Positions 1 through 64,000 of a stretch of 64,000 nt of DNA are shown here, piece after piece. The notes beneath the pieces were generated by a model, which was given only the letters and a program-made list of their open reading frames with translations, did no database searches and was not told the DNA's origin. The stretch's first letter is position 1; every line of letters begins with the position of its first letter. Position numbers and translations under genes: made by a program. Location: assembly GCF_030816505.1 (NCBI RefSeq), contig NZ_JAUSYB010000001.1:2418001-2482000 (forward strand), read 5' to 3'. The stretch is from Microbacterium sp. W4I20 (GTDB lineage: Bacteria > Actinomycetota > Actinomycetes > Actinomycetales > Microbacteriaceae).

Positions 1-354
1 CAGATTGCGCGCTTCAAGTGCGATTTCGGACACGTTTCCCCTGCGGCTCGCCTTCGGGTGGCTGAGCCTGCTTCGGTTACGCCCGGGTGATCCTCACGAG
101 GCCGTTCGACATGACTGCTGTGGCGGCGCGGGCAGCGGATTTCGGATCCACCGCAGAGAGCATCGACCGTACGTCCACGCCTCTTCGCAGCACAGCACAT
201 CGAAAGAAGGACGTGGTCGCGGACTGGTCTTTCGGGCCATCAGGCCCACAGACCAACGTAACGAAATGGCTGATCAGGGGCAAATCCGTGCGGTCGGAAT
301 CGCCCGGGTTTCACCGGCTGACCGGGGAATTGGTCATATGTTCAGCGGGTCGTC
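1..354. other. Left-edge stretch without a supported gene
   Basis: All six frames have only short open frames with no recognisable domain, no good ribosome site and mutually overlapping coordinates. A 68-codon minus-strand frame (77-283) would start at TTG and has no recognised family. The stretch is somewhat less GC-biased at third positions than neighbouring genes. It may hold the end of a gene or a promoter lying outside the window. I see no tRNA fold or obvious terminator. Confidence 0.5.
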
Positions 355-1566
355 TCAGCGACGGATGCTGCGCGTCACGGTGAACTTCGAGGTGCGGTGC
401 AGCTGCTCAGTGGCGCCGACGATGCGGGTGAGTTCGGCACGGTATCCGAGCGAGGAGTTGAAGACCGTGAAGAGATCGCCACCGGGGCGCAGCAGGCGTG
501 CCGCGGCTTCGAACAGACGCGTCGCGGCGCCGGTGTGCACACTGGTCCCGAGGTGGAACGGCGGGTTGAGGAGCACGACGTCGGCGCTCGCATCCGGCAG
601 GTCGGATCCCGCGTCGTCGTGCGTGACGACGATGCGGTCGGCCAGCCCGTTCGCCGCCGCGGTGGCCCGGGTCGAGGCGACTGCTGCGGCCGAGCGGTCG
701 GTGGCGATGACGCGGGCCTCCGGGTGGGCGAGAGCGTAGGCCGCGGCGAGCGCGCCGGTGCCGCAGCCGAGGTCGATCACGTCGAGTGCAGGCCCGCCGC
801 CGTGCACAACTCCTCGAGGACGGTCGCTCTCGCGCGGGCCGGCCCCGGAATCACGGCCTTCACCGGCGTCGCGCCCGGAATTCTGGAGGAGTTGTGCACC
901 GCCGAGCCCGAGCACCTCCAGCAGCACGCGCGTGCCGATGTCGAGCCGCGGGCCGGCGAACGCCCCACCGTGGGCCACGAGGGTCAGGCCGTCGTGCTGC
1001 GCAGTCACCGGGAACGGCCGCTGGAGCCCCGCCGGAAGGGGCTCCGCCGCGACCACGAGCCGCGACTTCCGCTCAGCCCGCTGGGCCTGTACCTGCGCGA
1101 AGCTGCGGCCGAGCACCTCGTTCTGTCCGAGCGTCATGTGCTTGACCCTCCCGCCAGCGACGAGCACGACGTCGGGCGCGGCCCAGCGGACGACCGCGTC
1201 GGCGATCTCCTCGAGCTCGGCGAGAGACTTCGGCAGCTGCAGCAACACGACCCTCGCACCCTCGAGCAGGGCGGCATCGAGTTCCTGCGAAGAGAAACCC
1301 CCGAGCCCGAGCTCCTCGGCGTTCCTCACCAGCGCCCGTCGCCCGGTCGCGAGGTCCTGATGCACACGGATGCCGCGGCGTCCGGCATCCGTCAACGCCA
1401 GGGTGACCGCGCCGTACTCGTCGCCGATCACCGCGATCTCGTCGCCCGGCACGTCGAGAGCGAGCGCCCATTCGACCAGCAGCAGATCGGTGGCGTCGTG
1501 GGCCTGGAGGTTCTCCGCCTCGACGTCGGGCCACCGGCGCAGGCGGCTGTAGGGGAACTCCGGCAC
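355..1566 (-). CDS. Class I SAM-dependent methyltransferase, RsmC/RlmG-like, carrying an in-frame palindromic insert
   Basis: 403 aa protein with the layout of RsmC/RlmG rRNA guanine-N2 methyltransferases: a degenerate N-terminal methyltransferase-like half and a catalytic C-terminal half. The C-terminal half shows the SAM-binding motif DLGCGTGALA and the catalytic NPPFH motif (N-P-P-F is typical of N-methyltransferases acting on amino groups). Just before DLGCG lies about 34 residues of low-complexity sequence (AQLLQNSGRDAGEGRDSG...) encoded by the palindromic repeat at 802-900; without it, the flanking text LGLGG and PALDVIDLG would join smoothly. The frame is kept, so the protein may still work. 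Substrate (16S or 23S rRNA) is inferred from family only. It is transcribed alone, divergent from the ABC exporter at 1656. Confidence 0.8.
   Translation of the reverse strand: MPEFPYSRLRRWPDVEAENLQAHDATDLLLVEWALALDVPGDEIAVIGDEYGAVTLALTDAGRRGIRVHQDLATGRRALVRNAEELGLGGFSSQELDAALLEGARVVLLQLPKSLAELEEIADAVVRWAAPDVVLVAGGRVKHMTLGQNEVLGRSFAQVQAQRAERKSRLVVAAEPLPAGLQRPFPVTAQHDGLTLVAHGGAFAGPRLDIGTRVLLEVLGLGGAQLLQNSGRDAGEGRDSGAGPRESDRPRGVVHGGGPALDVIDLGCGTGALAAAYALAHPEARVIATDRSAAAVASTRATAAANGLADRIVVTHDDAGSDLPDASADVVLLNPPFHLGTSVHTGAATRLFEAAARLLRPGGDLFTVFNSSLGYRAELTRIVGATEQLHRTSKFTVTRSIRR
802..900. repeat. Palindromic repeat R1 copy 1, inside the methyltransferase gene
   Basis: Arms GTGCACAACTCCTC (802-815) and GAGGAGTTGTGCAC (886-899) are perfect 14-bp inverted repeats around a GC-rich core. 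Counting the C at 900 the unit is 99 bp (33 codons). It is flanked by GCC on the left (799-801) and GCC on the right (901-903), as expected for a 3-bp target duplication. The same arms recur at 31014 and 49163. It is read through in frame by the methyltransferase gene. Confidence 0.85.
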
Positions 1567-1619
1567 CCGCCCACTGTACGCGCCGGCCGTGAGGATTCCG
1601 CATGCGTTTCTTCGCAGTA

Positions 1620-1635
1620 TTCACAAATCTGTGAA
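1620..1635. promoter_or_regulatory. Palindromic operator candidate upstream of ABC exporter
   Basis: TTCACA-AATC-TGTGAA is a perfect 6-4-6 inverted repeat ending 20 bp before the ATG of the exporter ATPase. It lies in the AT-richest part of the intergenic gap. The MarR-like regulator at the end of the same operon is the natural candidate to bind it, which is inference. Confidence 0.45.
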
Positions 1636-1655
1636 ATAGGCGTAGCGTCCCGACC

Positions 1656-2648
1656 ATGACCACAGTCATCGCCACCCAGGGCCTCACCAAGCACTACGGC
1701 CACGTGCACGCGCTCGACGGGCTCGACCTCACCGTCGAGCAGGGTCAGGTGCACGGATTCCTCGGGCCGAACGGGGCGGGCAAGTCGACCACGATCCGCA
1801 TCCTGCTCGGGCTCGCCCGACGCACCGGAGGCGAGGCATCCGTGTTCGGCGAAGACCCGTGGAGCAAAGCGGTCGATCTGCACCGCCGCATCGCCTACGT
1901 GCCCGGCGACGTGAGCGTCTGGCCCACCCTCTCCGGCGGGGAGGCCGTCGACCTGCTCGCGCGGCTACGCGGTGCGCAGACGAAGGATGCCGCCTACCAG
2001 CACGAGAAGACCCGGCTCATGGAGGCGTTCCAGTTCGACCCGCGCAAGAAGGGCCGCGCCTACTCCAAGGGCAACCGGCAGAAGGTCGCTCTGATCGCGG
2101 CGTTCGCGGTGCCGGCCGACCTGTACATCCTCGACGAGCCGACCAGCGGGCTCGATCCGCTGATGGCGGTGATCTTCCAGCGGGAGGTCGCGCGCGCCCA
2201 CGCGAACGGCGCGACCGTGCTGCTGTCGAGCCACATCATGAGCGAGGTCGAGCAGCTGTGCGACCGGGTGTCGATCATCCGCGCCGGCCGCATCGTCGAG
2301 AGCGGCACCCTGAACGACCTGCGCCACCTCACCCGCAGCGACGTGTCGTTCACGGCATCCGACATCACGCTCGCCGACGTCGCCGCCATCCCCGAGGTGC
2401 ACGACCCGGCGGTGCAGGGCGACCGCATCCGCCTCGCCGTCGACAGCGATCGCACCGCCGTCGTGCTCCCGGCGCTCGCGGCGCTCGGCATCACCGACCT
2501 CCGCGTCGCACCCCCGTCGCTCGAGGAACTGTTCCTGCGCCACTACGGCGACGACCTCGCCAGCCTCGAGGCCGCCGAAGATCGAGTCGCACCCACCGCC
2601 GCACCCCGCACGCGTCGTGAGCGCCGCGAGTCGAAGGACCGGGCGTGA
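1656..2648 (+). CDS. ABC exporter ATP-binding protein
   Basis: 330 aa nucleotide-binding subunit of an ABC-2 type exporter. Walker A is GPNGAGKST near residue 38, the Walker B/D-loop is LDEPTSGLD, and the signature region reads YSKGNRQKV rather than the usual LSGGQ, a variant common in drug/antibiotic ABC-2 exporters. The C-terminal 100 residues form the DrrA-like extension. The start ATG follows a 6-4-6 palindrome. It overlaps the permease gene (TGATG), so the two are translationally coupled. The substrate is unknown; export of a hydrophobic toxic compound is the family expectation. Confidence 0.9.
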   Translation: MTTVIATQGLTKHYGHVHALDGLDLTVEQGQVHGFLGPNGAGKSTTIRILLGLARRTGGEASVFGEDPWSKAVDLHRRIAYVPGDVSVWPTLSGGEAVDLLARLRGAQTKDAAYQHEKTRLMEAFQFDPRKKGRAYSKGNRQKVALIAAFAVPADLYILDEPTSGLDPLMAVIFQREVARAHANGATVLLSSHIMSEVEQLCDRVSIIRAGRIVESGTLNDLRHLTRSDVSFTASDITLADVAAIPEVHDPAVQGDRIRLAVDSDRTAVVLPALAALGITDLRVAPPSLEELFLRHYGDDLASLEAAEDRVAPTAAPRTRRERRESKDRA

Positions 2649-4270
2649 TGACCGCCTTCGCCGTGCTGCTGCGGCAGCGCATCCGCCGCGACTGGCTCCA
2701 GCTGACCCTGTGGATCGGGGGCACGGCGGCGCTCGCCCTCGCCGGGTATGCCGGGGTCTCCCGGTCGTTCTCGACGCTTGAGGATCGGCAGAGCATCCTC
2801 GCCGCGGCGCTCGCCAATCCGGTGATCCTGCTGTTCCGCGGACTCCCCTCCGGCACGTCGGAGGGCGCGTTCATGGCGTTCCAGCTGCTGCCCTGGCTCG
2901 CGCTGCTGGCCGCCCTCATGAGCGCGTTCCTCGCGGTGCGGCACACCAGGGGCGACGAGGAGGCCGGCCGGTCGGAACTCATCTGGGCGACCCCCGCCGG
3001 ACGCCGCGCGCCGACCATCGCCACGATCGCGCACGGTGTGCTCGCCAACGTCGTGCTCGCCGCACTCACGACTCTGGCGCTGCTCGGCGTCGGGCTCCCG
3101 GCGACCGGATCTGTCCTGACCGGCGCCGCGGCCGGCGCCTGCGGCATCGTGTTCCTCGGTGTCGGGCTGCTTGCGGCACAGCTGATGCGCACCGCCCGGG
3201 GAGCGAACTCGCTGACCGTCTGGGTGCTGATGGCGGCATTCCTGGTCCGCGGTCTCGGCAACGCGGCCGGCACCCCGAGCGATGATCTCTCCGAGATGAG
3301 GAGCGCCTGGTTCGCCTGGCTGTCGCCGTTCGCCTGGGCCGAGCAGACCCGCCCCTACGACGCCGACATCGTCGGGCCCGTGCTGCCGCTGCTGGGACTC
3401 GGCCTCGTGCTCGCCGCCACCGCGGTCGCCCTGCAGGCCCTGCGCGACATCGACGCGAGCTTCGTGCCCGAGCGCCGCGGCCGGGTGTCGGCGCGACCGG
3501 CACTCGCCTCGCCGCACGCACTGCTGTGGCGGCTCACCGCGGGCGCGATCGCAGGATGGGCGGTCGGCGGCGCCGTCTCCGGCATGCTCGCCACGACGTT
3601 GAGCGGCGTGATCGACCAGATCTCGGGCGACAACCCGGCGGTGACCGAGGTGCTGAAACAGATCGGCGGCGCGACCGGCGGGCTCGGCGAGACCGTGGTC
3701 ACCGTGTTCTTCACCCTGGTCGGCATCCTCGCGGCCTGCTGCGCGGTGCAGACCGTGGTCCGCGCCCGGCAGGAGGAAGCGCGCGGCACCGCCGAGGTCG
3801 TGCTCGCCACCCCGGTCGGACGCGTGCGCTGGCTCGCCGACCACGTGATCGTGGGGACGTCGGCGGTGGTGATCGTGGTCGCGGCCGCCGTGCTGGCCGG
3901 CTGGATCGGAGCCTGGTCGACGGATGCCGACGACTCGCTCTACCGGATCGTCGCGGTCGCCGGCCTCGGGCAGATCGCCGCCGCCTCGGTGTTCACGGTG
4001 CTGACCGCGCTGGTGTTCGTGCTCGTACCTCGAGCCACGATCGGCCTCGCCTGGACCCTGGTGCTGGTCGCGACGATGCTCGGCATGTTCGGCCCGCTGC
4101 TGGGGCTTCCGGAGTGGAGCGCGAACATCTCGCCGTTCGCGGTGACGCCCGTGGTCGACGGCGAACGAGTGGATGCGCGGGGGCTGTGGTGGTTGCTGTT
4201 CTCGGTCGCCGCCGGGGCCGCGGCGTCGCTGGGCCTGATGCGCCGTCGCGAGCTCGCGACCGGTGGCTGA
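2648..4270 (+). CDS. ABC exporter permease (tetronasin/polyketide-exporter type)
   Basis: About 540 aa membrane protein with roughly twelve hydrophobic segments in two similar halves (each half has an arginine-rich start, then segments such as LLRQRIRRDWLQLTLWIGG and LLWRLTAGAIAGWAVGG). This doubled ABC-2 layout is typical of actinobacterial permeases annotated as polyketide antibiotic or tetronasin exporters. The ATG at 2648 overlaps the ATPase stop by one base; a GTG three bases earlier is possible. It ends inside the region where the MarR-like regulator may start, so the three genes form one operon. Confidence 0.88.
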   Translation: MTAFAVLLRQRIRRDWLQLTLWIGGTAALALAGYAGVSRSFSTLEDRQSILAAALANPVILLFRGLPSGTSEGAFMAFQLLPWLALLAALMSAFLAVRHTRGDEEAGRSELIWATPAGRRAPTIATIAHGVLANVVLAALTTLALLGVGLPATGSVLTGAAAGACGIVFLGVGLLAAQLMRTARGANSLTVWVLMAAFLVRGLGNAAGTPSDDLSEMRSAWFAWLSPFAWAEQTRPYDADIVGPVLPLLGLGLVLAATAVALQALRDIDASFVPERRGRVSARPALASPHALLWRLTAGAIAGWAVGGAVSGMLATTLSGVIDQISGDNPAVTEVLKQIGGATGGLGETVVTVFFTLVGILAACCAVQTVVRARQEEARGTAEVVLATPVGRVRWLADHVIVGTSAVVIVVAAAVLAGWIGAWSTDADDSLYRIVAVAGLGQIAAASVFTVLTALVFVLVPRATIGLAWTLVLVATMLGMFGPLLGLPEWSANISPFAVTPVVDGERVDARGLWWLLFSVAAGAAASLGLMRRRELATGG

Positions 4271-4292
4271 GACCGCGGATAGGGTAGCCCCG

Positions 4293-4793
4293 ATGGCTGA
4301 CGACGACACGGCGGATGCCGCGGCATCCGCTTCCGACCTGCACCGCGCGACCGGGCCGGCCGAACAGGCTGCGGCCATGCTGACCTCCGCGGGGATGCCG
4401 CGCATGCCCGCCCGCGTGATGATGGCCCTGGTCGCCGCGCCGGACGGCGGGTACACGGCGGCGCAGATCGCCGACCGGCTGGGCATCTCTGCCGCCGCGG
4501 TGTCGGGCGCGGTGCGCTACCTGCAGCAGCTCCACTTCATCGTGCGGCGGTCACGACCGGGCGATCGCCGTGACCGCTACGAGTTCGTGCACGACACCTT
4601 CTCGGGCTCGATGGTCGCGAACACCCCGGTCTACACCCGCCTCTCGGAGTTCATCGACGAGATCGCCGCCGAGCACGACGACGACCCCGGCGCCCAGGAG
4701 CGCGCGGCCGAACTCGCCGACTTCTTCCGGTTCCTCTCCGAGCGGATGCTGCAGATCGTCGAGGACTGGCGCGCACAGCGCCGCCCGGACTGA
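4293..4793 (+). CDS. MarR/GbsR-like winged-helix transcriptional regulator
   Basis: 166 aa from the ATG at 4293 (a GTG at 4263, overlapping the permease stop, would add ten residues). The centre shows a winged HTH: YTAAQIADRLGISAAAVSGAVRYLQQLHFIVRR, followed by a basic wing (RPGDRRDRYEF). The rest is helical, as in MarR/GbsR dimerisation regions. Being the last gene of the ABC exporter operon, it probably represses the operon in response to the exported compound; the palindrome at 1620-1635 is the likely site (inference). Confidence 0.82.
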   Translation: MADDDTADAAASASDLHRATGPAEQAAAMLTSAGMPRMPARVMMALVAAPDGGYTAAQIADRLGISAAAVSGAVRYLQQLHFIVRRSRPGDRRDRYEFVHDTFSGSMVANTPVYTRLSEFIDEIAAEHDDDPGAQERAAELADFFRFLSERMLQIVEDWRAQRRPD

Positions 4794-4850
4794 CTCCCCC
4801 CAGCATCCGCCCCCGCCCAGCATCCGCTCACCTCGGATACACCCGTCGGA

Positions 4851-4905
4851 CGACACGCCAGATGTCGGACCGGTCCGCGGCATCCGTCCGACATCTGGCG
4901 TGTCG
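4851..4905. repeat. Perfect 20-bp inverted repeat, intergenic
   Basis: Arms at 4851-4870 and 4886-4905 are perfect reverse complements (CGACACGCCAGATGTCGGAC), with a 15-nt loop. It lies 58 bp after the MarR gene and 35 bp before the next promoter. There is no U tract, so it is either a factor-dependent terminator or one of the long single-copy hairpins that recur in this window (also 16161, 55434, 56569, 57679). Confidence 0.75.
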
Positions 4906-4939
4906 GCCCCCTGTTCGGGCGAGCACGCGAGCGGAGGGG

Positions 4940-4983
4940 TTGACACCCCATAGGTTCCATGGTTAGTTACTCATGTAAGTAAC
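4940..4983 (+). promoter_or_regulatory. Promoter and operator of the ytrA-type operon
   Basis: TTGACA (4940-4945) is followed after 18 bp by TAGTTA (4964-4969). Overlapping the -10 is the inverted repeat GTTACT-CATGTA-AGTAAC (4966-4983), placed as a repressor site would be. A GGAAGGA ribosome site follows before the GTG at 5008. The encoded GntR protein is the likely ligand of the palindrome (autoregulation, as known for the YtrA subfamily). Confidence 0.65.
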
Positions 4984-5007
4984 CCACCAACCACCTCGGA
5001 AGGACCC

Positions 5008-5403
5008 GTGATCGAAGAAGGCAAGCCGCTCTTCCTCCAGATCGCCGAACAGATCGAGGACTCGATCATCGACGGTTCGCTCGCCGAGGAAGCCCAGGCA
5101 CCGTCCACGAACGAGCTCGCCGCGTTCTACCGGATCAACCCCGCCACCGCAGCCAAGGGAGTCGCCATGCTCACCGACAAGGGAGTGCTCTACAAGCGCC
5201 GAGGAATCGGCATGTTCGTCGCCGAGGGGGCGCGCGAGATGCTCCTCGGCGAGCGCCGCTCGGCCTTCGCCGACCGCTACATCGACCCGCTCCTCGCCGA
5301 GGCGCGCACGCTGGGGCTCGGCCCCGACGACCTGGCCGACCTGCTCCGGCAGCGCGCCGCACACGCTCCGTCCACCACCGCAGAAGGGAAGTCCCCCGCA
5401 TGA
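5008..5403 (+). CDS. GntR family regulator, YtrA subfamily
   Basis: 131 aa, the usual short YtrA form: N-terminal winged HTH (PLFLQIAEQIEDSIIDGSLAEEAQAPSTNELAAFYRINPATAAKGVAMLTDKGVLYKRRGIGMFV split over about residues 7-75) and a short C-terminal helical tail, without a FadR/HutC effector domain. GTG start with GGAAGGA at good distance. It overlaps the ATPase gene by ATGA. YtrA proteins repress the ABC exporter operon they belong to and respond to cell-envelope stress or antibiotics; that role is inferred here. Confidence 0.9.
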   Translation: MIEEGKPLFLQIAEQIEDSIIDGSLAEEAQAPSTNELAAFYRINPATAAKGVAMLTDKGVLYKRRGIGMFVAEGAREMLLGERRSAFADRYIDPLLAEARTLGLGPDDLADLLRQRAAHAPSTTAEGKSPA

Positions 5404-6317
5404 CCGCCGTCATCGAGGTGCAGAACCTCACCAAGCGCTACAAGGAGAAGCGGGCGCTCGACAACGTCTCGCTCTCGATCGAAGGAAACGCCATCCACGG
5501 CCTCCTGGGCCGCAACGGCGCCGGCAAGACCACGCTCATGTCGATCCTCACGGCGCAGAACTTCGAGACGTCCGGGACCGTCAAGGTCTTCGGCGAGCAC
5601 CCGTACGAGAACGCCGGCGTGCTCGGACGGATCTGCTTCGTCCGAGAGAGCCAGAAGTACCCGGACGACGCGTACCCGAAGCACGCGTTCAAGGCCGCGC
5701 GCCTGTTCTTTCCGAACTGGGATCAGGAGCTCGCCGACGAGCTCATCGACGAGTTCCAACTGCCGATGAAGCAGACGATCAAGAAGCTCTCCCGTGGGCA
5801 GCTCTCGGCCGTCGGCGTGATCATCGGCCTCGCGTCTCGCGCAGACATCACCTTCTTCGACGAGCCCTACCTCGGGCTCGACGCGGTCGCCCGGCAGATC
5901 TTCTATGACCGTCTCATCGAGGACTACGCCGAGCATCCGCGCACGATCATCCTGTCGTCCCACCTGATCGACGAGGTCTCCAACCTCATCGAGAAGGTCA
6001 TCGTGATCGACAACGGCCAGATCCTGCTGCAGGACGACACGGATGCCGTGCGCGACCGCGCCGTCACCCTCGTGGGCGACGCGGCCAAGGTCGAAGCCTG
6101 GGTCGCCGGCCGCGAGGTCCTGCACCGGGAAGCGCTGGGCCGCGTGGCATCCGTCACCGTGCTCGGACGACTGTCCGCCACCGAGAAGGCCGAGGTCACG
6201 GCATCCGGTCTCGATCTCGCCCCGGTCTCCCTCCAGCAGCTCGTCGTCCGCCTGACCCAGAAGGCGGGCGTCCACTCCGACACGCGAGACGCGATCACGA
6301 AAGAGGAGGTGCGCTGA
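5400..6317 (+). CDS. ABC transporter ATP-binding protein of YtrA-type operon
   Basis: 305 aa. Walker A GRNGAGKTT near residue 38, signature LSRGQLSAV, Walker B FFDEPYLGLD, and a switch histidine in LSSHLIDE. The tail (about residues 220-305) is a short substrate-independent extension. Starts 4 bp inside the regulator gene and overlaps the permease by one base (TGATG). Gene order regulator-ATPase-permease matches YtrA-type operons. Substrate unknown. Confidence 0.9.
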   Translation: MTAVIEVQNLTKRYKEKRALDNVSLSIEGNAIHGLLGRNGAGKTTLMSILTAQNFETSGTVKVFGEHPYENAGVLGRICFVRESQKYPDDAYPKHAFKAARLFFPNWDQELADELIDEFQLPMKQTIKKLSRGQLSAVGVIIGLASRADITFFDEPYLGLDAVARQIFYDRLIEDYAEHPRTIILSSHLIDEVSNLIEKVIVIDNGQILLQDDTDAVRDRAVTLVGDAAKVEAWVAGREVLHREALGRVASVTVLGRLSATEKAEVTASGLDLAPVSLQQLVVRLTQKAGVHSDTRDAITKEEVR

Positions 6318-7003
6318 TGCGTCGCACAGTCAACGTCATCCGCCTGCAGCTGATCAACAAGGGCACCTTCGTCTGGTATCCGCTGATCATCCTCGCCGCC
6401 GCGGTCGTGATCTCGGTGCTCATCTACGCGATGATCCCGGTCGACACCCCGAAGTACGGCGGCGGCGGCCAGGCTCCGCTCTGGTACTTCTTCGCCATCG
6501 GCATGTCGGCGATGACCCTGACGTTCCCGTTCTCGCAGGCGATGAGCATCACGCGCCGGGAGTTCTTCGTCGGCACCCTGCTCACCGCGATCATCGGCAG
6601 CGCCCTCATGGGCGTGCTGTTCCTGATCGGCGGTGGCATCGAGATGGCGACGAACGGATACGGAGTGAACGGCTACGTCTTCTACCTGCCGTGGCTGTGG
6701 GATGCCGGCCCGTTCGGCGCCTTCGTGGTCTACTTCGCGCTCGCACTGTTCTTCTTCGTCGTCGGGTTCACCGGCGCGACGATCTACAAGAGCTGGGGCC
6801 AGCTGGTGCTCATCATCGTCAGCGTCGGGCTCACTTTGGTGCTGATCGGACTGCTGTTCCTGGTGGTGCGCCTCGACCTCTGGATGCAGATCGGAGCGAC
6901 GGTCAACGACCTCGGTGCGCTCGGGCTCGCCCTCTATCTGCTCCTCATCACCGCGGTGCTCACGGGGGTGTCGTTCCTCGCCTTCCGGCGGACGATCCCG
7001 TGA
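6317..7003 (+). CDS. ABC-2 type membrane permease
   Basis: 228 aa, six hydrophobic segments (for example WYPLIILAAAVVISVLIYAMI and AFVVYFALALFFFVVGFTGA). It has no extracellular loop of note. It forms the membrane part of the preceding ATPase, fully coupled to it by TGATG. It ends 34 bp before a strong terminator. Confidence 0.85.
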   Translation: MRRTVNVIRLQLINKGTFVWYPLIILAAAVVISVLIYAMIPVDTPKYGGGGQAPLWYFFAIGMSAMTLTFPFSQAMSITRREFFVGTLLTAIIGSALMGVLFLIGGGIEMATNGYGVNGYVFYLPWLWDAGPFGAFVVYFALALFFFVVGFTGATIYKSWGQLVLIIVSVGLTLVLIGLLFLVVRLDLWMQIGATVNDLGALGLALYLLLITAVLTGVSFLAFRRTIP

Positions 7004-7036
7004 TCCGCCGCTGAGCCCGAACGTCATACGACGACG

Positions 7037-7076
7037 AGAACTTCGCAGGGATTCATCCGGATCCCTGCGAAGTTCT
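7037..7076. terminator. Bidirectional intrinsic terminator
   Basis: A 16-bp perfect stem (AGAACTTCGCAGGGAT, 7037-7052, with 7061-7076) around an 8-nt loop, followed on + by TTGT. It lies between the convergent permease and alcohol dehydrogenase genes and can serve both. Confidence 0.8.
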
Positions 7077-7120
7077 TGTCATTGTGCGACGTTCTGTCGA
7101 ACGGGCGGATGCGGAAGAGC

Positions 7121-7144
7121 GGATGCGGATGCGGATGCGGATGC
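7121..7144. repeat. Tandem GGATGC x4
   Basis: Four exact copies of GGATGC followed by CGCGGG, 8 bp outside the stop codon of the dehydrogenase. GGATGC is also the core of a motif scattered across the whole window. Confidence 0.85.
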
Positions 7145-7151
7145 CGCGGGG

Positions 7152-8189
7152 TCAGGCGTCGAGCTCGCGCATGTCCAGCACGAAGCGGTAGCGCACGTCG
7201 TTGCGGGCGAGCCGATCGAATGCGACGTCGACCTGTGCAGCCGGGAGCACTTCGACGTCTGCCGTGATGCCGTGTTCGCCGCAGAAGTCCAGGAGGTCCT
7301 GCGTGTAGTGGTGTCCGCCGCTCCCACCCGAGGCGAGTCGGCGGCGACCGATCAGGAGGTCGAGGGTCTGGACGGTCACCGGTCCGAGGTAGCCGAGGGA
7401 GAACAGCGTCCCGTCGAGATCGAGTGCCCGGAGGTAGGGAGCGAGGTCATGTTCCACGGCGACGGTGTCGATGATCACGTCGAGGCTGTTCCGCGCCTCG
7501 TTCATGACCGTGTCGTCGCGCGAGACCACGACCCTTGTGGCGCCGAGTGCACCCGCGTCCGCCGTCTTCTCCGGCGAGGTCGTGAACACCGTGACGTCCG
7601 CACCGAGCGCGCGACCGAGGCGCACAGCCAGGTGACCGAGGCCGCCGAGTCCGACGACGCCGAGACGCGTTCCCGGCCCGACTCCCGCCGAGCGGAGCGG
7701 CTCCCAGACCGTCACGCCCGCGCACATCAGCGGTGCCACTGCCGCAGGGTCGAGCGATTCGGGGCGATGGTAGGCGAAGCGCTCGCTCACGACGTAGTGC
7801 GACGAGAACGCACCGAGTGTGGGCGTGCCGTCGACCCGGTCGGTGCCGCCGTAGGTGAGCGTGGGGAACTTCTCGCAGAAGTTCTCCTGCCCCGCTCGAC
7901 ACATGCGGCATGCGCCGCAGGAGTCGACGATGTTCCCCACCGCGACGGCGTCCCCCACGGCGAATCGGGTCACCGCCGGTCCGACCGCGACGACCTCTCC
8001 GACGAACTCGTGTCCGGGCACCAGGGGGAAGCCGTCGGCGTCACCGTGCCACGCGTGCAGGTCGGAGTGGCAGACGCCGCAGAAGGTGACACGCACGTCG
8101 AGATCGTCGGCGCGCAGTTCGCGGCGGGGGATGGCGGTGCGGATGAACGGCGCACCGGGCGTGGCGGCTTGGAGAGCAGAAACAGTCAT
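7152..8189 (-). CDS. Zinc-dependent NAD(P) alcohol dehydrogenase
   Basis: 345 aa medium-chain dehydrogenase. Catalytic zinc residues are in CGVCHSDLH and PGHEFVGEV; the structural zinc lobe is C-GAC-RMC-RAGQENFC. The Rossmann motif is GVVGLGGLGHLAV, followed by a Ser-Pro-Glu-Lys stretch that usually goes with NADP in the YahK/cinnamyl alcohol dehydrogenase group. It reduces aldehydes to alcohols or the reverse. It is divergent from a TetR regulator only 43 bp away, which probably controls it. Confidence 0.9.
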   Translation of the reverse strand: MTVSALQAATPGAPFIRTAIPRRELRADDLDVRVTFCGVCHSDLHAWHGDADGFPLVPGHEFVGEVVAVGPAVTRFAVGDAVAVGNIVDSCGACRMCRAGQENFCEKFPTLTYGGTDRVDGTPTLGAFSSHYVVSERFAYHRPESLDPAAVAPLMCAGVTVWEPLRSAGVGPGTRLGVVGLGGLGHLAVRLGRALGADVTVFTTSPEKTADAGALGATRVVVSRDDTVMNEARNSLDVIIDTVAVEHDLAPYLRALDLDGTLFSLGYLGPVTVQTLDLLIGRRRLASGGSGGHHYTQDLLDFCGEHGITADVEVLPAAQVDVAFDRLARNDVRYRFVLDMRELDA

Positions 8190-8232
8190 CCCGCCATGCT
8201 ACGTACTAGTTGGTAACCTGTAAAGTGGAAGC
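8190..8232. promoter_or_regulatory. Divergent promoter region, dehydrogenase/TetR
   Basis: Only 43 bp separate the two start codons, so the promoters must overlap. The AT-rich centre contains TACGTACTAGTTGGTAACC, with GGTAACC as a small palindrome; a TetR site here would control both genes. No clear -35/-10 pair can be assigned. Confidence 0.4.
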
Positions 8233-8820
8233 ATGCAATCCGCCGAGACCACCCGCCGCCGCATCCTCGATGCCGCGACGGAGGAGTTCGCCGCCCGAGG
8301 CATCGCCGGGGCCCGCGTCGATCGCATCGCCGACGCATCAGGGGCGAGCAAGCCCATGCTCTACCGGTACTTCGGCTCGAAGGAGCAGCTGTTCGAGGTC
8401 GTGTTCACCTCGCACGTCATCGCGAACAGCGACCGCGTGCCGTTCGACGCGAGCGACCTCCCCGACTATGCGGCGCGCCTGTACGACGACTACCTCGCCG
8501 ACCCCGCGCTGCTCCGCCTGATCTCCTGGAAGCGCCTCGAACGCCTCTCGGTCGGATACCTCTACCCCGGACTCGAAGAGAACGATGTCGCGCATCTGCG
8601 CGACATCGGCGAAGAGCAGCAGCGCGGCACCATCCGGCAGGACATGGATCCCGCGGACGTCTGGTCTCTGCTGATCTCGATGGCGTCGACGTGGGCCGAG
8701 ACCTCGATCACCGACGTCGCGCGCCCCGAGGACGCCGCCGCGCTGCATGCGCGCCGCCGCGAAGCGCTCGCCGCAGCGACGCGGGCCGCGTTCAGCCCGC
8801 CTGCACGACCCCGGCCCTGA
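8233..8820 (+). CDS. TetR/AcrR family regulator
   Basis: 195 aa. The N-terminal HTH reads TRRRILDAATEEFAARGIAGARVDRIADASGASKPMLYRYFGSKEQLFEVV-type text across about residues 6-58, the classic TetR fold. The C-terminal part is a helical ligand domain of unknown ligand. It is divergent from the alcohol dehydrogenase. Its 3' end overlaps the 3' end of the convergent response regulator by 29 bp. Confidence 0.9.
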   Translation: MQSAETTRRRILDAATEEFAARGIAGARVDRIADASGASKPMLYRYFGSKEQLFEVVFTSHVIANSDRVPFDASDLPDYAARLYDDYLADPALLRLISWKRLERLSVGYLYPGLEENDVAHLRDIGEEQQRGTIRQDMDPADVWSLLISMASTWAETSITDVARPEDAAALHARRREALAAATRAAFSPPARPRP

Positions 8821-9451
8821 TCCCCCAGAGCACCGCCTGCAGCCGGTCGCGGGCTCCCGTCTTCTGCAGGATGCCGGCGAGGTGGTACTTGACGGTCGTG
8901 AGCTCCACGAAGAGGCGGTCGGCGATCTCGGCGTTCGACAGTCCCTCGGCGAGCAGGCGCAGCACGTCGAGCTCCCTCTCGGTGAGCGGGAGCCCCACCG
9001 CGGCCGTCGGCGTCGTGCTCGCACGGCGGCGCTCGCCGAACTCGTGCAGGATGCGCCGGGTCAGCCGCTGGTCGAGGGTCCCCTCCCCGGCGGCGACGGA
9101 GCGCACCGCGGCGAGCAGGGTGTTCTCGTCTGCGCCCTTGAGGAGGAACCCGGCGGCCCCGGCCTCGAGCGCGGCGAAGACGTCGGCGTCGACATCGAAG
9201 GTGGTGAGGATCAGCACGTCGCTCGTCAGCGCCGGATCCCCGACGATCTCGCGGGTGGCCGCGATGCCGTCCGTGCCCGGCATCCGGATGTCCATGCAGA
9301 CGACGTCCGGGCGGAGGCTGCGGGCAAGTCGAACGGCGTCGGCGCCGTCGACCGCTTCGCCGACCACGTCGATGTCGGGCTCCGCGCCGAGGATGACGGC
9401 GAGGCCGGCGCGGACGACGGCCTGGTCGTCGGCGATGAGGACGCGGATCAT
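8792..9451 (-). CDS. NarL/LuxR-type response regulator
   Basis: 219 aa. Receiver domain residues 1-120 with phosphoacceptor Asp54 in CMDIRMPG, acidic pair near the N terminus (LIADDQ) and Lys in LLKGADE. C-terminal LuxR HTH: LTERELDVLRLLAEGLSNAEIADRLFVELTTVKYHLAGILQK. The ATG at 9451 overlaps the kinase stop by ATGA, so kinase and regulator are coupled. The cell-envelope hydrolase and ABC exporter upstream are the likely targets. Confidence 0.93.
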   Translation of the reverse strand: MIRVLIADDQAVVRAGLAVILGAEPDIDVVGEAVDGADAVRLARSLRPDVVCMDIRMPGTDGIAATREIVGDPALTSDVLILTTFDVDADVFAALEAGAAGFLLKGADENTLLAAVRSVAAGEGTLDQRLTRRILHEFGERRRASTTPTAAVGLPLTERELDVLRLLAEGLSNAEIADRLFVELTTVKYHLAGILQKTGARDRLQAVLWGIRAGVVQAG

Positions 9452-10680
9452 GCGGGGTTCCGTCCGTCGAGGGGGATGCGGAGGCGATTGGTCCATCCGC
9501 CGCTCTCGTTCGGCCCGGCCGAGAGCTGCGCGCCGACGAGCTCGGCCCGCTCGGCCATGCCGGAGAGTCCGTAGCCGACGCCCGGCTTCTCCGTCGCCCG
9601 CGCTCCCCGCTCGCCGGGGGACTCGTTGGAGACCGCGATCTCCACGGCATCCGCATCGAACCGCACGGTGACGGCGCAGGCCGCACCGGGAGCGTGCCGT
9701 GCGGCGTTGGCGAGCGACTCCTGCACCATCCGATACGCGGTGGTCTCGGCGAGCGCACCCAGGGCATGCGCATCGCCGAAGGTCGTGAGCACGGCGCGCT
9801 GACCCCGTTCCCGCGCCACGTCGACGAGCGCTCCGATACCCGCGATGGTGGGCACGGGGCTCGGGCCGCCCGAGGGCGCGTCGTCGTCGCTGCGCAGCAG
9901 CCCGACCGTCCGTCGGAGGTCCGCGAGTGCGATGCGGGCGTCGTCCTGCACGGTCTGCATCATCTCCCGCGCCCGATCGAGGTCGCTGCGGGTGAGTGCG
10001 GTGGCCGCCTGGGCGCTCACGATGATGCCGGAGAGATGGTGCCCGGCGATGTCGTGCAGCTCCCGCGCGAGGGCTTCGCGCTCGGCGCGCACCTCGCGGT
10101 CGGCCTGCTCGCGTCGCTCGTGCTCGGTCATCCGCGCCTGTTCCTGCAGCGCATCGGCCAGGCGCTCGCGCCCGGCGAAGTACTCGGCGACGGCCGCGGG
10201 GGCGGCGTACTGCAGCGCGATGCGCGCGACCACGGTGAGGATCACGACGAGAACGGATTCGCGGGATCCGAGCAGCAGGGCGCTGCCGCCGACGACCGTG
10301 GTCACGAGCGCGCCGAGGCACAGCGCCGTCACCGCCGGCTTTCGCGCGCTGCGTCGAGCCAGCCCGTAGGCGGCGAGCATGACGCCCAGCGAGCCGACGC
10401 CCAGCTCCCCCGCCGAGGTCGCCAGGATCACGGCGTCGAGGAGCACCGCGCCGGCGAAGACGATGATCGGCGCACGCACGCGGAAGACGAGGAGCAGGGC
10501 CTGCAGAGCGACCAGTCCGGCGTGAACGAACGGCGAGACATCCCCGGGCACCGCGGCGGGCAGTTCTTCGATCCAGAGATCGGCGCCGAGGTAGCCCACC
10601 GCGGCGGCGAGCACGAGCACCGGCGGGATCGCCCGGCGCGCACGCCCGGCACGCGAGGAAGAGCGCTCCGCAGGGGTCAT
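9448..10680 (-). CDS. Sensor histidine kinase, HisKA_3 family
   Basis: 410 aa. The N-terminal half has about five to six membrane segments with little extracellular sequence (intramembrane-sensing type). DHp helix has the phosphorylated His209 in RELHDIAGHHLSG. HATPase: N box ESLANAARHA, G box GVGYGLSGMAERAELVG. I start at the ATG at 10680; a longer start at 10761 would run through the terminator hairpin of the upstream gene. Partner of the response regulator. Such kinases often respond to envelope-active compounds (inference). Confidence 0.9.
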   Translation of the reverse strand: MTPAERSSSRAGRARRAIPPVLVLAAAVGYLGADLWIEELPAAVPGDVSPFVHAGLVALQALLLVFRVRAPIIVFAGAVLLDAVILATSAGELGVGSLGVMLAAYGLARRSARKPAVTALCLGALVTTVVGGSALLLGSRESVLVVILTVVARIALQYAAPAAVAEYFAGRERLADALQEQARMTEHERREQADREVRAEREALARELHDIAGHHLSGIIVSAQAATALTRSDLDRAREMMQTVQDDARIALADLRRTVGLLRSDDDAPSGGPSPVPTIAGIGALVDVARERGQRAVLTTFGDAHALGALAETTAYRMVQESLANAARHAPGAACAVTVRFDADAVEIAVSNESPGERGARATEKPGVGYGLSGMAERAELVGAQLSAGPNESGGWTNRLRIPLDGRNPA

Positions 10681-10693
10681 GGCCTCAGTCAAC

Positions 10694-10735
10694 CACGCCG
10701 GGTCCCGCCTCCGAAGGGAGGTGGGACCCGGCGTG
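10694..10735 (-). terminator. Hairpin after the serine hydrolase gene
   Basis: A 19-bp stem with one G-T pair (arms 10694-10712 and 10717-10735 approximately) and a tiny loop, directly after the hydrolase stop and before the kinase start. No U tract. It may reduce read-through into the kinase pair. Confidence 0.6.
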
Positions 10736-10748
10736 GGCGAGGGTGTGA

Positions 10749-11975
10749 TCACCGGTCGCACAGCGTCTCGTCGAGGGCTTCGACCACGATCCGGTACTGC
10801 TCGAGCAGCACCTCGTCGTCGTCCTTCGAGACCACGGCCCAGGGCAGCGACGTCACGGCGACGGTCACCGCTGTGCCGTCCGGGCCGACGGCGTTGCGGG
10901 TCTGGGTGCCGGGGATGTCACCGCCGTGACCCCAGGCGACGCCGCCGCAGCTGAGCGGATACCGCTGCAGGCCGAGACCGTACGCACCCTCGGGCCACAG
11001 TTCATCGCCCGCCGGAACGGTGGTCTGCATCGTGCCGAGCGAGGCGTCGCTCAGCAGCTCGCCGTTCAGCAGGGCGGCCATGAACGTGTTGAGCTCGCTG
11101 GGGGTGGAGACCATGGCGCCGGCCGACCAGGCGAAGGAGGTGTCCATCGCGGAGATGTCGCGGAGCTCTCCCGGGACGTCGGCGTGGTAGCCGATCGGAT
11201 GCTCGCCGCGCAGCTCCCGCTCGCCCGGCGCGGGGAAGTAGGTGTGCTCGAGACCCAGCGGGCGCACGATGCGCTCGTCGATCTGCTCGGCGATCGCGCG
11301 GTCGGTGACCGCCTCGATCAGCAGTCCGAGCACGAGGTAGTTCGTGTTGCTGTACTCCCACTTCTCGCCCGGCGCGAACCCCGCCGGACGGCTGAGGGCG
11401 ATGTCGAGCATGTCGCGCGGGGAGATGTACTTCTCCTGCGCGCCGAACGCGTCGGCCGCGATCTGATCGGCGTACTCCGGCAGGCCGGTGGTCTGCTGCA
11501 GCAACTGGTGCACGGTGATGGCGGTCCCGTCGATCCCGTCCCCCCGGATCAGGCCGGGGAGGTACGTGTCGATCGGCGCCTCCAGGTCGACGAGGCCCTC
11601 ATCGACCAGCTGCAGCACGACCGTCGAGACGAACATCTTGGTGTTGCTGGCGATCCGCACCTCCCCGTCGATGGGCGGGGCCTCGCCGGTCTCGATGTTC
11701 CCCTCCCCGGCGACGACGTTCTCGACGTCGCCGTCCGGTGAGGTCACGGCTGCGAGCACGGCGGGGTAGCCGGCATCCACCAGCGACTGCATCCTGGTCT
11801 CGAGAGCGGTGGAGGATGCCGTCTCGGCGGAGGCGGCCGGGCGATCGGCGGCGCGGAAGAGCGCCCCGGCCGTGAGGGCTCCGCCGACGAGCACGGCGGC
11901 AGCAGCGATCGCGATGACCGCGCGTGCCCTGCGGCGGCGGGTGGGCGGGGTCGGGGGTGTGGTGATGTCGTTCAT
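10749..11975 (-). CDS. Membrane-anchored serine hydrolase (class C beta-lactamase/DD-peptidase family)
   Basis: 408 aa. Basic N terminus (RRRRARAVI) then one membrane segment at about 20-42, so the catalytic domain is outside. Active-site motifs: SxxK as S110-NTK, YxN as Y208-SN, and HGG (GHGGDIPG) in place of KTG. This fits the Beta-lactamase family PF00144 (D-alanyl-D-alanine carboxypeptidases, esterases, lactamases). It lies between an ABC exporter and a two-component pair in the same direction, pointing to envelope or antibiotic response. True beta-lactamase activity cannot be told from sequence. Confidence 0.88.
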   Translation of the reverse strand: MNDITTPPTPPTRRRRARAVIAIAAAAVLVGGALTAGALFRAADRPAASAETASSTALETRMQSLVDAGYPAVLAAVTSPDGDVENVVAGEGNIETGEAPPIDGEVRIASNTKMFVSTVVLQLVDEGLVDLEAPIDTYLPGLIRGDGIDGTAITVHQLLQQTTGLPEYADQIAADAFGAQEKYISPRDMLDIALSRPAGFAPGEKWEYSNTNYLVLGLLIEAVTDRAIAEQIDERIVRPLGLEHTYFPAPGERELRGEHPIGYHADVPGELRDISAMDTSFAWSAGAMVSTPSELNTFMAALLNGELLSDASLGTMQTTVPAGDELWPEGAYGLGLQRYPLSCGGVAWGHGGDIPGTQTRNAVGPDGTAVTVAVTSLPWAVVSKDDDEVLLEQYRIVVEALDETLCDR

Positions 11976-12016
11976 GATGTGTCCTTTCCTGTCTTTGGAT
12001 CGAGGTTCAGAGGGAT

Positions 12017-12841
12017 TCAGAGGTCGCGCCGACTGAGGGCGACGGATGCCGCGGCGAGCGCCGCTGCCGTGAGTGCAGCCAGGGCGATCAGGGCGACCCC
12101 GAGGTTCACGTCGGCCGATCCGCCGTGAATGATGTTCTGCGCGAGCGCGACCGGAAGGAACTGGGCCCAGACCGGCGAGACGCCTCCGCTGACCAACGAG
12201 GTGAGGGCGGCGAGGATCGGCTCGACGAAGAGGATCGCGAGCATGGTGATGACGCCGGCGAGCTGCGTCCGAACCAGGATGCCGACGGCGAGGCCGATCA
12301 GCGCGAGGGCGGCGACCGCGACCACGCCCCGGCCCAGGGTGGCGACGACATCGCCGATGCCTGCCGTGAAGGGGGTCCCCGACACGGCGAGGGTGATCAG
12401 CAGAGCGGCGAGGCTGACCACGGCCATCGCGGCGCCGACGACGAGACCGCCGAGGCCGGTGGCCAGGCCCTTGCCCACCACGATGCGCCCACGCCGGGGA
12501 GAGGCGAGGGCCGCGCCGACCATGCCGCCGTATCGATCGTCGCTGGTGCCGGCGAGGGTGCCGAGCAGCACGACGGCGATGAGCGCGATACCGATCGAAC
12601 CGCTTCCCATCGAGGCACCGAGCGGGTTGATCGTGTCGAGCTGTGCCGCGGCGGAGGTCAGGTCGAGCACCGGGAAGTCCGGTCCGAGGGCCTCTGCCCC
12701 GGGACCGATGTCGCCACGGCCGAGAGCAGGGAGCAGCGTGACGAAGGTCAGCTGCGTGAGCAAGAGGCCGACGACGGCGACGAGGGCACTGACCTTCGTC
12801 GCCGTGGTCGTGACCAGTCCGAGGAGTTCGGCGCGGAACAT
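12017..12841 (-). CDS. ABC-2 type permease
   Basis: 274 aa, six hydrophobic segments with a periplasmic-side loop after the first (LGRGDIGPGAEALGP). Segment text GIALIAVVLLGTLAGTSDDRYGG is typical of ABC-2 permeases. It overlaps the ATPase by the shared A of ATGA-type junction at 12841. Forms an exporter with that ATPase; substrate unknown. Confidence 0.85.
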   Translation of the reverse strand: MFRAELLGLVTTTATKVSALVAVVGLLLTQLTFVTLLPALGRGDIGPGAEALGPDFPVLDLTSAAAQLDTINPLGASMGSGSIGIALIAVVLLGTLAGTSDDRYGGMVGAALASPRRGRIVVGKGLATGLGGLVVGAAMAVVSLAALLITLAVSGTPFTAGIGDVVATLGRGVVAVAALALIGLAVGILVRTQLAGVITMLAILFVEPILAALTSLVSGGVSPVWAQFLPVALAQNIIHGGSADVNLGVALIALAALTAAALAAASVALSRRDL

Positions 12842-13572
12842 CAGCGCACCCCCGCGTTCCCGGTCACCTGGAGGTAGTACCCCTCGAGGTCTCCGCTCGC
12901 CGTGGCGACAGCATCCGCCACGGTCACGTCGGCGACGACGCGCCCCTCGGCGATCACGACGATGTCGTCGGCGATGTCCTGCACGTCGGAGAGCAGGTGC
13001 GAGGAGAGCAGCACCGTGCCACCGGCATCCGCGAAGGCCCGCAGGTGGTCGCGCAGCCAGCGCATGCCCGCGGGGTCGAGGCCGTTCGACGGCTCGTCGA
13101 GGACGAGGAGCTTCGGCTCTCCGAGGAGCGCCGCGGCGATCGCGATGCGCTGCTTCATGCCGAGCGAGTAGCCTCCGGACCGGCGGTCGGCCTCGGCGGT
13201 CATGCCCACCTCGGCGAGGACGGCATCGACGCGCTCGGAAGAGACCTCGGCGCGGGCCGCGGCGATGCGCAGATGCTCCCGTCCGGTGCGAGCAGGGTGC
13301 AGGCCACCGGCGTCGAGCACGGCCCCGACCATCGTGGCGGGTCGCTCGACGTCGCGGTAGGGGTGCCCGAAGACCAGCCCCTCGCCCCGGTCCGCCGCCA
13401 TGAGCCCGAGCAGCAGGCGGATGGTGGTCGTCTTGCCGGCGCCGTTGGGTCCGAGCAGCCCGACCACCCTTCCGGGGCCGATCGTGAAACCGACGTCGTC
13501 GACGCGAGAGCGACCGTGGAATGTCTTGTGCAGTCCGCGCGCCTCGAGCGGCGGAGATGTGGGAATGTTCAT
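12841..13572 (-). CDS. ABC transporter ATP-binding protein
   Basis: 243 aa. Walker A GPNGAGKTTT, signature YSLGMKQRI, Walker B VLDEPSNGLD and LSSHLLSD. Size and text fit bacitracin/lantibiotic-type exporters (BcrA-like). I start at ATG 13572 (MNIPTSPPLEARGLHK); the frame stays open upstream but that extension has no domain and no homolog-like text. First gene of a run that continues with permease, serine hydrolase, kinase and regulator. Confidence 0.9.
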   Translation of the reverse strand: MNIPTSPPLEARGLHKTFHGRSRVDDVGFTIGPGRVVGLLGPNGAGKTTTIRLLLGLMAADRGEGLVFGHPYRDVERPATMVGAVLDAGGLHPARTGREHLRIAAARAEVSSERVDAVLAEVGMTAEADRRSGGYSLGMKQRIAIAAALLGEPKLLVLDEPSNGLDPAGMRWLRDHLRAFADAGGTVLLSSHLLSDVQDIADDIVVIAEGRVVADVTVADAVATASGDLEGYYLQVTGNAGVR

Positions 13573-13756
13573 GTCTTCAGCCTCGCCAGAGCAGCTCTCG
13601 AGCACCCCCGTCCGCCGCACGGGATCGCCCTGTCCGAAAGGACAGTCCTCGATGGGCGGATGCCGCCTCGCGCCCGGGCGATGCACGGCTACGCGCCGCC
13701 GGCCGAGAACGCAACCGGGTGTCGGGTACGGATGCCGGCGACTACCGTCGCTTCCC
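13573..13756. promoter_or_regulatory. Divergent intergenic region with small hairpin
   Basis: 184 bp between the divergent ATPase and FUSC-like genes. It contains CTGTCC-GAAA-GGACAG (13630-13645), a 6-bp stem with a GNRA-type tetraloop lying about 60 bp before the ATPase start. No convincing sigma-70 hexamers stand out. Confidence 0.4.
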
Positions 13757-14881
13757 GTGAAGACCTCCTCCCTCCGCGCGCGCCGATCCGGTATCGCGCT
13801 TTCCCTCCGCGAGGCCGTGCTGCCCGCCCGGCTGCTGTTCGTCGCGAAGACGACGCTCGCCGCGGGCCTGGCGTGGATCATCGCTCCGCACATGCCGGGG
13901 GTCGCCGACGAGTACCCGTACTACGCGCCGCTCGGCGCCCTGGTGAGCATGTATCCGACTCTGATGGGGTCGGTGCGCTCGAGTCTGCAGACGCTGCTCG
14001 GGCTCGCGACCGGAATCGGTCTGGCCACTCTGGTCGTGATCACGATCGGTCCGACCTGGTGGACCGTTCCGGTGATCATCGGCATCGGCGTGCTGCTGTC
14101 GGGCACCGGCTGGTTCGGCATCGGGCGCGAGTACGTGCCGATGGCGGCACTGTTCGTGCTCGCTGTCGGCGGGCGGGACGCCGACGACTTCTCGCTCGGC
14201 TACCTGACGCAGATGGCGGTGGGCGTGGTGATCGGCTTGCTCATCAATCTCGTGATCGCCCCCGCGCCGCTCACCGGGGAGGCGGCGGCACGGGTCGACG
14301 CCTTCCGCGCGCAGCTGAGCTCGCATCTGCACGACATCGGATCGGCTGTGTCGGAGTCGTGGCCCCCCGAGCATGAGCAGTGGGCGGACGACGCGGCATC
14401 CCTCGCCGATACGACGGCGACGCTGCGGGTCGCACTCGCCGAGGCCGACGACAGCCGACGGGGCAACCCGCGCGCACGCGGCCGGCGCGGCGAGACCCAG
14501 CACATCCACGACGAGCTCGCGGCCCTCGACCGGATCGCGCACCTGATCCGCGACATCTCGGACGCCACGGCCGACACGATCTGGGAGCGCCCGGCCGCGC
14601 TGCCTCTCGACCCGGCTCTCCCCGAACCGCTGTCCGCCGCCTGTCACGCGGTCGCCGACGTCATCGCACAGCAGGACCCGACGTCGGCCGAGAGCCATCG
14701 CCAGCGCGGCGAGGCCGCCCGCGCCATCCGTCTGCTGCTGGAGCGCGTCGACGACCGCACGCTGGACGTGCGCCGCACCATGGGCCCGGGCATCCTCACG
14801 GCCATGCACCTGCGCCGCATCCTGATCCTCAGCGGGGCACCGGAGGGCGATGCGGAGGATGCGCGCACCCCGAATGATTGA
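13757..14881 (+). CDS. FUSC/aromatic acid exporter-like membrane protein
   Basis: About 374 aa from GTG 13757. Residues 1-150 carry six membrane segments with the FUSC-type pattern (LLFVAKTTLAAGLAWIIAPHM..., MYPTLMGSVRSSLQTLLGLATGIGLA). The rest is a cytoplasmic helical region rich in Ala, Asp and Arg (AALDRIAHLIRDISDATADT). Members of this superfamily export aromatic acids or similar anions. The start is uncertain because no clear ribosome site is visible. Confidence 0.75.
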   Translation: MKTSSLRARRSGIALSLREAVLPARLLFVAKTTLAAGLAWIIAPHMPGVADEYPYYAPLGALVSMYPTLMGSVRSSLQTLLGLATGIGLATLVVITIGPTWWTVPVIIGIGVLLSGTGWFGIGREYVPMAALFVLAVGGRDADDFSLGYLTQMAVGVVIGLLINLVIAPAPLTGEAAARVDAFRAQLSSHLHDIGSAVSESWPPEHEQWADDAASLADTTATLRVALAEADDSRRGNPRARGRRGETQHIHDELAALDRIAHLIRDISDATADTIWERPAALPLDPALPEPLSAACHAVADVIAQQDPTSAESHRQRGEAARAIRLLLERVDDRTLDVRRTMGPGILTAMHLRRILILSGAPEGDAEDARTPND

Positions 14882-14957
14882 TCTTGGCTAATTGAGGTCG
14901 AATATCAGCACAGAAGATCACGCCTGGCATGATGGGCCTCAAGCCACAGGAGGAGAG

Positions 14958-16154
14958 ATGACGATGTCGAGCGCCCCGCCCACGATGGAGAAGCGCATCG
15001 CCGTGATCGGCGTCGGTGCGAGGAGCGAGATCGCCCACCATGTGCCGATCGCCATGGCCGGAGCCGCAGTGGTCGCCACCGCCGACTCCGCGGCGGCAGG
15101 CCGCGCGCGCTCCGAGTCGATGTTCCCCGGCGTCCCGGTCTTCTCCTCGGTCGAGGCCCTGCTCGCCGCCGAGACCATCGATGCCGCCATCGTGACCACC
15201 CCCGACGACACCCACGCCGACATCGCCGTGGCGCTGCTCAGCGCCGGGGTCGCGGTCTACCTCGAGAAGCCCCTGGCCACGACCCTGGAAGATGCCGACC
15301 GGGTCCTCCGAGTCGCCGCCGAGACCGGGACGGCCCTCTACGTCGGTCACAACTTCCGGCACGCCGGGGTCGTGCGTCGCATGAAGGAGATCATCGACCG
15401 CGGCGACATCGGCGACGTCAAGACCGTCTGGGTGCGGCACTTCGTCGGCAACGGCGGCGACTACTACTTCACCGATTGGCACGCCGACCGCTCGCGCACG
15501 AACACCCTCCTCCTGCAGAAGGCCAGCCACGACATCGACGTGATCCACTACCTCACCGGCGGCTTCACGCGCCGGGTCGTCGGCATGGGCGACCTGATGG
15601 TCTTCGGCGACGTCACCGACCGGCGCGAGCGCCCGGGCGAGACCATGCCCGACTGGTTCTCGTACGACAACTGGCCGGCATCGGCATCCACCGGCCTCAA
15701 CCCGGTCATCGACGTCGAGGACGTGTCGATGATGATGATGACCCTCGACAACGGCGTGCTGGCCAGCTACGAGCAGTGCCATTTCACCCCCGACTACTGG
15801 CGCAACTACACGGTCATCGGCACCGAGGGCCGACTGGAGAACATCGGCGACACCGCCGGCGGCACCGTCAAGGTCTGGAACCGGCGTCGCGAGTGGGCTG
15901 TCGCCGGCGACAGCGAGTATCCGATCGAGGGCGACCCGACGGGACATGAGGATGCCGACCTCGCCACCATGCGCGAGTTCCTCGAGCATGTCTTCCACGG
16001 TGCCCCGACGGTGGTGTCTCCGCTGGCCGCGCGCGCCGCGGTCGCCGCCGGAGCGCTTGCGGCGGAGTCGATCCGCGACGGTTCCCGACCGATCGACGTG
16101 CCGAGCCTCCCGCCCGAGGTGCTCGAGAGCTTCCTCGCGCGCAGCCGCAGCTAG
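14958..16154 (+). CDS. Gfo/Idh/MocA family oxidoreductase
   Basis: 398 aa from ATG 14958, chosen for the strong AGGAGGAG site 3-10 bases earlier. Residues 13-130 form the NAD-binding Rossmann domain (IAVIGVGARSEIAHH; EKPLATT is the conserved EKP motif). The C-terminal domain contains KASHDIDVIHYL, with the catalytic H-D-x-D-type histidine, and SYEQCHFTPDYWRNYTVIGTEGRLE. The family oxidises or epimerises sugars and inositols. Its position next to a glycoside-uptake locus suggests a sugar substrate. Confidence 0.9.
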   Translation: MTMSSAPPTMEKRIAVIGVGARSEIAHHVPIAMAGAAVVATADSAAAGRARSESMFPGVPVFSSVEALLAAETIDAAIVTTPDDTHADIAVALLSAGVAVYLEKPLATTLEDADRVLRVAAETGTALYVGHNFRHAGVVRRMKEIIDRGDIGDVKTVWVRHFVGNGGDYYFTDWHADRSRTNTLLLQKASHDIDVIHYLTGGFTRRVVGMGDLMVFGDVTDRRERPGETMPDWFSYDNWPASASTGLNPVIDVEDVSMMMMTLDNGVLASYEQCHFTPDYWRNYTVIGTEGRLENIGDTAGGTVKVWNRRREWAVAGDSEYPIEGDPTGHEDADLATMREFLEHVFHGAPTVVSPLAARAAVAAGALAAESIRDGSRPIDVPSLPPEVLESFLARSRS

Positions 16155-16160
16155 GCCGCA

Positions 16161-16223
16161 CGTTCCGGTCGCAGTTTCTGTCGCCTCGTCGTGAAACAGG
16201 CGGCATCGACTGCGACCGGAACG
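16161..16223. repeat. 15-bp inverted repeat between convergent genes
   Basis: Arms CGTTCCGGTCGCAGT (16161-16175) and ACTGCGACCGGAACG (16209-16223) are perfect. The 33-nt loop is unusually long. It begins 6 bp after the oxidoreductase stop and ends 7 bp before the stop of the convergent gene. It may act as a shared terminator. Confidence 0.75.
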
Positions 16224-16230
16224 CTTGCTC

Positions 16231-17856
16231 TCAGACGGAGCGGCGGACGGCGAAGCGCCGACGGGCGAGCAGCACCACGCCGAGCACCAGCGTCGTGATG
16301 CCGACGACCGCCGCAGTGGTCGAGTCGGCGCCCGACTCGGCCAATCCCTCATCGCCGTCGCCACCGGCGCCTCCACCCGCGGCCCCGGGAGCGGGGAGCG
16401 CGGCCAGGCTGAGGTAGCCGGCGGCATCCTGGTCCTGAGTGACGTTCGCGAGACGCAGCGGCGCCCCGCCGGGCATCACGTTCGGGATGTGGAAGGCCAC
16501 AGTGCCCGTGGTCGCCGCGTCGACGGGGATCGACGCCTGCACCGTCGTGCTCGCGCCGGGCTGGATGCCCGGCAGAGCGGCGTCGACCGGCACGCGCGCG
16601 GTCACGCTGCCGTCATCGGCGAGGATCACGAACTCCGCGGGCCAGTCGTACGCGAACGGCGCCACGCCCCGGTTGGTGATCGTGAGCGAGACGGATGCCG
16701 CGCTGCCGTCGTTGCTGATCGAGGCCTGCGTCGCGCTCAGGTCGTAGCCGAGCGAGGCGGCTCCGGCGACGGCCCGCTCGCGGTCCGCGCCGGTGTACCC
16801 GGTCGCCCACGCCTGGTGGTCGATGATCCAGGTGGCGTGAGACGCGGCGACCGCGCCGTCGAAGTCGTAGTCGCGGCCGGCGGCGATCTCGGCGTCGGCG
16901 TTCGCGCAGTTCAGCGGCTCCGAGAAGATGCACGTCTGCAGCGGCGGGTACAGCTCGCCGCCGATCGGCGCCTGCTGCCAGGCATCCGTCATCCCCGCCT
17001 GCTGCACGAGAGACAGGAAATGCCAGTCGGTCGTGGGAAGCGTCGAGTAGGCGAACGAGTCGTCGTGCAGCCCGAAACCGTGCTGAGCGACGGATGCCGA
17101 GGGGTAGCGCGCCTGCAGCCAGGTCGTGTCGAGCGCGTCGTCCCACGCCGCCCAGATCGTGTCCATCGTCGCGGCGGTCGGCATCCAGTCGATGCCGTCG
17201 GGGTTGGTCGGCTCGACGGCGCCGTTCATCGGGTAGGTGTGGTTCTCGCCCCAGAAGCCGACGAGCCCGGCGGTGAGATACGCGATGCGGGGGTCCCCGT
17301 CGTAGCGCTCGCCCAGCGCGTCGATGAAGTCCACGATCAGGTCCACCACGCGCGGGTCGTCGTAGTCGGGCGAGAAGCTCACGCCGTTGTTGTCCCAGAA
17401 GTCGTACCGGCGGTCCTGACTGATGCCGTCGGGTCCGAGCAGATAGTCGGGCACGCCGGTCGGCCGGGTCGGGTAGTCGAGGAAGAACCGGAGCACGGAC
17501 TGATGCCCGCGCTCGGCGATGCTGGCGAGATAGCTCTCCACGACCGTCCAGTCGTAGGTGTCCTCCCCCGTGACGACCGCATTGACGGGCAGATAGAACC
17601 ACTCGAGGGTGTGCGGGAAGTCCGGATCCGCCGCCTCGAGCACCTGCCCGGGTTCCGGTGCGAAGGGCAGGAACCCCTTCAGCGGATTGTCGGCGCGCGC
17701 CGCCGTCGGCTCCAGCGTGATGACGTCTGCGTCGTCGGCGGCCTGCGCCGTCGCTCCCTGTCCGGTTCCCGCCAGGATCAGACTGACGAGAGCGGTCGCC
17801 ATGACGACGGCGCCGAGGCGTTGCGTCCCTGCACGTGCGTTACGAGCAGCTGACAT
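16231..17856 (-). CDS. Secreted, probably sortase-anchored DUF4832-type glycosidase-like protein
   Basis: 541 aa. Signal peptide at 1-39 (LGAVVMATALVSLILAGTGQGATAQA). Residues about 48-370 look like DUF4874/DUF4832 proteins, a TIM-barrel-like group related to glycoside hydrolases: it opens with NPLKGFLPF and contains WTVVESYLASIAERGHQSVLRF and AGLVGFWGENHTYP. A beta-sandwich region follows (about 380-490). The tail LAESG, then a hydrophobic stretch and RRRFAVRR is an LPXTG-like sorting signal. AAGGAG precedes the start. Divergent from a sugar ABC operon, so it probably acts on the same polysaccharide at the cell surface. Catalysis is not proven for the family. Confidence 0.75.
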   Translation of the reverse strand: MSAARNARAGTQRLGAVVMATALVSLILAGTGQGATAQAADDADVITLEPTAARADNPLKGFLPFAPEPGQVLEAADPDFPHTLEWFYLPVNAVVTGEDTYDWTVVESYLASIAERGHQSVLRFFLDYPTRPTGVPDYLLGPDGISQDRRYDFWDNNGVSFSPDYDDPRVVDLIVDFIDALGERYDGDPRIAYLTAGLVGFWGENHTYPMNGAVEPTNPDGIDWMPTAATMDTIWAAWDDALDTTWLQARYPSASVAQHGFGLHDDSFAYSTLPTTDWHFLSLVQQAGMTDAWQQAPIGGELYPPLQTCIFSEPLNCANADAEIAAGRDYDFDGAVAASHATWIIDHQAWATGYTGADRERAVAGAASLGYDLSATQASISNDGSAASVSLTITNRGVAPFAYDWPAEFVILADDGSVTARVPVDAALPGIQPGASTTVQASIPVDAATTGTVAFHIPNVMPGGAPLRLANVTQDQDAAGYLSLAALPAPGAAGGGAGGDGDEGLAESGADSTTAAVVGITTLVLGVVLLARRRFAVRRSV

Positions 17857-17983
17857 GAGCCACTCCTTCCGTGTCGTGGCGCCAGGAGATGCACGCGCAG
17901 CGTCTCTGCTGCGACACCGCCGTCGGCGCCGGTGTGGTGGCGGACGGATGTCCGTCGCATCCCGACGATGACACGACCGTCGA

Positions 17984-18031
17984 GGTTATGCAAGCAGTTT
18001 GACAGAACCTCGTAATCCTGTTTATATAACC
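17984..18031 (+). promoter_or_regulatory. Promoter of the glycoside ABC operon
   Basis: TTGACA (17999-18004), 18-bp spacer, TATATA (18023-18028): the clearest sigma-70 promoter in the window. GGTTAT (17984-17989) and ATAACC (18026-18031) bracket it as an inverted repeat. The ROK repressor at the end of the locus is a candidate binder. Confidence 0.7.
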
Positions 18032-18079
18032 TTGGCTCCCTCAGCAGCGAGCCGCCTATGTCCTGCATGGAGGATCTCG

Positions 18080-19027
18080 ATGACGAGTACGACCCACCTC
18101 GCACCGCGCACGGAGCGCGTGTCAGCGGAGGCTCCCGCCGAGGCACCCCGCCGCTCTCGGATGCGACGCTCCGAGAAGTGGGCAGCCCTCATCCTGCTGT
18201 TCCCGGCACTCGTCGGCTTCGCGGTCTTCTACGTCTTCCCGACCATCCGAGGCGCGTACTACTCGACCACCGACTTCAACCTGCTCAACGAGCCGAACTT
18301 CGTCGGCGGCGCCAACTTCGCGGAGCTCGTCGCCGACCCCCAGGTGTGGGACTCGCTCCGGATCACCGCGGTGTTCGCGGTCCTGAACATCATCATCGTG
18401 ATGTTCCTCGCCCTGGTGCTCGCGGCCTTCATGCAGCGGCTCCGGCTGCGCACCTGGGTCCGCTCCCTGCTGCTGCTCCCCTGGCTGGTGCCGAACGTGG
18501 CGATCGCCTTGATCTGGGCGTGGCTGTTCGACGCCAACGTCGGTTTCCTGACCAACCTGCTGGGCTCGATCGGCATCAAGGGCTTCACGTTCTACAACGC
18601 GGATGCCGCGCTCTGGATCATCATCCTGATCTCGGTCTGGTCGGGCCTCGGCTACACCGCGCTCCTGCTCTACGCGGGCATGCTGCAGGTGCCCACCGAG
18701 CTCTACGAGGCGGGGGCCCTCGACGGGGCGAGCGAGGTGCGCATGTTCTTCCGCATCACGCTCCCGCTGATCCGGCCGGTGCTGGCACTCGTGCTCGTGG
18801 TGTCGCTGATCGGGTCGTTCCAGGTGTTCGACCTCGTGCAGGTGGGCTACGGCAACAACCCGATCCCGGAGGTGCGCGTCATCTACTACTACATCTACCA
18901 GCAGGCGTTCTCGTTCTATCAGATGGGCTACGCCTCGGCGATCGCCATCCTGCTCGTCGTGATCCTCGGCGCTCTGACCTTCGTGCAGATGAGACTGATG
19001 CGCGCGAACCGATCGGACCTCGCATGA
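18080..19027 (+). CDS. Carbohydrate ABC transporter permease (MalF/UgpA-like)
   Basis: 315 aa from ATG 18080 (GGAGGA just upstream; the frame is open earlier). Basic N terminus RRSRMRRSEKW, six membrane segments and the EAA-type loop YEAGALDGASEVRMFFRITLP that contacts the ATPase. Typical CUT1 family. Overlaps the second permease by ATGA. No ATPase gene is present, so a shared MsmX/MsiK-type ATPase from elsewhere is expected. Confidence 0.92.
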   Translation: MTSTTHLAPRTERVSAEAPAEAPRRSRMRRSEKWAALILLFPALVGFAVFYVFPTIRGAYYSTTDFNLLNEPNFVGGANFAELVADPQVWDSLRITAVFAVLNIIIVMFLALVLAAFMQRLRLRTWVRSLLLLPWLVPNVAIALIWAWLFDANVGFLTNLLGSIGIKGFTFYNADAALWIIILISVWSGLGYTALLLYAGMLQVPTELYEAGALDGASEVRMFFRITLPLIRPVLALVLVVSLIGSFQVFDLVQVGYGNNPIPEVRVIYYYIYQQAFSFYQMGYASAIAILLVVILGALTFVQMRLMRANRSDLA

Positions 19028-19962
19028 GCGCCGGCACCGTGGCGGCGACCCGCCAGGGGTCGAGCCCCCAGAAGATCCGCAAGAGCGTCCGCGTCCGCCC
19101 AGGCAAGACGATCGCCTGGTTCCTGGTGGCGGCGACGATCATCGCGACGATCTTCCCGTTCTACTGGATGATCCGCACCGCACTGACGCCGGCCGGAGGT
19201 CTCGTCGCCGATGCCTCGCTCCTCTGGCCCACCGACCCGACGCTGATCAACTTCCAGCGCGTCCTGGGCCTCACCAGCATCGAAGAGGCGGTCGCCGCCG
19301 GAGGATCCGGCGCGAGCATCGACTTCGTGCGGTACACGATCAACTCCGTGATCTACGCGGGCTCCGTCGCGATCGTCCAGACGCTCTCCTGTGCGGCGGC
19401 GGCCTACGCCTTCGCCCGCCTGAAGTTCCCCGGACGCGACGTGCTCTTCGGCGTCATCCTGGCGGGACTGATGATCCCCGGGATCTTCACACTGCTGCCG
19501 AACTTCGCGCTGCTGCGCGAGCTCGAGCTGCTCAACACGATGTTCGGGCTCGTCGCCCCGGCCCTGCTCATGAGCCCCTTCACCATCTTCTTCCTCCGTC
19601 AGTTCTTCCTCTCGCTCCCGCAGGACGTCGAGGAGGCGGCGATGATCGACGGCGTCGGCAGCCTGGGCCGCTTCTGGCGCATCGCCCTGCCGATGAGCCG
19701 CGGTCCCATCGCGACGATGATGCTCATCACCCTGGTGGGCATGTGGAAGGACTACCTCTGGCCGCTCGTGGCCGGCAACTCGGAGTTCACCCGACTGCTC
19801 ACGGTCGCGCTCAGCGTCTTCCAGCAGCAGTCGCCGAACACGTCCCCGGACTGGACGGGTCTGATGGCCGGCGCGACGCTCTCGGTGCTGCCCGTGCTGC
19901 TCATCCTCATCTTCCTCGGCAAGCAGCTCGTGCAATCCCTCAACTTCTCCGGCGGCAAGTAG
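19024..19962 (+). CDS. Carbohydrate ABC transporter permease (MalG/UgpE-like)
   Basis: 312 aa, six membrane segments. The EAA loop is EEAAMIDGVGSLGRFWRIALPM. The start ATG lies inside the stop of the first permease. Second membrane half of a CUT1 sugar importer. A longer upstream frame exists but lies over the first permease and is not used. Confidence 0.92.
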   Translation: MSAGTVAATRQGSSPQKIRKSVRVRPGKTIAWFLVAATIIATIFPFYWMIRTALTPAGGLVADASLLWPTDPTLINFQRVLGLTSIEEAVAAGGSGASIDFVRYTINSVIYAGSVAIVQTLSCAAAAYAFARLKFPGRDVLFGVILAGLMIPGIFTLLPNFALLRELELLNTMFGLVAPALLMSPFTIFFLRQFFLSLPQDVEEAAMIDGVGSLGRFWRIALPMSRGPIATMMLITLVGMWKDYLWPLVAGNSEFTRLLTVALSVFQQQSPNTSPDWTGLMAGATLSVLPVLLILIFLGKQLVQSLNFSGGK

Positions 19963-20029
19963 CCGCCCCGCAGCCCATCACCTCGAGGTACCCCCGAACA
20001 ACACCGTTGTTGGATTCGAAAGGAATCGC

Positions 20030-21374
20030 ATGAACAAGGCAAAAACCCTCGCAGCAGTCGGAGTCGTGTCACTGCTCGCACTCACCGCCTGCTCACCCGG
20101 CAGCAGCGACGAGGCGAGCGGCGGCGACGTCACCCTGAACTACTGGCTGTGGGACGACACCCAGCTGCCGCTCTACCAGGAGTGCGCAGACGACTTCCAC
20201 GCCGCGAACCCGGAGATCACCGTCAAGATCACCCAGACCGGCTGGGCGCAGTACTGGCAGAACCTGAGCACGCAGATCACGGCCGGCACCGCTCCCGACG
20301 TCTTCACGAACCAGATCTCGTACTACCTGCAGTTCGTGAAGAACAACCAGCTCCTCGACCTCACGGACTACGTCGAGAAGTCCGACATCGACTTCAGTCA
20401 GTACAAGGAGGGCCTCGCCGATCGCTGGGTCACCGACGAGAAGCGCTTCGGTCTGCCGAAGGACTGGGACACCGTCGCCCTGCTCTACAACGTCGAGGCC
20501 GCGACCGAGGCCGGCTACACCGCGGAGGACCTCAGCGACCTCACCTGGAACCCTGACGATGGCGGCACGTTCACCGAGTTCGTCAAGGCGACGACGCTCG
20601 ACTCCGCCGGCCGGAACGGGCTCGACCCCGCCTTCGACAAGGACGACGTGGTGCGCTACGGCTATTACCCCGAGTGGGCGGACGGCGCCGTCGGCCAGAA
20701 CGGCTGGGGCAACTTCGCGCACTCGAACGGCTTCACCTTCAGCGATGAGAAGGGCGCGGGCGCGACCACGTTCAACTACGACTCGAAGCCGCTCGTCGAG
20801 ACCGCGGCCTGGCTGCAGTCGCTGATCGAAGACGGCTACGCGCCGAAGTTCGAGGCGCAGTCGACCCTCGGCACGCAGGCCGTGATGGAGAACCAGAACG
20901 TCACGTCCACGATCACCGGGTCCTGGATGGCGTCGACCTACCTTGCCGAAGACGCACCCGTCGAGTTCGCGTTCGCCATGGTGCCCGAGGGCCCCGACGG
21001 GCCGCACGGCAGCGACGAACGGCCTGGCCGACTCGGTCTGGGCCGGCACCAAGCACCCCGACGAGGCCGCAGCCTGGGTCGAGTACCTCGCGTCCGCGGA
21101 CTGCCAGGACAAGGTCGGCGCCGCCGGCCTGATCTTCCCGGCGCTGAACTCGGGAACGGATGCTGCGCTCGAGGCGCGCGACGCCGCGGGCTTCGACTCC
21201 TCCGCGTTCGTCAGCGTCGCGGACGCCGGCGAGACGTACCTCATCCCGGCCTTCGAGCGCTCCGCGGAGGTCAACACCACCATCCAGGACGCCATGCAGG
21301 CGATCGCGCAGGGCGCCGACCCGAAGTCGACTCTGAGCGAGGCCAACAAGGCCGTGGAGTCCCTCTTCCAGTAA
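20030..21374 (+). pseudogene. Sugar-binding lipoprotein of the ABC importer, frameshifted
   Basis: CUT1 extracellular binding protein. Lipoprotein signal with lipobox LTAC at residues 17-20. The frame starting at 20030 reads good binding-protein sequence (NYWLWDDTQLPLYQECADDFH...) up to VPEGPDGPH at about 21007, then turns to arginine-rich nonsense. The correct C-terminal text (ATNGLADSVWAGTKHPDEAAAWVEYLAS ... VESLFQ) continues one frame over to the stop at 21372-21374. Removing one G of the GG at 21008-21009 restores a protein of about 447 aa. This is either a sequencing error or a genuine inactivating frameshift; no slippery heptamer is visible. Confidence 0.85.
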
Positions 21375-21381
21375 GAACACG

Positions 21382-21428
21382 GCACTCTCCGCCGGCGCGG
21401 GCGCTGACATCGCGTCGGCGGAGAGTGC
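21382..21428 (+). terminator. Hairpin after the binding-protein gene
   Basis: A 13-bp perfect stem (GCACTCTCCGCCG, 21382-21394, with 21416-21428). No strong U tract. It probably lowers transcription into the downstream GH36 gene, giving more binding protein than enzyme. Confidence 0.6.
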
Positions 21429-21483
21429 TGCGGCCACATCGAACCATCAGCAGTCATCGACCGGTCACGCGCCGGTCCTTCAA

Positions 21484-21514
21484 CGGCGGAAGCGGCGGAC
21501 AACCGCTTCCGCCG
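21484..21514 (+). promoter_or_regulatory. Hairpin next to the GH36 ribosome site
   Basis: CGGCGGAAGCGG (21484-21495) pairs perfectly with CCGCTTCCGCCG (21503-21514) around a 7-nt loop. The GAGGAGAA ribosome site starts seven bases later. It could be a 5' stabiliser or an attenuator. Confidence 0.5.
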
Positions 21515-21530
21515 TCCACCGAGGAGAATC

Positions 21531-23039
21531 ATGTCGCTTGACACCCACGTATCCGTCCCGATGAACCTCACGGGATCCGTCTCGGAGCGGCCCACCTGGG
21601 CTCGGCCGACGGAGGCGGTGGAGGAGACGTTCCTGACCGCATCGCGCGTCTCCCTGCTGCACGGGTTCGCGACCGGAGACGTCTACCGCAACGGACAGAA
21701 CTCATGGTCGCCGACCGGATGGCGTCGCCTCGACGAGGAGCCCCTGCGCGTCGAGAACCCCGTGCGGCGCCAGACCGCGGACGACACCCGGTGGGACGAC
21801 CCGCAGCGGCATCACTCGTCGTGGATGATGGTCGTCACCGACGGCTCCCGGACACTGCTGCTGGGCTGCCTCGAGGGCGACACACCGCGACTGCACGCCG
21901 ACCGGGATCTGCTCGCGGCCTGGACGGAGACCGAGCGCCCGGCGACCTGGGTGCTGATCACCGGCCGTCAGGAGCAGGAGGTCATGGCCCGCTACCGCGA
22001 CCTGCTGGCCGATCGCTACCGCGTGCTCGCGCAGCATCCGGGCATGGTGTGGTCGTCGTGGTACTCGTTCTACGAGGAGATCTCGCGAGCCGACCTCGAC
22101 CGCATCGTGCCGCAGCTCCCGTCATTCGGGATCGACACGGTGCAGCTCGACGACGGCTGGGAGAAGATGGTCGGCGACTGGCAGCCGAACGAGAAGTTCA
22201 CTGCCGGCATGCGCGACACGGCGACCTCGATCATCGACCAGGGAATGCGGCCCGGGCTGTGGATCGCCCCGTTCATCGCACTGCCGTCGTCGGAGATCGT
22301 GCAGCGCAACCCGCAGATGCTGCTGCGCAACGCCGACGGTTCGCCGGTGATCGCCGGCTCGAACTGGGACACCGGCTATTACACGTTCGACTTCACCCGT
22401 TCGGATGCGCGTGACTTCCTCGTCGAGACCGTGCACCGCGCGGTGCACGACTGGGGCTTCAGCTACCTCAAGCTCGACTTCATCAATGCCGGCGCGGTGG
22501 ACGGCGTGCGCAGCCAGGACATCGACCGCGAGGGCGCGTACCGTTCCGCGATGGAGTCGATCCGCGAAGCAGCGGGGGCTGACACCTACATCCTCGGCTC
22601 CGGCGCTCCGATCTTCCCGTCGCTGGGGATCGTGAACGCGGTCCGCACCGGGCCCGACGTCGCCCCGATGTGGGCGAACTACGCCAGCGACGACCCCTCC
22701 GACGCCATGGCGAGCAACGCCGTCTTCAATGGGGTCAACCGGCTCTGGATGCGGGACCTGATCGGGCTCGACCCCGACGTCGTCTACTTCCGGCGTCAGC
22801 GGAACCTCTTGAACGCCGAGCAGATGCAGTGGCTGCAGGACTGCGCGATCCTCTCCGACTTCCGTGCGGTCTCGGACCCGCCCGAGTGGCTCGACGAGGA
22901 GGAGCGGCAGGCGATGCGCGAGTTCTTCACCGGCACCGCCGAGACGGAGCAGGTCGACCGCTACCGCTTCCGGATCGGGTCGCGGCTCGTCGACTTCGAG
23001 CCCGCGATCACCGGCACGGCAGGGAACTACGCGATCTGA
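21531..23039 (+). CDS. GH36-type alpha-galactosidase (or alpha-N-acetylgalactosaminidase)
   Basis: 502 aa, shorter than classical 700-aa GH36 enzymes because the N-terminal sandwich is reduced. Clan GH-D TIM barrel with WSSWYSFYEEIS, LDDGWEKMVGDW, nucleophile Asp316 in YLKLDF and probable acid/base Asp376 in RTGPDVAP. No signal peptide, so it works on imported oligosaccharides. It is the last gene of the ABC importer operon. GH36 includes both alpha-galactosidases and alpha-N-acetylgalactosaminidases; sequence alone does not decide. Confidence 0.88.
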   Translation: MSLDTHVSVPMNLTGSVSERPTWARPTEAVEETFLTASRVSLLHGFATGDVYRNGQNSWSPTGWRRLDEEPLRVENPVRRQTADDTRWDDPQRHHSSWMMVVTDGSRTLLLGCLEGDTPRLHADRDLLAAWTETERPATWVLITGRQEQEVMARYRDLLADRYRVLAQHPGMVWSSWYSFYEEISRADLDRIVPQLPSFGIDTVQLDDGWEKMVGDWQPNEKFTAGMRDTATSIIDQGMRPGLWIAPFIALPSSEIVQRNPQMLLRNADGSPVIAGSNWDTGYYTFDFTRSDARDFLVETVHRAVHDWGFSYLKLDFINAGAVDGVRSQDIDREGAYRSAMESIREAAGADTYILGSGAPIFPSLGIVNAVRTGPDVAPMWANYASDDPSDAMASNAVFNGVNRLWMRDLIGLDPDVVYFRRQRNLLNAEQMQWLQDCAILSDFRAVSDPPEWLDEEERQAMREFFTGTAETEQVDRYRFRIGSRLVDFEPAITGTAGNYAI

Positions 23040-23055
23040 GGTCCCCGCGACCATC

Positions 23056-23092
23056 GGCCCATCGCCGGGGCATCACGCCCGGGCGGTGGGCC
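23056..23092 (+). terminator. Intrinsic terminator of the GH36 operon
   Basis: GGCCCATCGCC (23056-23066) pairs with GGCGGTGGGCC (23082-23092, one T-G pair), followed by CTTTTCG. It overlaps the 3' end of the convergent ROK gene. Confidence 0.7.
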
Positions 23093-24248
23093 TTTTCGCG
23101 GGCAGCAGCTTGTCGCCGTAGAGGCGTCGCTCGACCTCGGACATCGCCATCCGGATCGCGCCGCGGGCGACGTGGTCGCCGCCCATGGTGGAGACCCGCA
23201 CCTCCGGCATCCGCACCACACTCTTGTTCAGCATCGCGCTGAACTCCGGGATCCACAGACTGGCCCACTTCGCGCTTCCGCCGCCGATCACCACGATCTC
23301 CGGGTCGAGCGTGAGCGCCACGGCTGCCGCACCCGTCGCGACGTCGCGGGCGTACTTGCGGACGATCTTCTTCGCGGCCGGGTCGGCACGCTGCGCCTGT
23401 TCGAAGGTCCAGGCCGCACGATCGTTCTCCCGCAACGAATCCGGCATACCGGGAAGGTGGAGGAAGCGTTCCGTGGCCCGAGCCCAGCGCACGGCGGGGA
23501 GGGCGCCGATCTCACCGGCAGCGCCGCCATGCCCGCGCACCAGCTGCCCGTTGACCATGGATGCCGCACCCGTGCGCTGACCGGCGAGCACGTAGACGAC
23601 GTCTTTGGCGCCGCGCACCGCTCCCCACTCGTGTTCCGCGAGCAGGGCGAGCTTGACGTCGTTCTCCACCCGCACCGGGCACGACAGCCGGCCGGCGAGG
23701 TGACCGATCAGGTCGACCTCGCCCCATCCGGGCATCGGACTGAACATCGAGGTGCGTCCCTGTGCGTCGACCGCACCGGTCACGGCGGCACCCACCGCCC
23801 AGATGTCGTCCGCGGTCAGGGCCGCATGAGAGAGCACGAGCTCCACGGCTTCGTCGATCCGCTCGAGACGCGCTGCCGGAGGCGCTTCCGGGGCGACGTC
23901 GAGGTTCTCAGCGGCGATGACCTCGCCCGCGAGATCGGTCACCAGGACGCTCACCCGGTGCACGCCGATGTCGAGACCGATCAGGCGTCCGGCGCCGGCG
24001 TTGAACCGGTAGCGCTGCGGGGGCCGCCCGCCCATTCCGTCGGGCGAGGGGGTGACCGTCTCGACCCAGCCGAGGTCCGCGAGCTCGGTGATCAGCGAGT
24101 TCACGCTCGGCCGCGACAGCCCCGTGGACTGCACGAGCTGAGAGATCGTCGTCTCGGACCCCGCGCGGATCTCCCGGAGAGTGCGCGCCAGGTTCAGCTC
24201 ACGAACCTTCGGCTTCTCGCGCGGCGTCACAGTGCCAGTATCCCGCAC
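23073..24248 (-). CDS. ROK family transcriptional regulator
   Basis: 391 aa from GTG 24248 or 385 aa from GTG 24230. N-terminal MarR-like HTH (TISQLVQSTGLSRPSVNSLITELADLGWVE) then a ROK sugar-kinase-like domain starting at LIGLDIGVHRVSVLV. The usual ROK zinc motif CxCGxxGC is absent: after GHGGAAGEIGAL comes PAVRWARATERF. Such zinc-less ROK regulators occur in actinobacteria. It is convergent with the GH36 operon and is the likely sugar-responsive repressor of the promoter at 17999. Confidence 0.88.
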   Translation of the reverse strand: MRDTGTVTPREKPKVRELNLARTLREIRAGSETTISQLVQSTGLSRPSVNSLITELADLGWVETVTPSPDGMGGRPPQRYRFNAGAGRLIGLDIGVHRVSVLVTDLAGEVIAAENLDVAPEAPPAARLERIDEAVELVLSHAALTADDIWAVGAAVTGAVDAQGRTSMFSPMPGWGEVDLIGHLAGRLSCPVRVENDVKLALLAEHEWGAVRGAKDVVYVLAGQRTGAASMVNGQLVRGHGGAAGEIGALPAVRWARATERFLHLPGMPDSLRENDRAAWTFEQAQRADPAAKKIVRKYARDVATGAAAVALTLDPEIVVIGGGSAKWASLWIPEFSAMLNKSVVRMPEVRVSTMGGDHVARGAIRMAMSEVERRLYGDKLLPAKRPTARA

Positions 24249-24278
24249 CCGGGCGCGCCGGACCGGTATGCCGGGTGC
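24245..24278 (-). terminator. Hairpin after the ArsR-type gene
   Basis: GCACCCGG (24245-24252) pairs with CCGGGTGC (24271-24278). It lies after the ArsR-type stop and reaches into the longest possible start of the ROK gene, which favours the ROK start at 24230. Confidence 0.45.
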
Positions 24279-24311
24279 GCGCCGACCCCCGACCTGCGGT
24301 CGGCTCGCGCC

Positions 24312-24902
24312 CTAGATCGTGTCGTCGGCCGCGATGAGGTCGAGCTGCCAGTAGCGGCCGTCCGGGTCGGCGTCGTCGTGCTCCTTCTCGGCCGCCTCGA
24401 GCACCTCGTTGAGCGCCGTCATGGCGGCCTCGAACTGCGCCTCGGTGAGACGGATGGTGCGCTGCGTGAAGGCCGCGTGCACCTCGGCGGTGCGGCCGGT
24501 GACGTACTCGGGCGTCCATTCGAGCACTCGACGGACGAGATCGGCGTGGTCCTCGGCGAGCGCACCGACGACGGCCGCGCCGAGGGTCTCGTCGGGGACG
24601 GGGTTTTCGGGTCCGCCGAGGTTGAGCGCCCCTTTCCTCGCCGTCCATACGCGATCGCGACGGTCCCGTGCCTTCTCGGGCGCCTCTTCGATGAGGCCGG
24701 CATCCGCGAGCGTGCGCAGATGGAAGCTGACACTGTTCGCCGGCACGCCGAGTTCGCCGGCGACGTCGGTGGCGCGCAGGAATCCGCGGCGGGCGATCAG
24801 CCGCAGGATCTGCCGGCGCAGGGGATGCGAGTAGGCCTTGAGCATGGCCGAGGTCATCCACACCGTGTCTTCGCTCGAGGGCTTCTTCCGGTTCTCCGCC
24901 AT
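24312..24902 (-). CDS. ArsR-type helix-turn-helix regulator
   Basis: 196 aa. Winged HTH at about residues 18-85: MLKAYSHPLRRQILRLIARRGFLRATDVAGELGVPANSVSFHLRTLADAGLIEE-type text. The C-terminal half is helical (EAQFEAAMTALNEVLEAAEKEH), as in HTH_20 proteins that control multidrug MFS pumps. No metal-binding cysteines. Divergent from an MFS pump across a 74-bp region with three evenly spaced palindromes. Confidence 0.88.
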   Translation of the reverse strand: MAENRKKPSSEDTVWMTSAMLKAYSHPLRRQILRLIARRGFLRATDVAGELGVPANSVSFHLRTLADAGLIEEAPEKARDRRDRVWTARKGALNLGGPENPVPDETLGAAVVGALAEDHADLVRRVLEWTPEYVTGRTAEVHAAFTQRTIRLTEAQFEAAMTALNEVLEAAEKEHDDADPDGRYWQLDLIAADDTI

Positions 24903-24927
24903 GCCCCGATCCTACCTGCACCGAAAG

Positions 24928-24963
24928 TTGCGCAATCAGACTTGCGCAATTGTTGTTGCGCAT
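24928..24963. promoter_or_regulatory. Triple TTGCGCA operator
   Basis: TTGCGCAA at 24928-24935, TTGCGCAA at 24942-24949 and TTGCGCAT at 24956-24963, starting exactly 14 bp apart. They fill the gap between the divergent ArsR-type regulator and the MFS gene, the last site ending 13 bp before the MFS ATG. Most likely operators of the ArsR-type protein. Confidence 0.7.
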
Positions 24964-24976
24964 CTATCGTCGAGCT

Positions 24977-26284
24977 ATGACCACCGTGACCGAGCCGCAT
25001 CGCCTCTGGCGCAACCGCCGCTACCTGACCTGGCTCGTCAGCGACACAAGCAAGGGCCTCGCGGCGACTCTCTTCGCCTTCGCCATCCCGCTCCTCGCGC
25101 TCATCATCACGAACGACCCGGCACAGGCGGGGATCATCGGCGGTGCCGGCATGGTCGCCCGGCTGCTCACGACCCTCGCCGGCGGCATCCTCGCCGATCG
25201 CCACCGCCGCATCGCCCTCATGGTGCTCGGATCGCTCATCGGCGTCGTGCTCGCCGGCGGCTTCACGCTGCTGGCGCTCGGCGACGCGCTCACGTTCGGG
25301 TCGCTGCTCGTGGTCGACGTGCTGCTCGCCGCCCGCAGCGGTCTCTTCGACGTCGCGGGCGAGAGCGCGATCAAGGAGATCGTGCCTGACGAGGCGATGG
25401 GGCGGGCACAGGCGGCCAACCAGGGAAGGGATGCCGCGCTGCAGCTCGCCGGCGGCCCGATCGGCGGCCTGTTGCTCGGCGTCGGCGGATGGCTCGTCGG
25501 CGTCGCCATGACCGTGTGCCACCTGGTCGCCGCCGCGACCGCCTGGATGCTGGGGCGCGAAGCGCGACGAGCGGGGATCGTGGATGCCGGGGCGGCGGTA
25601 GACCCGGAACCCGCCACGGCACCGGAGGTCAAGGCCAGGACGACCGCCTGGGCCGAGTTGCGCGAGGGCTTCGGCTGGCTGCTGTCACGGCCCGACCTGG
25701 GCGGCGTGCTGCTCATCATCACGATCATCAACCTCGGCTTCAACGCCGCGATCACCACGGTCATCTATGCGCTGCAGCAGGCCGGCCACCCGGAGCTCCT
25801 CATCGGCGGGATGACCGCGGCGGTCGGGGCTGTGATGCTGGTCGGCGCGATCGTCGCTCCCCTGCTCGTCCCGCGCATCAAGGCCGGCATCCTCGCGATC
25901 ACCGGCCTCTCGATCGCCGCCGTCGGGTCGATCGCGCTCTCGCTGGTCACCGAGCCGTGGGCCATCGTCGCGGTGCTCGGGGTGGCCGTGTTCATGATCC
26001 CCGCACTGAACGCCGGGATGATGGGCTACTTCATGGTCGCGACGCCGACGCATCTGCTCGGCCGGGCCAACAGCGCCGCGGGAGTGCTCGGGATGGGCGC
26101 CCTGCCGCTCGCGCCGCTGATCGCCGGTTTCGGTCTGAGCTGGGTCGGCCGGGAATGGACGCTGCTGGTCTGCGCGGCGCTCTGCCTCGTCGCGGTCGCA
26201 CTCGCCCTCGGCAACCGGGCGCTGCGCGCACTGCCCGTCGAGTCGCAGTGGTCGGAGCACGCGAAGCAGTTCGAGTCGGCCTGA
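24977..26284 (+). CDS. MFS transporter (enterobactin exporter/EntS-like)
   Basis: 435 aa, twelve membrane segments. Opens with HRLWRNRRYLTWLVSDTSKGLAATLFAFAIPLLAL, characteristic of EntS/MFS_3 exporters; the loop 2-3 motif is GGILADRHRRIALM. A cytoplasmic loop of about 30 residues splits the two halves. Likely drug or metabolite efflux under control of the divergent ArsR-type regulator. ATG 24977 is preferred to an upstream TTG at 24950 that lies inside the operator array. Confidence 0.9.
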   Translation: MTTVTEPHRLWRNRRYLTWLVSDTSKGLAATLFAFAIPLLALIITNDPAQAGIIGGAGMVARLLTTLAGGILADRHRRIALMVLGSLIGVVLAGGFTLLALGDALTFGSLLVVDVLLAARSGLFDVAGESAIKEIVPDEAMGRAQAANQGRDAALQLAGGPIGGLLLGVGGWLVGVAMTVCHLVAAATAWMLGREARRAGIVDAGAAVDPEPATAPEVKARTTAWAELREGFGWLLSRPDLGGVLLIITIINLGFNAAITTVIYALQQAGHPELLIGGMTAAVGAVMLVGAIVAPLLVPRIKAGILAITGLSIAAVGSIALSLVTEPWAIVAVLGVAVFMIPALNAGMMGYFMVATPTHLLGRANSAAGVLGMGALPLAPLIAGFGLSWVGREWTLLVCAALCLVAVALALGNRALRALPVESQWSEHAKQFESA

Positions 26285-26296
26285 CGTCGGCATCCG

Positions 26297-26314
26297 CCGG
26301 GTTCTTGGACCCGG
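26297..26314 (+). terminator. Small hairpin after the MFS gene
   Basis: CCGGGT-TCTTGG-ACCCGG, 13 bp after the MFS stop. Weak, without a U tract. Confidence 0.35.
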
Positions 26315-26370
26315 ACATGTATCAGGCGGCTCTTGCCGTGCTCCTGGTCAGTGTGATCACAATGGGCTTC

Positions 26371-26997
26371 ATGATCGACGGTGCACCCGGCGCCGCTCTC
26401 GATCCTGCTTCGGACGACGGTTCGGCTCGCTGGCGACGCGCCGCGAACCTGTTCGAGGCATGGCGCGAGGGTGACGGTCGAGCGATGGATGAGCTCGTGC
26501 GTCTGATGACGCCCGTGCTCTGGCATGTCGCGCGGGCCTACGGGCTCGAGCGCACCCTCGCCGAAGACGTCGTGCAGACCACCTGGTTGCAGCTGGTGCG
26601 CGGCCACGGATCGATCGCCGACCCCCGTGCGGTGTCGGCGTGGCTCACCACCACCGCCCGCCGAGAGGCGTGGAAGGTCGGCAAGGCGAACGGACGCGTC
26701 GACACGACGGAGGCCGACGACCTCGACGCACTCCTCCCCGAGCAGCAGTCCGCCGAGGAGCACGCGGCGGCCGGCGACGAGAGCCGACGGCTGTGGCTCG
26801 CCGTGCAGCGTCTCACCGAACGCTGCCAGCGCCTGCTGCGGGTGATCGCCTTCGAGGACCGGCCCGACTACGCGCGGCTCGCCGCCGACCTCGCGATGCC
26901 GATCGGCAGCATCGGACCGACCCGCAACCGCTGCCTGGCCAAGCTGCGGACGCTGCTCGAACCACCGCAGGCGCCACGGACGGAGGGGCTCTCATGA
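26371..26997 (+). CDS. ECF-type RNA polymerase sigma factor
   Basis: About 208 aa from ATG 26371; ATGs at 26362 and 26317 are in frame and the start is not settled by a ribosome site. Region 2: LFEAWREGDGRAMDELVRLMTPVLWHVARAYGLERTLAEDVVQTTWLQLVRG. Region 4: LTERCQRLLRVIAFEDRPDYARLAADLAMPIGSIGPTRNRCLAKLR, with the HTH at the end. No anti-sigma gene with a zinc motif is adjacent. Overlaps the next gene by ATGA and heads an operon with a subtilisin and a CHAT protease, so it probably switches that operon or a regulon. Confidence 0.85.
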   Translation: MIDGAPGAALDPASDDGSARWRRAANLFEAWREGDGRAMDELVRLMTPVLWHVARAYGLERTLAEDVVQTTWLQLVRGHGSIADPRAVSAWLTTTARREAWKVGKANGRVDTTEADDLDALLPEQQSAEEHAAAGDESRRLWLAVQRLTERCQRLLRVIAFEDRPDYARLAADLAMPIGSIGPTRNRCLAKLRTLLEPPQAPRTEGLS

Positions 26998-27449
26998 CCG
27001 ATCACGAGGATGCCGAGCTGTTCGCCCGACTGCGGACGCTCTGGCGCGACGTCGATCCGGTCCCCGCGGGCTTGATCGATCGCATGGTCGCCGCGGTCGC
27101 CGCCGACGGGCTGAACCGCGAGTACGCCCTCCTGACCCTGGTGGAGGAAGAGCTCGGCGCGGTGCGCGGCGAGACGGATGCGCTGACGCTGCAGTTCAGC
27201 GACGGCACCACCAGCATCCTGCTGCATGTGACGACGACGGCATCCGGACGCCGCCGGGTCGACGGGTGGGTCGACACCGGTGCGGCCGAGATCGTGCTGA
27301 CGCAGGGCGAGCACTCGCGGACGACGACACCCGCCGAGACCGGACGCTTCGCCTTCGACGAGGTGCCACCCGGGCTGACCAGGGTGCGCCTGACCACCGG
27401 CGAGGGCGACGAGATGCGCGCGCTGTCGACCCCGCAGTTCGAGCTGTGA
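26994..27449 (+). CDS. Small protein of the sigma/CHAT operon
   Basis: 151 aa, not a recognised named family. The N-terminal 50 residues are helical and acidic (DHEDAELFARLRTLWRDVDPVPAGLIDRMVAAVAADG). The C-terminal 90 residues are beta-rich with the pattern GWVDTGAAEIVLTQGEHSRTTTPAETGRFAFDEVPPGLTRVRL, resembling a carboxypeptidase-regulatory-like fold. No membrane segment. Coupled to the sigma gene by ATGA. By position it could restrain the sigma factor or bind the proteases; neither is shown. Confidence 0.75.
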   Translation: MTDHEDAELFARLRTLWRDVDPVPAGLIDRMVAAVAADGLNREYALLTLVEEELGAVRGETDALTLQFSDGTTSILLHVTTTASGRRRVDGWVDTGAAEIVLTQGEHSRTTTPAETGRFAFDEVPPGLTRVRLTTGEGDEMRALSTPQFEL

Positions 27450-27499
27450 CCGCGGGCTCCTCCCGTCGGTGATGTCGCGGGGCGACCCGCAGGAAGAGG

Positions 27500-29065
27500 A
27501 TGACCATGGAGCAGCCCCGGGGATGGACCTGGCAGGACCGCGCCGAGGGATCGATCCGCCGCGGCACGGCGCTCGACCCGAGCGTGGAGCCGGTCGACGG
27601 CATCCGCGCGTTCCCGACCGCCTACCTGCCGCAGCACCTGCTGATCGCGCGGGTCGACGACGATCAGGAGGCCTACGACCAGGAGGTGCGGACGCTCCGT
27701 GACGCCGCCGACTCGTTCGGGTGGCAGCTGGAGATCGAGTCGAGGGCGCGGGTCGCGGGCAGTCTGGCGCCGGAGCTGACCGGGTTCCTGCGCGCGCACC
27801 TCACCACACCCGAGGTGCCGGGGCGCGGTGAGGCGCCGATCGCGCCGGATGCGTGGCGGGTGCTGCAACGGGCCCGTCGCATGTCGCGGTCGACGATGCC
27901 GCGCACGAGTCTCGAGCACGTGCTGTCGATCGATCCGGTCGGGCTCAATCCGTTCACGCGCACGAACCCGTTCACCCGGACGAACCCCTTCACCCGCACC
28001 AACCCGGTGCGCGGCGTGGGCGCGGGCGGGAGCGACGACTACCTCGAGCCGGGCCGCGGAGCGCGGCAGCCGGTCAGCTGGCTGGGCCCCGCTCCGCAGC
28101 GCGGGCCGTCACCGAAGCGCGGGCGTCGCCCGGTGGTCGCCGTGCTCGACACCGGATGCGGCGAGCACGCCTGGTTGCCCGCCGACATCGTCACCCGGCG
28201 CGTCGAGCTCGACGGCCATGCGGTGGGGCTCACCGACGACGCCGACCCGGAGCGCTACCCCGACCTGTACGGTCAGCTCGACGGCGAGATCGACGCGGTC
28301 GCCGGTCACGGCACGTTCATCGCCGGCATCGTCCGGCAGGCGGCGCCGGATGCCGACATCCTCTCGATCCGGGTCGCCGGAGCACTCGGCGTGATCGACG
28401 AGAGCACCCTGCTCGAGACGGTCGCCCAGGTCGTCGAGCTGTTGCGGCGGCACCGCGAGAACCCGAAGACCGGCTTCCCGATCGACGTGCTGAACCTGTC
28501 GCTGGGCTACTACCACGAGACTCCGACCGACGGACTGTTCAGCCTGACTCTGTTCGGGCTGCTCGCGCAGGCGCGCGAACTCGGCTGCGTGGTGGTGTGC
28601 TCGGCCGGGAACGATGCGATCGACCGGCCGTCGTTCCCCGCATCGCTGTGGGCGTGGCCGGGCGCCGACAACGGTATCCGTCCCGATGGCGCCGCCCCGC
28701 ACGTCTCGATCGGGGCGCTCAACCCGTCGGCGCAGTCGGTCGCGCTCTTCTCGAACGTCGGGCCGTGGGTGCAGGCGTACGCGCCGGGTGCGGCCGTGGT
28801 CAGCACCTCGCCGGCTTTCGTCGGCGGCGAGCAGGCGACGACGCGCGCCGACGTCGACGGACTCCGCCGCGAGACGCTCGACCCCGACGACTACCGCGGC
28901 GGGTTCGCGGTATGGAGCGGCACCTCGTTCGCCGCGCCGTACGTGGCGGGGCGCATCGCGGCGCAGCTCGGGACCGTGCCGATCGAGGGCGTCGGAGCGG
29001 ATGCCGCGGCCAAGGCCGTCGCCGCCGTGCTGAAGACGCTGCCGGCCCCGGTCGACCGGGGCTGA
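27500..29065 (+). CDS. Cytoplasmic S8 (subtilisin-like) serine protease with NPFTRT repeats
   Basis: 521 aa. Catalytic triad Asp217 (VAVLDTGCG), His270 (GHGTFIAGIV) and Ser476 (SGTSFAAPYVAG). No signal peptide or membrane segment, so it is a cytoplasmic protease. Residues 1-130 are a helical region that may serve as a propeptide or recognition domain. Residues 150-169 are three perfect NPFTRT repeats plus NP, in the linker just before the catalytic domain. AGGAAG at 27491 fits the second in-frame ATG (27506) better than the first. Followed 70 bp later by the TPR-CHAT gene. Confidence 0.9.
   Translation: MTMEQPRGWTWQDRAEGSIRRGTALDPSVEPVDGIRAFPTAYLPQHLLIARVDDDQEAYDQEVRTLRDAADSFGWQLEIESRARVAGSLAPELTGFLRAHLTTPEVPGRGEAPIAPDAWRVLQRARRMSRSTMPRTSLEHVLSIDPVGLNPFTRTNPFTRTNPFTRTNPVRGVGAGGSDDYLEPGRGARQPVSWLGPAPQRGPSPKRGRRPVVAVLDTGCGEHAWLPADIVTRRVELDGHAVGLTDDADPERYPDLYGQLDGEIDAVAGHGTFIAGIVRQAAPDADILSIRVAGALGVIDESTLLETVAQVVELLRRHRENPKTGFPIDVLNLSLGYYHETPTDGLFSLTLFGLLAQARELGCVVVCSAGNDAIDRPSFPASLWAWPGADNGIRPDGAAPHVSIGALNPSAQSVALFSNVGPWVQAYAPGAAVVSTSPAFVGGEQATTRADVDGLRRETLDPDDYRGGFAVWSGTSFAAPYVAGRIAAQLGTVPIEGVGADAAAKAVAAVLKTLPAPVDRG
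27947..28006 (+). repeat. 18-bp coding tandem repeat (NPFTRT)
   Basis: 3.3 units of 18 bp, each encoding NPFTRT, with third-position differences between copies (ACGCGCACG, ACCCGGACG, ACCCGCACC). Synonymous variation with exact amino-acid conservation suggests selection on the peptide. Confidence 0.85.
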
Positions 29066-29135
29066 CACCGCAGGCTGGTCGGCGCATTCGGGCAGCGGAC
29101 TTCCCCGCGACTCCGACGCAGGGCATCCTGGACGG

Positions 29136-31667
29136 GTGCCCCTGTCCCCGAGCGAGCTGCATCGGCGTGGAGTCGAGGCGGCCAACGCCCGACGGTTCAC
29201 GCAGGCGCGGCGTGCGCTCGATGCGGCATCCGCACGCACCGACGATCCCGACCTGCGCGCCCGCATCGACGGGACGATCGCCTACGTCCTCGCGCAGACC
29301 GGCGAGCCCGTCGCGGCCGAGCAGCTCTGCCGCGCGGCGCTGAAGCGCGCGGGGGCGAGTGCGGAGACCGTGGCGCTGCTGAGCGGACAGCTCGGCACGC
29401 TGCTCCTGCAGGGCGGGCGGCTCGACGAGGCCACGACGATGCTCACCCGCGCGATCGTCGCCCTCACGGACACAGGCGCGGAGTCGATCGAGCTCGCCAA
29501 CTGCCTGATGAATCGATCGATCGTGCGGATGCAGCGGCACGAGCTCGATGCCTGCGTGGACGATCTGCGCCGCGCCGTGGCCGTGTACGAGGCCGCCGAC
29601 GCCGAGGAACCGCTCGCCGAGGCGCGGCACAACCTCGGCTACGCGGCCCTCCTGGGCGGCGACCTGGTCACGGCGCTCACGATGATGACGCGCTCGCGCC
29701 CCACGATCGCCGCGACCAGCGATCTCGCCGCCGCGATCAGCGACCTCGACCGGGCCGAGGTTCTCCGCGATGCCGGGCTCACGACCGAGGCCGAGGCCCT
29801 GCTGGGTCGGGTCGCGCAGCAGTTCGGTGCGCAGCGCATGCAGCAGGCCCGCGGTGAGGCGGAGTTCCACCTCGCGCGCTCCCTGGTGCGGCACGATCCC
29901 GCCGCGGCCGAGCGCACCGCGCGCATCGCCGCCCGCCGCTTCGCGGCGCTCGACAACCAGACATGGGCTGCACGCGCCGATGCCGTGCGTCTCGAGGCGC
30001 AGCAGCGCGCGCGACCGGGCCGACCGATCGACACGGCCGAGCTCGCCCGCACCGCGAACACCCTCGCGCGCAGCGGGTTCCGTACCGAGGCGGCGGCGCT
30101 CCGGCTCGGCGCGCGACGCGACGGCAGCGGACGGATGCCACGGCTCGCCGCCGCCGCCCCGACTCCGCTGCGGCTCCGGGCGCAGGAGGTGCGGGCCGCG
30201 CGAGCGGCAGCGGCCGGACGGGACCGGGATGCACTGCGCGCCGCGGCCGACGGTCTCGACCTGCTGACCGCGTGGCAGCGGTCGTTCGGCGCGCTCGACC
30301 TGCAGGCCTCGGTCGCGATGCACGGCAGCGACCTGATGTTCGCCGGGTTGTCGGCGGCCGCACGGCTGCGCGACCCCGCGGTGCTGTTCGAGTGGTCGGA
30401 GCGCGCACGGCACCTCAGCCAGCAGGTGGCGCCGGTGCGACCCCCGCGCGACGACGACCTCGCGGACGATCTGGCCGAGTTGCGGATGCTGCGCGCCGAG
30501 CTCGCCGGCCAGGACTGGACGACCGATGCCCGGGTGCGGGGGCTGCGGGACCAGGTGCGCGAGCGGCAGTGGGCGACGACCGGGTCAGGCGGCACCCGCG
30601 AGCGGGTCGGGCTGGCGGAGGCGATGGCGCTCCTCGGCCCCGACACGGCGGTGCTGTCGTACGTGTTCACGGGAGCCGAGCTGTGCGCGGTCGTGGTCGC
30701 CGCATCCGGCGCCACGATCGTCGACCTGTCGTGGGCACGGGTGCGCGCGGCGCTCGACGGCCTCCGCGCCGACCTCGACATGGCCGCGCTCACCCGCGGC
30801 GGGGTGATGGGGCCGGTGACCGAACGGGCGCTGGTAGCGCGGCTCGAGCTGCTCGACGCCGAGCTGCTCGTTCCGCTGCGGCGGGCGGCGGCCGGGGCCT
30901 CCAGGCTTGTGATCACGGTGCCCGGCGCCCTCGCAGGAGTGCCGTGGGCGATGCTGCCGGGCATGGCGGGCACCCCGTTCACCCTCGCGACGTCGGTGTC
31001 ACGCTGGCTGGCCGTGAACAACTCCTCGAGAACGAGCGCTCCGTCCCTCGGAAACGCCGCCCCGCGGCCTGCGGCAGGCGTTTCGGAGGAGTTGTTCACC
31101 GCCGGCACCCGCCACCCGCGCCGGATCGGCTTCGCGACCGGGCCCCGCGTGCCCCGCGCCGAGGAGGAGGTGCGCCGCGCGGCCGCCGTCTGGCGCGACG
31201 GGGGCACGGGTTCGACGACGATGCTCGAGTTGGCCGACGCCTCGGTCGCCTCCGTGACCGCCCTCGCGGCCGACGTCGACCTGCTGCACATCGCCGCGCA
31301 CGGCCGCCATGCCGTCGACAACCCGCTCTTCTCGGGCTTCGAGCTCGCCGACGGGACCCTGTTCGGCTACGACGTGGACCTGATCCCGCGGGTTCCCGCG
31401 ACCGTGATCCTGTCGGCGTGCGAGCTCGGTCGCTCGTCGGTGCGCTGGGGCGAAGAGGCGCTGGGCATGACCCGGGTGTGGTTGCATGCCGGGGCCGATT
31501 GCGTGATCGCGGCGCCGGTCGCCGTGCCGGATGACGTCGCCTGCGAGCTGCTCAGCGCGGTGCACGCCGAGCTCGCGGCGGGCTCAACTCCCGCGGTCGC
31601 GCTGGCCGCGGCATCCGATTCGACCGGGTTGCGCGCCCCGTTCCAGTGCCATGGAAACGGATTCTGA
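29136..31667 (+). CDS. TPR-CHAT caspase-like protease
   Basis: 843 aa from GTG 29136. Residues 1-350 are tetratricopeptide-like helical repeats (ELHRRGVEAANARRFTQARRALDAA, NLGYAALLGGDLVTALTMM). Residues about 490-835 form a CHAT (caspase HetF associated with TPRs) domain with the catalytic dyad His722 (HIAAHGRH) and Cys762 (ILSACELGRS). Residues 627-656 (NNSSRTSAPSLGN ... SEELFT) are encoded by palindromic repeat R1 copy 2 and interrupt the domain in frame between its start and LPR-like GFATGPRVPRAEEEV. Paired with a subtilisin and a sigma factor. TPR-CHAT proteins are proteases in several bacterial conflict systems; the trigger here is unknown. Confidence 0.9.
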   Translation: MPLSPSELHRRGVEAANARRFTQARRALDAASARTDDPDLRARIDGTIAYVLAQTGEPVAAEQLCRAALKRAGASAETVALLSGQLGTLLLQGGRLDEATTMLTRAIVALTDTGAESIELANCLMNRSIVRMQRHELDACVDDLRRAVAVYEAADAEEPLAEARHNLGYAALLGGDLVTALTMMTRSRPTIAATSDLAAAISDLDRAEVLRDAGLTTEAEALLGRVAQQFGAQRMQQARGEAEFHLARSLVRHDPAAAERTARIAARRFAALDNQTWAARADAVRLEAQQRARPGRPIDTAELARTANTLARSGFRTEAAALRLGARRDGSGRMPRLAAAAPTPLRLRAQEVRAARAAAAGRDRDALRAAADGLDLLTAWQRSFGALDLQASVAMHGSDLMFAGLSAAARLRDPAVLFEWSERARHLSQQVAPVRPPRDDDLADDLAELRMLRAELAGQDWTTDARVRGLRDQVRERQWATTGSGGTRERVGLAEAMALLGPDTAVLSYVFTGAELCAVVVAASGATIVDLSWARVRAALDGLRADLDMAALTRGGVMGPVTERALVARLELLDAELLVPLRRAAAGASRLVITVPGALAGVPWAMLPGMAGTPFTLATSVSRWLAVNNSSRTSAPSLGNAAPRPAAGVSEELFTAGTRHPRRIGFATGPRVPRAEEEVRRAAAVWRDGGTGSTTMLELADASVASVTALAADVDLLHIAAHGRHAVDNPLFSGFELADGTLFGYDVDLIPRVPATVILSACELGRSSVRWGEEALGMTRVWLHAGADCVIAAPVAVPDDVACELLSAVHAELAAGSTPAVALAAASDSTGLRAPFQCHGNGF
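31014..31100. repeat. Palindromic repeat R1 copy 2, inside the CHAT gene
   Basis: Arms GTGAACAACTCCTC (31014-31027) and GAGGAGTTGTTCAC (31086-31099). With the C at 31100 the unit is 87 bp (29 codons). GCC lies immediately on both sides (31011-31013, 31101-31103). Shares CAACTCCTCGAG-ACG with copy 1. The matched G-to-A change in both arms keeps the palindrome, a compensating pair. Confidence 0.85.
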
Positions 31668-31932
31668 GCGTTTCTCCATTCGATGTATCAGGACGGATGC
31701 CGCTCGCTCCTGTCTTTCAGAAGGTGCCATGCGAAGGACCTCGAAGGTGTGAGGTGCGAGGAGGCGCAGTCGGCTGGGGACATCCGCTCGCTGGGGAGCG
31801 CGGATACGACACGGACACCCTCTGCTCCGAGGGTGCTGCGGCTGGGAGGCCGCGGCACTCTCGACGGGCCTCGGCGCTCTGGGGACGCCGAGGCCCGTCG
31901 GCGTGCCCGGCGGGCTCGAGCGCCACCCGCAC
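31668..31932. other. Intergenic stretch between CHAT and DeoR genes
   Basis: 265 bp without a supported gene. It holds a terminator at 31862-31900. The remainder has short open frames with no family or ribosome site. Confidence 0.5.
31862..31900. terminator. Shared terminator, CHAT operon and amino-sugar operon
   Basis: CGACGGGCCTCGGCG (31862-31876) pairs perfectly with CGCCGAGGCCCGTCG (31886-31900), 9-nt loop, between convergent operons. No U tract. Confidence 0.65.
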
Positions 31933-32709
31933 TCAGGCGAGCAGCACCTCGTGACCCGCCTCGCGCAGCGCTGAGACGACCCCGGCATCCGCTCCGGAAT
32001 CGGTGATCACGGTCGGGAAGAGCTCGACGCCGCCGACCGTCGCGAATGCCACGACGCCGAGCTTGCTGCTGTCGGTGACCACGACGGCGCGGCGGGCCCG
32101 CTCGGCCATCATTCGGTTGACCGCGGCCTCGCGCTCGTCCTGCGTGGTGCCGCCGGCGACGGAATCCAGTCCGTTCACGCCGATGAAGGCGATGTCGAGC
32201 CGCACGCCGCGCAGCAGCTGCTCGACGAAGGGGCCGACGAGCTCGTAGGTGCGCGAGTGGATGACCCCGCCGGTGACGACGACCTTGATGTCGGGGCGGG
32301 TCGCGAGCTGGGCGGCGATGTTCACCGCGTTCGTGACGACGGTGAGGCCGCCGTTCGCGCCGAGATCGTCGCGAGCGGCGAGGGCCGCCGCGATGGCCGT
32401 GGTCGTCGTGCCGCCGGACAGCCCGACGACCATGCCCGGTGCGACGAGCGCCGCGGCCGCCTGAGCGATGGTCGCCTTCTCGTGCGTGCGCAGGTGGCTC
32501 TTGTAGCGGATGGGCAGCTCGTAGGCGACGGTCTGCGCCACCGCGCCGCCGTGGGTGCGGGTGAGCAGGCGCTGCTCGGCGAGGCTGTCGAGGTCGCGGC
32601 GCGTGGTGGCCGCCGACGCCCCGAACCGCTCCACGAGCTCGTCGACCGTGACCTCACCGGCCGCGGCGAGGAGGTCGAGGATCGCGTTCAGCCGCGCCGC
32701 TCTCTTCAT
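31933..32709 (-). CDS. DeoR/GlpR family regulator (AgaR-like)
   Basis: 258 aa from ATG 32709 (GTG 32712 adds one residue). N-terminal HTH: RLNAILDLLAAAGEVTVDELVERFGASAATTRRDLDSLAEQRLLTRTHGGAV, the DeoR hallmark. C-terminal sugar-phosphate-binding (DeoRC) domain: VGLSGGTTTTAIAAAL, VVTNAVNIA, FIGVNGLD. Last gene of the amino-sugar operon, overlapping the aldolase stop. Probably a repressor relieved by a sugar phosphate of the pathway, acting on the divergent region at 36418-36712. Confidence 0.92.
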   Translation of the reverse strand: MKRAARLNAILDLLAAAGEVTVDELVERFGASAATTRRDLDSLAEQRLLTRTHGGAVAQTVAYELPIRYKSHLRTHEKATIAQAAAALVAPGMVVGLSGGTTTTAIAAALAARDDLGANGGLTVVTNAVNIAAQLATRPDIKVVVTGGVIHSRTYELVGPFVEQLLRGVRLDIAFIGVNGLDSVAGGTTQDEREAAVNRMMAERARRAVVVTDSSKLGVVAFATVGGVELFPTVITDSGADAGVVSALREAGHEVLLA

Positions 32710-33563
32710 CACGCCACCGTATCGGTCTCGGCGAGGGCGAACAGTCGGAGCATGCGTGCGGCTTCGTCGGCGAGGGCGTCGCGGGCGGGCGCGAGGTATT
32801 TGCGCGAGTCGACCAGGCGCTCGTCGGCGTCGAGCTTCTCGCGGATCGCGCGGGTGAAGAAGCCGTTGAGGTGCGTGGAGACGTTGATCTTCGTCATCCC
32901 GGCCCGCACGGCGTCGGCGATCACGCGGTCGGCAACGCCGGACGAGCCGTGCAGCACCAGCGGCACCGGCAGTGCGGCGCGCAGCCGCGCGATGAGGTCG
33001 AGGTCGAGCGAGGCGGTGCGGTCGGTCATGGCGTGCGAGGAGCCCACCGCGACGGCGAGCGCATCGACACCGGTCGCCGCGACGAACGCGCGGGCCTCGT
33101 CGGGATCGGTCCGCACACCTGGCGCATGAGCGCCGTCCTTGCCGCCGACCTCGCCCAGTTCTCCCTCGACGTAGACGCCCGCAGCGTGCGCGCGGGCGGC
33201 GACCTCGGCAGTGAGCGAGACGTTCTCGTCGTAGGGCAGTGCCCCGCCGTCGAACATGACCGACCCGAACCCCAGGGCCACGGCCTCGTCGACGAGCTCG
33301 GGCCGCTCGGCGTGATCGAGGTGCACCGCGACCGGCGTCTCCGCGCGGCGAGCGACCGCGAGAGTGGCCACGGCGATGGGCTCGAGGCCGCCGTGGTAGT
33401 CGGCGCAGTTCTGCGAGATCTGCAGGATCACCGGCAACTGCGCGAGGGCCGAGGCGCGGACGAGGGCTTCGGCCGTCTCGAGGTGGATCACGTTGAAGGC
33501 GCCGACACCGGTGCCGGCGGCGGATGCCGCGGAGACGAGTTCGCGAGCGGAGACGAGGGTCAC
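32709..33563 (-). CDS. Class II aldolase, probable tagatose-1,6-bisphosphate aldolase
   Basis: 284 aa, the usual GatY/KbaY length. Zinc-binding HLDH (VAVHLDHAER), catalytic region YVEGELGEVGGKDG, and LHGSSG with the phosphate-binding loop. It splits tagatose-1,6-bisphosphate (or fructose-1,6-bisphosphate) into glyceraldehyde-3-phosphate and dihydroxyacetone phosphate. Tagatose is inferred from the PfkB kinase and AgaS-type neighbours. Lies 11 bp after the kinase. Confidence 0.88.
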   Translation of the reverse strand: MTLVSARELVSAASAAGTGVGAFNVIHLETAEALVRASALAQLPVILQISQNCADYHGGLEPIAVATLAVARRAETPVAVHLDHAERPELVDEAVALGFGSVMFDGGALPYDENVSLTAEVAARAHAAGVYVEGELGEVGGKDGAHAPGVRTDPDEARAFVAATGVDALAVAVGSSHAMTDRTASLDLDLIARLRAALPVPLVLHGSSGVADRVIADAVRAGMTKINVSTHLNGFFTRAIREKLDADERLVDSRKYLAPARDALADEAARMLRLFALAETDTVA

Positions 33564-33574
33564 GAGGGGTCCTT

Positions 33575-34519
33575 TCAGGACGATGCGGGTCGGAAGGATG
33601 CCGGGTCGGGGCGCGAGACGCGCAGCTGCTGCTCGATCTCGGGCCAGCGGGGAGAGATGTCGCCCGCGAGGGGCATCAGCACTGCGGCCGCGGACCAGGC
33701 GGTCGCACGACGGAGGATCTGCTCGGGATCGCGCACGCCCTGCGCGTACAGCACCGCGCAGGCCGAGACTCCGGCATCACCCGCGCCGGTCGGGTTGCCG
33801 GCCAGCGACTCGTCGAGCCGCGCATGCACGAGATCGGATGCCGTGACGGCCAGCATCCCGTCGGCGCCGAGCGACAGCAGCACCAGCTCGGCGCCGCGGG
33901 CGATCAGCGACCGTGCGCCCTCGACCGGATCGGCGATGCCGGTGGCTTCGAGCAGCTCGGCCACGTTCGGCTTGAGGACGGTGGCCCCGGCATCCGCCGC
34001 ACGCAGCAGCGCGGGGCCCGAGGTGTCGGCGATCACCGGCACCCCGGCGTCCTTCCCGACCGCGATCAGCATGGGCAGCAGCGTGTCCGGCGCCCCGGGC
34101 GGGACGCTGCCGGAGATCACCAGCACGCGCGCGCTCGGCAGCCGTTCGACGACCTCGGCGAGCACGGCCGCCCACTCGGCGTCGGTCGGGTTGAGCCCGC
34201 GCTCGTTGATGATGGTCGTGTCGCCGAGTTCCTCGTCGACCACGGCGATGCTGCGGCGGGTCTCGGCCGCGACCGGAACCAGGGCGTGCGGCACGCCGCT
34301 CACCCGCAGCTCGGCCGCGAACTCGTCGCCGACGCGACCTCCGCTGGTGGTGAGGGCGAGCACGTCCGCGCCCTCCGCATGGGCGACCCGGGCGACGTTC
34401 AGTCCCTTGCCGCCGGCGCGCGCGGCGCCGGCATCCGCTCGATGCGTCCCGCCCTCGACGAGGCGATCGACGCGCCAGGTGAGATCGAGCGCCGGGTTGG
34501 GGGTGACGGTGAGGATCAT
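33575..34519 (-). CDS. PfkB-family sugar kinase (tagatose-6-phosphate kinase/1-phosphofructokinase type)
   Basis: 314 aa. Opens with MILTVTPNPALDLTW, the FruK/LacC signature; GGKGLNVARV is the first PfkB motif and NPTGAGDAGVSACAVLYA the second, with the catalytic Asp in GAGD. It would phosphorylate tagatose-6-phosphate at C1. ATG 34519 overlaps the ROK kinase stop by ATGA. A longer upstream frame lies over the ROK kinase and is rejected. Confidence 0.9.
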   Translation of the reverse strand: MILTVTPNPALDLTWRVDRLVEGGTHRADAGAARAGGKGLNVARVAHAEGADVLALTTSGGRVGDEFAAELRVSGVPHALVPVAAETRRSIAVVDEELGDTTIINERGLNPTDAEWAAVLAEVVERLPSARVLVISGSVPPGAPDTLLPMLIAVGKDAGVPVIADTSGPALLRAADAGATVLKPNVAELLEATGIADPVEGARSLIARGAELVLLSLGADGMLAVTASDLVHARLDESLAGNPTGAGDAGVSACAVLYAQGVRDPEQILRRATAWSAAAVLMPLAGDISPRWPEIEQQLRVSRPDPASFRPASS

Positions 34520-35508
34520 GCGAGTTCCCTTGCACGTAGGGCGGCGCCGAGCAGGCCCGCGTTCCCGGAGAGCTCCGCCGCGACGAGCGCGGGGATGCGG
34601 TGGAAGCTGAGACGCGCCGCGAGACGGGTGCGCAGTTCGTCGAACAGCGCTCCGCCGGCCCGCGACAGTCCGCCGCCGATGACCACGGCCTCGGGAGCGA
34701 CGACGGCCGTGAGCTGAGCGAGCGACAGGGCCAGGGCGTCGAGCGCCGAGTTCCAGATCTCGGCGGCGACCTCGTCGCCCGCGGCGGCGCGTGCGATCAC
34801 ATCCTTGGCGCCGTCGGGGCTGTTGCCGGTGGCTGCGCGGTAGCGGCGAACGATGGCTCCCGCGGAGGCCACGGCCTCCAGGCAGCCGCGAGCGCCGCAC
34901 GGGCAGAGCGGCCCGTCGGCGATGGGCGAGTGGCCGATCTCGCCCGCGTATCCGCCCGCCGTGTACGGCTCGCCGCCGACGAGCAGGGCGCCGGCGATTC
35001 CGGTGCCGATCACGAGCACGACCGCATCGGCGTAGTCGCGGGCGGCGCCCAGGCGGCGCTCCGCCCAGCTCGCCGCGCGCACGTCGTGGTCGAATGCGAC
35101 CGGAAGACCGAGCCGGGCGGCGGCCAGATCGCGCAGGGGCGCGTCGTGCCACCCCATGTTGCTGGCGAAGACGCCGAGCCCGGCATCCGCGTCGACGATT
35201 CCCGGGACGACCAGTCCCGCCGCCTGCGGAACCACGTCGGGGTGGGCGGCGCGGAGCTCGGCGGCGAGCACGTCGAGCTGCCCGAGGATCGCCTGCGTGC
35301 GGTCACCGTCGACGATCGGCGTCGGGGTGCGACGCAATCCGAGCGCGCGTCCCGCGGCATCGAACAGCGCGGACTTGATGTCGGTCCCGCCGACGTCGAA
35401 CGCCAGCACCGGGGCGCCGTCGCCGAGCGCGCGCACCGCGCCGAGCGTCTCGCCCGCACTGTCGTGCATCGTCTCGGGGACGGATGCCGCGCCGTCAGGT
35501 CCGGTCAT
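34516..35508 (-). CDS. ROK family sugar kinase
   Basis: 330 aa. Phosphate motif AFDVGGTDIKSALFD, catalytic Asp in AFDHDVRAA, the zinc motif CPCGARGCLEAVAS and the GYAGEIGH histidine. No HTH, so it is an enzyme, not a regulator. In this operon it most likely phosphorylates the imported amino sugar (GalNAc or galactosamine; AgaK-like role). Thirteen bases after the SIS gene. Confidence 0.9.
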   Translation of the reverse strand: MTGPDGAASVPETMHDSAGETLGAVRALGDGAPVLAFDVGGTDIKSALFDAAGRALGLRRTPTPIVDGDRTQAILGQLDVLAAELRAAHPDVVPQAAGLVVPGIVDADAGLGVFASNMGWHDAPLRDLAAARLGLPVAFDHDVRAASWAERRLGAARDYADAVVLVIGTGIAGALLVGGEPYTAGGYAGEIGHSPIADGPLCPCGARGCLEAVASAGAIVRRYRAATGNSPDGAKDVIARAAAGDEVAAEIWNSALDALALSLAQLTAVVAPEAVVIGGGLSRAGGALFDELRTRLAARLSFHRIPALVAAELSGNAGLLGAALRARELA

Positions 35509-35520
35509 CGCAAGATCCGC

Positions 35521-36417
35521 TCATGCATCCAGGATGACGGATCGAGTGAGGTTGCGCGGCTGATCGGGGTCGAGACCGCGCGCGACGGCCCGATCCAGTG
35601 CGACACGGTGCAGTCGCGCGAGGTCGGCCATGGGGTCGATGCCGCGCTGCTCGAAGCGGGCGCCGGTCGCCTCGACCTGGGCGGCCAGACCCTCGGGAGC
35701 CGCGCCGAAGTGCCACACCACGCGGCCGGGAGCCGCGATCGCGATCGGACCGTGGCGGTAGTCCATCGACGGGTAGGACTCGGTCCACGACTGCGAGGAC
35801 TCCCGCAGCTTCAACGCCGCCTCGTGGGCGAGCCCCGTCGCCCAGCCACGACCGAGGAACGTGTACTGCTCCGCATCGCGCAGCTCGTCGTCACCGCTCT
35901 CGGCCAGCGCGGCGGTCGCGTCGGCGATCGCCGCAGAGAGGTCTTCGCCGAGGGAGGCCCGGAACAGGGCGAGCGCGGTGGTGGCGAAGCGGGTCTGCAC
36001 GACGGACTTCTCGTCGGCGAAGGGCAGCAGCACGGCCTCGTCGACCATCGAGACGAGCGGAGAGTCCGGATCGCCGATCACGCCGATCGTCGGGACGCGC
36101 CCCTTGACGTGTTCGACCAGCTCGAGCACCTCGGTGGTGGTGCCGGAGCGGGTGAGCGCGACGACCGCGTCGTACCCGCGGTCGATGAACGCCTCAGATG
36201 CCGCGAACGCGTCGGTCTCGCCCTGGCCCGACGACTCGCGCAGGGCCGCGTAGGCCTGGGCCATGAACCAGGAGGTGCCGCAGCCGACGACGGCGATGCG
36301 TGCGCCCGCGGCCGGCAGCTGCGCCTGGGCATCGCGGAGCTCCGCCGCCGCCGCCCACATCTCGGGCTGGGAGAAGAGCTCTTCGCGCATCCGGGCGCCG
36401 GGCAGCAGGTCGGTCAT
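35521..36417 (-). CDS. SIS-domain sugar isomerase/deaminase (AgaS-like)
   Basis: 298 aa from ATG 36417, preceded by GGAGG. Two SIS domains: VVGCGTSWFMAQAYAALRES and VVALTRSGTTTEVLELV (phosphosugar loop SGTT) in the first; FLGRGWATGLAHEAALKLRESSQSWTESYPSMDYRHGP in the second. The E-x-x-x-x-R-H-G-P region is shared with GlmS and AgaS. Likely converts galactosamine-6-phosphate to tagatose-6-phosphate plus ammonia. First gene of the operon. A glucosamine or fructosamine substrate remains possible. Confidence 0.85.
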   Translation of the reverse strand: MTDLLPGARMREELFSQPEMWAAAAELRDAQAQLPAAGARIAVVGCGTSWFMAQAYAALRESSGQGETDAFAASEAFIDRGYDAVVALTRSGTTTEVLELVEHVKGRVPTIGVIGDPDSPLVSMVDEAVLLPFADEKSVVQTRFATTALALFRASLGEDLSAAIADATAALAESGDDELRDAEQYTFLGRGWATGLAHEAALKLRESSQSWTESYPSMDYRHGPIAIAAPGRVVWHFGAAPEGLAAQVEATGARFEQRGIDPMADLARLHRVALDRAVARGLDPDQPRNLTRSVILDA

Positions 36418-36712
36418 TTTGTGAATCCTCCAGGCAATATGTTGCATAGTTGTGATCGTTTGAAGTCCGATTCGATCATAGTATGGCGAACATGAGGGCC
36501 AAAGGACGAACATGCTTGATTTGTTTGTTCCCTTGACAAATAATCTAACGAGTTCCATCAGAAACTCACCAGGCTCGAACGATCGTGGCCGCCATCCGGC
36601 GAGACGATCACCACCGCACCGTCGCGTGTCCTGCTAGCGACTGTGCACCACCCCACCCCGGAGACGATCCCCGCCGCCGGAGCGGACACTCACAGTGAGG
36701 AATGCAATACAC
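36418..36712. promoter_or_regulatory. Divergent control region of the amino-sugar locus
   Basis: 295 bp, the most AT-rich gap in the window. On + there is TTGACA (36533-36538) before the binding-protein gene, with only weak -10 candidates. Direct repeats CGAACATG at 36487-36494 and 36507-36514 are 20 bp apart; GAACA (36508-36512) and TGTTC (36526-36530) form an inverted pair. Further left, GATCG and CGATC flank GTTTGAAGTCC-type sequence. These are candidate sites for the DeoR-type regulator. Confidence 0.55.
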
Positions 36713-37957
36713 ATGAAGAAGTCACTGCGGTTCGGCGCCGCCGCCATTGCGGCCGTCGCCACGCTCTCGCTCGCTTCGTGCGGGTTCGGCGGGTCGTCCG
36801 GCGACAGCGGCGATGCCGAGGGATCCACCACGATCGACCTCCTCGTCCCGAGCTACTCGGACGGCACGAAGGCGAACTGGGAGACCGTGATCGAGGGTTT
36901 CGAGAAGGCGAACCCCGATATCAAGGTCAAGCTCGAGGTGCAGTCCTGGGACAACCTGGAGAAGGTCGTCTCGACGAAGATCCAGGCGGGTGAGGCGCCG
37001 GACATCTACAACGGCGGTCCGTTCGCGGGCTTCGTGGGCGATGAGCTGCTCTATCCCGTCGAGGATGTCGTGTCGGAGGACACGTTCGCCGACTTCCAGG
37101 ACTCGTTCATCGCGAACGCCGAGGTCGATGGCACCGCGTACGCTCTGCCGCTGATCGCGTCGGCGCGTGCGCTGTTCGTGAACAATGCCCTGCTCGAGCA
37201 GGCCGGCGTGGAGGCGCCGACCGATTGGGATTCGCTGCTGGATGCGGCGACGAAGGTCTCGGCTCTCGGCGGCGGTGTCGCCGGTTACGGCATGCCGCTC
37301 GGTTCCGAAGAGGCGCAGGCCGAGGCTGCGGTGTGGCTGTGGGGCGGCGGCGGATCGTTCGGCGATGCCTCCGAGATCACGATCGACACCCCGGAGAACC
37401 TCGCGGGTGCCGAGCAGATCAAGAAGATGATCGATGCCGGTGCGACGCAGGCCGACCCCGGTTCGACGCAGCGTTCGCCGCTGATGGACATCTTCATCCA
37501 GGGCAAGATCGGCATGCAGGTCGGCCTTCCGCCGACGGTCGGCCAGATCGCCGAGGGCAACCCCGACCTGGACTACTCCATCGTCCCGATCCCGACCAAG
37601 GACGGCTCGCCGTTCACCCTCGGCGTGATGGACCAGCTGATGGCGTTCCAGAACGACGACGACAAGAAGGACGCGATCACGGCGTTCTTCGACTACTACT
37701 ACTCGGCTGACGTGTACGTGCCGTGGGTGCAGGCCGAGGGCTTCCTCCCCGTCACGAAGTCCGGCTCCGAGGCGCTGTCCGGCGAGGAGGCTCTCAAGCC
37801 GTTCCTCGACGTGCTGCCCGACGCGCAGTTCTACCCGTCGACGAACGCGCAGTGGTCGGCTGCCGACGGCGCGTTCAAGTCGCTGTTCGGCCAGCTGCAG
37901 TCGAAGCCCGCACAGGATGTGCTGACCGAGATCCAGGCGCAGGTCGACGCGGGCTGA
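36713..37957 (+). CDS. Extracellular sugar-binding lipoprotein (CUT1)
   Basis: 414 aa from ATG 36713 (a GTG 18 bases upstream is less likely). Lipoprotein signal MKKSLRFGAAAIAAVATLSLASC with lipobox LASC. Binding-protein type 1 text: NWETVIEGFEKANPDIKVKLEVQSWDNLEKVVSTKI, APDIYNGGPF. Delivers the sugar to the two permeases downstream. Divergent from the AgaS-type operon, so an amino sugar such as GalNAc or galactosamine is the likely ligand. Codon use in its centre is less GC-biased than neighbours. Confidence 0.92.
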   Translation: MKKSLRFGAAAIAAVATLSLASCGFGGSSGDSGDAEGSTTIDLLVPSYSDGTKANWETVIEGFEKANPDIKVKLEVQSWDNLEKVVSTKIQAGEAPDIYNGGPFAGFVGDELLYPVEDVVSEDTFADFQDSFIANAEVDGTAYALPLIASARALFVNNALLEQAGVEAPTDWDSLLDAATKVSALGGGVAGYGMPLGSEEAQAEAAVWLWGGGGSFGDASEITIDTPENLAGAEQIKKMIDAGATQADPGSTQRSPLMDIFIQGKIGMQVGLPPTVGQIAEGNPDLDYSIVPIPTKDGSPFTLGVMDQLMAFQNDDDKKDAITAFFDYYYSADVYVPWVQAEGFLPVTKSGSEALSGEEALKPFLDVLPDAQFYPSTNAQWSAADGAFKSLFGQLQSKPAQDVLTEIQAQVDAG

Positions 37958-38005
37958 CGCTCGCTGAACACTGCTGATCGAACGACGGAGAGGTTCGGGT
38001 ATTCC

Positions 38006-38980
38006 ATGAGCCAGACCACAGAGTCCTCGAACCTCGCGGGGGCGGCGACCAGCCGCCCCCGCACCCTCCGCACCCCGGCTGCCGGTCCGCGGGGGAAGTC
38101 CCGCGGCAAGGACCTCCTGGAGGCGCTGCCCTGGATCGGGCCGGCACTGCTCCTCATCATCGGGGTGGTGCTGTTCCCCGCCGGGGTGATGTTCTTCAAC
38201 TCGACCCGCGACATCTCCCTGTCGGGCCTCGATAAGGGCTCGGTCGGGTTCGACAACTTCGCGACCGTGTTCGCGTTCGCGGAGTTCTGGCCGATCTTCG
38301 GCCGCACGATCATCTGGGTCGTGTCGACCGTGCTGTTCACCGTCGTGATCTCGCTCGGTCTCGCACAGATCCTCAACAAGGCGTTCCCGGGCCGCCAGCT
38401 GGTGCGCATGGCCGTGATCGTGCCGTGGGCGGCATCCGTCGTGATGACGACCATGGTCTTCTATTACAGCCTCGAGCCGTACTTCGGCGTGTTCAACAAG
38501 TTCCTCTACGACATCGGGCTCTCCGACGACGCGGTCGGCTACGGGTGGACGAAGAACCCGACCACCGCGTTCGTCTGGTCGATCGTCATCGCGGTCTTCG
38601 TGTCCCTCCCTTTCACGACCTACACGATCCTCGCGGGCCTCCAGTCCGTGCCGGCGGACGCGATCGAGGCGGCGAAGATGGACGGCGCGGGCCCCGCCCG
38701 CACCTACTGGTCGATCGTGCTCCCGCAGCTGCGCAGCGCTCTCGCCGTCGCGATCCTGATCAACATCATCAACGTGTTCAACTCGCTGCCGATCCTGAAG
38801 GTGATGACCGGGTCGATCCCCGGCTACGGCGCCGACACGATCATGACGATGATCTTCAAATACATCGAACTGCAGAAGAAGGTCGACGTCGCCAGCGCCC
38901 TCTCGGTCGTCGCGTTCCTCATCGTCATCGTGATCGTCGCGATCTACGTCAAGACCGTCAAGCCCATGAAGGAGGTCTGA
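38006..38980 (+). CDS. Sugar ABC transporter permease (MalF-like)
   Basis: 324 aa. Cytoplasmic N terminus of about 40 residues, then six membrane segments (WIGPALLLIIGVVLFPAGVMFF first). EAA loop: DAIEAAKMDGAGPARTYWSIVLPQL. 48 bp after the binding protein and 2 bp before the second permease. Confidence 0.92.
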   Translation: MSQTTESSNLAGAATSRPRTLRTPAAGPRGKSRGKDLLEALPWIGPALLLIIGVVLFPAGVMFFNSTRDISLSGLDKGSVGFDNFATVFAFAEFWPIFGRTIIWVVSTVLFTVVISLGLAQILNKAFPGRQLVRMAVIVPWAASVVMTTMVFYYSLEPYFGVFNKFLYDIGLSDDAVGYGWTKNPTTAFVWSIVIAVFVSLPFTTYTILAGLQSVPADAIEAAKMDGAGPARTYWSIVLPQLRSALAVAILINIINVFNSLPILKVMTGSIPGYGADTIMTMIFKYIELQKKVDVASALSVVAFLIVIVIVAIYVKTVKPMKEV

Positions 38981-38982
38981 TC

Positions 38983-39909
38983 GTGACCGTGACCGAGACC
39001 GAACTCGTCACCACCACCGGTCGCGGCGGACGCAGCCTCCCCCCGCTGAACGGCCGCGCGCGCCGCTACACCGAGGACCAGGTCACCCTGCCGCGGGTCA
39101 TCCTGCGCATGGCCGCCGGATTCCTCGTGCTCGCGATCTTCGTACTCCCGTACCTGATCATGTTCTTCGGGTCCGTGAAGACGAAGCCGCAGATCCGCTC
39201 CGTCGACCCGACGTATCTCCCCACCGAGTGGCACTGGGAGAACTTCATCACGATGTGGTCGACGCCCGAGACGCCACTGCCGTACAACCTCATCTCGACG
39301 ATCGTCATCTCGGTGTTCGCGACGCTTCTCGTGCTCGCCGTGTCACTCCCGGCCGCGTACTACACGGCCCGGTTCAAGTTCCCCGGCCGCATGGTGTTCC
39401 TGTTCCTCGTGATCGTCACGCAGATGCTGCAGCCCGCCGTGCTGACCTCCGGACTCTTCCGACAATTCACCACCCTCGGACTCGGTGACACCTGGGTCGC
39501 GATGATCTTCATCAACGCCGCCTTCAACCTCTCGTTCGCCGTCTGGATCATGCACTCCTTCTTCGCCGGCATCCCCAAAGAGATCGACGAAGCCGCCCAG
39601 ATCGACGGCGCCGGACGCTTCACCGTCCTGTTCAAGATCAACCTGCCCCTCGTCTGGCCCGGCATCGTCACCGCGATCGTGTTCACCTTCGTCGCCTGCT
39701 GGAACGAGTTCGCGGCATCCCTCGTGATCCTGTCGACCGACAAGAACCAGCCCCTGTCCGTCGCTCTGACCAAGTTCGTGGGTCAGTACGAGACCAGCTG
39801 GCAGTACGTGTTCGGCGTCTCCCTCGTCGCGATCCTGCCCGTCGTCATCCTCTTCATGCTCATCGAGAAGCGCCTCGTCGGCGGACTCACCGCCGGCAGC
39901 GTCAAGTAG
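38983..39909 (+). CDS. Sugar ABC transporter permease (MalG-like)
   Basis: 308 aa from GTG 38983, with GGAGG at 38971-38975. Six membrane segments; EAA loop KEIDEAAQIDGAGRFTVLFKINLPL. Completes the importer. No ATPase gene follows, so it also depends on a shared MsiK-type ATPase encoded elsewhere. Confidence 0.92.
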   Translation: MTVTETELVTTTGRGGRSLPPLNGRARRYTEDQVTLPRVILRMAAGFLVLAIFVLPYLIMFFGSVKTKPQIRSVDPTYLPTEWHWENFITMWSTPETPLPYNLISTIVISVFATLLVLAVSLPAAYYTARFKFPGRMVFLFLVIVTQMLQPAVLTSGLFRQFTTLGLGDTWVAMIFINAAFNLSFAVWIMHSFFAGIPKEIDEAAQIDGAGRFTVLFKINLPLVWPGIVTAIVFTFVACWNEFAASLVILSTDKNQPLSVALTKFVGQYETSWQYVFGVSLVAILPVVILFMLIEKRLVGGLTAGSVK

Positions 39910-39968
39910 GGGCGGTTCCTCGGCGGTCCTCCGCGGCGGCGTCTCCGCAAGGCGGCTACGGTTGACCG

Positions 39969-40883
39969 ATGAGCACGCACGAATCCGGAACCATCCGCCC
40001 GCTGCAGCACAGGCTGCGCCGACTGACGGATCCGACGAGCGCGTGGCACATCGCGCTGACGAGTGCGGCGACCGGCGCCCTCGCTCTGTTCGATCCCGCG
40101 CGGCGCGGTGTCGGAGGTCGCGTGGCGCTCCGCGCCGGCGCTGCCGTGCTGAACGGGTTCATGGCGTGGTGCGATGCGGGGCGCTCCAATCCCGCGATCG
40201 GGCGGTTCGGGATGACGGCGGCGGCGGTCGGCGCGGGTCTCGCGCTCAGTGAAGCCGGCGATGCGATCGACGCCCGCCTCGACGGCTTCGTCCGCCGCCG
40301 CGGCATGCGCCACCCGCGGCTGATCCTTGGGCTGGGCGCCGCCGCGCTGATGCTCGGCGCCCACGCCCTGAGCCTCAAGATCGATGCCGCTCTCGACCGC
40401 GACCACGACGACCTGCTCGACGACGACTTCCTCGAGGACGAGCCGATCGAGATCCCGGCCGCGGTGCGCGAACTCGTGGCCGCGCTCCTCGCCCGCACCG
40501 ACGGTTTCGGTGCGGGCGAGCTGCGGGCCCAGCTCGCCGCCGCTCGGGCGATCGAGTATCTCGGCGAGGACGAGGCATCGTTCTATCCCGGGATCGGCTT
40601 CACCATGCCGGCCGACCTGCTCCTGGCCGTGCCGGCAGAGGCGCGCTTCCCGGTCATCGGTCGCTACCACCCGTTCGACGGCCGCAGCGCCGACGTCTAC
40701 CTCTCGATCTCGGAGGGGCGGCTGGCGAGCCTGAGCATCACCACCGGCGACGACTGGGATGTGGAAGAGCAGATCGCGTGGATGGAAGCAGGCGGTTCGA
40801 TGCAGGACCTGGCGGGCTGGCCGACCCCGGACGAACTCACGTTCCTGGTCGAGACGCCCGAAGGGCTGAAGCCGCTCGACTGA
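39969..40883 (+). CDS. Uncharacterised membrane-associated protein
   Basis: 304 aa, no family recognised. Residues 25-140 hold three to four moderately hydrophobic segments (SAATGALALF, LRAGAAVLNGFMAW, LILGLGAAALMLGAHAL). An acidic stretch DRDHDDLLDDDFLEDEPIE follows, then a soluble C-terminal domain with YLGEDEASFYPGIGFTMPADLLLAVPAEARFPVIGRYHPFDG. Transcribed alone between the sugar importer and the convergent ROK gene. Confidence 0.7.
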   Translation: MSTHESGTIRPLQHRLRRLTDPTSAWHIALTSAATGALALFDPARRGVGGRVALRAGAAVLNGFMAWCDAGRSNPAIGRFGMTAAAVGAGLALSEAGDAIDARLDGFVRRRGMRHPRLILGLGAAALMLGAHALSLKIDAALDRDHDDLLDDDFLEDEPIEIPAAVRELVAALLARTDGFGAGELRAQLAAARAIEYLGEDEASFYPGIGFTMPADLLLAVPAEARFPVIGRYHPFDGRSADVYLSISEGRLASLSITTGDDWDVEEQIAWMEAGGSMQDLAGWPTPDELTFLVETPEGLKPLD

Positions 40884-40913
40884 CGGCGCCGGACTGACCG
40901 TGCTGAGTATGGC

Positions 40914-42056
40914 TCAGGCGCGGCCCGAGCCCCAGCGCACGCCGAGGGCAGCCGACAGGGCGACCTGGGCTGCTCCGCTGTATCCGTCGACGCGACTGTC
41001 CGCGTACCGCACAGCGACCTGGGTGGTGCCGGTCGCCACGTAGTCGATCTCGGCCCTCACGCGTTCGAGGAAGCGGGTACCGAGCACCGTGGCCGGACCT
41101 CCGATCACGACCTCGGCCGGATCGAGCAGGGCCGACACGAGCTTGATCACCCGGGCGAGCGCCCGCGCGCCGGCGCCCACCGCTGCCTCGTCAGCCTCGG
41201 CCGCGAGCAGGGCGATGGCGTCGGCATCCATCGCATCGCTGAAGTCCGCTCCGAGCATCGCGGTGAGGGAGGCCACGGCCTCGAGGCAGCCGCGGCGGCC
41301 GCAGGTGCAGGCGCGAGCGTCGTCGCCGAACTCGATCTGCACATGACCGATCTCGCCAGCGCGGTCGCGGGGCCCTGGTGCCAGCTCGCCGTCGAGTGTG
41401 ACCGCCGCGCCGATCCCCCCGCCGATGTGGATGAACAGGCGATACCCCGAGCTCGCGTCATCGACGGCGGCTTCTGCGATGGCCTCGGCATCCACGTCGT
41501 TCACGAGCAGCACCGGCACGCGCAGGACGCTCTCCCACTGATCGGCGAGGGCGACGTCGTGCCAACCGAGCTGCACGCTCTCGAGCACCGAGCGCCCGTC
41601 GGTCGTGCCCGGCAGCTGCGCCGCGGCGATCAAGAGGCGGTCCCCGAACTCCGCCGCGATCTCGGCCAGGACGCTGCCGAGCACGTCTTCCCTGGTGGTC
41701 GCGGTGTAGGTCGCCCGCCGGGTGTGCTCCTGCGCGCCGTCGAGCGCCACGAGAGCGATCCGCGCGTCGGTCGGCTGCATCACGACGACCAGGATCAGGT
41801 GATGGCTCGCATCGACGCTCAGGGTGGTGGCCCGCTTGCCGCCGGTGCTCGCGGCCTGCTCGCCCTCGACGACGAGTCTGTTCTCGATGAGCTCGGCGAC
41901 CAGGGAGGATGCCGTCGCTGCGGTGAGTCCGGTCGCGCGCGCGATTCCGGCACGGGTCTGCGCACCAGGACTCCGGAAGACCAGCTGCAACGCCCGACGC
42001 AGGTTCGCACGCCGCACCGACGCCTGCGTGTCGAGGGCGTCATCCGAATTCAGCAT
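40914..42056 (-). CDS. ROK family transcriptional repressor (NagC/XylR-like)
   Basis: 380 aa. N-terminal HTH QTRAGIARATGLTAATASSLVAELIENRLVVEG, then a ROK domain with IHIGGGIGAAVTLDGEL, AGEIGHVQIEFGD and the zinc motif CTCGRRGCLEAVAS. The kinase DxGxT loop is degenerate, as usual in repressors. Upstream lies a textbook ROK-type palindrome (42119-42141), so it is probably autoregulatory. Its sugar ligand is unknown. Confidence 0.9.
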   Translation of the reverse strand: MLNSDDALDTQASVRRANLRRALQLVFRSPGAQTRAGIARATGLTAATASSLVAELIENRLVVEGEQAASTGGKRATTLSVDASHHLILVVVMQPTDARIALVALDGAQEHTRRATYTATTREDVLGSVLAEIAAEFGDRLLIAAAQLPGTTDGRSVLESVQLGWHDVALADQWESVLRVPVLLVNDVDAEAIAEAAVDDASSGYRLFIHIGGGIGAAVTLDGELAPGPRDRAGEIGHVQIEFGDDARACTCGRRGCLEAVASLTAMLGADFSDAMDADAIALLAAEADEAAVGAGARALARVIKLVSALLDPAEVVIGGPATVLGTRFLERVRAEIDYVATGTTQVAVRYADSRVDGYSGAAQVALSAALGVRWGSGRA

Positions 42057-42085
42057 GCGTTCCCCTCCGGCACTCCTGAGAGCTG

Positions 42086-42114
42086 TTGACAGATCGGGCG
42101 GCGATCCGTAGTCT
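42086..42114 (+). promoter_or_regulatory. Sigma-70 promoter on + strand
   Basis: TTGACA (42086-42091), exact 17-bp spacer, TAGTCT (42109-42114). It points away from the ROK gene, towards a chorismate mutase gene that is on the opposite strand, so no obvious coding target is downstream before 42574. Confidence 0.6.
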
Positions 42115-42118
42115 CTCC

Positions 42119-42141
42119 CTAAGTTTATTCATTGAACTTAG
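42119..42141. promoter_or_regulatory. ROK repressor operator
   Basis: CTAAGTT-TATTCATTG-AACTTAG, a perfect 7-9-7 inverted repeat, very close to NagC/XylR-family sites (TTAGTT...AACTAA). It starts 5 bp after the -10 of the + promoter, covering its start site, and 63 bp before the ROK ATG. Confidence 0.75.
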
Positions 42142-42165
42142 TTGGCCTCTCGGCCTCTCACAGCT

Positions 42166-42204
42166 CCGGACGGGCGAGTGCTGCACACACCGTCGCCCGT
42201 CCGG
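42166..42204. terminator. Hairpin terminator at chorismate mutase 3' end
   Basis: CCGGACGGGCGA (42166-42177) pairs perfectly with TCGCCCGTCCGG (42193-42204). It lies 9 bp after the chorismate mutase stop (minus strand) and about 50 nt downstream of the + promoter at 42086, so it could stop both transcripts. Confidence 0.65.
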
Positions 42205-42212
42205 CACTTCTC

Positions 42213-42512
42213 TCAGCGGCTCCCGGCCGCTTCGGTGTGGTGGCGGATGACCTCGGCCACCACGAAGTTGAACCACTTCTCCGCGAACTCCGGATCGAGG
42301 TGCGCCTCTTCCGCGAGAGCACGCAGCCGACCGACCTGCTGCTCTTCGCGGTTCGGATCGGATGCCGGCATCTCGTGCTCCGCCTTGAGGCGGCCGACCT
42401 GCTGGGTGGCGCGGAAGCGCTCCGCCAGCATGAAGATGAGCGCGGCGTCGATGTTGTCGATGCTGGCGCGGAGTCGGAGCAGTTCGACCTGCGGGTCCTC
42501 AGCGGCTGTCAT
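42213..42512 (-). CDS. aroQ: Chorismate mutase, AroQ class
   Basis: 99 aa, the size of a free-standing AroQ domain. ELLRLRASIDNIDAALIFMLAERFRATQQVGRLKAEH contains the conserved R-x3-D-x-D helix and the Arg/Lys active-site positions; the C-terminal helix ends FNFVVAEVIRHH. Converts chorismate to prephenate for Phe/Tyr synthesis. Cytosolic, no secretion signal. Transcribed alone. Confidence 0.9.
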   Translation of the reverse strand: MTAAEDPQVELLRLRASIDNIDAALIFMLAERFRATQQVGRLKAEHEMPASDPNREEQQVGRLRALAEEAHLDPEFAEKWFNFVVAEVIRHHTEAAGSR

Positions 42513-42573
42513 GCCCCTACTCTAGAGCCGCGGAACGCCCGGTCCGGAAGAGCGCCACCGCTATCGTGAGCAC

Positions 42574-43803
42574 ATGAGCAACGACGAGTCGCCGGCCTCC
42601 GCACCCACCGACGACCAGACGCCCGACGTCCCCGCCGACGCGGCCACGGCCACCTCCGACGAACCCGACACCACGCCGCACACCGTGACCACGATCGTCA
42701 CCGCGCCGATGCCCCGACCCGCCGTCGTGGAGCCCATGGCGCCGAGCCGCTCGTTCTGGACCCGCATCGATCGACCGTTCGTGTTCGGGTTCCTGGTCAC
42801 CCTCGGCGGACTCGGCGCGCTCGTGCTCGGTCTCGCCCTGACGAGTCTATCGACCGTGCTGATCTACATCGCCCTCGCCCTCTTCGCGGCGCTCGGGCTC
42901 GACCCCGCGGTGCGCTTTCTGGAGCGCCGCGGGCTCTCCCGAGGACCGTCGGTCGTCACCGTGATCCTCGCGCTCATCGTGCTGGTCGGGCTGATCCTCT
43001 GGACGGTGATCCCGATCGTCATCGAGCAGATCGCGAGCTTCGTGCGCTCGGTTCCGGGGATGATCAAGGAGTTCACCCGGACCGACCTCTACGCGACGTT
43101 GAACCAGCAGTTCGGCGAGCAGTTCCAGGATCTGGTGTCGGAGGTGCAGAAGTTCCTCTCCGATTTCGGCAACATCGCCACGATCGGCGGCGGCGCCCTG
43201 CAGGTCGGGGCATCGATCGCGACGGGCATCTCCGGTGCGATCGTCGTGCTCGTGCTCACGCTCTACTTCCTCGCCACCCTCCCGACGATGAAGCAGGGCC
43301 TGCTGCGGCTCGCGCCGGCACGCGATCGTGCCCGCGCGGGTGACATCACCGACCAGATCACCGACTCGGTCGGCGGCTACGTGATGGGGATGGTGGTGCT
43401 CGCCTTCTGCAACGCGGTGCTCGCTTTCCTGCTCTACCTGTTCCTCGGCCTGCCGTTCCCGCCGCTCATGGCCACGATCGCGTTCTGCATCACGCTGATC
43501 CCGCTCGTCGGCTCCGTGCTGTTCTGGATCATCGGCACCGGCATCGCCCTGTTCACGAACCCGATCGGGGCGCTCATCTTCGCGATCGTGTACCTGATCT
43601 ACATGCAGATCGAGGCCTATGTGATCACCCCGCGCGTGATGAACAGGGCCATCGCGATCCCCGGCTCGCTGGTCGTCATCGGCGCCCTGGCCGGCGGCAC
43701 GCTGCTGGGCCTCCTCGGCGCGCTCGTGGCCGTCCCCGTCGCGGCATCCATCCTCATCATCATCAAGCAGGTGCTCGTGCCACGGCAGGACGCCCGAGTC
43801 TAG
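42574..43803 (+). CDS. AI-2E family transporter
   Basis: 409 aa. The first 70 residues are a Thr/Asp/Pro-rich cytoplasmic tail, then about eight membrane segments. Characteristic text: PFVFGFLVTLGGLGALVLGLAL, the soluble central region (VPGMIKEFTRTDLYATLNQQFGEQF), and IPLVGSVLFWIIGTGIALFTNP near the end. The family includes TqsA-like exporters and Na+/H+ antiporters, so the name does not prove AI-2 transport. Divergent from chorismate mutase. Confidence 0.88.
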   Translation: MSNDESPASAPTDDQTPDVPADAATATSDEPDTTPHTVTTIVTAPMPRPAVVEPMAPSRSFWTRIDRPFVFGFLVTLGGLGALVLGLALTSLSTVLIYIALALFAALGLDPAVRFLERRGLSRGPSVVTVILALIVLVGLILWTVIPIVIEQIASFVRSVPGMIKEFTRTDLYATLNQQFGEQFQDLVSEVQKFLSDFGNIATIGGGALQVGASIATGISGAIVVLVLTLYFLATLPTMKQGLLRLAPARDRARAGDITDQITDSVGGYVMGMVVLAFCNAVLAFLLYLFLGLPFPPLMATIAFCITLIPLVGSVLFWIIGTGIALFTNPIGALIFAIVYLIYMQIEAYVITPRVMNRAIAIPGSLVVIGALAGGTLLGLLGALVAVPVAASILIIIKQVLVPRQDARV

Positions 43804-43830
43804 GGCGGCCGAGAACGCCGCCCGCACGCA

Positions 43831-43863
43831 GAAGTGCCCGGTCCCATCGGGCCCGGGCACTTC
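43831..43863. terminator. Bidirectional terminator
   Basis: GAAGTGCCCGG (43831-43841) pairs with CCGGGCACTTC (43853-43863) between the convergent AI-2E and osmolyte-transport genes, followed by TCGTTC on +. A smaller GGGCGGC/GCCGCCC hairpin precedes it at 43803-43823. Confidence 0.75.
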
Positions 43864-43894
43864 TCGTTCAGAAGATCGCTGTCAGAACGACGAC

Positions 43895-44818
43895 TCAGAC
43901 GAGGTCGTTGTCTTCCAGCCACTTCTTCGCGATGTCGGCCGACGACTGCTCCTCGACCGCGCTCAGCACGTTCAGGGAGACGAGCTCCTCGGCGGTGAGC
44001 TTCTCGCTGATCGCGTTGAGCACGTCGGAGACGTCATCCGCGATGTCGCTCGAGACGATCGGCACGACGTTCGACGAGATGATCAGGTTCTTCGGGTCTT
44101 CCAGGGCGACGATGTCCTCGGTCTGGAAGGCCGGCTCGGAGGTGTAGATGTCGGCGACCTGGATCTGGCCCTCGAGCAGCGACTGGAGCGTGGTCGGACC
44201 GGTTGCCGAGAACTTCAGGTCGACGCCGTAGACCTCCTTGGCGGCTGCGGGGTTGTACGGCCGCTCCTCGAACTCCGGCGGAGCGCCGATCGTGACCTCG
44301 GTCGGGACGTTCTTGAGGTCCTCGATCGTCTTCAGGTCGTGCTCCTCGGCGAAGCTCTTGAGCACCGTGTAGGTGTCCTGGTCGGTGGCCTCGGCGTAGT
44401 CGAGAGCCGTCAAGCTGTCCGGGAGGACATCCTGCAGAGCGGCATAGACCTCGTCCGATGCCGTGACGTCGACCTCGTCGTCGGAGAGGTACTCCAGCAG
44501 GCTGCCGGTGTACTCCGGGAAGACGTTGATGGCGCCGGACTCGACCTCGGGCATGTACGCGTCGCGCTGACCGATGTTGAGCTGCTTCTTGACGTCGAAC
44601 CCGGCCCCCTCGAGAGCCTGGGCGTAGATCTCGGCGATGATCTCGTTGGAGTAGTACCCCTGCGAGCCGACGACGATCGTGTCGGAGCTGCCGGAGCCCG
44701 AACCGGTGTCTTCGGAGGGCTCGTCGAGCGGGTTGCCGCCGCAGGCGGTCAGGGCGAGTGCGGCCGCGGCCACCAGGCCGACAGCCAGGACGGAGCGCTT
44801 GCCTCGTGCTGTGAACAT
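43895..44818 (-). CDS. Glycine betaine/choline-type binding lipoprotein (OpuBC/OsmF-like)
   Basis: 307 aa from ATG 44818. Lipoprotein signal with lipobox LTAC at about residue 25. OpuAC-type text: TIVVGSQGYYSNEIIAEIYAQALEGAGFDVKKQLNIGQRDAYMPEVESGAINVFPEYTGSLL. Captures a quaternary amine or similar osmoprotectant outside the cell. Last gene of the four-gene importer. Confidence 0.9.
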   Translation of the reverse strand: MFTARGKRSVLAVGLVAAAALALTACGGNPLDEPSEDTGSGSGSSDTIVVGSQGYYSNEIIAEIYAQALEGAGFDVKKQLNIGQRDAYMPEVESGAINVFPEYTGSLLEYLSDDEVDVTASDEVYAALQDVLPDSLTALDYAEATDQDTYTVLKSFAEEHDLKTIEDLKNVPTEVTIGAPPEFEERPYNPAAAKEVYGVDLKFSATGPTTLQSLLEGQIQVADIYTSEPAFQTEDIVALEDPKNLIISSNVVPIVSSDIADDVSDVLNAISEKLTAEELVSLNVLSAVEEQSSADIAKKWLEDNDLV

Positions 44819-44877
44819 GGACTTCCTCTTCTCTGGGACGTGCTGAATGCTGTGGGTGCGGGAGGGAACGATGAAGG

Positions 44878-45612
44878 TCAGGCCGTCGCGGTGGACGGCT
44901 CCGCTGCCGGGGCCAGCGGACGGGTGCGGCGCCGGGTCTGGCGCCCGGTGCGGAGGCCGCGGGGAACAGCGGCGTGCTGAGCCGCGGCAAGCAGCAGGTC
45001 GACGAGCAGCGCCAGGACCGCGACGATCAGCGCACCGCCGAGCACCTGGTCGAAGCGTCGCAGCGGAATGCCCTGGATGATCGGATACCCGAGGCCGCCA
45101 AGGTTCACGTAGGCCGCGATCGTCACGGTCGCGATGACCTGCAGAAGGGCGGAGCGGATGCCGCCGACGAGCAGCGGCAGGCCCAGCGGAACCTCGACCT
45201 TCCAGAAGATCTGCCACTCGGTCATGCCCATGGCGCGCGCGGAGTCGATCACCCGCCGGTCGATGGCCTCGAGGCCCGTGTACGCCCCGGCGAGCAGCGA
45301 CGGGATGGCGAGGAGCACGAAGGTGATGATCGCGGCCTGGGGAACCCGGAGCACGCCGAGCAGGAGCACGAGCAGCACCATGAGACCGAAGGCCGGAATG
45401 GCGCGCGCCGCGCCCGAGACGGCCACGGCGATCTCACGCCCGCGCCCGGTGTGGCCGATGAGCCAGCCGATGGGGAGAGCGATGGCGGCCGCGATGAGCA
45501 CCGAGATCAGCGTGAGGGCGAGGTGCTGACCGAGCAGCACCGGAAGGGCGTAGCTGCCCTGCCACTGCTTCGGGGCGAGCATCCAGGCGATGGCATCGGC
45601 GAAGAGATTCAT
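44878..45612 (-). CDS. Osmolyte ABC transporter permease (OpuCB/OpuCD-like)
   Basis: 244 aa from ATG 45612. Five to six membrane segments; EAA loop RVIDSARAMGMTEWQIFWKVEVPLGLPLLVGGIRSA; AAYVNLGGLGYPIIQGI is typical of the OpuC family. Overlaps the other permease by ATGA. Confidence 0.9.
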   Translation of the reverse strand: MNLFADAIAWMLAPKQWQGSYALPVLLGQHLALTLISVLIAAAIALPIGWLIGHTGRGREIAVAVSGAARAIPAFGLMVLLVLLLGVLRVPQAAIITFVLLAIPSLLAGAYTGLEAIDRRVIDSARAMGMTEWQIFWKVEVPLGLPLLVGGIRSALLQVIATVTIAAYVNLGGLGYPIIQGIPLRRFDQVLGGALIVAVLALLVDLLLAAAQHAAVPRGLRTGRQTRRRTRPLAPAAEPSTATA

Positions 45613-46289
45613 GCGGCAGCCCTCACCGGGACGGACTTGGCGGCGGCGACGCGGCTGGGGGCCGTGGTCCACGGCATCAGCGCGCGACCGATCAGCAGCA
45701 GGAGCAGGTCGATCAGCAGCGCGATGACGACGACCGCGACGACGCCCGCGAGCACCTCGGCGATGATGCGCCGCTCGAGCCCGTTGGTGAAGAGGTAGCC
45801 GAGGTTCGTGACGCCGATGAGGATGCCGACCGTCGCGAGCGAGATCGTGCTGACCGCCGCGACGCGGAGCCCGGCGAGGATCACCGGACCGGCGAGCGGG
45901 AACTCGACCGCCCAGAAGCGGCGGAACGGGGCGAAGCCGGTGGCGGTCGCCGCCTGCCGCACGCCCTCATCGACCGAGTCGAGGCCGTCGGCGACCGAGC
46001 GCACCAGGATCGCGACGGCGTAGATCGTGAGCGCGATCACCAGGTTGGTCTCGCTGATCGCGGAGTAGCCGAGCGTGGCCGGCAGCAGGATCAGCAGCGC
46101 CAGCGACGGGATCGTGTAGAGCAGACCCGTGAGCACGATGATCGGGCCGCGCACGAGGCGGTAGCGCCAGGCCACCCAGCCCAACGGAAGCGACAGCACG
46201 AACCCGAGCACGATCGGCACGATGCTCTGACGCAGGTGGACCAGCGTCAGCTCGAAGATCAGACCGAGGTTGTCGGTGACCCAGTTCAC
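45609..46289 (-). CDS. Osmolyte ABC transporter permease (OpuCB-like)
   Basis: 226 aa from GTG 46289, which overlaps the ATPase stop (GTGA). Membrane segments include IVPIVLGFVLSLPLGWVAW and YTIPSLALLILLPATLG; EAA loop EGVRQAATATGFAPFRRFWAVEFPLAGP. Second membrane subunit of the importer. Confidence 0.9.
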   Translation of the reverse strand: MNWVTDNLGLIFELTLVHLRQSIVPIVLGFVLSLPLGWVAWRYRLVRGPIIVLTGLLYTIPSLALLILLPATLGYSAISETNLVIALTIYAVAILVRSVADGLDSVDEGVRQAATATGFAPFRRFWAVEFPLAGPVILAGLRVAAVSTISLATVGILIGVTNLGYLFTNGLERRIIAEVLAGVVAVVVIALLIDLLLLLIGRALMPWTTAPSRVAAAKSVPVRAAA

Positions 46290-47125
46290 GCCGCGCCGTC
46301 CTGCTTTTCGGGGTCGGCGACGATCGCTCCCTGCGTGCGTCCTTCGGAGTCGACGACGACGGTGCCGTGCGGGGTCTCCTTGAGGCGCAGCGCCCGCCGA
46401 CCGCGGTCGGCCCCGATGAAGGCGGCGACGAAGTCGTCGGCCGGGTTCTCGATGATCTCGCTCGGGCTGCCCACCTGCACGATGCGCGCGCCCTTGTCGA
46501 GGATGACGACCTGGTCGCCGAGCAGGAACGCCTCGTCGATGTCGTGCGTGACGAAGACGACCGTCTTGTCGAGCTCGTGCTGCAGCCGCAGGGTCTCCTG
46601 CTGCAGGTCGGCGCGCACGATCGGGTCGACCGCGCCGAAGGGCTCGTCCATCAGCAGGATGTTCGGGTCGGCGGCGAGGCCGCGGGCCACGCCGACGCGC
46701 TGCTGCTGGCCACCGGACAGCTGGCTCGGATACCGCTCGGCGAGCGCCTGGTCGAGCCCGACCGTGTCGAGCAGCGTGCGCGCACGCTTGTGGGCTTCGG
46801 GCTTCTTGACGCCCGTGAGGCGGAGGACGGTGGCGACGTTGTCGATCACGGAGAAGTGCGGCATGAGGCCGGAGTTCTGCATGACGTAGCCGATCCGGCG
46901 GCGCAGCTGCACCGGATCGCCGACCAGCACGTTCTCGCCGTCGATCTCGATGTCGCCCGAGGTCGGTTCGACCATGCGGTTGATCATGCGCAGGAGTGTG
47001 GTCTTGCCGCATCCGGACGATCCGACGAACACCGTGGTCTTGCGCGACGGGAGGACCAGGCTGAAGTCGTCCACGGCGACGGTGCCGTCGGGGAACTGCT
47101 TGGTGACATTACGGAACTCGATCAT
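46286..47125 (-). CDS. Osmolyte ABC transporter ATP-binding protein (OpuCA/ProV-like)
   Basis: 279 aa. Walker A GSSGCGKTT, signature LSGGQQQRV, Walker B LLMDEPFGAVD, and FVTHDIDEAFLLGD. The C-terminal part lacks a full pair of CBS domains found in longer OpuCA proteins, so ionic-strength sensing may be absent. First gene of ATPase-permease-permease-binding protein. Its ATG follows a weak ribosome site. Confidence 0.92.
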   Translation of the reverse strand: MIEFRNVTKQFPDGTVAVDDFSLVLPSRKTTVFVGSSGCGKTTLLRMINRMVEPTSGDIEIDGENVLVGDPVQLRRRIGYVMQNSGLMPHFSVIDNVATVLRLTGVKKPEAHKRARTLLDTVGLDQALAERYPSQLSGGQQQRVGVARGLAADPNILLMDEPFGAVDPIVRADLQQETLRLQHELDKTVVFVTHDIDEAFLLGDQVVILDKGARIVQVGSPSEIIENPADDFVAAFIGADRGRRALRLKETPHGTVVVDSEGRTQGAIVADPEKQDGAA

Positions 47126-47190
47126 GGGTCACTTTCCAGTCGGTCGATCGACGAGGCGCGCATCGGCGCCCCGGCGCCGGCATACGGAGG

Positions 47191-47493
47191 TCATTCGCTG
47201 ATCTGCACGCGGGGGTCGAAGGCGACGTACCCGGAGAAGTCGGTGCCGACGCGTTCGAACGCGGACGGGTAGGGCGTGGGGTACGACCAGGCGTAGTCGG
47301 TGTGCAGCTCGTCTCCGGTCTGCACCGAGAAGTACTGCGCGGCACCCTTCCACGGGCAGGTGTACGGGGTGGGGCTCTCGACGAGCGCGCCCTCGGCGAC
47401 GGATGCCGGCGGGAAGTACCAATTGCCCTCGATGCGGACGAGATCGCTCTCGTCGGCTTCGGCGATGACGGTTCCTGCGAGTACAGCCTTCAT
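47191..47493 (-). CDS. DUF427 domain protein
   Basis: 100 aa from ATG 47493, preceded by GAGGAGG. Family text: MKAVLAGTVIAEADESDLVRIEGNWYFP, CPWKGAAQYFSV and AWSYPTPYPSAFERVGTDFSGYVAFDPRVQI. A small single-domain beta-tent protein of unknown function, common in actinobacteria. Confidence 0.9.
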   Translation of the reverse strand: MKAVLAGTVIAEADESDLVRIEGNWYFPPASVAEGALVESPTPYTCPWKGAAQYFSVQTGDELHTDYAWSYPTPYPSAFERVGTDFSGYVAFDPRVQISE

Positions 47494-47650
47494 GGTCCTG
47501 CCTCCTCGGATGTGGGTTCGAGCGTATAAGACGGGTGGGACATCCGGCGTGGGGTTGCGCACCGGACCGTCAATGTGAGAAACAATCCCCGATCTGTTCG
47601 GTACCGCGCCGCCAGCGGATTGCGGGCGGAGCGGCCCTGTTCGGTCATGT

Positions 47651-49087
47651 TCAGGCCGAGTCGCGTCCGTAGCCCTCCAGCAGGCGGAGCCAGACCTCGC
47701 TGATGGTCGGATAGGCGGGCACCGCGTGCCACAGGCGCTTGATCGGCACCTCTCCGACGACCGCGAACGTCGCGGCCTGCACGAGCTCCGCGACCTCCGG
47801 ACCGACGAAAGTGGCGCCGAGCACGACGTCGCGGGCGGCGTCGACCACCAGCCGGGCCTGACCCTCGAAGCCGTCCTCGTAGACGCTCGATCCGGCGACG
47901 GCGCCGAGGTCGTAGTCGACGACCTTCACCTCGTGGCCCGCTTCGCGCGCGGCGGCCTCGGTGAGTCCGACCGACGCCACCTCGGGGAACGAGAACGTGA
48001 CCTGCGGCACCGCGGCGTGGTCCGCCGTGGCGACGTGCCGGCCCCAGGGGGCGTCGTCGACCTCGTCGCCCTTTGCCCTCGCGACGATCACGTCACCCGC
48101 GGCCCGCGCCTGATACTTGCCCTGGTGGGTGAGCAGGACGCGGCCGGTGACGTCGCCGACCGCGTACAGCCAGTCGGATCCGGGAACGCGCAGGGTGTCG
48201 TCGGTCTCGATCCACTTCCCGGCCTCGAGCCCCACGACGTCGAGCCCGATGTCGTGGTTGTGCGGCGAGCGGCCGGTCGCGGCGAGCACCTCGCTCGCGA
48301 CGATCTCCTCGCCGCCCTCGAGCGTGACGGTCACGCCGCCGTCGCCGCGGTGCACGGACGCCGTTCCGGTCGACGTGCGCACGTCGACGCCGAGCTCCTT
48401 GAGCCCGGCGGCCACCCGCTCACCGGCGAACGGCTCCATCGTCGACAGCAGCTCGCCGCGCGCGATGAGCGTCACGGTCGAACCGAGCGAGGCGTAGACG
48501 GTGGCCATCTCCACGGCGACGACGCCGCCGCCGATCACGGCCAGGCTGTCGGGCAGCTCCTCGGCGCTCGTGGCCTCGCGGCTGGTCCACGGCGCAACAT
48601 CCCGCAGTCCGTCGATGGGCGGGATGACCGCCTGGGATCCGGTGCTGATCGCGACGGCATGGCGGGCACGGAGCACGCGGGTGCCGCCGTCGGCATCCGT
48701 CACGGTGACCTCACGCTCGCCGGTGATCCGGCCGAAGCCGCGGGCCAGAGCGATGCCGGCCGAGTCCAGCCACTTCACCTGGCCGTCGTCTGACCAATTG
48801 CTCGTGAACGAGTCGCGGCGGTCGAACACCGCCCGCACGTCGAGCTTTCCCGTCACGGCCTGTGACGCACCGCCCACGTTCTGGGCGGCGCGGAGCGCCT
48901 GCGCCGGACGCAGCAGCGCCTTCGACGGCATGCACGCCCAGTAGGAGCACTCGCCTCCGACCAGCTCGCTCTCCACGATGATCGCGGTGAGACCGCCCTG
49001 TACAGCGCGGTCCGCGACGTTCTCGCCGACGGCACCTCCGCCCAGGACGATCAGGTCGTACTCGTCGGTCTTCTCGGCAGCAGTCAT
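47651..49087 (-). CDS. Flavin-dependent pyridine nucleotide-disulfide oxidoreductase
   Basis: 478 aa from ATG 49087 (GGAGAGG eight bases upstream; a GTG nine bases earlier is too close to it). FAD motif VLGGGAVGEN; redox-active pair Cys47/Cys52 in GGECSYWACMPSK; second Rossmann motif VIGGGVVAVEMA; FAD motif YAVGDV; C-terminal dimer domain ending AVPAYPTISEVW. Related to dihydrolipoamide dehydrogenase and mercuric reductase, but the CSYWAC motif marks a distinct actinobacterial subgroup of unknown substrate. No lipoamide complex genes nearby. Confidence 0.88.
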   Translation of the reverse strand: MTAAEKTDEYDLIVLGGGAVGENVADRAVQGGLTAIIVESELVGGECSYWACMPSKALLRPAQALRAAQNVGGASQAVTGKLDVRAVFDRRDSFTSNWSDDGQVKWLDSAGIALARGFGRITGEREVTVTDADGGTRVLRARHAVAISTGSQAVIPPIDGLRDVAPWTSREATSAEELPDSLAVIGGGVVAVEMATVYASLGSTVTLIARGELLSTMEPFAGERVAAGLKELGVDVRTSTGTASVHRGDGGVTVTLEGGEEIVASEVLAATGRSPHNHDIGLDVVGLEAGKWIETDDTLRVPGSDWLYAVGDVTGRVLLTHQGKYQARAAGDVIVARAKGDEVDDAPWGRHVATADHAAVPQVTFSFPEVASVGLTEAAAREAGHEVKVVDYDLGAVAGSSVYEDGFEGQARLVVDAARDVVLGATFVGPEVAELVQAATFAVVGEVPIKRLWHAVPAYPTISEVWLRLLEGYGRDSA

Positions 49088-49162
49088 GTGTCGCACCTCT
49101 CCGTCGCCCAGTCTCGCTCAAGAGCAACGCCGAGTCACGGGTCAGTTGTTCCCCGCCGGCGC

Positions 49163-49249
49163 GTGCACAACTCCTCCATTCCGCGTCGGAACCGGGTCCA
49201 GCACCCCGAATCCGCCCCGAAATCGGAGGTTCTTGCGGAGTTGTGCACC
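49163..49249. repeat. Palindromic repeat R1 copy 3, intergenic
   Basis: Arms GTGCACAACTCC (49163-49174) and GGAGTTGTGCAC (49237-49248); with the C at 49249 the unit is 87 bp, the same length as copy 2. It lies between bioY and the flavin oxidoreductase gene. Only GC is shared on both flanks here. Confidence 0.85.
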
Positions 49250-49273
49250 GCGCTCAGGCCCGACCGCACCGCC

Positions 49274-49849
49274 TCAAGCCGCGACCGGCGCCTCGCGCCG
49301 GGCGGGGAACGCCCGCGGATACGCCCGCTGCAGCGCCACGACCACCAGCGTCGCCACGGCCACCTTGATGAGGTCACCCGGGAGGAACGCGAGGCTGGAC
49401 AGCGCCGTGGGCCCGAACGGCACCCCCGTCACGAGCGCCTGCACCGGGATGCCGAAGGCGTAGACCACCAGCACCCCGCCGACCAGGGAAGCCGCCGCGG
49501 CGCGCCACCAGGTGACGCGGCCGGTGCGCATGACGAGGCCGATCACGATGACTCCGGCGATCCAGCCGAGCAGGTATCCCGCCGTCGGCCCGACGAAGAC
49601 GCCGAGGCCGCCGCGTCCGCCCGCGAGCACCGGCAGCCCGAGGGCCGCGAGCGCGAGCACCAGCACGATGGCCCACGGCGCGACCCGGGGTCCGAGCACG
49701 AGACCGGCGAGCATGACGCCGAGGGTCTGCGCCGTGATGGGCACGCCTCCCGGCAGCGGCACGACGACGGTGCCGAGCACGATGATGAGGGCGGCGAACA
49801 CGGCCACCCGGCCGAGGGTCGCACTGGTCTCACGGGGTGAGGTGGGCAT
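49274..49849 (-). CDS. bioY: Biotin transporter substrate-binding subunit BioY
   Basis: 191 aa from ATG 49849. Six membrane segments with BioY hallmarks: PLPGGVPITAQTLGVMLAGLVLGPR, GGLGVFVGPTAGYLLGW and FLPGDLIKVAVATLVVV. It is the S component of the ECF-type biotin importer; bioM/bioN are not in the window. Two BioQ-like operators sit 12-40 bp upstream, supporting biotin control. Confidence 0.93.
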   Translation of the reverse strand: MPTSPRETSATLGRVAVFAALIIVLGTVVVPLPGGVPITAQTLGVMLAGLVLGPRVAPWAIVLVLALAALGLPVLAGGRGGLGVFVGPTAGYLLGWIAGVIVIGLVMRTGRVTWWRAAAASLVGGVLVVYAFGIPVQALVTGVPFGPTALSSLAFLPGDLIKVAVATLVVVALQRAYPRAFPARREAPVAA

Positions 49850-49861
49850 TGGAATCCTTCC

Positions 49862-49889
49862 TGAACAGTGTTCACCTGAACACTGTTCA
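49862..49889. promoter_or_regulatory. Tandem BioQ-like operators of bioY
   Basis: TGAACAGTGTTCA (49862-49874) and TGAACACTGTTCA (49877-49889), two perfect 13-bp palindromes of the form TGAAC-N3-GTTCA starting 15 bp apart. This matches the reported TGAAC-N3-GTTAC site of the actinobacterial biotin repressor BioQ. They lie directly before the bioY ribosome site. Confidence 0.8.
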
Positions 49890-49931
49890 GCACAGTAGCC
49901 ACACCTCACGCACCGACGCAAATCAGAAGTC

Positions 49932-50924
49932 CTACGGAATCAGCACGACCTTCCCCCACTGCCGACGCTGCTCGATGGCGTCGTGTGCGGCCGCGGCATC
50001 CTCCAGCCGGTATTCGTCGACAGGCGGATCGACCCGCCCCTCCGCTACTGCGGCGAGCGCGCGCGCCTCGAGCACCCGCAGTTCTGTGATCGGCCGACCC
50101 AGTGGCACGGCGACCGTGAGTGAGCGCTCGACGATGTCTGCGGAGTCGAGCCGGACTACTTCTCCGCTCGACCACCCGATGATCACGACGCGAGCCCCGC
50201 GCCCGAGCGTCTCGACCGCCGCCCTGCCCGTCGACCCTCCGACACCGTCGATCAGTATGGACGGCTGCACTCCCTCGAGGAGCCCGGCCAACCGCAGCGG
50301 CCACGTGTCGTCGTTCGCGTCCAGCGCGATGAGCCGCCCACCGGCACGCCTCTCGCCGATCCCGAGCAGCTCGACCACGACGCGCTTCGCCTCGCCGCCG
50401 TAGAGCCCGATGACGGTCGCCCCGACCGATAGGGCGAGCTGCACGAGCTGGCTCCCGAGTCCACCCGACGCGCCTGGGATGATCACGACGTCGTCGGGTC
50501 TGATCTCGACCGACTCGAGCACGAGCTGGGCGGTCCGGCCGGTGCCGATGGCTGCGACGGCCTGCGGGAAAGTCACCCTGTCGGGAACGGAATGCAGTGC
50601 GGCGGCCGGGGCCAGCGTGAACTCCGCGTAGCCCCCGCTGCGGAAGCCCACGTGAGCGACGACCCGCGTGCCGACGAGCGCCCCGTCGACGCCCGGACCG
50701 ACCGCGTCGACAGTGCCGGCCACCTCTCGTCCCGGCGTCATCGGAAGCTGCGGCTTCGGCATCGACGGAGGTCCGTCTCCTCGACGGATGTCGGTGTCGA
50801 CCGCGTGCACGCCCGCTGCGGCGACCCGCACCCGCACCAGTCCCTCTCCGGGCTCCGGCAGCGGCACCTCCTCCACCCTCAGCACATCTGACCCTCCGAA
50901 CTCGCGCTGCACGATGGCCCGCAT
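49932..50924 (-). CDS. Zinc-independent quinone oxidoreductase (QOR family)
   Basis: 330 aa from ATG 50924 with AAGGAGAG upstream; an ATG at 50954 overlapping the MFS stop is also in frame. Medium-chain reductase fold without zinc cysteines: [35 protein letters not shown], and NADPH motif [21 protein letters not shown]. Reduces quinones with NADPH. Downstream of an MFS pump in a SoxR-controlled operon, which fits protection against redox-cycling compounds. Confidence 0.9.
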
Positions 50925-50950
50925 GGTTCTCTCCTTCACTCTGCCGACGC

Positions 50951-52360
50951 TCATGCGCCCGCCTCCGGCACGATCGCCGCGCGCCCGGCATCCGTCCGCA
51001 TCCGTGGCGCGAGCACCGCTGCCGCCGCCGCGATCACGCCCGCCAAGATGAACACGCCCGTGAATGGGTCGGCGACCGACACCAGCGCGGTGAACAGCGA
51101 TCCGGTCACCGCGAGGGCGAGCGCGCTCCCGAACGAGTCGGCGACGGTCATGGCGCCGCTGTTGAATCCCTGGTTCTCGGGGGTCGACAGCGCGAGCGTC
51201 AGCGCACTCGAGCGCGGACTCATCAACCCCATCCCGACACCGGCGACGACCCAGGCCACCGCGACGAACGCGGCATCCCACCCGAAGCCCGCCGTCGCGA
51301 CGGTCAGCAGGATGCCGACGAACACCAGCACCGTGCCCGCCCGCACCGCGGTGACGCTCGAGAGCCGGGCACCCATCCGCCCCTGCACCGTCGCCGCAGC
51401 CGACCACGCGAGGGCACCGCCGGTCAGCGAGAGCCCGGCGAGGGTCGGGGTGAGGTCGTAGCGGTCGGTGAGCAGGTACGGCAGGTAGACCTGTGCACCG
51501 AAGAAGGCCGCGGCGGCGAGCCCCCGCACCAGAATGACCGACGGCAGACCCCGTCGGGCGCGCAACGTGCCCCGAGGAACGAGCGGCCGGACGGCGACGA
51601 GGGCGACGACGATCGCGACCCCGGCGAGCACGGGCCCGACCGCGGGGATGTCGCCGACCAGGTTCAGGGCGAGCACGGCGACGGCGGCGAGCACCGACCA
51701 CCCCAGCCGGCCGAAGGCCCACGGCACCGACGCGTCGCCGTCGTTCGCCAGCCCGCGGAGAGCCGGGATGACCATCAGCAGCGCCACGAGCACCAGGATG
51801 ACCACGCCGAGGAAGACCCAGTGCCAGCTCCAGAGCTCGGTCACCGCGCCCGCGACCGTCGGGCCGATCAGCGACGGGATCACCCAGGCGGCCGCGAAGC
51901 CGGCGAAGATCGCGGGATGCAGCGCCTGCGGATAGACCCGGGCGACCACCACGTACAGCGCGACCGTGAGCGCTCCGCTGCCGAGTCCCTGGGCGAAGCG
52001 GCCGGCGACGAGCACCTCCATGGTCGGCGCGAAGCCGGCGATGAGCAGGCCGACGACGAACATCACGACCGAGGTGTACAGCGGGGCGACCGGGCCGCGG
52101 CGATCCGCCCAGTTCCCGGCGATCACCATGCCGATCACGCTGGTCGCCAGCGGTCCCGCGAAGGCCAGTGCGTACAGCCGCTCCCCGTCGAGGTCGGCGC
52201 TGACCGTCGGCATCACCGTCGTCACGGCCAGGGACTCGAACGCCCCGAGGAAGACGAGCGCGCAGGCGCCGATGGTGATCCAGAGGTAGTCGCCGCCCAG
52301 GATGCGGGGCGCCGCGGCATCCGGCGGGGCTGTCGCTGTCGTTTCCGTTGTCATGATCAT
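50951..52360 (-). CDS. MFS multidrug transporter (DHA2/QacA-like)
   Basis: 469 aa, about fourteen membrane segments. [22 protein letters not shown] is the DHA2 segment 1 text; loop motif [52 protein letters not shown]. Likely exports a redox-active drug or pigment. Divergent from soxR with a SoxR-type promoter directly upstream. Confidence 0.9.
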
Positions 52361-52361
52361 G

Positions 52362-52392
52362 ACGCTAGGACTTCAACTAAGGTTGAGGTCAA
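52362..52392 (-). promoter_or_regulatory. SoxR-type promoter with 19-bp spacer
   Basis: Reading the minus strand: -35 TTGACC (52392-52387), 19-bp spacer, -10 TAGCGT (52367-52362). The overlong 19-bp spacer is the hallmark of MerR-family activation. The spacer holds the imperfect dyad ACTTCAAC...GTTGAGGT (52370-52389), close to the SoxR box CCTCAAGTTAACTTGAGG. Confidence 0.8.
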
Positions 52393-52417
52393 GCGGATCG
52401 GGCGGAAGGCAGGCAGC

Positions 52418-52894
52418 ATGCCCCAGTTGGACGGCGACAAGGACCGTCGCCTCACGATCGGCGAGGTCTCCCGGCGCAGCGGAGTCGCAGCATCCGCCCT
52501 CCACTTCTACGAGCGCAACGGCCTGATCTCGTCCGAGCGCACGTCGGGCAATCAGCGCCGCTACTCCCGCACCACGCTGCGCCGCGTCGCGTTCATCCGG
52601 GTGTCGCAGCGCGTCGGCATCCCGCTGAAGGACATCCGCGCGGCCCTCGAATCACTCCCCGAAGGGCGGACGCCCACGAAGCAGGACTGGGCGCGCCTGT
52701 CGCAGCAGTGGCGCGACGAGCTCGACGCGCGCATCCGACAGCTCGAGCACCTCCGCGGCGACCTCGACGGCTGCATCGGATGCGGATGCCTGAGCCTCAC
52801 GTCGTGCGCGCTGCAGAACCCCGGGGACGTGCTCGGGCAGCGAGGAGCGGGCCCGATCCGCTGGCTCGCGAAGGACGAGTCGGTCGACGCCTGA
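52418..52894 (+). CDS. soxR: Redox-sensitive regulator SoxR
   Basis: 158 aa, standard SoxR length. Mer[42 protein letters not shown], dimer helix, then the [2Fe-2S] cysteines C119, C122, C124 and C130 in [12 protein letters not shown]. The iron-sulfur cluster senses redox-cycling drugs. In actinobacteria SoxR controls efflux pumps and quinone or NADPH reductases, exactly the divergent neighbours here. Confidence 0.95.
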
Positions 52895-52900
52895 CGCGGA

Positions 52901-54025
52901 TCAGGCTCCGCGAACCGGCAGAAAATGCGTCGGGGTCGGAACCTGCGCCTCGTGACGGATGCCGAGCGGGGCGCCCGTGCGCTCATCGAGGTCGAGCAGC
53001 GTGACCGTGTCGGACCGCTGCCCGGCGACGAGGAGTTTGCCCTCGTGCACGAGATGGTGGCGCGGCCAGTCCACTCCGGAGTCGGCGAGCGCGACCGACT
53101 CGAGCGCCTCGCCCCCGCCGCGGACCCGCAGGGCCGCGATCGTGTTGCTGCCGCGGAGGGCGGTGTACAGGAACTGCCCGTCGCGAGTGCGCGCGAGCTC
53201 GGCGGCGAAGTCGACGCCGACCTGCACGATCGGGCTCGACAGGGTCGATGACACGATGCTCCAGGTGCCGTCGGGGGCCGACGCGAGCGTGAACACCTCG
53301 CACGAGTACTCGGTCACCACGTGCAGGTGGCCGCTGGGATGCAGGACCATGTGGCGCGGTCCGGTGCCGAGCGGGAGCGCGACCTCGTGGTCGAGGACCA
53401 GTCCCGAGGTCGCCGAGCCGGCGCGCCAGAACCGAATCAGGTCGAAACCGAGATCGGTGGTGGCGATGCGGCCGTCCGGCAGGAAGACGGCGGCGTGCGC
53501 GTGCGAGACGCGGTCGCCTCCGGCATCGTGCGGGTCGGATGCTGCGACGCCATCGCCCGCGGGGGTCACGGCTGCGGCATCCGGGTCCTGGTCGCCGAAC
53601 AGGGCCGCGCGGAGCGCCGCCGCGGCATCCGCCTTCGTCTCCGCCGGCACGAGACGGCCCGCCGCATCGAGGCCGATCCGCACGACGCGTCCGTCTCCGT
53701 AGCAGCTCGCGATCAGCGAGGAGCCGTTCGGGGCGACCGCCAGGTGGCAGACGGACTGGCCGACCGCGACCGGGTCGCCGAGCGGCGACAGCGACGATTC
53801 GCCGGTGCGCGCGAAGGCCCGCACCTCGGAATCCCCTTCGAGCGCCGCGTAGACGACGTCGAGGGACGGATGCTGCGCCAACCACGACGGCGACGGCGTC
53901 TCGGCCACCACGCCGCGGTACGCCAGGGTGCTGGCCTCGCGGCCTTCGTCGCCGGCGAGCAGGCCGATACCCTCGGCCTGCCCGTCCATCGCGGGGCCGT
54001 AGCCGCCGAGCCAGAACCGTGTCAT
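52901..54025 (-). CDS. Lactonase-family beta-propeller protein (6-phosphogluconolactonase-like)
   Basis: 374 aa seven-bladed propeller of the YkgB/Pgl (PF10282) type: MTRFWLGGYGPAMDG, PSWLAQHPSLDVVYAALEG, SVCHLAVAPNGSSLIASCYGDG, GPRHMVLHPSGHLHVVTEY. No signal peptide. May hydrolyse 6-phosphogluconolactone in the pentose phosphate pathway, but many relatives have other lactone substrates. Ends 7 bp from the convergent soxR stop. Confidence 0.85.
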   Translation of the reverse strand: MTRFWLGGYGPAMDGQAEGIGLLAGDEGREASTLAYRGVVAETPSPSWLAQHPSLDVVYAALEGDSEVRAFARTGESSLSPLGDPVAVGQSVCHLAVAPNGSSLIASCYGDGRVVRIGLDAAGRLVPAETKADAAAALRAALFGDQDPDAAAVTPAGDGVAASDPHDAGGDRVSHAHAAVFLPDGRIATTDLGFDLIRFWRAGSATSGLVLDHEVALPLGTGPRHMVLHPSGHLHVVTEYSCEVFTLASAPDGTWSIVSSTLSSPIVQVGVDFAAELARTRDGQFLYTALRGSNTIAALRVRGGGEALESVALADSGVDWPRHHLVHEGKLLVAGQRSDTVTLLDLDERTGAPLGIRHEAQVPTPTHFLPVRGA

Positions 54026-54038
54026 GCGCGCGCTCCGG

Positions 54039-55325
54039 TCAGTCGACGAGGTCGTGGCGGACGATGACCTGGTCGCGCTCGGGGCCGACGCCGATCACCG
54101 AGATGCGGGTGTGGCTCATCTTCTCGAGTGCGAGCACGTAGTCCTGGGCGTTCTGCGGCAGATCCTCGAAGGTGCGCGCCTTCGAAATGTCCTCGCTCCA
54201 GCCGGGGAAGTACTCGAGGATCGGCTTGGCGTGGTGGAAGTCGGTCTGGTTGACCGGCACCTCGTCAAACCGCTCGCCGTCGACGTCGTACGCCACGCAC
54301 ACCGGGACCTGCTCGAGCCCGGTGAGGATGTCGAGTTTCGTGAGCACCAGGTCGGTGATGCCGTTGATGCGGGTGGCGTACCGGGTGATGGGCGCGTCGT
54401 ACCAGCCCACGCGGCGCGGACGGCCGGTCGTCGTGCCGAACTCGAAGCCCTGCTTGCGCAGCCATTCGCCCTGCTCGTCGAACAGCTCGGTCGGGAAGGG
54501 GCCCGAGCCGACACGGGTCGTGTACGCCTTGACGATGCCGACGATGCGGTCGAGCGCGCCGGGACCGACGCCGGAGCCGGTCGAAGCACCACCGGCGGTC
54601 GCCGACGACGACGTGACGAACGGGTAGGTGCCGTGGTCGATGTCGAGCATGGTGGCCTGGCCGCCCTCGAAGACGACGACCTCGTTCCGCTCGAGCGCCT
54701 CGGCGATCAGGTAGCCGGTGTCGGCGACCATCGGCCGCAGCCGGTCGGCGTACGACAGCAGGTCTTCGACGACCTCGTCGGCGGTGATCGCGCGGCGGTT
54801 GAAGATCTTCACCAGCAGGTGGTTCTTGTGGTCGAGGGCGCCCTCGACCTTCTGGCGCAGGATGTTCTCGTCGAAGATGTCCTGCACGCGGATGCCGACG
54901 CGGTTGATCTTGTCGGCGTAAGCCGGGCCGATGCCGCGGCCGGTGGTGCCGATCATCCGCTTGCCGAGGAAGCGCTCGGTGACCTTGTCGAGGGTGCGGT
55001 GGTACTGCGTGATGATGTGCGCGTTGGCGCTGACCTTGAGACGCGAGACGTCGATGCCGCGGGCGGCGAGCGCCTCGAGCTCGAAGAAGAGCACCTCGAG
55101 GTCGACCACGACGCCGTTGCCGATCACCGGCGTCACGCCGGGAGAGAGGATGCCGGACGGCAGCAGGTGCAGCGCGTACTTCTCGTCGCCGACGACGACG
55201 GTGTGTCCGGCGTTGTTGCCGCCGTTGAACTTCACCACCCAGTCGGTGCGCTCACCGAGAAGATCGGTGGCCTTGCCCTTTCCTTCGTCGCCCCACTGCA
55301 CGCCGACGATAACGATTCCTGGCAT
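54039..55325 (-). CDS. purA: Adenylosuccinate synthetase
   Basis: 428 aa, canonical length. [25 protein letters not shown] carries the GDEGKGK GTP loop and catalytic Asp; NNAGHTVV has the catalytic His; [22 protein letters not shown] and [11 protein letters not shown] are further signatures. Catalyses IMP + Asp + GTP to adenylosuccinate, the first committed step to AMP. AGGGGGGA precedes the ATG. Transcribed alone. Confidence 0.98.
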
Positions 55326-55433
55326 GGGTGTCCCCCCTGCTTTCGCCGGGTTTGCACCGGCTGATGGCTCGCCCTGTTCAGGCGTCCCCATCCTATCGAA
55401 GGGGTGGCGACGCTCCTCCGGCGCGGCCCCCTT

Positions 55434-55498
55434 CCGCTCCCGTGGCAGTTCCTGCGGGTTGAACGGCCTTGAAGCCGCAGGAAGTGCCACGGGAGCGG
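55434..55498. repeat. Hairpin repeat R2 copy 1
   Basis: 24-nt arms (55434-55457 and 55475-55498) complementary except at one position, 17-nt loop GTTGAACGGCCTTGAAG. The second copy at 56569 has the same arm and loop lengths. It sits between purA and the SUKH-like gene. Confidence 0.9.
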
Positions 55499-55526
55499 GG
55501 GGTGTCGCGGCCCTAGAGTGGCAGCC

Positions 55527-56561
55527 ATGTCACGGATGGCGCGCGAGCTCGCACAACACCGACCCGATTGGACTGCCGTGGCCGAGCGGCTGGAGCGCGC
55601 GTGGGCGTGGATGGAAGAGCAGGGGCATGGGCGTGACGCCGCCGCCGGGTACGTGTTGAGTCCCTACCCGGAGGACCGCATCGGCGCCGCACCCGCGTTC
55701 GTCGCCGGGCTGAGTCTCGACGGCTGGCTCGACGAGGGCGCTCCGGGGTATGCGCGCCTGCTGCCGATCGCCGAAGCATCCGGCGACGGCTCGCTCGTCG
55801 CGCTGTGGGCCGACGACCAGGATCGGATCCGCATCGTCGTGCTCGACTCCGACGGCGCCGGCTACGGAATCGCCGAGGACGACGCTGAGCTGCTCACGCT
55901 GCTCGCCGTCGGCTACGACGAGATCACCGCCATGACCCTGGGTGACCCGCCGGACGAGCCTCTTCCTCTGGAGTCACTCGCCCCGCTGCGCGCGTGGGTG
56001 CAGAACGAGTTCGGCGCTGAGCTTCCGGAGGAGTGGCGCGCGGTCGGCGACGACGAGTTCTCTGCGTGGCTCGACCGGCAGCTGGGCAGAGAGGCCACCG
56101 CGGTGGCGGCGCCGGATGGGAGCACCGCCGTCACGGGCGATGTCGTCGCCCTTCTGAGCATCCTCGGCGAACCGGACGGCGCCGAAGTCGCTGCGCGCGT
56201 GCAGGGTCTGATCGGCCGTGATCTGCCGAAGGGGCAGCTCCGTTCGTCCGGAGCGGCGCTGCGCAAGGCGGGCATCGAGGTCGAGTCGGACCGCCACGGA
56301 ATCAGCACGATCTGGATCCGCACCACCGAGCGAGCCACCGGGCCGATCGTCAAAGTCGCCGCCCCGGCGTACCCGAACCCGGCGGCGCTGATCGAGGGGC
56401 TGGACGACGGCTCCACGCGGGAGGAGACGCTCGCGCTCCTCGGAGAGCCGGAGAAGCAGGGGCCCACCTACGTGCGCTACGCCGTGGACGGACGCTACCT
56501 GCATCTGCAGTTCGACGACGGACTCCTCGCGCGGATCACCCTCATGGTCACCGCGCCCTGA
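55527..56561 (+). CDS. SUKH/SMI1-like protein with C-terminal small beta domain
   Basis: 344 aa from ATG 55527 (GTG 55518 also possible). Residues 10-135 resemble the SMI1/KNR4 (SUKH) fold: [58 protein letters not shown]. The centre is helical; the C terminus ([44 protein letters not shown]) looks like a domain often appended to SUKH proteins. SUKH proteins are commonly immunity proteins of toxin systems, but no toxin is adjacent, so this is tentative. Flanked on both sides by repeat R2. Confidence 0.65.
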
Positions 56562-56568
56562 GGCCACC

Positions 56569-56633
56569 CCGCTCCCGTGGCCTCTTGTGCGGGTTGAGCG
56601 GCGTCGAAGCCGCAGAAAGTGCCACGGGAGCGG
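56569..56633. repeat. Hairpin repeat R2 copy 2
   Basis: Arms 56569-56592 and 56610-56633, 17-nt loop GTTGAGCGGCGTCGAAG. Same outer 14 bp and loop frame as copy 1, with several differences at the inner arm. Starts 7 bp after the SUKH-like stop. Confidence 0.9.
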
Positions 56634-56717
56634 AGGGGGTCGGGCATGGCGGAAAAGCGACGGATGCTGTCGCGCCAGGTGATCGCCGATGTCGGAGGCC
56701 CCTGTCAGGATCGGGGG

Positions 56718-57662
56718 ATGCCAGAAGCCACGTCGCACGAGCCCCTCGGCCGCACGGGCAGTCGACCGGCGGCGGCGGCGCCGAAGAAGCAGGGTCCGCT
56801 GGTCCTCATCGCCGCCCTGGTGACCGTGGTGCTCTGGGCGTCGGCATTCATCGGCATCCGCGGCGCCGGGCCGCACTATGACCCCGGCGCGCTCGCGCTT
56901 CTGCGCATGGCCGTCGGCACCCTGGTGCTCACGCTGATCGCCGTGCGCCACGGCATCCGTCTTCCCGAGCGTCGGCACTGGTGGCTCATCGCGGTGTGGG
57001 GCGTCGGCTGGTTCTGCGTGTACAACCTCGCCCTCAACAGCGCGGAGCGCTCACTCGACGCGGGTACCGCCGCCATGGTGGTGAACCTCGCCCCGCTCAT
57101 GGTGGTCGTCTTCAGCGGGCTGTTCCTGCGCGAGGGCTTCCCGAAGCCGCTCGTGATCGGAGCGCCCATCGCCTTCCTCGGCGTCGTGCTCATCGGTATG
57201 AACTCGTCCTCCAGCGAAGGACCCGACATCACCGGCCTCCTGCTCGCGCTCCTCGCGGCCGTGATGTACGCCGGCTGCACCCTGGTTCAGAAGCGCCTGC
57301 TCAGCGCCGGTGCCGATGCCACCACGCTCACCTGGCTCGGCGCGATCGCCGGCACGGTCGCTCTGTTGCCGTGGTCGGGCAGCCTCATCGGGGCGCTGCA
57401 ATCCGCGCCGCTCGACGCCACGCTGTGGGTGGTCTACCTCGGCATCTTCCCGACCGCGGTCGCGTTCACGACGTGGGCATACGTTCTGCAGCGCAGCACG
57501 GCCGGCCAGACCTCGGCGACGACCTACGTCGTGCCGGCCATCGCGATCCTGATGTCGTGGGCGATCCTCGGAGAGGTACCGACGCCGCTGATGTTCCTCG
57601 GCGGCGCGCTGTGCCTGCTCGGCGTGCTCGTCACCCGGATGCGGTGGAGCCGGCGCGCTTGA
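56718..57662 (+). CDS. DMT family (EamA) transporter
   Basis: 314 aa from ATG 56718; the frame is open further upstream but GGGGG directly precedes this ATG. Ten membrane segments in two EamA repeats: VLWASAFIGIRGAGPHYDPGALALLRMAVGTLVL and MYAGCTLVQKRLLSAGADATTLTWLGAIAG, with YVVPAIAILMSWAILGE near the end. Exports metabolites such as amino acids; substrate unknown. Confidence 0.9.
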   Translation: MPEATSHEPLGRTGSRPAAAAPKKQGPLVLIAALVTVVLWASAFIGIRGAGPHYDPGALALLRMAVGTLVLTLIAVRHGIRLPERRHWWLIAVWGVGWFCVYNLALNSAERSLDAGTAAMVVNLAPLMVVVFSGLFLREGFPKPLVIGAPIAFLGVVLIGMNSSSSEGPDITGLLLALLAAVMYAGCTLVQKRLLSAGADATTLTWLGAIAGTVALLPWSGSLIGALQSAPLDATLWVVYLGIFPTAVAFTTWAYVLQRSTAGQTSATTYVVPAIAILMSWAILGEVPTPLMFLGGALCLLGVLVTRMRWSRRA

Positions 57663-57678
57663 ACGCCCTTCGAGCGGT

Positions 57679-57739
57679 TTTCGAATCGCGCAAATGGCTG
57701 CTTCCGACGCGGTAAAACACCCATTTGCGCGATTCGAAA
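57679..57739. terminator. Long inverted repeat R3 between convergent genes
   Basis: 19-nt perfect arms (TTTCGAATCGCGCAAATGG, 57679-57697, with 57721-57739) around a 23-nt loop. Lies between the stops of the DMT and MscS genes and is T-rich on both outer edges, so it may act as a bidirectional terminator. AT content is higher than its surroundings. Confidence 0.7.
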
Positions 57740-57752
57740 TTGGGAAGAGGAC

Positions 57753-59177
57753 TTAGCGCTCGCCGATGACGTTCCGCGCGAGACCCAACTCGGCCAGCCG
57801 GGTCGCGGCGAGCGACCTCTTCAGCTCCAGCGCCTCGCCGATCTCGACCGCCAGGCGCGGACGGCTCTGGATCAGTGCGTCGACCGTCGACAGCGGAAGC
57901 ACGACGACCGTCAGGATCTCGCCAGCCACCGTCACCGCCTGCGTGCGCTCGCGCGTGAGGGCCGTGTGCCCGACGATGTCGCCCTTCTCCGCGGTCGCGA
58001 ACTCGATGCGTCCGCCGTCCGCGTCGATGGCCAGCACCGCCCGTCCCGACACCACTACGCGCACCTCGTCCGGTACGACGCCGCTCGGCAGCACGATCTC
58101 GCCGACCCCGAACCGCTCGAGCCGCGCACCGACGGTCACCGCCTCGATGTCGTCGTCGCGCAGATGCAGTGTGGGGGCGATCGCGGTGATCGCCTCGACC
58201 AGCCGCTGCGGTTCGGCGAGCGGATCGGTGGAGTCGCCGTCCAGCGCGAAACCACGCCGCCGCGCGGCGTACCAGAGCCAGGAGAGATACATCGACAGAG
58301 CCCGTGACGCGTCGGCGGGGCCCGCCACCGGGATCGACACCCCGTAGGCACCGGCACCGGAGTAGTCGACCGATGCCCGGTCTCCGGGAAGGCTCATCGG
58401 CAGGGCATCCGCGATCTCGACCAGCAGCCCCATGACCTCGTGCGGCGGGTCGTCGGTCGAGAACTTCACGGCGGTCTCGGCCGAGTACGGTCCGTCCGGC
58501 TGGCTCATGTTCGTGAAAGAAGCGCCGGAGAGCGTCGAGTTCGGCACGATCTGGATGCCGGCGCCGGTCTCGATGTGCACGGCGCGCCAGTTCACCTCGA
58601 CGACCCGGCCCTTCACTCCGCCGGTGTCGAGCCAGTCGCCGATCTTGAACGGCTGCTCGAACAGCAGCAGCAGCCCGGAGATCACCCCGCCCACGGCGTT
58701 CTGCAGCGCGAGTCCGATCACGATCGAGCCGACGCCGAGTGCGGTGAAGAGGCCGCCGACGTCGGCATCCCATACCCAGGAGAAGAGGAGCGCGAGCCCG
58801 ACGCCCACCAGGATCAGCCGGGCGATCTCGACGAAGATCGTCGGGATGCGTCCACGCCAGGAGTCCTGCTGGGCGTTGGCGAACAGCGCGACGTTGAACG
58901 ACGAGAGCACGAGCAGGATGACGAGGAACCCGAACACCGTGGCCACGACCCGCGTCCACACCTGATCCGCGGGCGACTGGATCGCGAAGGCCAAGAGCGC
59001 CAGCAGCGCGCCGGCGGGGATGACCCAGTTGCGAAGCATCCGCAGCGGCTTCGCCACGGGATTGCCGCGACGGGTCAGCGTTCCGATCAGCTCGGTGAGC
59101 ACGACGAGCAGCACGGGCACGCCGACCGCGAGCCCGATGACCCACCAGGCCCACCCGTCCGCGAACGCGTCGCCCAT
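57753..59177 (-). CDS. MscS-type channel fused to a cyclic nucleotide-binding domain
   Basis: 474 aa. Three membrane segments at about 10-30, 50-70 and 78-100, one more near 115, then the pore and beta domain: ALGVGSIVIGLALQNAVGGVISGLLLLFEQPFKIGDWL. Residues about 355-450 form a Crp-like cNMP-binding domain (KGDIVGHTALTRERTQAVTV as phosphate cassette), where His404 replaces the usual ribose-binding Glu while the Arg is kept. Such bCNG channels open or close on cyclic nucleotides. One base separates its ATG from the stop of the cyclase-like gene. Confidence 0.9.
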   Translation of the reverse strand: MGDAFADGWAWWVIGLAVGVPVLLVVLTELIGTLTRRGNPVAKPLRMLRNWVIPAGALLALLAFAIQSPADQVWTRVVATVFGFLVILLVLSSFNVALFANAQQDSWRGRIPTIFVEIARLILVGVGLALLFSWVWDADVGGLFTALGVGSIVIGLALQNAVGGVISGLLLLFEQPFKIGDWLDTGGVKGRVVEVNWRAVHIETGAGIQIVPNSTLSGASFTNMSQPDGPYSAETAVKFSTDDPPHEVMGLLVEIADALPMSLPGDRASVDYSGAGAYGVSIPVAGPADASRALSMYLSWLWYAARRRGFALDGDSTDPLAEPQRLVEAITAIAPTLHLRDDDIEAVTVGARLERFGVGEIVLPSGVVPDEVRVVVSGRAVLAIDADGGRIEFATAEKGDIVGHTALTRERTQAVTVAGEILTVVVLPLSTVDALIQSRPRLAVEIGEALELKRSLAATRLAELGLARNVIGER

Positions 59178-59178
59178 G

Positions 59179-61338
59179 TCAGACGACCTTCCAGACGGTC
59201 TCGGTCCTGCCCTGCGCCTCCACCGTTCCTGCCTCGACGTAGGTGACGAGTTCCTGCGTGCGGTCGCGCACGGTCTGGCTCACGTAGATGCCGGGCTCAC
59301 CGGTGACCGAGCGCACCCGGTAAGCCAGGTTCACCGCATCACCCCACAGGTCGTAGGCGAGGGTGGTGCGCGCGACGAGGCCGCTGGTCACCGTGCCGGT
59401 GTCGACGCCGGCGCGCAGCGCGATCTGGGTGCCGTTCTGCGCGTTGAAGCGCTCGATCACCCCGACGAGGTTCCGGGCGAACTCGACCGACCGACGGATG
59501 TTGTCCACCCGCGGAACGATGAGACCCGACGAGGCGAGGTACCCGCCTCGCAGGGTGCGCACCTTCTCGACACCGGCCTTCTCGGCCGCCTCGTCGAAGC
59601 CGCGCATGAGCGTGTTCAGCAGCCCGATCTCCTCCTCGGCGGTCATGGCGCGAGCCAGGTCGTCGAACCCCACCAGCTCGGCGAAGACCACCGACACGTT
59701 CTCGTGCGCCTCGGTGATCGCCTCATCGCCCTGCTTGTACTTCGCCGCGACGCTCTCGGGCATGAGGGTGTGCAGCAGCTTCTCGTTCTCCTTCTGCTGC
59801 TCCTCGATCAGGTCCTGCTTGATGCGCAGACTCGACGCCATGTCGTTGAACGCACTGCCGAGGTCGCCGAACTCGTCGCGCGAGCCCTGCGGCACCTGCA
59901 CGTCGAGATCGCCCGCCGCGACGCGGTGCACGGCACCGACCAGACGATGGATGGGCCGGGTGAAGACCTGCGCGAACAACAGCGAGAGCAGAGACACACC
60001 GAGCAGGATGCCGAGCAGCGACAGCAGCACGTTGCGGGTGAAGACGTTGACCGGCTCGAAGGCCTCCGCCGTGTCGATGCGCGCGACGATCACCCAGTCG
60101 AGGCCCGCCGTCTCGAGCGGCGCGTAGGTCGTGACGCTGTCTCCGCCGATGTAGTCGCGGCCGATCACGGTGCCGGTCCGCCCGGCCTGCGCTTCGGCGA
60201 CGGCGAACGTGTCGACGGGCTGCAGCAGCACGGTGCCCTTGACCTCGCCGATCCGGTTCGCGATGGTCGGCGCGATCCCGCCGCTGATGAGCCGCTTCAC
60301 GTAGTTCTCGGGGTCTTCCTCGAGGCGGCGCGAGGTGCTCCGCATGAGGTCGTCGCGACCGACCAGGTAGACCTCGCCGGTGTCGCCCAGACCCTGCTCC
60401 TTCCACTGCTCGTTGCCCGTCATCACGTCATTGATCTGGCTGATGGGCACCTGCAGCGCCATGGCCCCGGTGATGCGGCTGTCGTTGCCGACCGGAGAGA
60501 TCACCCACATCGTCGGCACGTTCAGGGAGGGGATCCACCGCTCGAAGTCGGTGAGGCCCACGGCATCGACCGAGTTCGTCGCGATCGAGTCGCGATAGGT
60601 CTGTGCGAACGACGAATCGCGGTACGGACCGGTGTTGACGTTCGTTCCGAGGTCGATGCCCTTATACGCGGAAAAGACGACGTCGCCGTCGAGGTTGAGC
60701 AGCAGGGCGTCCTCGTAGCCGGCCTGCTGCACCAGTCGGGTGAAGTAGTCGCCGTAGCGCTCGGCCGCGGCGGAGTAGGTCGTGCCGTCGCCGGCGTCGT
60801 TGCCCACGAGCAGTGCGTCGTAATCGGCGTCGAAGTCCTGGTTGTTCACCGTGTACTGCAGCTGCAGGTAGCGCCCGGCGTTCGATTGCGGGATGAACGC
60901 CTCGGTGCCATACTCCTCGCCCGCGCGGGCCTCGAGCTCGGGCACGAACGTGTCGGCGTAGTAGGCCTCGAGCTGCGACGCCTGCTCGTCGCTGATCTCC
61001 TGCTCCTGCAGTTCGTCGAAGGCCGCATTCAGCTCGTTCGACAGCGTCTGCGCACTGAGGTTGCGGGAGTTCAGCGAGGCGTCGCGCGTGACGTCGGCGA
61101 TCGCCTCGGTGATCTCTGTGGCGCGCATAGACCGGATGGTGATGAGCTGGTCGACCGCCGCGTCATGGAGCGACTGCCGGCCGTTGATGAAGCCGATCGC
61201 ACCGACCACGAGCGAGGAAATCAGGCTCACGACGAGCAGCATGATCAGGAGCTTGGACTGGATGCTCAGTCCGCCTCGGAATCTGCGGACGCGCGCCGCG
61301 GTGCCCGTGCTGCTCGTACCGTTACCGCTGTCGCTCAT
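59179..61338 (-). CDS. Cache-HAMP-nucleotidyl cyclase-like sensor with altered active site
   Basis: 719 aa from ATG 61338. Membrane segment at about 28-50, extracytoplasmic double-Cache-like domain 55-415, second segment at about 430-455, HAMP (RPIHRLVGAVHRVAAGDLDVQVP), coiled coil, and a class III cyclase domain from about 545. In the cyclase domain the first metal Asp is Glu554 (FAELVGF) and the second, normally in IGDAY, is replaced (R597-G598-G599-Y). The transition-state Asn/Arg remain (WGDAVNLAYRVRS). It may be inactive, or make an unusual product. Coupled (TGA-C-ATG) to the MscS-CNB channel. Confidence 0.88.
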   Translation of the reverse strand: MSDSGNGTSSTGTAARVRRFRGGLSIQSKLLIMLLVVSLISSLVVGAIGFINGRQSLHDAAVDQLITIRSMRATEITEAIADVTRDASLNSRNLSAQTLSNELNAAFDELQEQEISDEQASQLEAYYADTFVPELEARAGEEYGTEAFIPQSNAGRYLQLQYTVNNQDFDADYDALLVGNDAGDGTTYSAAAERYGDYFTRLVQQAGYEDALLLNLDGDVVFSAYKGIDLGTNVNTGPYRDSSFAQTYRDSIATNSVDAVGLTDFERWIPSLNVPTMWVISPVGNDSRITGAMALQVPISQINDVMTGNEQWKEQGLGDTGEVYLVGRDDLMRSTSRRLEEDPENYVKRLISGGIAPTIANRIGEVKGTVLLQPVDTFAVAEAQAGRTGTVIGRDYIGGDSVTTYAPLETAGLDWVIVARIDTAEAFEPVNVFTRNVLLSLLGILLGVSLLSLLFAQVFTRPIHRLVGAVHRVAAGDLDVQVPQGSRDEFGDLGSAFNDMASSLRIKQDLIEEQQKENEKLLHTLMPESVAAKYKQGDEAITEAHENVSVVFAELVGFDDLARAMTAEEEIGLLNTLMRGFDEAAEKAGVEKVRTLRGGYLASSGLIVPRVDNIRRSVEFARNLVGVIERFNAQNGTQIALRAGVDTGTVTSGLVARTTLAYDLWGDAVNLAYRVRSVTGEPGIYVSQTVRDRTQELVTYVEAGTVEAQGRTETVWKVV

Positions 61339-61441
61339 GTGCCCTCCGCCGTGCACCGTCGCGTCCCCGAGGCCGACACTACCGATATACCGGTGCGGCG
61401 GTCCAGACATCCGTTCCGCTACAGTGACCGGCGGAGGCGAA

Positions 61442-62146
61442 ATGAACACCTGGTGGCCGTATGCACGACTGGCAGCATCCGCTCTGGCGCTGGCCGCCGT
61501 CATCGCCCAGCTCAGCCGTTCGATCGAGAACGCGGTCGCCAACACGACCGAATGGGGCAGCCACATGCCCACGGTCGCCGCCAACTTCCTCAGCTTCTTC
61601 ACGATCGACTCGAACATCCTCGCGGCGATCGCGCTCGCCATCGCTGCGATCTGGGCGCTCCGACACCGCGACACGACGGATGCCGAGCCGCGATGGATCG
61701 CGATCCTCCTGGTCTGTGCGAGCACCTACATGATCGTCACCGGCGTCGTCTACAACACCCTGCTGCGCGGCATCGAACTGCCGCAGGGCGTCACCGTGCC
61801 CTGGTCGAACGAGGTGCTGCACGTCGTCATCCCGCTGCTGCTCCTGCTCGACGTGCTGTTCGCTCCGCGCCGCCGCGCGCTCGGGTGGAGCACGATCTTC
61901 ATCGCCGCGATCTTCCCGATCGTCTGGGTCGTCTACACGCTGGTGCGCGCGAACCTGATCATCGCCCCGGCCACGGGCGACCACTGGTGGTATCCCTACC
62001 CGTTCCTCGACCCCCACCGCGTGCCCGGCGGCTATCTCGGGGTCTCGGGGTACGTCGTGCTGATCGCCGCGATCATCATCGGCGCCGCGGCGCTCGTCGT
62101 CTGGGTCGGCCGCCGGCGCGGCATCCGTTCCACCCCGGAGGCCTGA
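61442..62146 (+). CDS. Pr6Pr family membrane protein
   Basis: 234 aa from ATG 61442, preceded by GGAGG. Six membrane segments; family text NFLSFFTIDSNILAAIALAIAA, YMIVTGVVYNTLLRG and HWWYPYPFLDPHRVPGGYLGVSGYVV. The Pr6Pr/FAR-17a-like family has no settled function in bacteria. Divergent from the cyclase-like gene across 103 bp. Confidence 0.88.
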   Translation: MNTWWPYARLAASALALAAVIAQLSRSIENAVANTTEWGSHMPTVAANFLSFFTIDSNILAAIALAIAAIWALRHRDTTDAEPRWIAILLVCASTYMIVTGVVYNTLLRGIELPQGVTVPWSNEVLHVVIPLLLLLDVLFAPRRRALGWSTIFIAAIFPIVWVVYTLVRANLIIAPATGDHWWYPYPFLDPHRVPGGYLGVSGYVVLIAAIIIGAAALVVWVGRRRGIRSTPEA

Positions 62147-62248
62147 GACGGGTACCGCTACCCGCCGGGAGCGTCGGCGGATGCGGATACGCTGGTCCGC
62201 GGGGGATGGCGGTGAGGTGCATTCCCCGCTGAACGAGGGAGCCCCCAC

Positions 62249-63418
<1,170 letters not shown>

Positions 63419-63441
63419 CCCTTCGACGAGCTCAGGGACCC
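63419..63441. repeat. Short palindromic repeat R7, intergenic copy
   Basis: CCCTTCGACGAGCTCAGGGA (followed by CCC) starts immediately after the moxR stop and ends 5 bp before the DUF58 ATG. Differs from the first copy at two positions in the loop. It occupies the place of the ribosome site of the next gene. Confidence 0.75.
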
Positions 63442-63446
63442 AAAGA

Positions 63447-64000
63447 ATGCCCAGCCTGATCACGCAGGTGAAGAGCAAGCTCTTCATCCACTCGTCGCGC
63501 AAGTCGCTGCATGCGCTCGACGGCGCCTACGCGTCGTTGCTGCACGGGCGCAGCCTCGACTTCGAGGACCTGCGCAAGTACGAGTACGGCGATCAGGTGC
63601 GCGACATCGACTGGCGCGCGACTGCCCGGCTGGGTGCACCGCTGGTCAAACGCCACCGGGCGATGCGCATGCACACGATCATGTTCGTGGTCGACACCGG
63701 CCGGTCGATGACCGCGCTGGCGCACGATGAGAAGTCGAAGAAGGACCTCGCGATCCTCGCCGCCGGCGTGCTCGGCGTGCTCGCACTGCGTCACGGCGAT
63801 GACTTCACCATGGTCTACGGCGACGCCGAGCGCGTGCGGCGCCGCGCCCCCGGACGCAGCGAGGGCGCCCTCGAGCACGCCCTGCGCACCATCGACAGGG
63901 CCATCGGCGAGAGCACGACTCCCAGCGACCGCGACGCCCTGCTCACCTACGTCACCCGCACGATCTCGCGGCGCATGATCGTGGTCGTGATCACCGACGA
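63447..64000 (+). CDS. DUF58 domain protein (partial, cut by window end)
   Basis: 184 codons visible, open at the right edge. Text: MPSLITQVKSKLFIHSSRK, LDFEDLRKYEYGDQVRDIDWRATARLG (the DUF58 hallmark DIDWRATAR), and a VWA-like core FVVDTGRSMTALAHDEKSKKDLA with DxGxS. Partner of the preceding MoxR ATPase; the pair usually continues with VWA and transglutaminase-like membrane genes. Confidence 0.9.
   Translation, partial: MPSLITQVKSKLFIHSSRKSLHALDGAYASLLHGRSLDFEDLRKYEYGDQVRDIDWRATARLGAPLVKRHRAMRMHTIMFVVDTGRSMTALAHDEKSKKDLAILAAGVLGVLALRHGDDFTMVYGDAERVRRRAPGRSEGALEHALRTIDRAIGESTTPSDRDALLTYVTRTISRRMIVVVITD

Follow-up and report, generated by a model that had tools for sequence, protein, structure and literature searches.

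Three palindromic elements in one window

What are the three short palindromes that recur in this 64-kb stretch of Microbacterium DNA (the window), two of them inside genes? A preliminary description had read them as copies of a small mobile element, R1, selected for frame neutrality, with a parallel in the Rickettsia palindromic elements, which are palindromic, lie in frame within genes and have lengths that are a multiple of three. We found the three units as described, at positions 802 to 899, 31014 to 31099 and 49163 to 49248. Once an extra C that had been counted with each was dropped, their lengths were 98, 86 and 86 bp, which is 2 modulo 3 and not 0.

Copy 1, of the 98-bp class (profile score, 60.4 bits), lies within a minus-strand ORF for an MTS-domain methyltransferase (355 to 1566), at about residues 222 to 255, and the MTS domain starts just after it (residues 262 to 398). 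Its left arm (802 to 823, plus strand) and right arm (878 to 899, minus strand) enclose an imperfect palindrome, CCCCGGAATCACGGCC, at 843 to 858, the exact centre of the 98-mer. Copy 2, of the 86-bp class, has its arms at 31014 to 31035 (plus) and 31078 to 31099 (minus) and lies in a plus-strand ORF for a CHAT-domain protein (29136 to 31667), within the CHAT match itself (residues 570 to 827). Copy 3, also of the 86-bp class, with arms at 49163 to 49184 (plus) and 49227 to 49248 (minus), is intergenic, as first reported, and is adjoined by bioY (49274 to 49921, minus) on one side and a flavoprotein gene (pyridine nucleotide-disulphide oxidoreductase, 47651 to 49096, minus) on the other. At zero mismatches, GTGNACAACTCC matches nowhere in the window except at the six arms; with up to two mismatches allowed there are 33 matches, compared to a mean of 10.8 in shuffles. 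A search of the 64-kb window against Rfam at gathering scores matched no known RNA family.

R1 is a dispersed family whose length steps by a helical turn

Searches of the genome and the genus bore out the view of R1 as a dispersed palindromic family. The home genome has 29 exact arm matches, against 0 for a reversed-pattern control; 24 of these fall in 15 elements, and the remaining five, all single arms, look by eye like coding sequence. With two tandem partners the 15 elements become 17, and variant-arm copies add further ones. The R1 profile matched in 112 of 149 genus genomes, in a scan that counted both strands and was capped at 27 scored candidates per genome. The measurements of length rest on the 155 elements listed, which come from 30 genomes searched at lengths of 56 to 117 bp; genomes late in the lists are under-counted, and most 86-bp copies of the home genome (G000) lie outside the 155. 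The reversed-pattern control gave 0 in the stricter searches and, in a looser search, one match in G113, three in G118 and one in G116. Matches of 92 bp in Sinomonas and Salipiger were taken as chance.

The period of R1 length is about one helical turn, not a codon. Nearly all of the listed elements (152/155) are near 75, 86, 98 or 108 bp; the class means are 75.1, 85.9, 97.8 and 107.8 bp, the fitted period is 11.0 bp, and 30 of the 43 length values between 74 and 116 bp are unoccupied. Looser searches also returned off-class lengths (e.g., 83, 92, 94, 95, 101, 104 and 112 bp); many of these pairs look like chance, but not all, because copies in Lacisediminihabitans measure 95 to 97 bp.

Frame neutrality did not survive these counts, since 133 of the 155 listed elements have lengths that are not multiples of three. 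About 105 of 116 elements are intergenic, and 11 lie inside a predicted gene. These 116 are the class-length elements with enough, distinct flanking sequence, out of 126 of class length, and they were placed with a home-made gene finder that puts a copy at the galT promoter within a gene. The Rickettsia parallel was abandoned with it: R1 is palindromic and sometimes intragenic, yet few copies are in genes, lengths divisible by three occur in only 22 of 155, and the interior is not common to the copies. Intragenic palindromes may appear frame-neutral by accident.

Conserved arms flank a free spacer

Each R1 element has two inverted arms of about 20 bp (GTKCACAACTC...) flanking a copy-specific spacer. 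Watson-Crick pairing within the spacer was 0.354 for 86-bp copies (n = 24), compared to a cross-element null of 0.335, and 0.344 for 98-bp copies (n = 17), compared to 0.361. Because spacer pairing equals the null, R1 is not a long hairpin of RNA or single-stranded DNA. The 98-bp class carries a consensus palindrome that is exactly central, and outside the arms there is a weak preference, with T at position -15 on 40% of 248 sides versus 15%.

Matched changes that keep the arms pairing had been pointed out for copy 2. Across 17 elements, such matching was weakly supported in the outer 11 bases (p = 0.037) and not supported in the inner bases (p = 0.34), which change independently within one element; such independent variation is the behaviour expected of protein half-sites. 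Interior identity across the genus was 0.33 versus 0.30 expected for 37 non-redundant 86-bp copies and 0.44 versus 0.33 for 38 98-bp copies, the central palindrome included. Among the 210 pairs formed by 21 home-genome elements, one tandem pair alone, with a shared 18-base word, exceeds shuffled interiors (at most 13).

Bidirectional transcription terminators or intergenic RNA hairpins are one alternative, and 42 of 105 intergenic elements do lie between convergent genes, compared to 9 of 54 random intergenic positions. Some interiors also hold terminator-like hairpins, e.g., AGAAACCGGCC...GGCCGGTTTCT. We nevertheless find this explanation improbable: the spacers are on average unpaired, 51 of 116 elements lie between co-directional genes and 12 of 116 between divergent genes, and the helical steps, the centred palindrome and the origin bias described below are left unexplained. 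Recurrent neighbour genes, considered as a clue to a binding protein, seem to reflect corresponding sites, and no candidate emerged.

Two inverted conserved ends at a set spacing also recall REPINs, in which a RAYT transposase moves inverted REP dimers whose spacer is variable but conserved in length. We rejected a RAYT-driven REPIN because the Y1 transposase family of RAYT (PF01797) matched in just 1 of 149 genus genomes, the home genome being among those without it. The absence of excess pairing in the spacers argues in the same direction, as does a consensus that by eye has neither the GTAG nor the CGTC tag and whose arms are not hairpins themselves, and we regard this origin as very improbable.

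Presence varies among relatives, and arms outlast spacers

Alignment of copies 1 and 2 with relatives showed, in support of the earlier reading, that some copies occupy coding linkers absent from related genomes. Of six relatives aligned at the copy 1 locus, two carry an element whose interior differs, one carries another palindrome and the remaining three lack any; at the copy 2 locus, five of six relatives lack an element and the sixth retains a decayed one. Elements adjoin the same gene as copy 3 in two other species, with lengths of 86, 85 and 86 bp for the three. Counterparts in G000 and G005 are both 98 bp, with arms 0.90 and 0.70 alike and an interior identity of 0.45. Across species, corresponding sites keep their arms while the spacer is scrambled. 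Some counterpart groups switch class (98, 98, 108 and 75 bp in one; 85, 88 and 98 bp in another), and in one genome neighbouring copies of 98 and 88 bp differ by a 10-bp gap. We considered, from the galT promoter locus, that arms might arise around pre-existing sequence and discarded the idea; the element appears old there, with arms decayed in some species.

These comparisons bear most directly on the main rival explanation, an old, miniature, MITE-like mobile element served by a transposase in trans, with the 11-bp steps reflecting synapsis of the ends in very short elements. R1 has terminal inverted arms and dispersed copies, is present or absent among relatives at copies 1 and 2, occurs in tandem and within genes, and shows helical phasing compatible with synapsis of short ends. 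Flank matches are in weak excess (4-base, 6 versus 1.7; 3-base, 12 versus 5.3). However, the recently copied common interior of a MITE was not found: interiors of dispersed home-genome copies share nothing beyond chance. No target-duplication length stands out among 72 offset/length combinations in 125 flank pairs, with relatives too diverged for an exact empty site. The base preference outside the arms, the persistence of arms around a scrambled spacer at corresponding sites and a distribution that is origin-biased rather than spread also speak against mobility. Two exact-pattern scans of viral contigs were both empty, and a phage origin was rejected on this basis. With weak signs of target duplication, unshared interiors and persistence across species, the mobility originally proposed for R1 is not upheld, and we consider a mobile element unlikely, though the least so of the alternatives.

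Elements concentrate in the origin half of the chromosome

R1 is biased toward the replication origin. In twelve genomes, 64 of 73 elements lie in the origin half, as do 35 of 39 in four further genomes, and the mean element position is nearer the origin in 14 of 16 genomes (p = 0.002, by genome); the element-level p-values of 1e-11 and 2e-7 assume independent elements. The fit is poorer in G034 (9/13 in the origin half), G120 (5/7), G047 (2/3), G118 (0/1) and G084 (0/1, near the terminus). We placed the origin by dnaA alone, the GC skew of 20 samples being too weak to place it. A first guess from map positions that R1 was a terminus-associated site was overturned once dnaA of the home genome had been placed at 2575 kb.

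The count took class-length pattern matches (75, 85 to 88, 95 to 98 and 106 to 109 bp) plus listed profile matches, with positions transcribed by hand and matches less than 5 kb apart merged. It omits off-class matches in G000 (2504 kb), G034 (255), G071 (1355), G113 (1326), G084 (1346) and G120 (138 and 2135). It covers 16 of the 21 genomes with dnaA; the other five are G031, G070 and G085, which have profile matches but none listed, and G080 and G012, in which dnaA is on partial contigs (2.1 and 1.6 Mb).

Conservation is often higher in origin-proximal DNA, and several elements are old, standing at corresponding sites in different species. The origin bias could partly stem from better survival of old sites in such DNA. 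In its full form, this explanation makes R1 a set of functionless old repeats that last only in the conserved origin-proximal chromosome, which would give the bias without any chromosome role. R1 elements retain their arms, and mostly their length, around a scrambled spacer, as functionless repeats would not. In 200-kb samples of the home genome, we found 0 elements on the terminus side and 5 on the origin side, with intergenic gaps about equally frequent in both. Survivorship as the whole explanation is improbable, if slightly less remote than terminators.

R1 as proposed paired docking sites for a putative looping protein

We favour the reading of R1 as paired docking sites for a putative DNA-looping protein, with a distribution resembling that of Noc or SlmA sites, and give it a probability of about 0.5. 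Each element would be a composite site in double-stranded DNA for one sequence-specific protein, made up of two inverted half-sites of about 20 bp plus further central contacts. Spacings of about 75, 86, 98 or 108 bp would put both arms on the same face of the helix, where a dimer or tetramer could bridge them, bending or looping the DNA between. The spacer would be free to mutate, and its length would rarely change save by about one turn. Intergenic or linker DNA would acquire and lose sites, and selection would keep those around the replication origin, with few near the terminus. Given this pattern, the putative protein probably serves to organise or mark the chromosome around the origin, much as Noc or SlmA sites are used. 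A length set by the helix, combined with free spacer sequence, points strongly to a bridging protein. Counted against the docking-site reading are the slight matching of outer arm bases within an element, the tandem and coding-linker copies, which suggest duplication or insertion, and the 37 of 149 genus genomes in which the R1 profile had no match.

In the portions of two studies that we draw on, several actinobacteria are described as being without the known division-site regulators (PMC7968930, PMC7118173). We raise tentatively, as a possibility, that Microbacteriaceae hold an undescribed chromosome-marking system, in which a looping protein bridges helix-phased half-sites that cluster around the origin and are few near the terminus. 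If so, R1 would be an actinobacterial nucleoid-occlusion-like or origin-domain signal with a site design unrelated to those of Noc, SlmA and MatP. If the origin bias is functional, R1 would offer a direct handle on how actinobacteria mark chromosomes for segregation or division.

Comparison with known systems

As excerpts of the REPIN literature describe them, REPINs or REP dimers resemble R1 in having two inverted conserved ends and a less conserved spacer that is similar in length (PMC3116915, PMC3733652). Unlike REPINs, R1 has a length in 11-bp steps, an origin bias and no spacer pairing, and RAYT is unmatched in 148 of 149 genomes. In E. coli, matS sites are, in the part of the source consulted, likewise dispersed sites of a chromosome domain, some of them intergenic, but differ from R1 in their terminus location and single 13-bp motif (PMC3116907). 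The closest likeness in distribution is to the sites of Noc in B. subtilis and SlmA in E. coli, which the sections available to us report as under-represented near the terminus (PMC4726725, PMC3116907). Like R1, these sites are, by the same partial accounts, dispersed, sequence specific, palindromic and depleted near the terminus, and number tens per chromosome (PMC4726725, PMC3116907). The designs differ: the Noc site is a single 14-bp palindrome and the SlmA site is GTGAGTACTCAC, whereas R1 is two helix-phased half-sites, 75 to 108 bp across.

R1 elements in the home genome and across the genus

The three palindromes that the preliminary description placed at 802, 31014 and 49163 of the window are all present. 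They belong to R1, a family in which two inverted arms of about 20 bp surround a spacer, and without one added C they measure 98 bp (copy 1, 802 to 899, in a methyltransferase ORF), 86 bp (copy 2, 31014 to 31099, in a CHAT-domain ORF), and 86 bp (copy 3, 49163 to 49248, between bioY and a flavoprotein gene). The home genome has 29 matches to the arm core GTGNACAACTCC (16 forward and 13 reverse), and the reversed-pattern control gave 0 matches there. Pairing these matches, with variant second arms accepted where needed, yielded 15 elements of 85, 86, 97, or 98 bp; five unpaired matches resembled coding sequence by eye. The home genome also has a second arm subfamily, GTTCACAATTCAGCNAGA and close variants, at extracted loci L293 (11456 to 11541), L294 (1085 to 1169), and L300 (9662 to 9744). 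Another palindrome in the window, CCGCTCCCGTGGCA...TGCCACGGGAGCGG, occurs as two 74-bp copies that are 85% identical (55434 to 55507 and 56569 to 56642, 1135 bp from start to start).

Of 149 genus genomes, 12 contained paired arms under a strict pattern, and 112 had matches to a sequence profile derived from 35 elements, for which no more than 27 candidates were scored in each genome. A scan of named species genomes returned 33 stretches, 27 of them in Microbacterium and the others in Lacisediminihabitans (2), Agromyces, a Salinibacterium MAG, Sinomonas, and Salipiger. Arm variants depend on lineage (GTGCACAACTC; GTTCACAACTC; GTGCAGAACTC with GAGTTCTGCAC). Clusters of two or three copies about 150 to 260 bp apart were seen at L012, L022, L033, L057, L058, L065, and L079; often their flanks are repeated and their interiors have diverged in part. 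We met no description of R1 among the papers listed on REPIN/RAYT in Actinobacteria, Microbacterium palindromes or repeats, Microbacteriaceae inverted repeats or MITEs, and Microbacterium chromosome organization, and a word search of the main text of a 2025 REP-sequence survey (PMC12306157) did not return Microbacterium.

R1 length is quantized

We surveyed R1 length in 40 genomes with a single pattern that admitted any total length between 56 and 117 bp. The matches listed held at least 155 distinct elements from 30 genomes, which fell into classes of 74 to 76 bp (11 elements), 84 to 87 bp (90), 97 to 98 bp (43), and 107 to 108 bp (8), with three further elements at 115 to 116 bp, two of which hold inner arms and are possibly nested pairs. 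None of the 155 listed elements measured 77 to 83, 88 to 96, 99 to 106, or 109 to 114 bp, and a straight-line fit to the class means gave a period of 11.0 bp. When looser arms were allowed, the loci from every search gave 138 arm pairs, a set that overlaps the 155, and the same peaks appeared, with outliers that include 88, 92, 95, and 96 bp. The preliminary description had proposed a frame-neutral element with lengths in multiples of three. That rule fails, since only 22 of the 155 listed elements comply, with 28 leaving a remainder of 1 and 105 a remainder of 2; it arose by chance from the 86- and 98-bp classes with one base added.

Anatomy of the element

At the exact center of the 98-bp class (38 nonredundant copies) lies the consensus palindrome CCGCGGAATTCCGCGG, and the 85- and 86-bp classes have weaker central GAA and TTC preferences. 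Apart from these preferences the spacer shows little conservation, with an interior identity of 0.33 versus 0.30 expected in the 86-bp class and, with the center included, 0.44 versus 0.33 expected in the 98-bp class. Spacers of these two classes showed no pairing, and among 21 home-genome elements one tandem pair alone exceeded shuffled interiors in sharing. Across 17 home-genome elements, similarity between the inner arm bases of an element did not exceed that of shuffled pairings (P = 0.34), and similarity between the outer 11 exceeded it slightly (P = 0.037). Beyond the arms (248 sides), T occupies position -15 in 40% versus 15%, and A at position -1 rounds to 0%. We read this anatomy of spacer, arms, and outside bases as a putative protein footprint. 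Inside some interiors (genomes G142, G075, G069, G116, and G132; loci L034 and L009), a terminator-like hairpin, AGAAACCGGCC...GGCCGGTTTCT, adjoins one arm.

R1 sites persist and lie mostly between genes

R1 elements recur next to the same open frames in different species. The distance from element to frame differs between species and the length class is mostly kept, as for copy 3, which with its counterparts in two other species measures 86, 85, and 86 bp; the exceptions are one group of 98, 98, 108, and 75 bp and another of 88, 85, and 98 bp. From our reading of the sequences, a 10-bp gap is what distinguishes neighboring 98-bp and 88-bp elements in one genome. A 98-bp element that the home genome shares with G005, a near relative, has arms that are 90% and 70% alike and an interior that is 45% identical. 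At the promoter of a gene that we take, from its reading frame, to be galT, both arms were recognizable in 26 of 30 aligned species (at most 3 mismatches in 11 per arm), exactly 86 bp apart in 24 of the 26, and had decayed in the other four. This old element (L026, 1501 to 1586; L253 to L282) surrounds an operator-like region, GTTCACGTAAACATGGTA...TAACGTCAACA, and the apparent galT start. Its interior is conserved, unlike that of other copies, so the locus is no test of spacer freedom.

We aligned the copy 1 and copy 2 sites against nearer relatives. At the copy 1 site, G014 and G001 carry an R1 element with another interior, and G002, G022, and G021 have none. G005, the nearest relative, has a different palindrome in the same coding linker (L081), with arms CTTCGACAAGCTCAG...CTGAGCTTGTCGAAGG, and the core of that palindrome, TTCGACAAGCTC, had no match in the window. 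The copy 2 site holds a decayed element in G005 and none in five relatives (G002, G022, G001, G021, and G019).

By a home-made gene finder, 11 of 116 elements were intragenic, 51 lay between codirectional genes, 42 between convergent genes, and 12 between divergent genes; the same finder placed 243 of 300 random positions within genes. At L027, L049, and L214, elements lie in a long ORF at nearly equal offsets, and one of these ORFs has a Walker-type ATPase motif by eye.

R1 elements are concentrated toward the origin

We found dnaA in each of the 21 genomes examined. The count of positions took in class-length elements together with the profile matches listed, with those within 5 kb merged. 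In twelve genomes whose chromosome is a single contig, 64 of 73 elements lay in the origin-proximal half; in four multicontig genomes, 35 of 39 did. Counts by tenth from origin to terminus in the twelve were 19, 17, 12, 9, 7, 3, 4, 1, 0, and 1, and the mean position lay in the origin half in 14 of 16 genomes. The fit was weaker in G034 (9/13), G120 (5/7), G047 (2/3), G118 (0/1), and G084 (0/1). Ten 20-kb samples of the home genome at 0.02 to 0.26 of the origin-terminus distance held five elements at E < 0.01, and ten at 0.68 to 0.97 held none at that threshold. Convergent, codirectional, and divergent gaps were about equally available (12, 53, and 23 in terminus-side samples versus 14, 51, and 28 in origin-side samples).

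Discussion

A constant helical phase, a spacer free to vary, half-sites that vary independently, and retention at corresponding positions across species point to R1 as a composite site that would be bound by a putative bridging protein. The strongest rival reading makes R1 a mobile element that is old and has its ends in helical phase. RAYT transposases, the best-known drivers of doublets of this kind, are scarce in the genus, with a match in 1 of 149 genomes, which leaves them improbable as the engine of R1. R1 has a distribution that resembles those of Noc and SlmA sites, which are scarcer near the terminus (PMC4726725 and PMC3116907).
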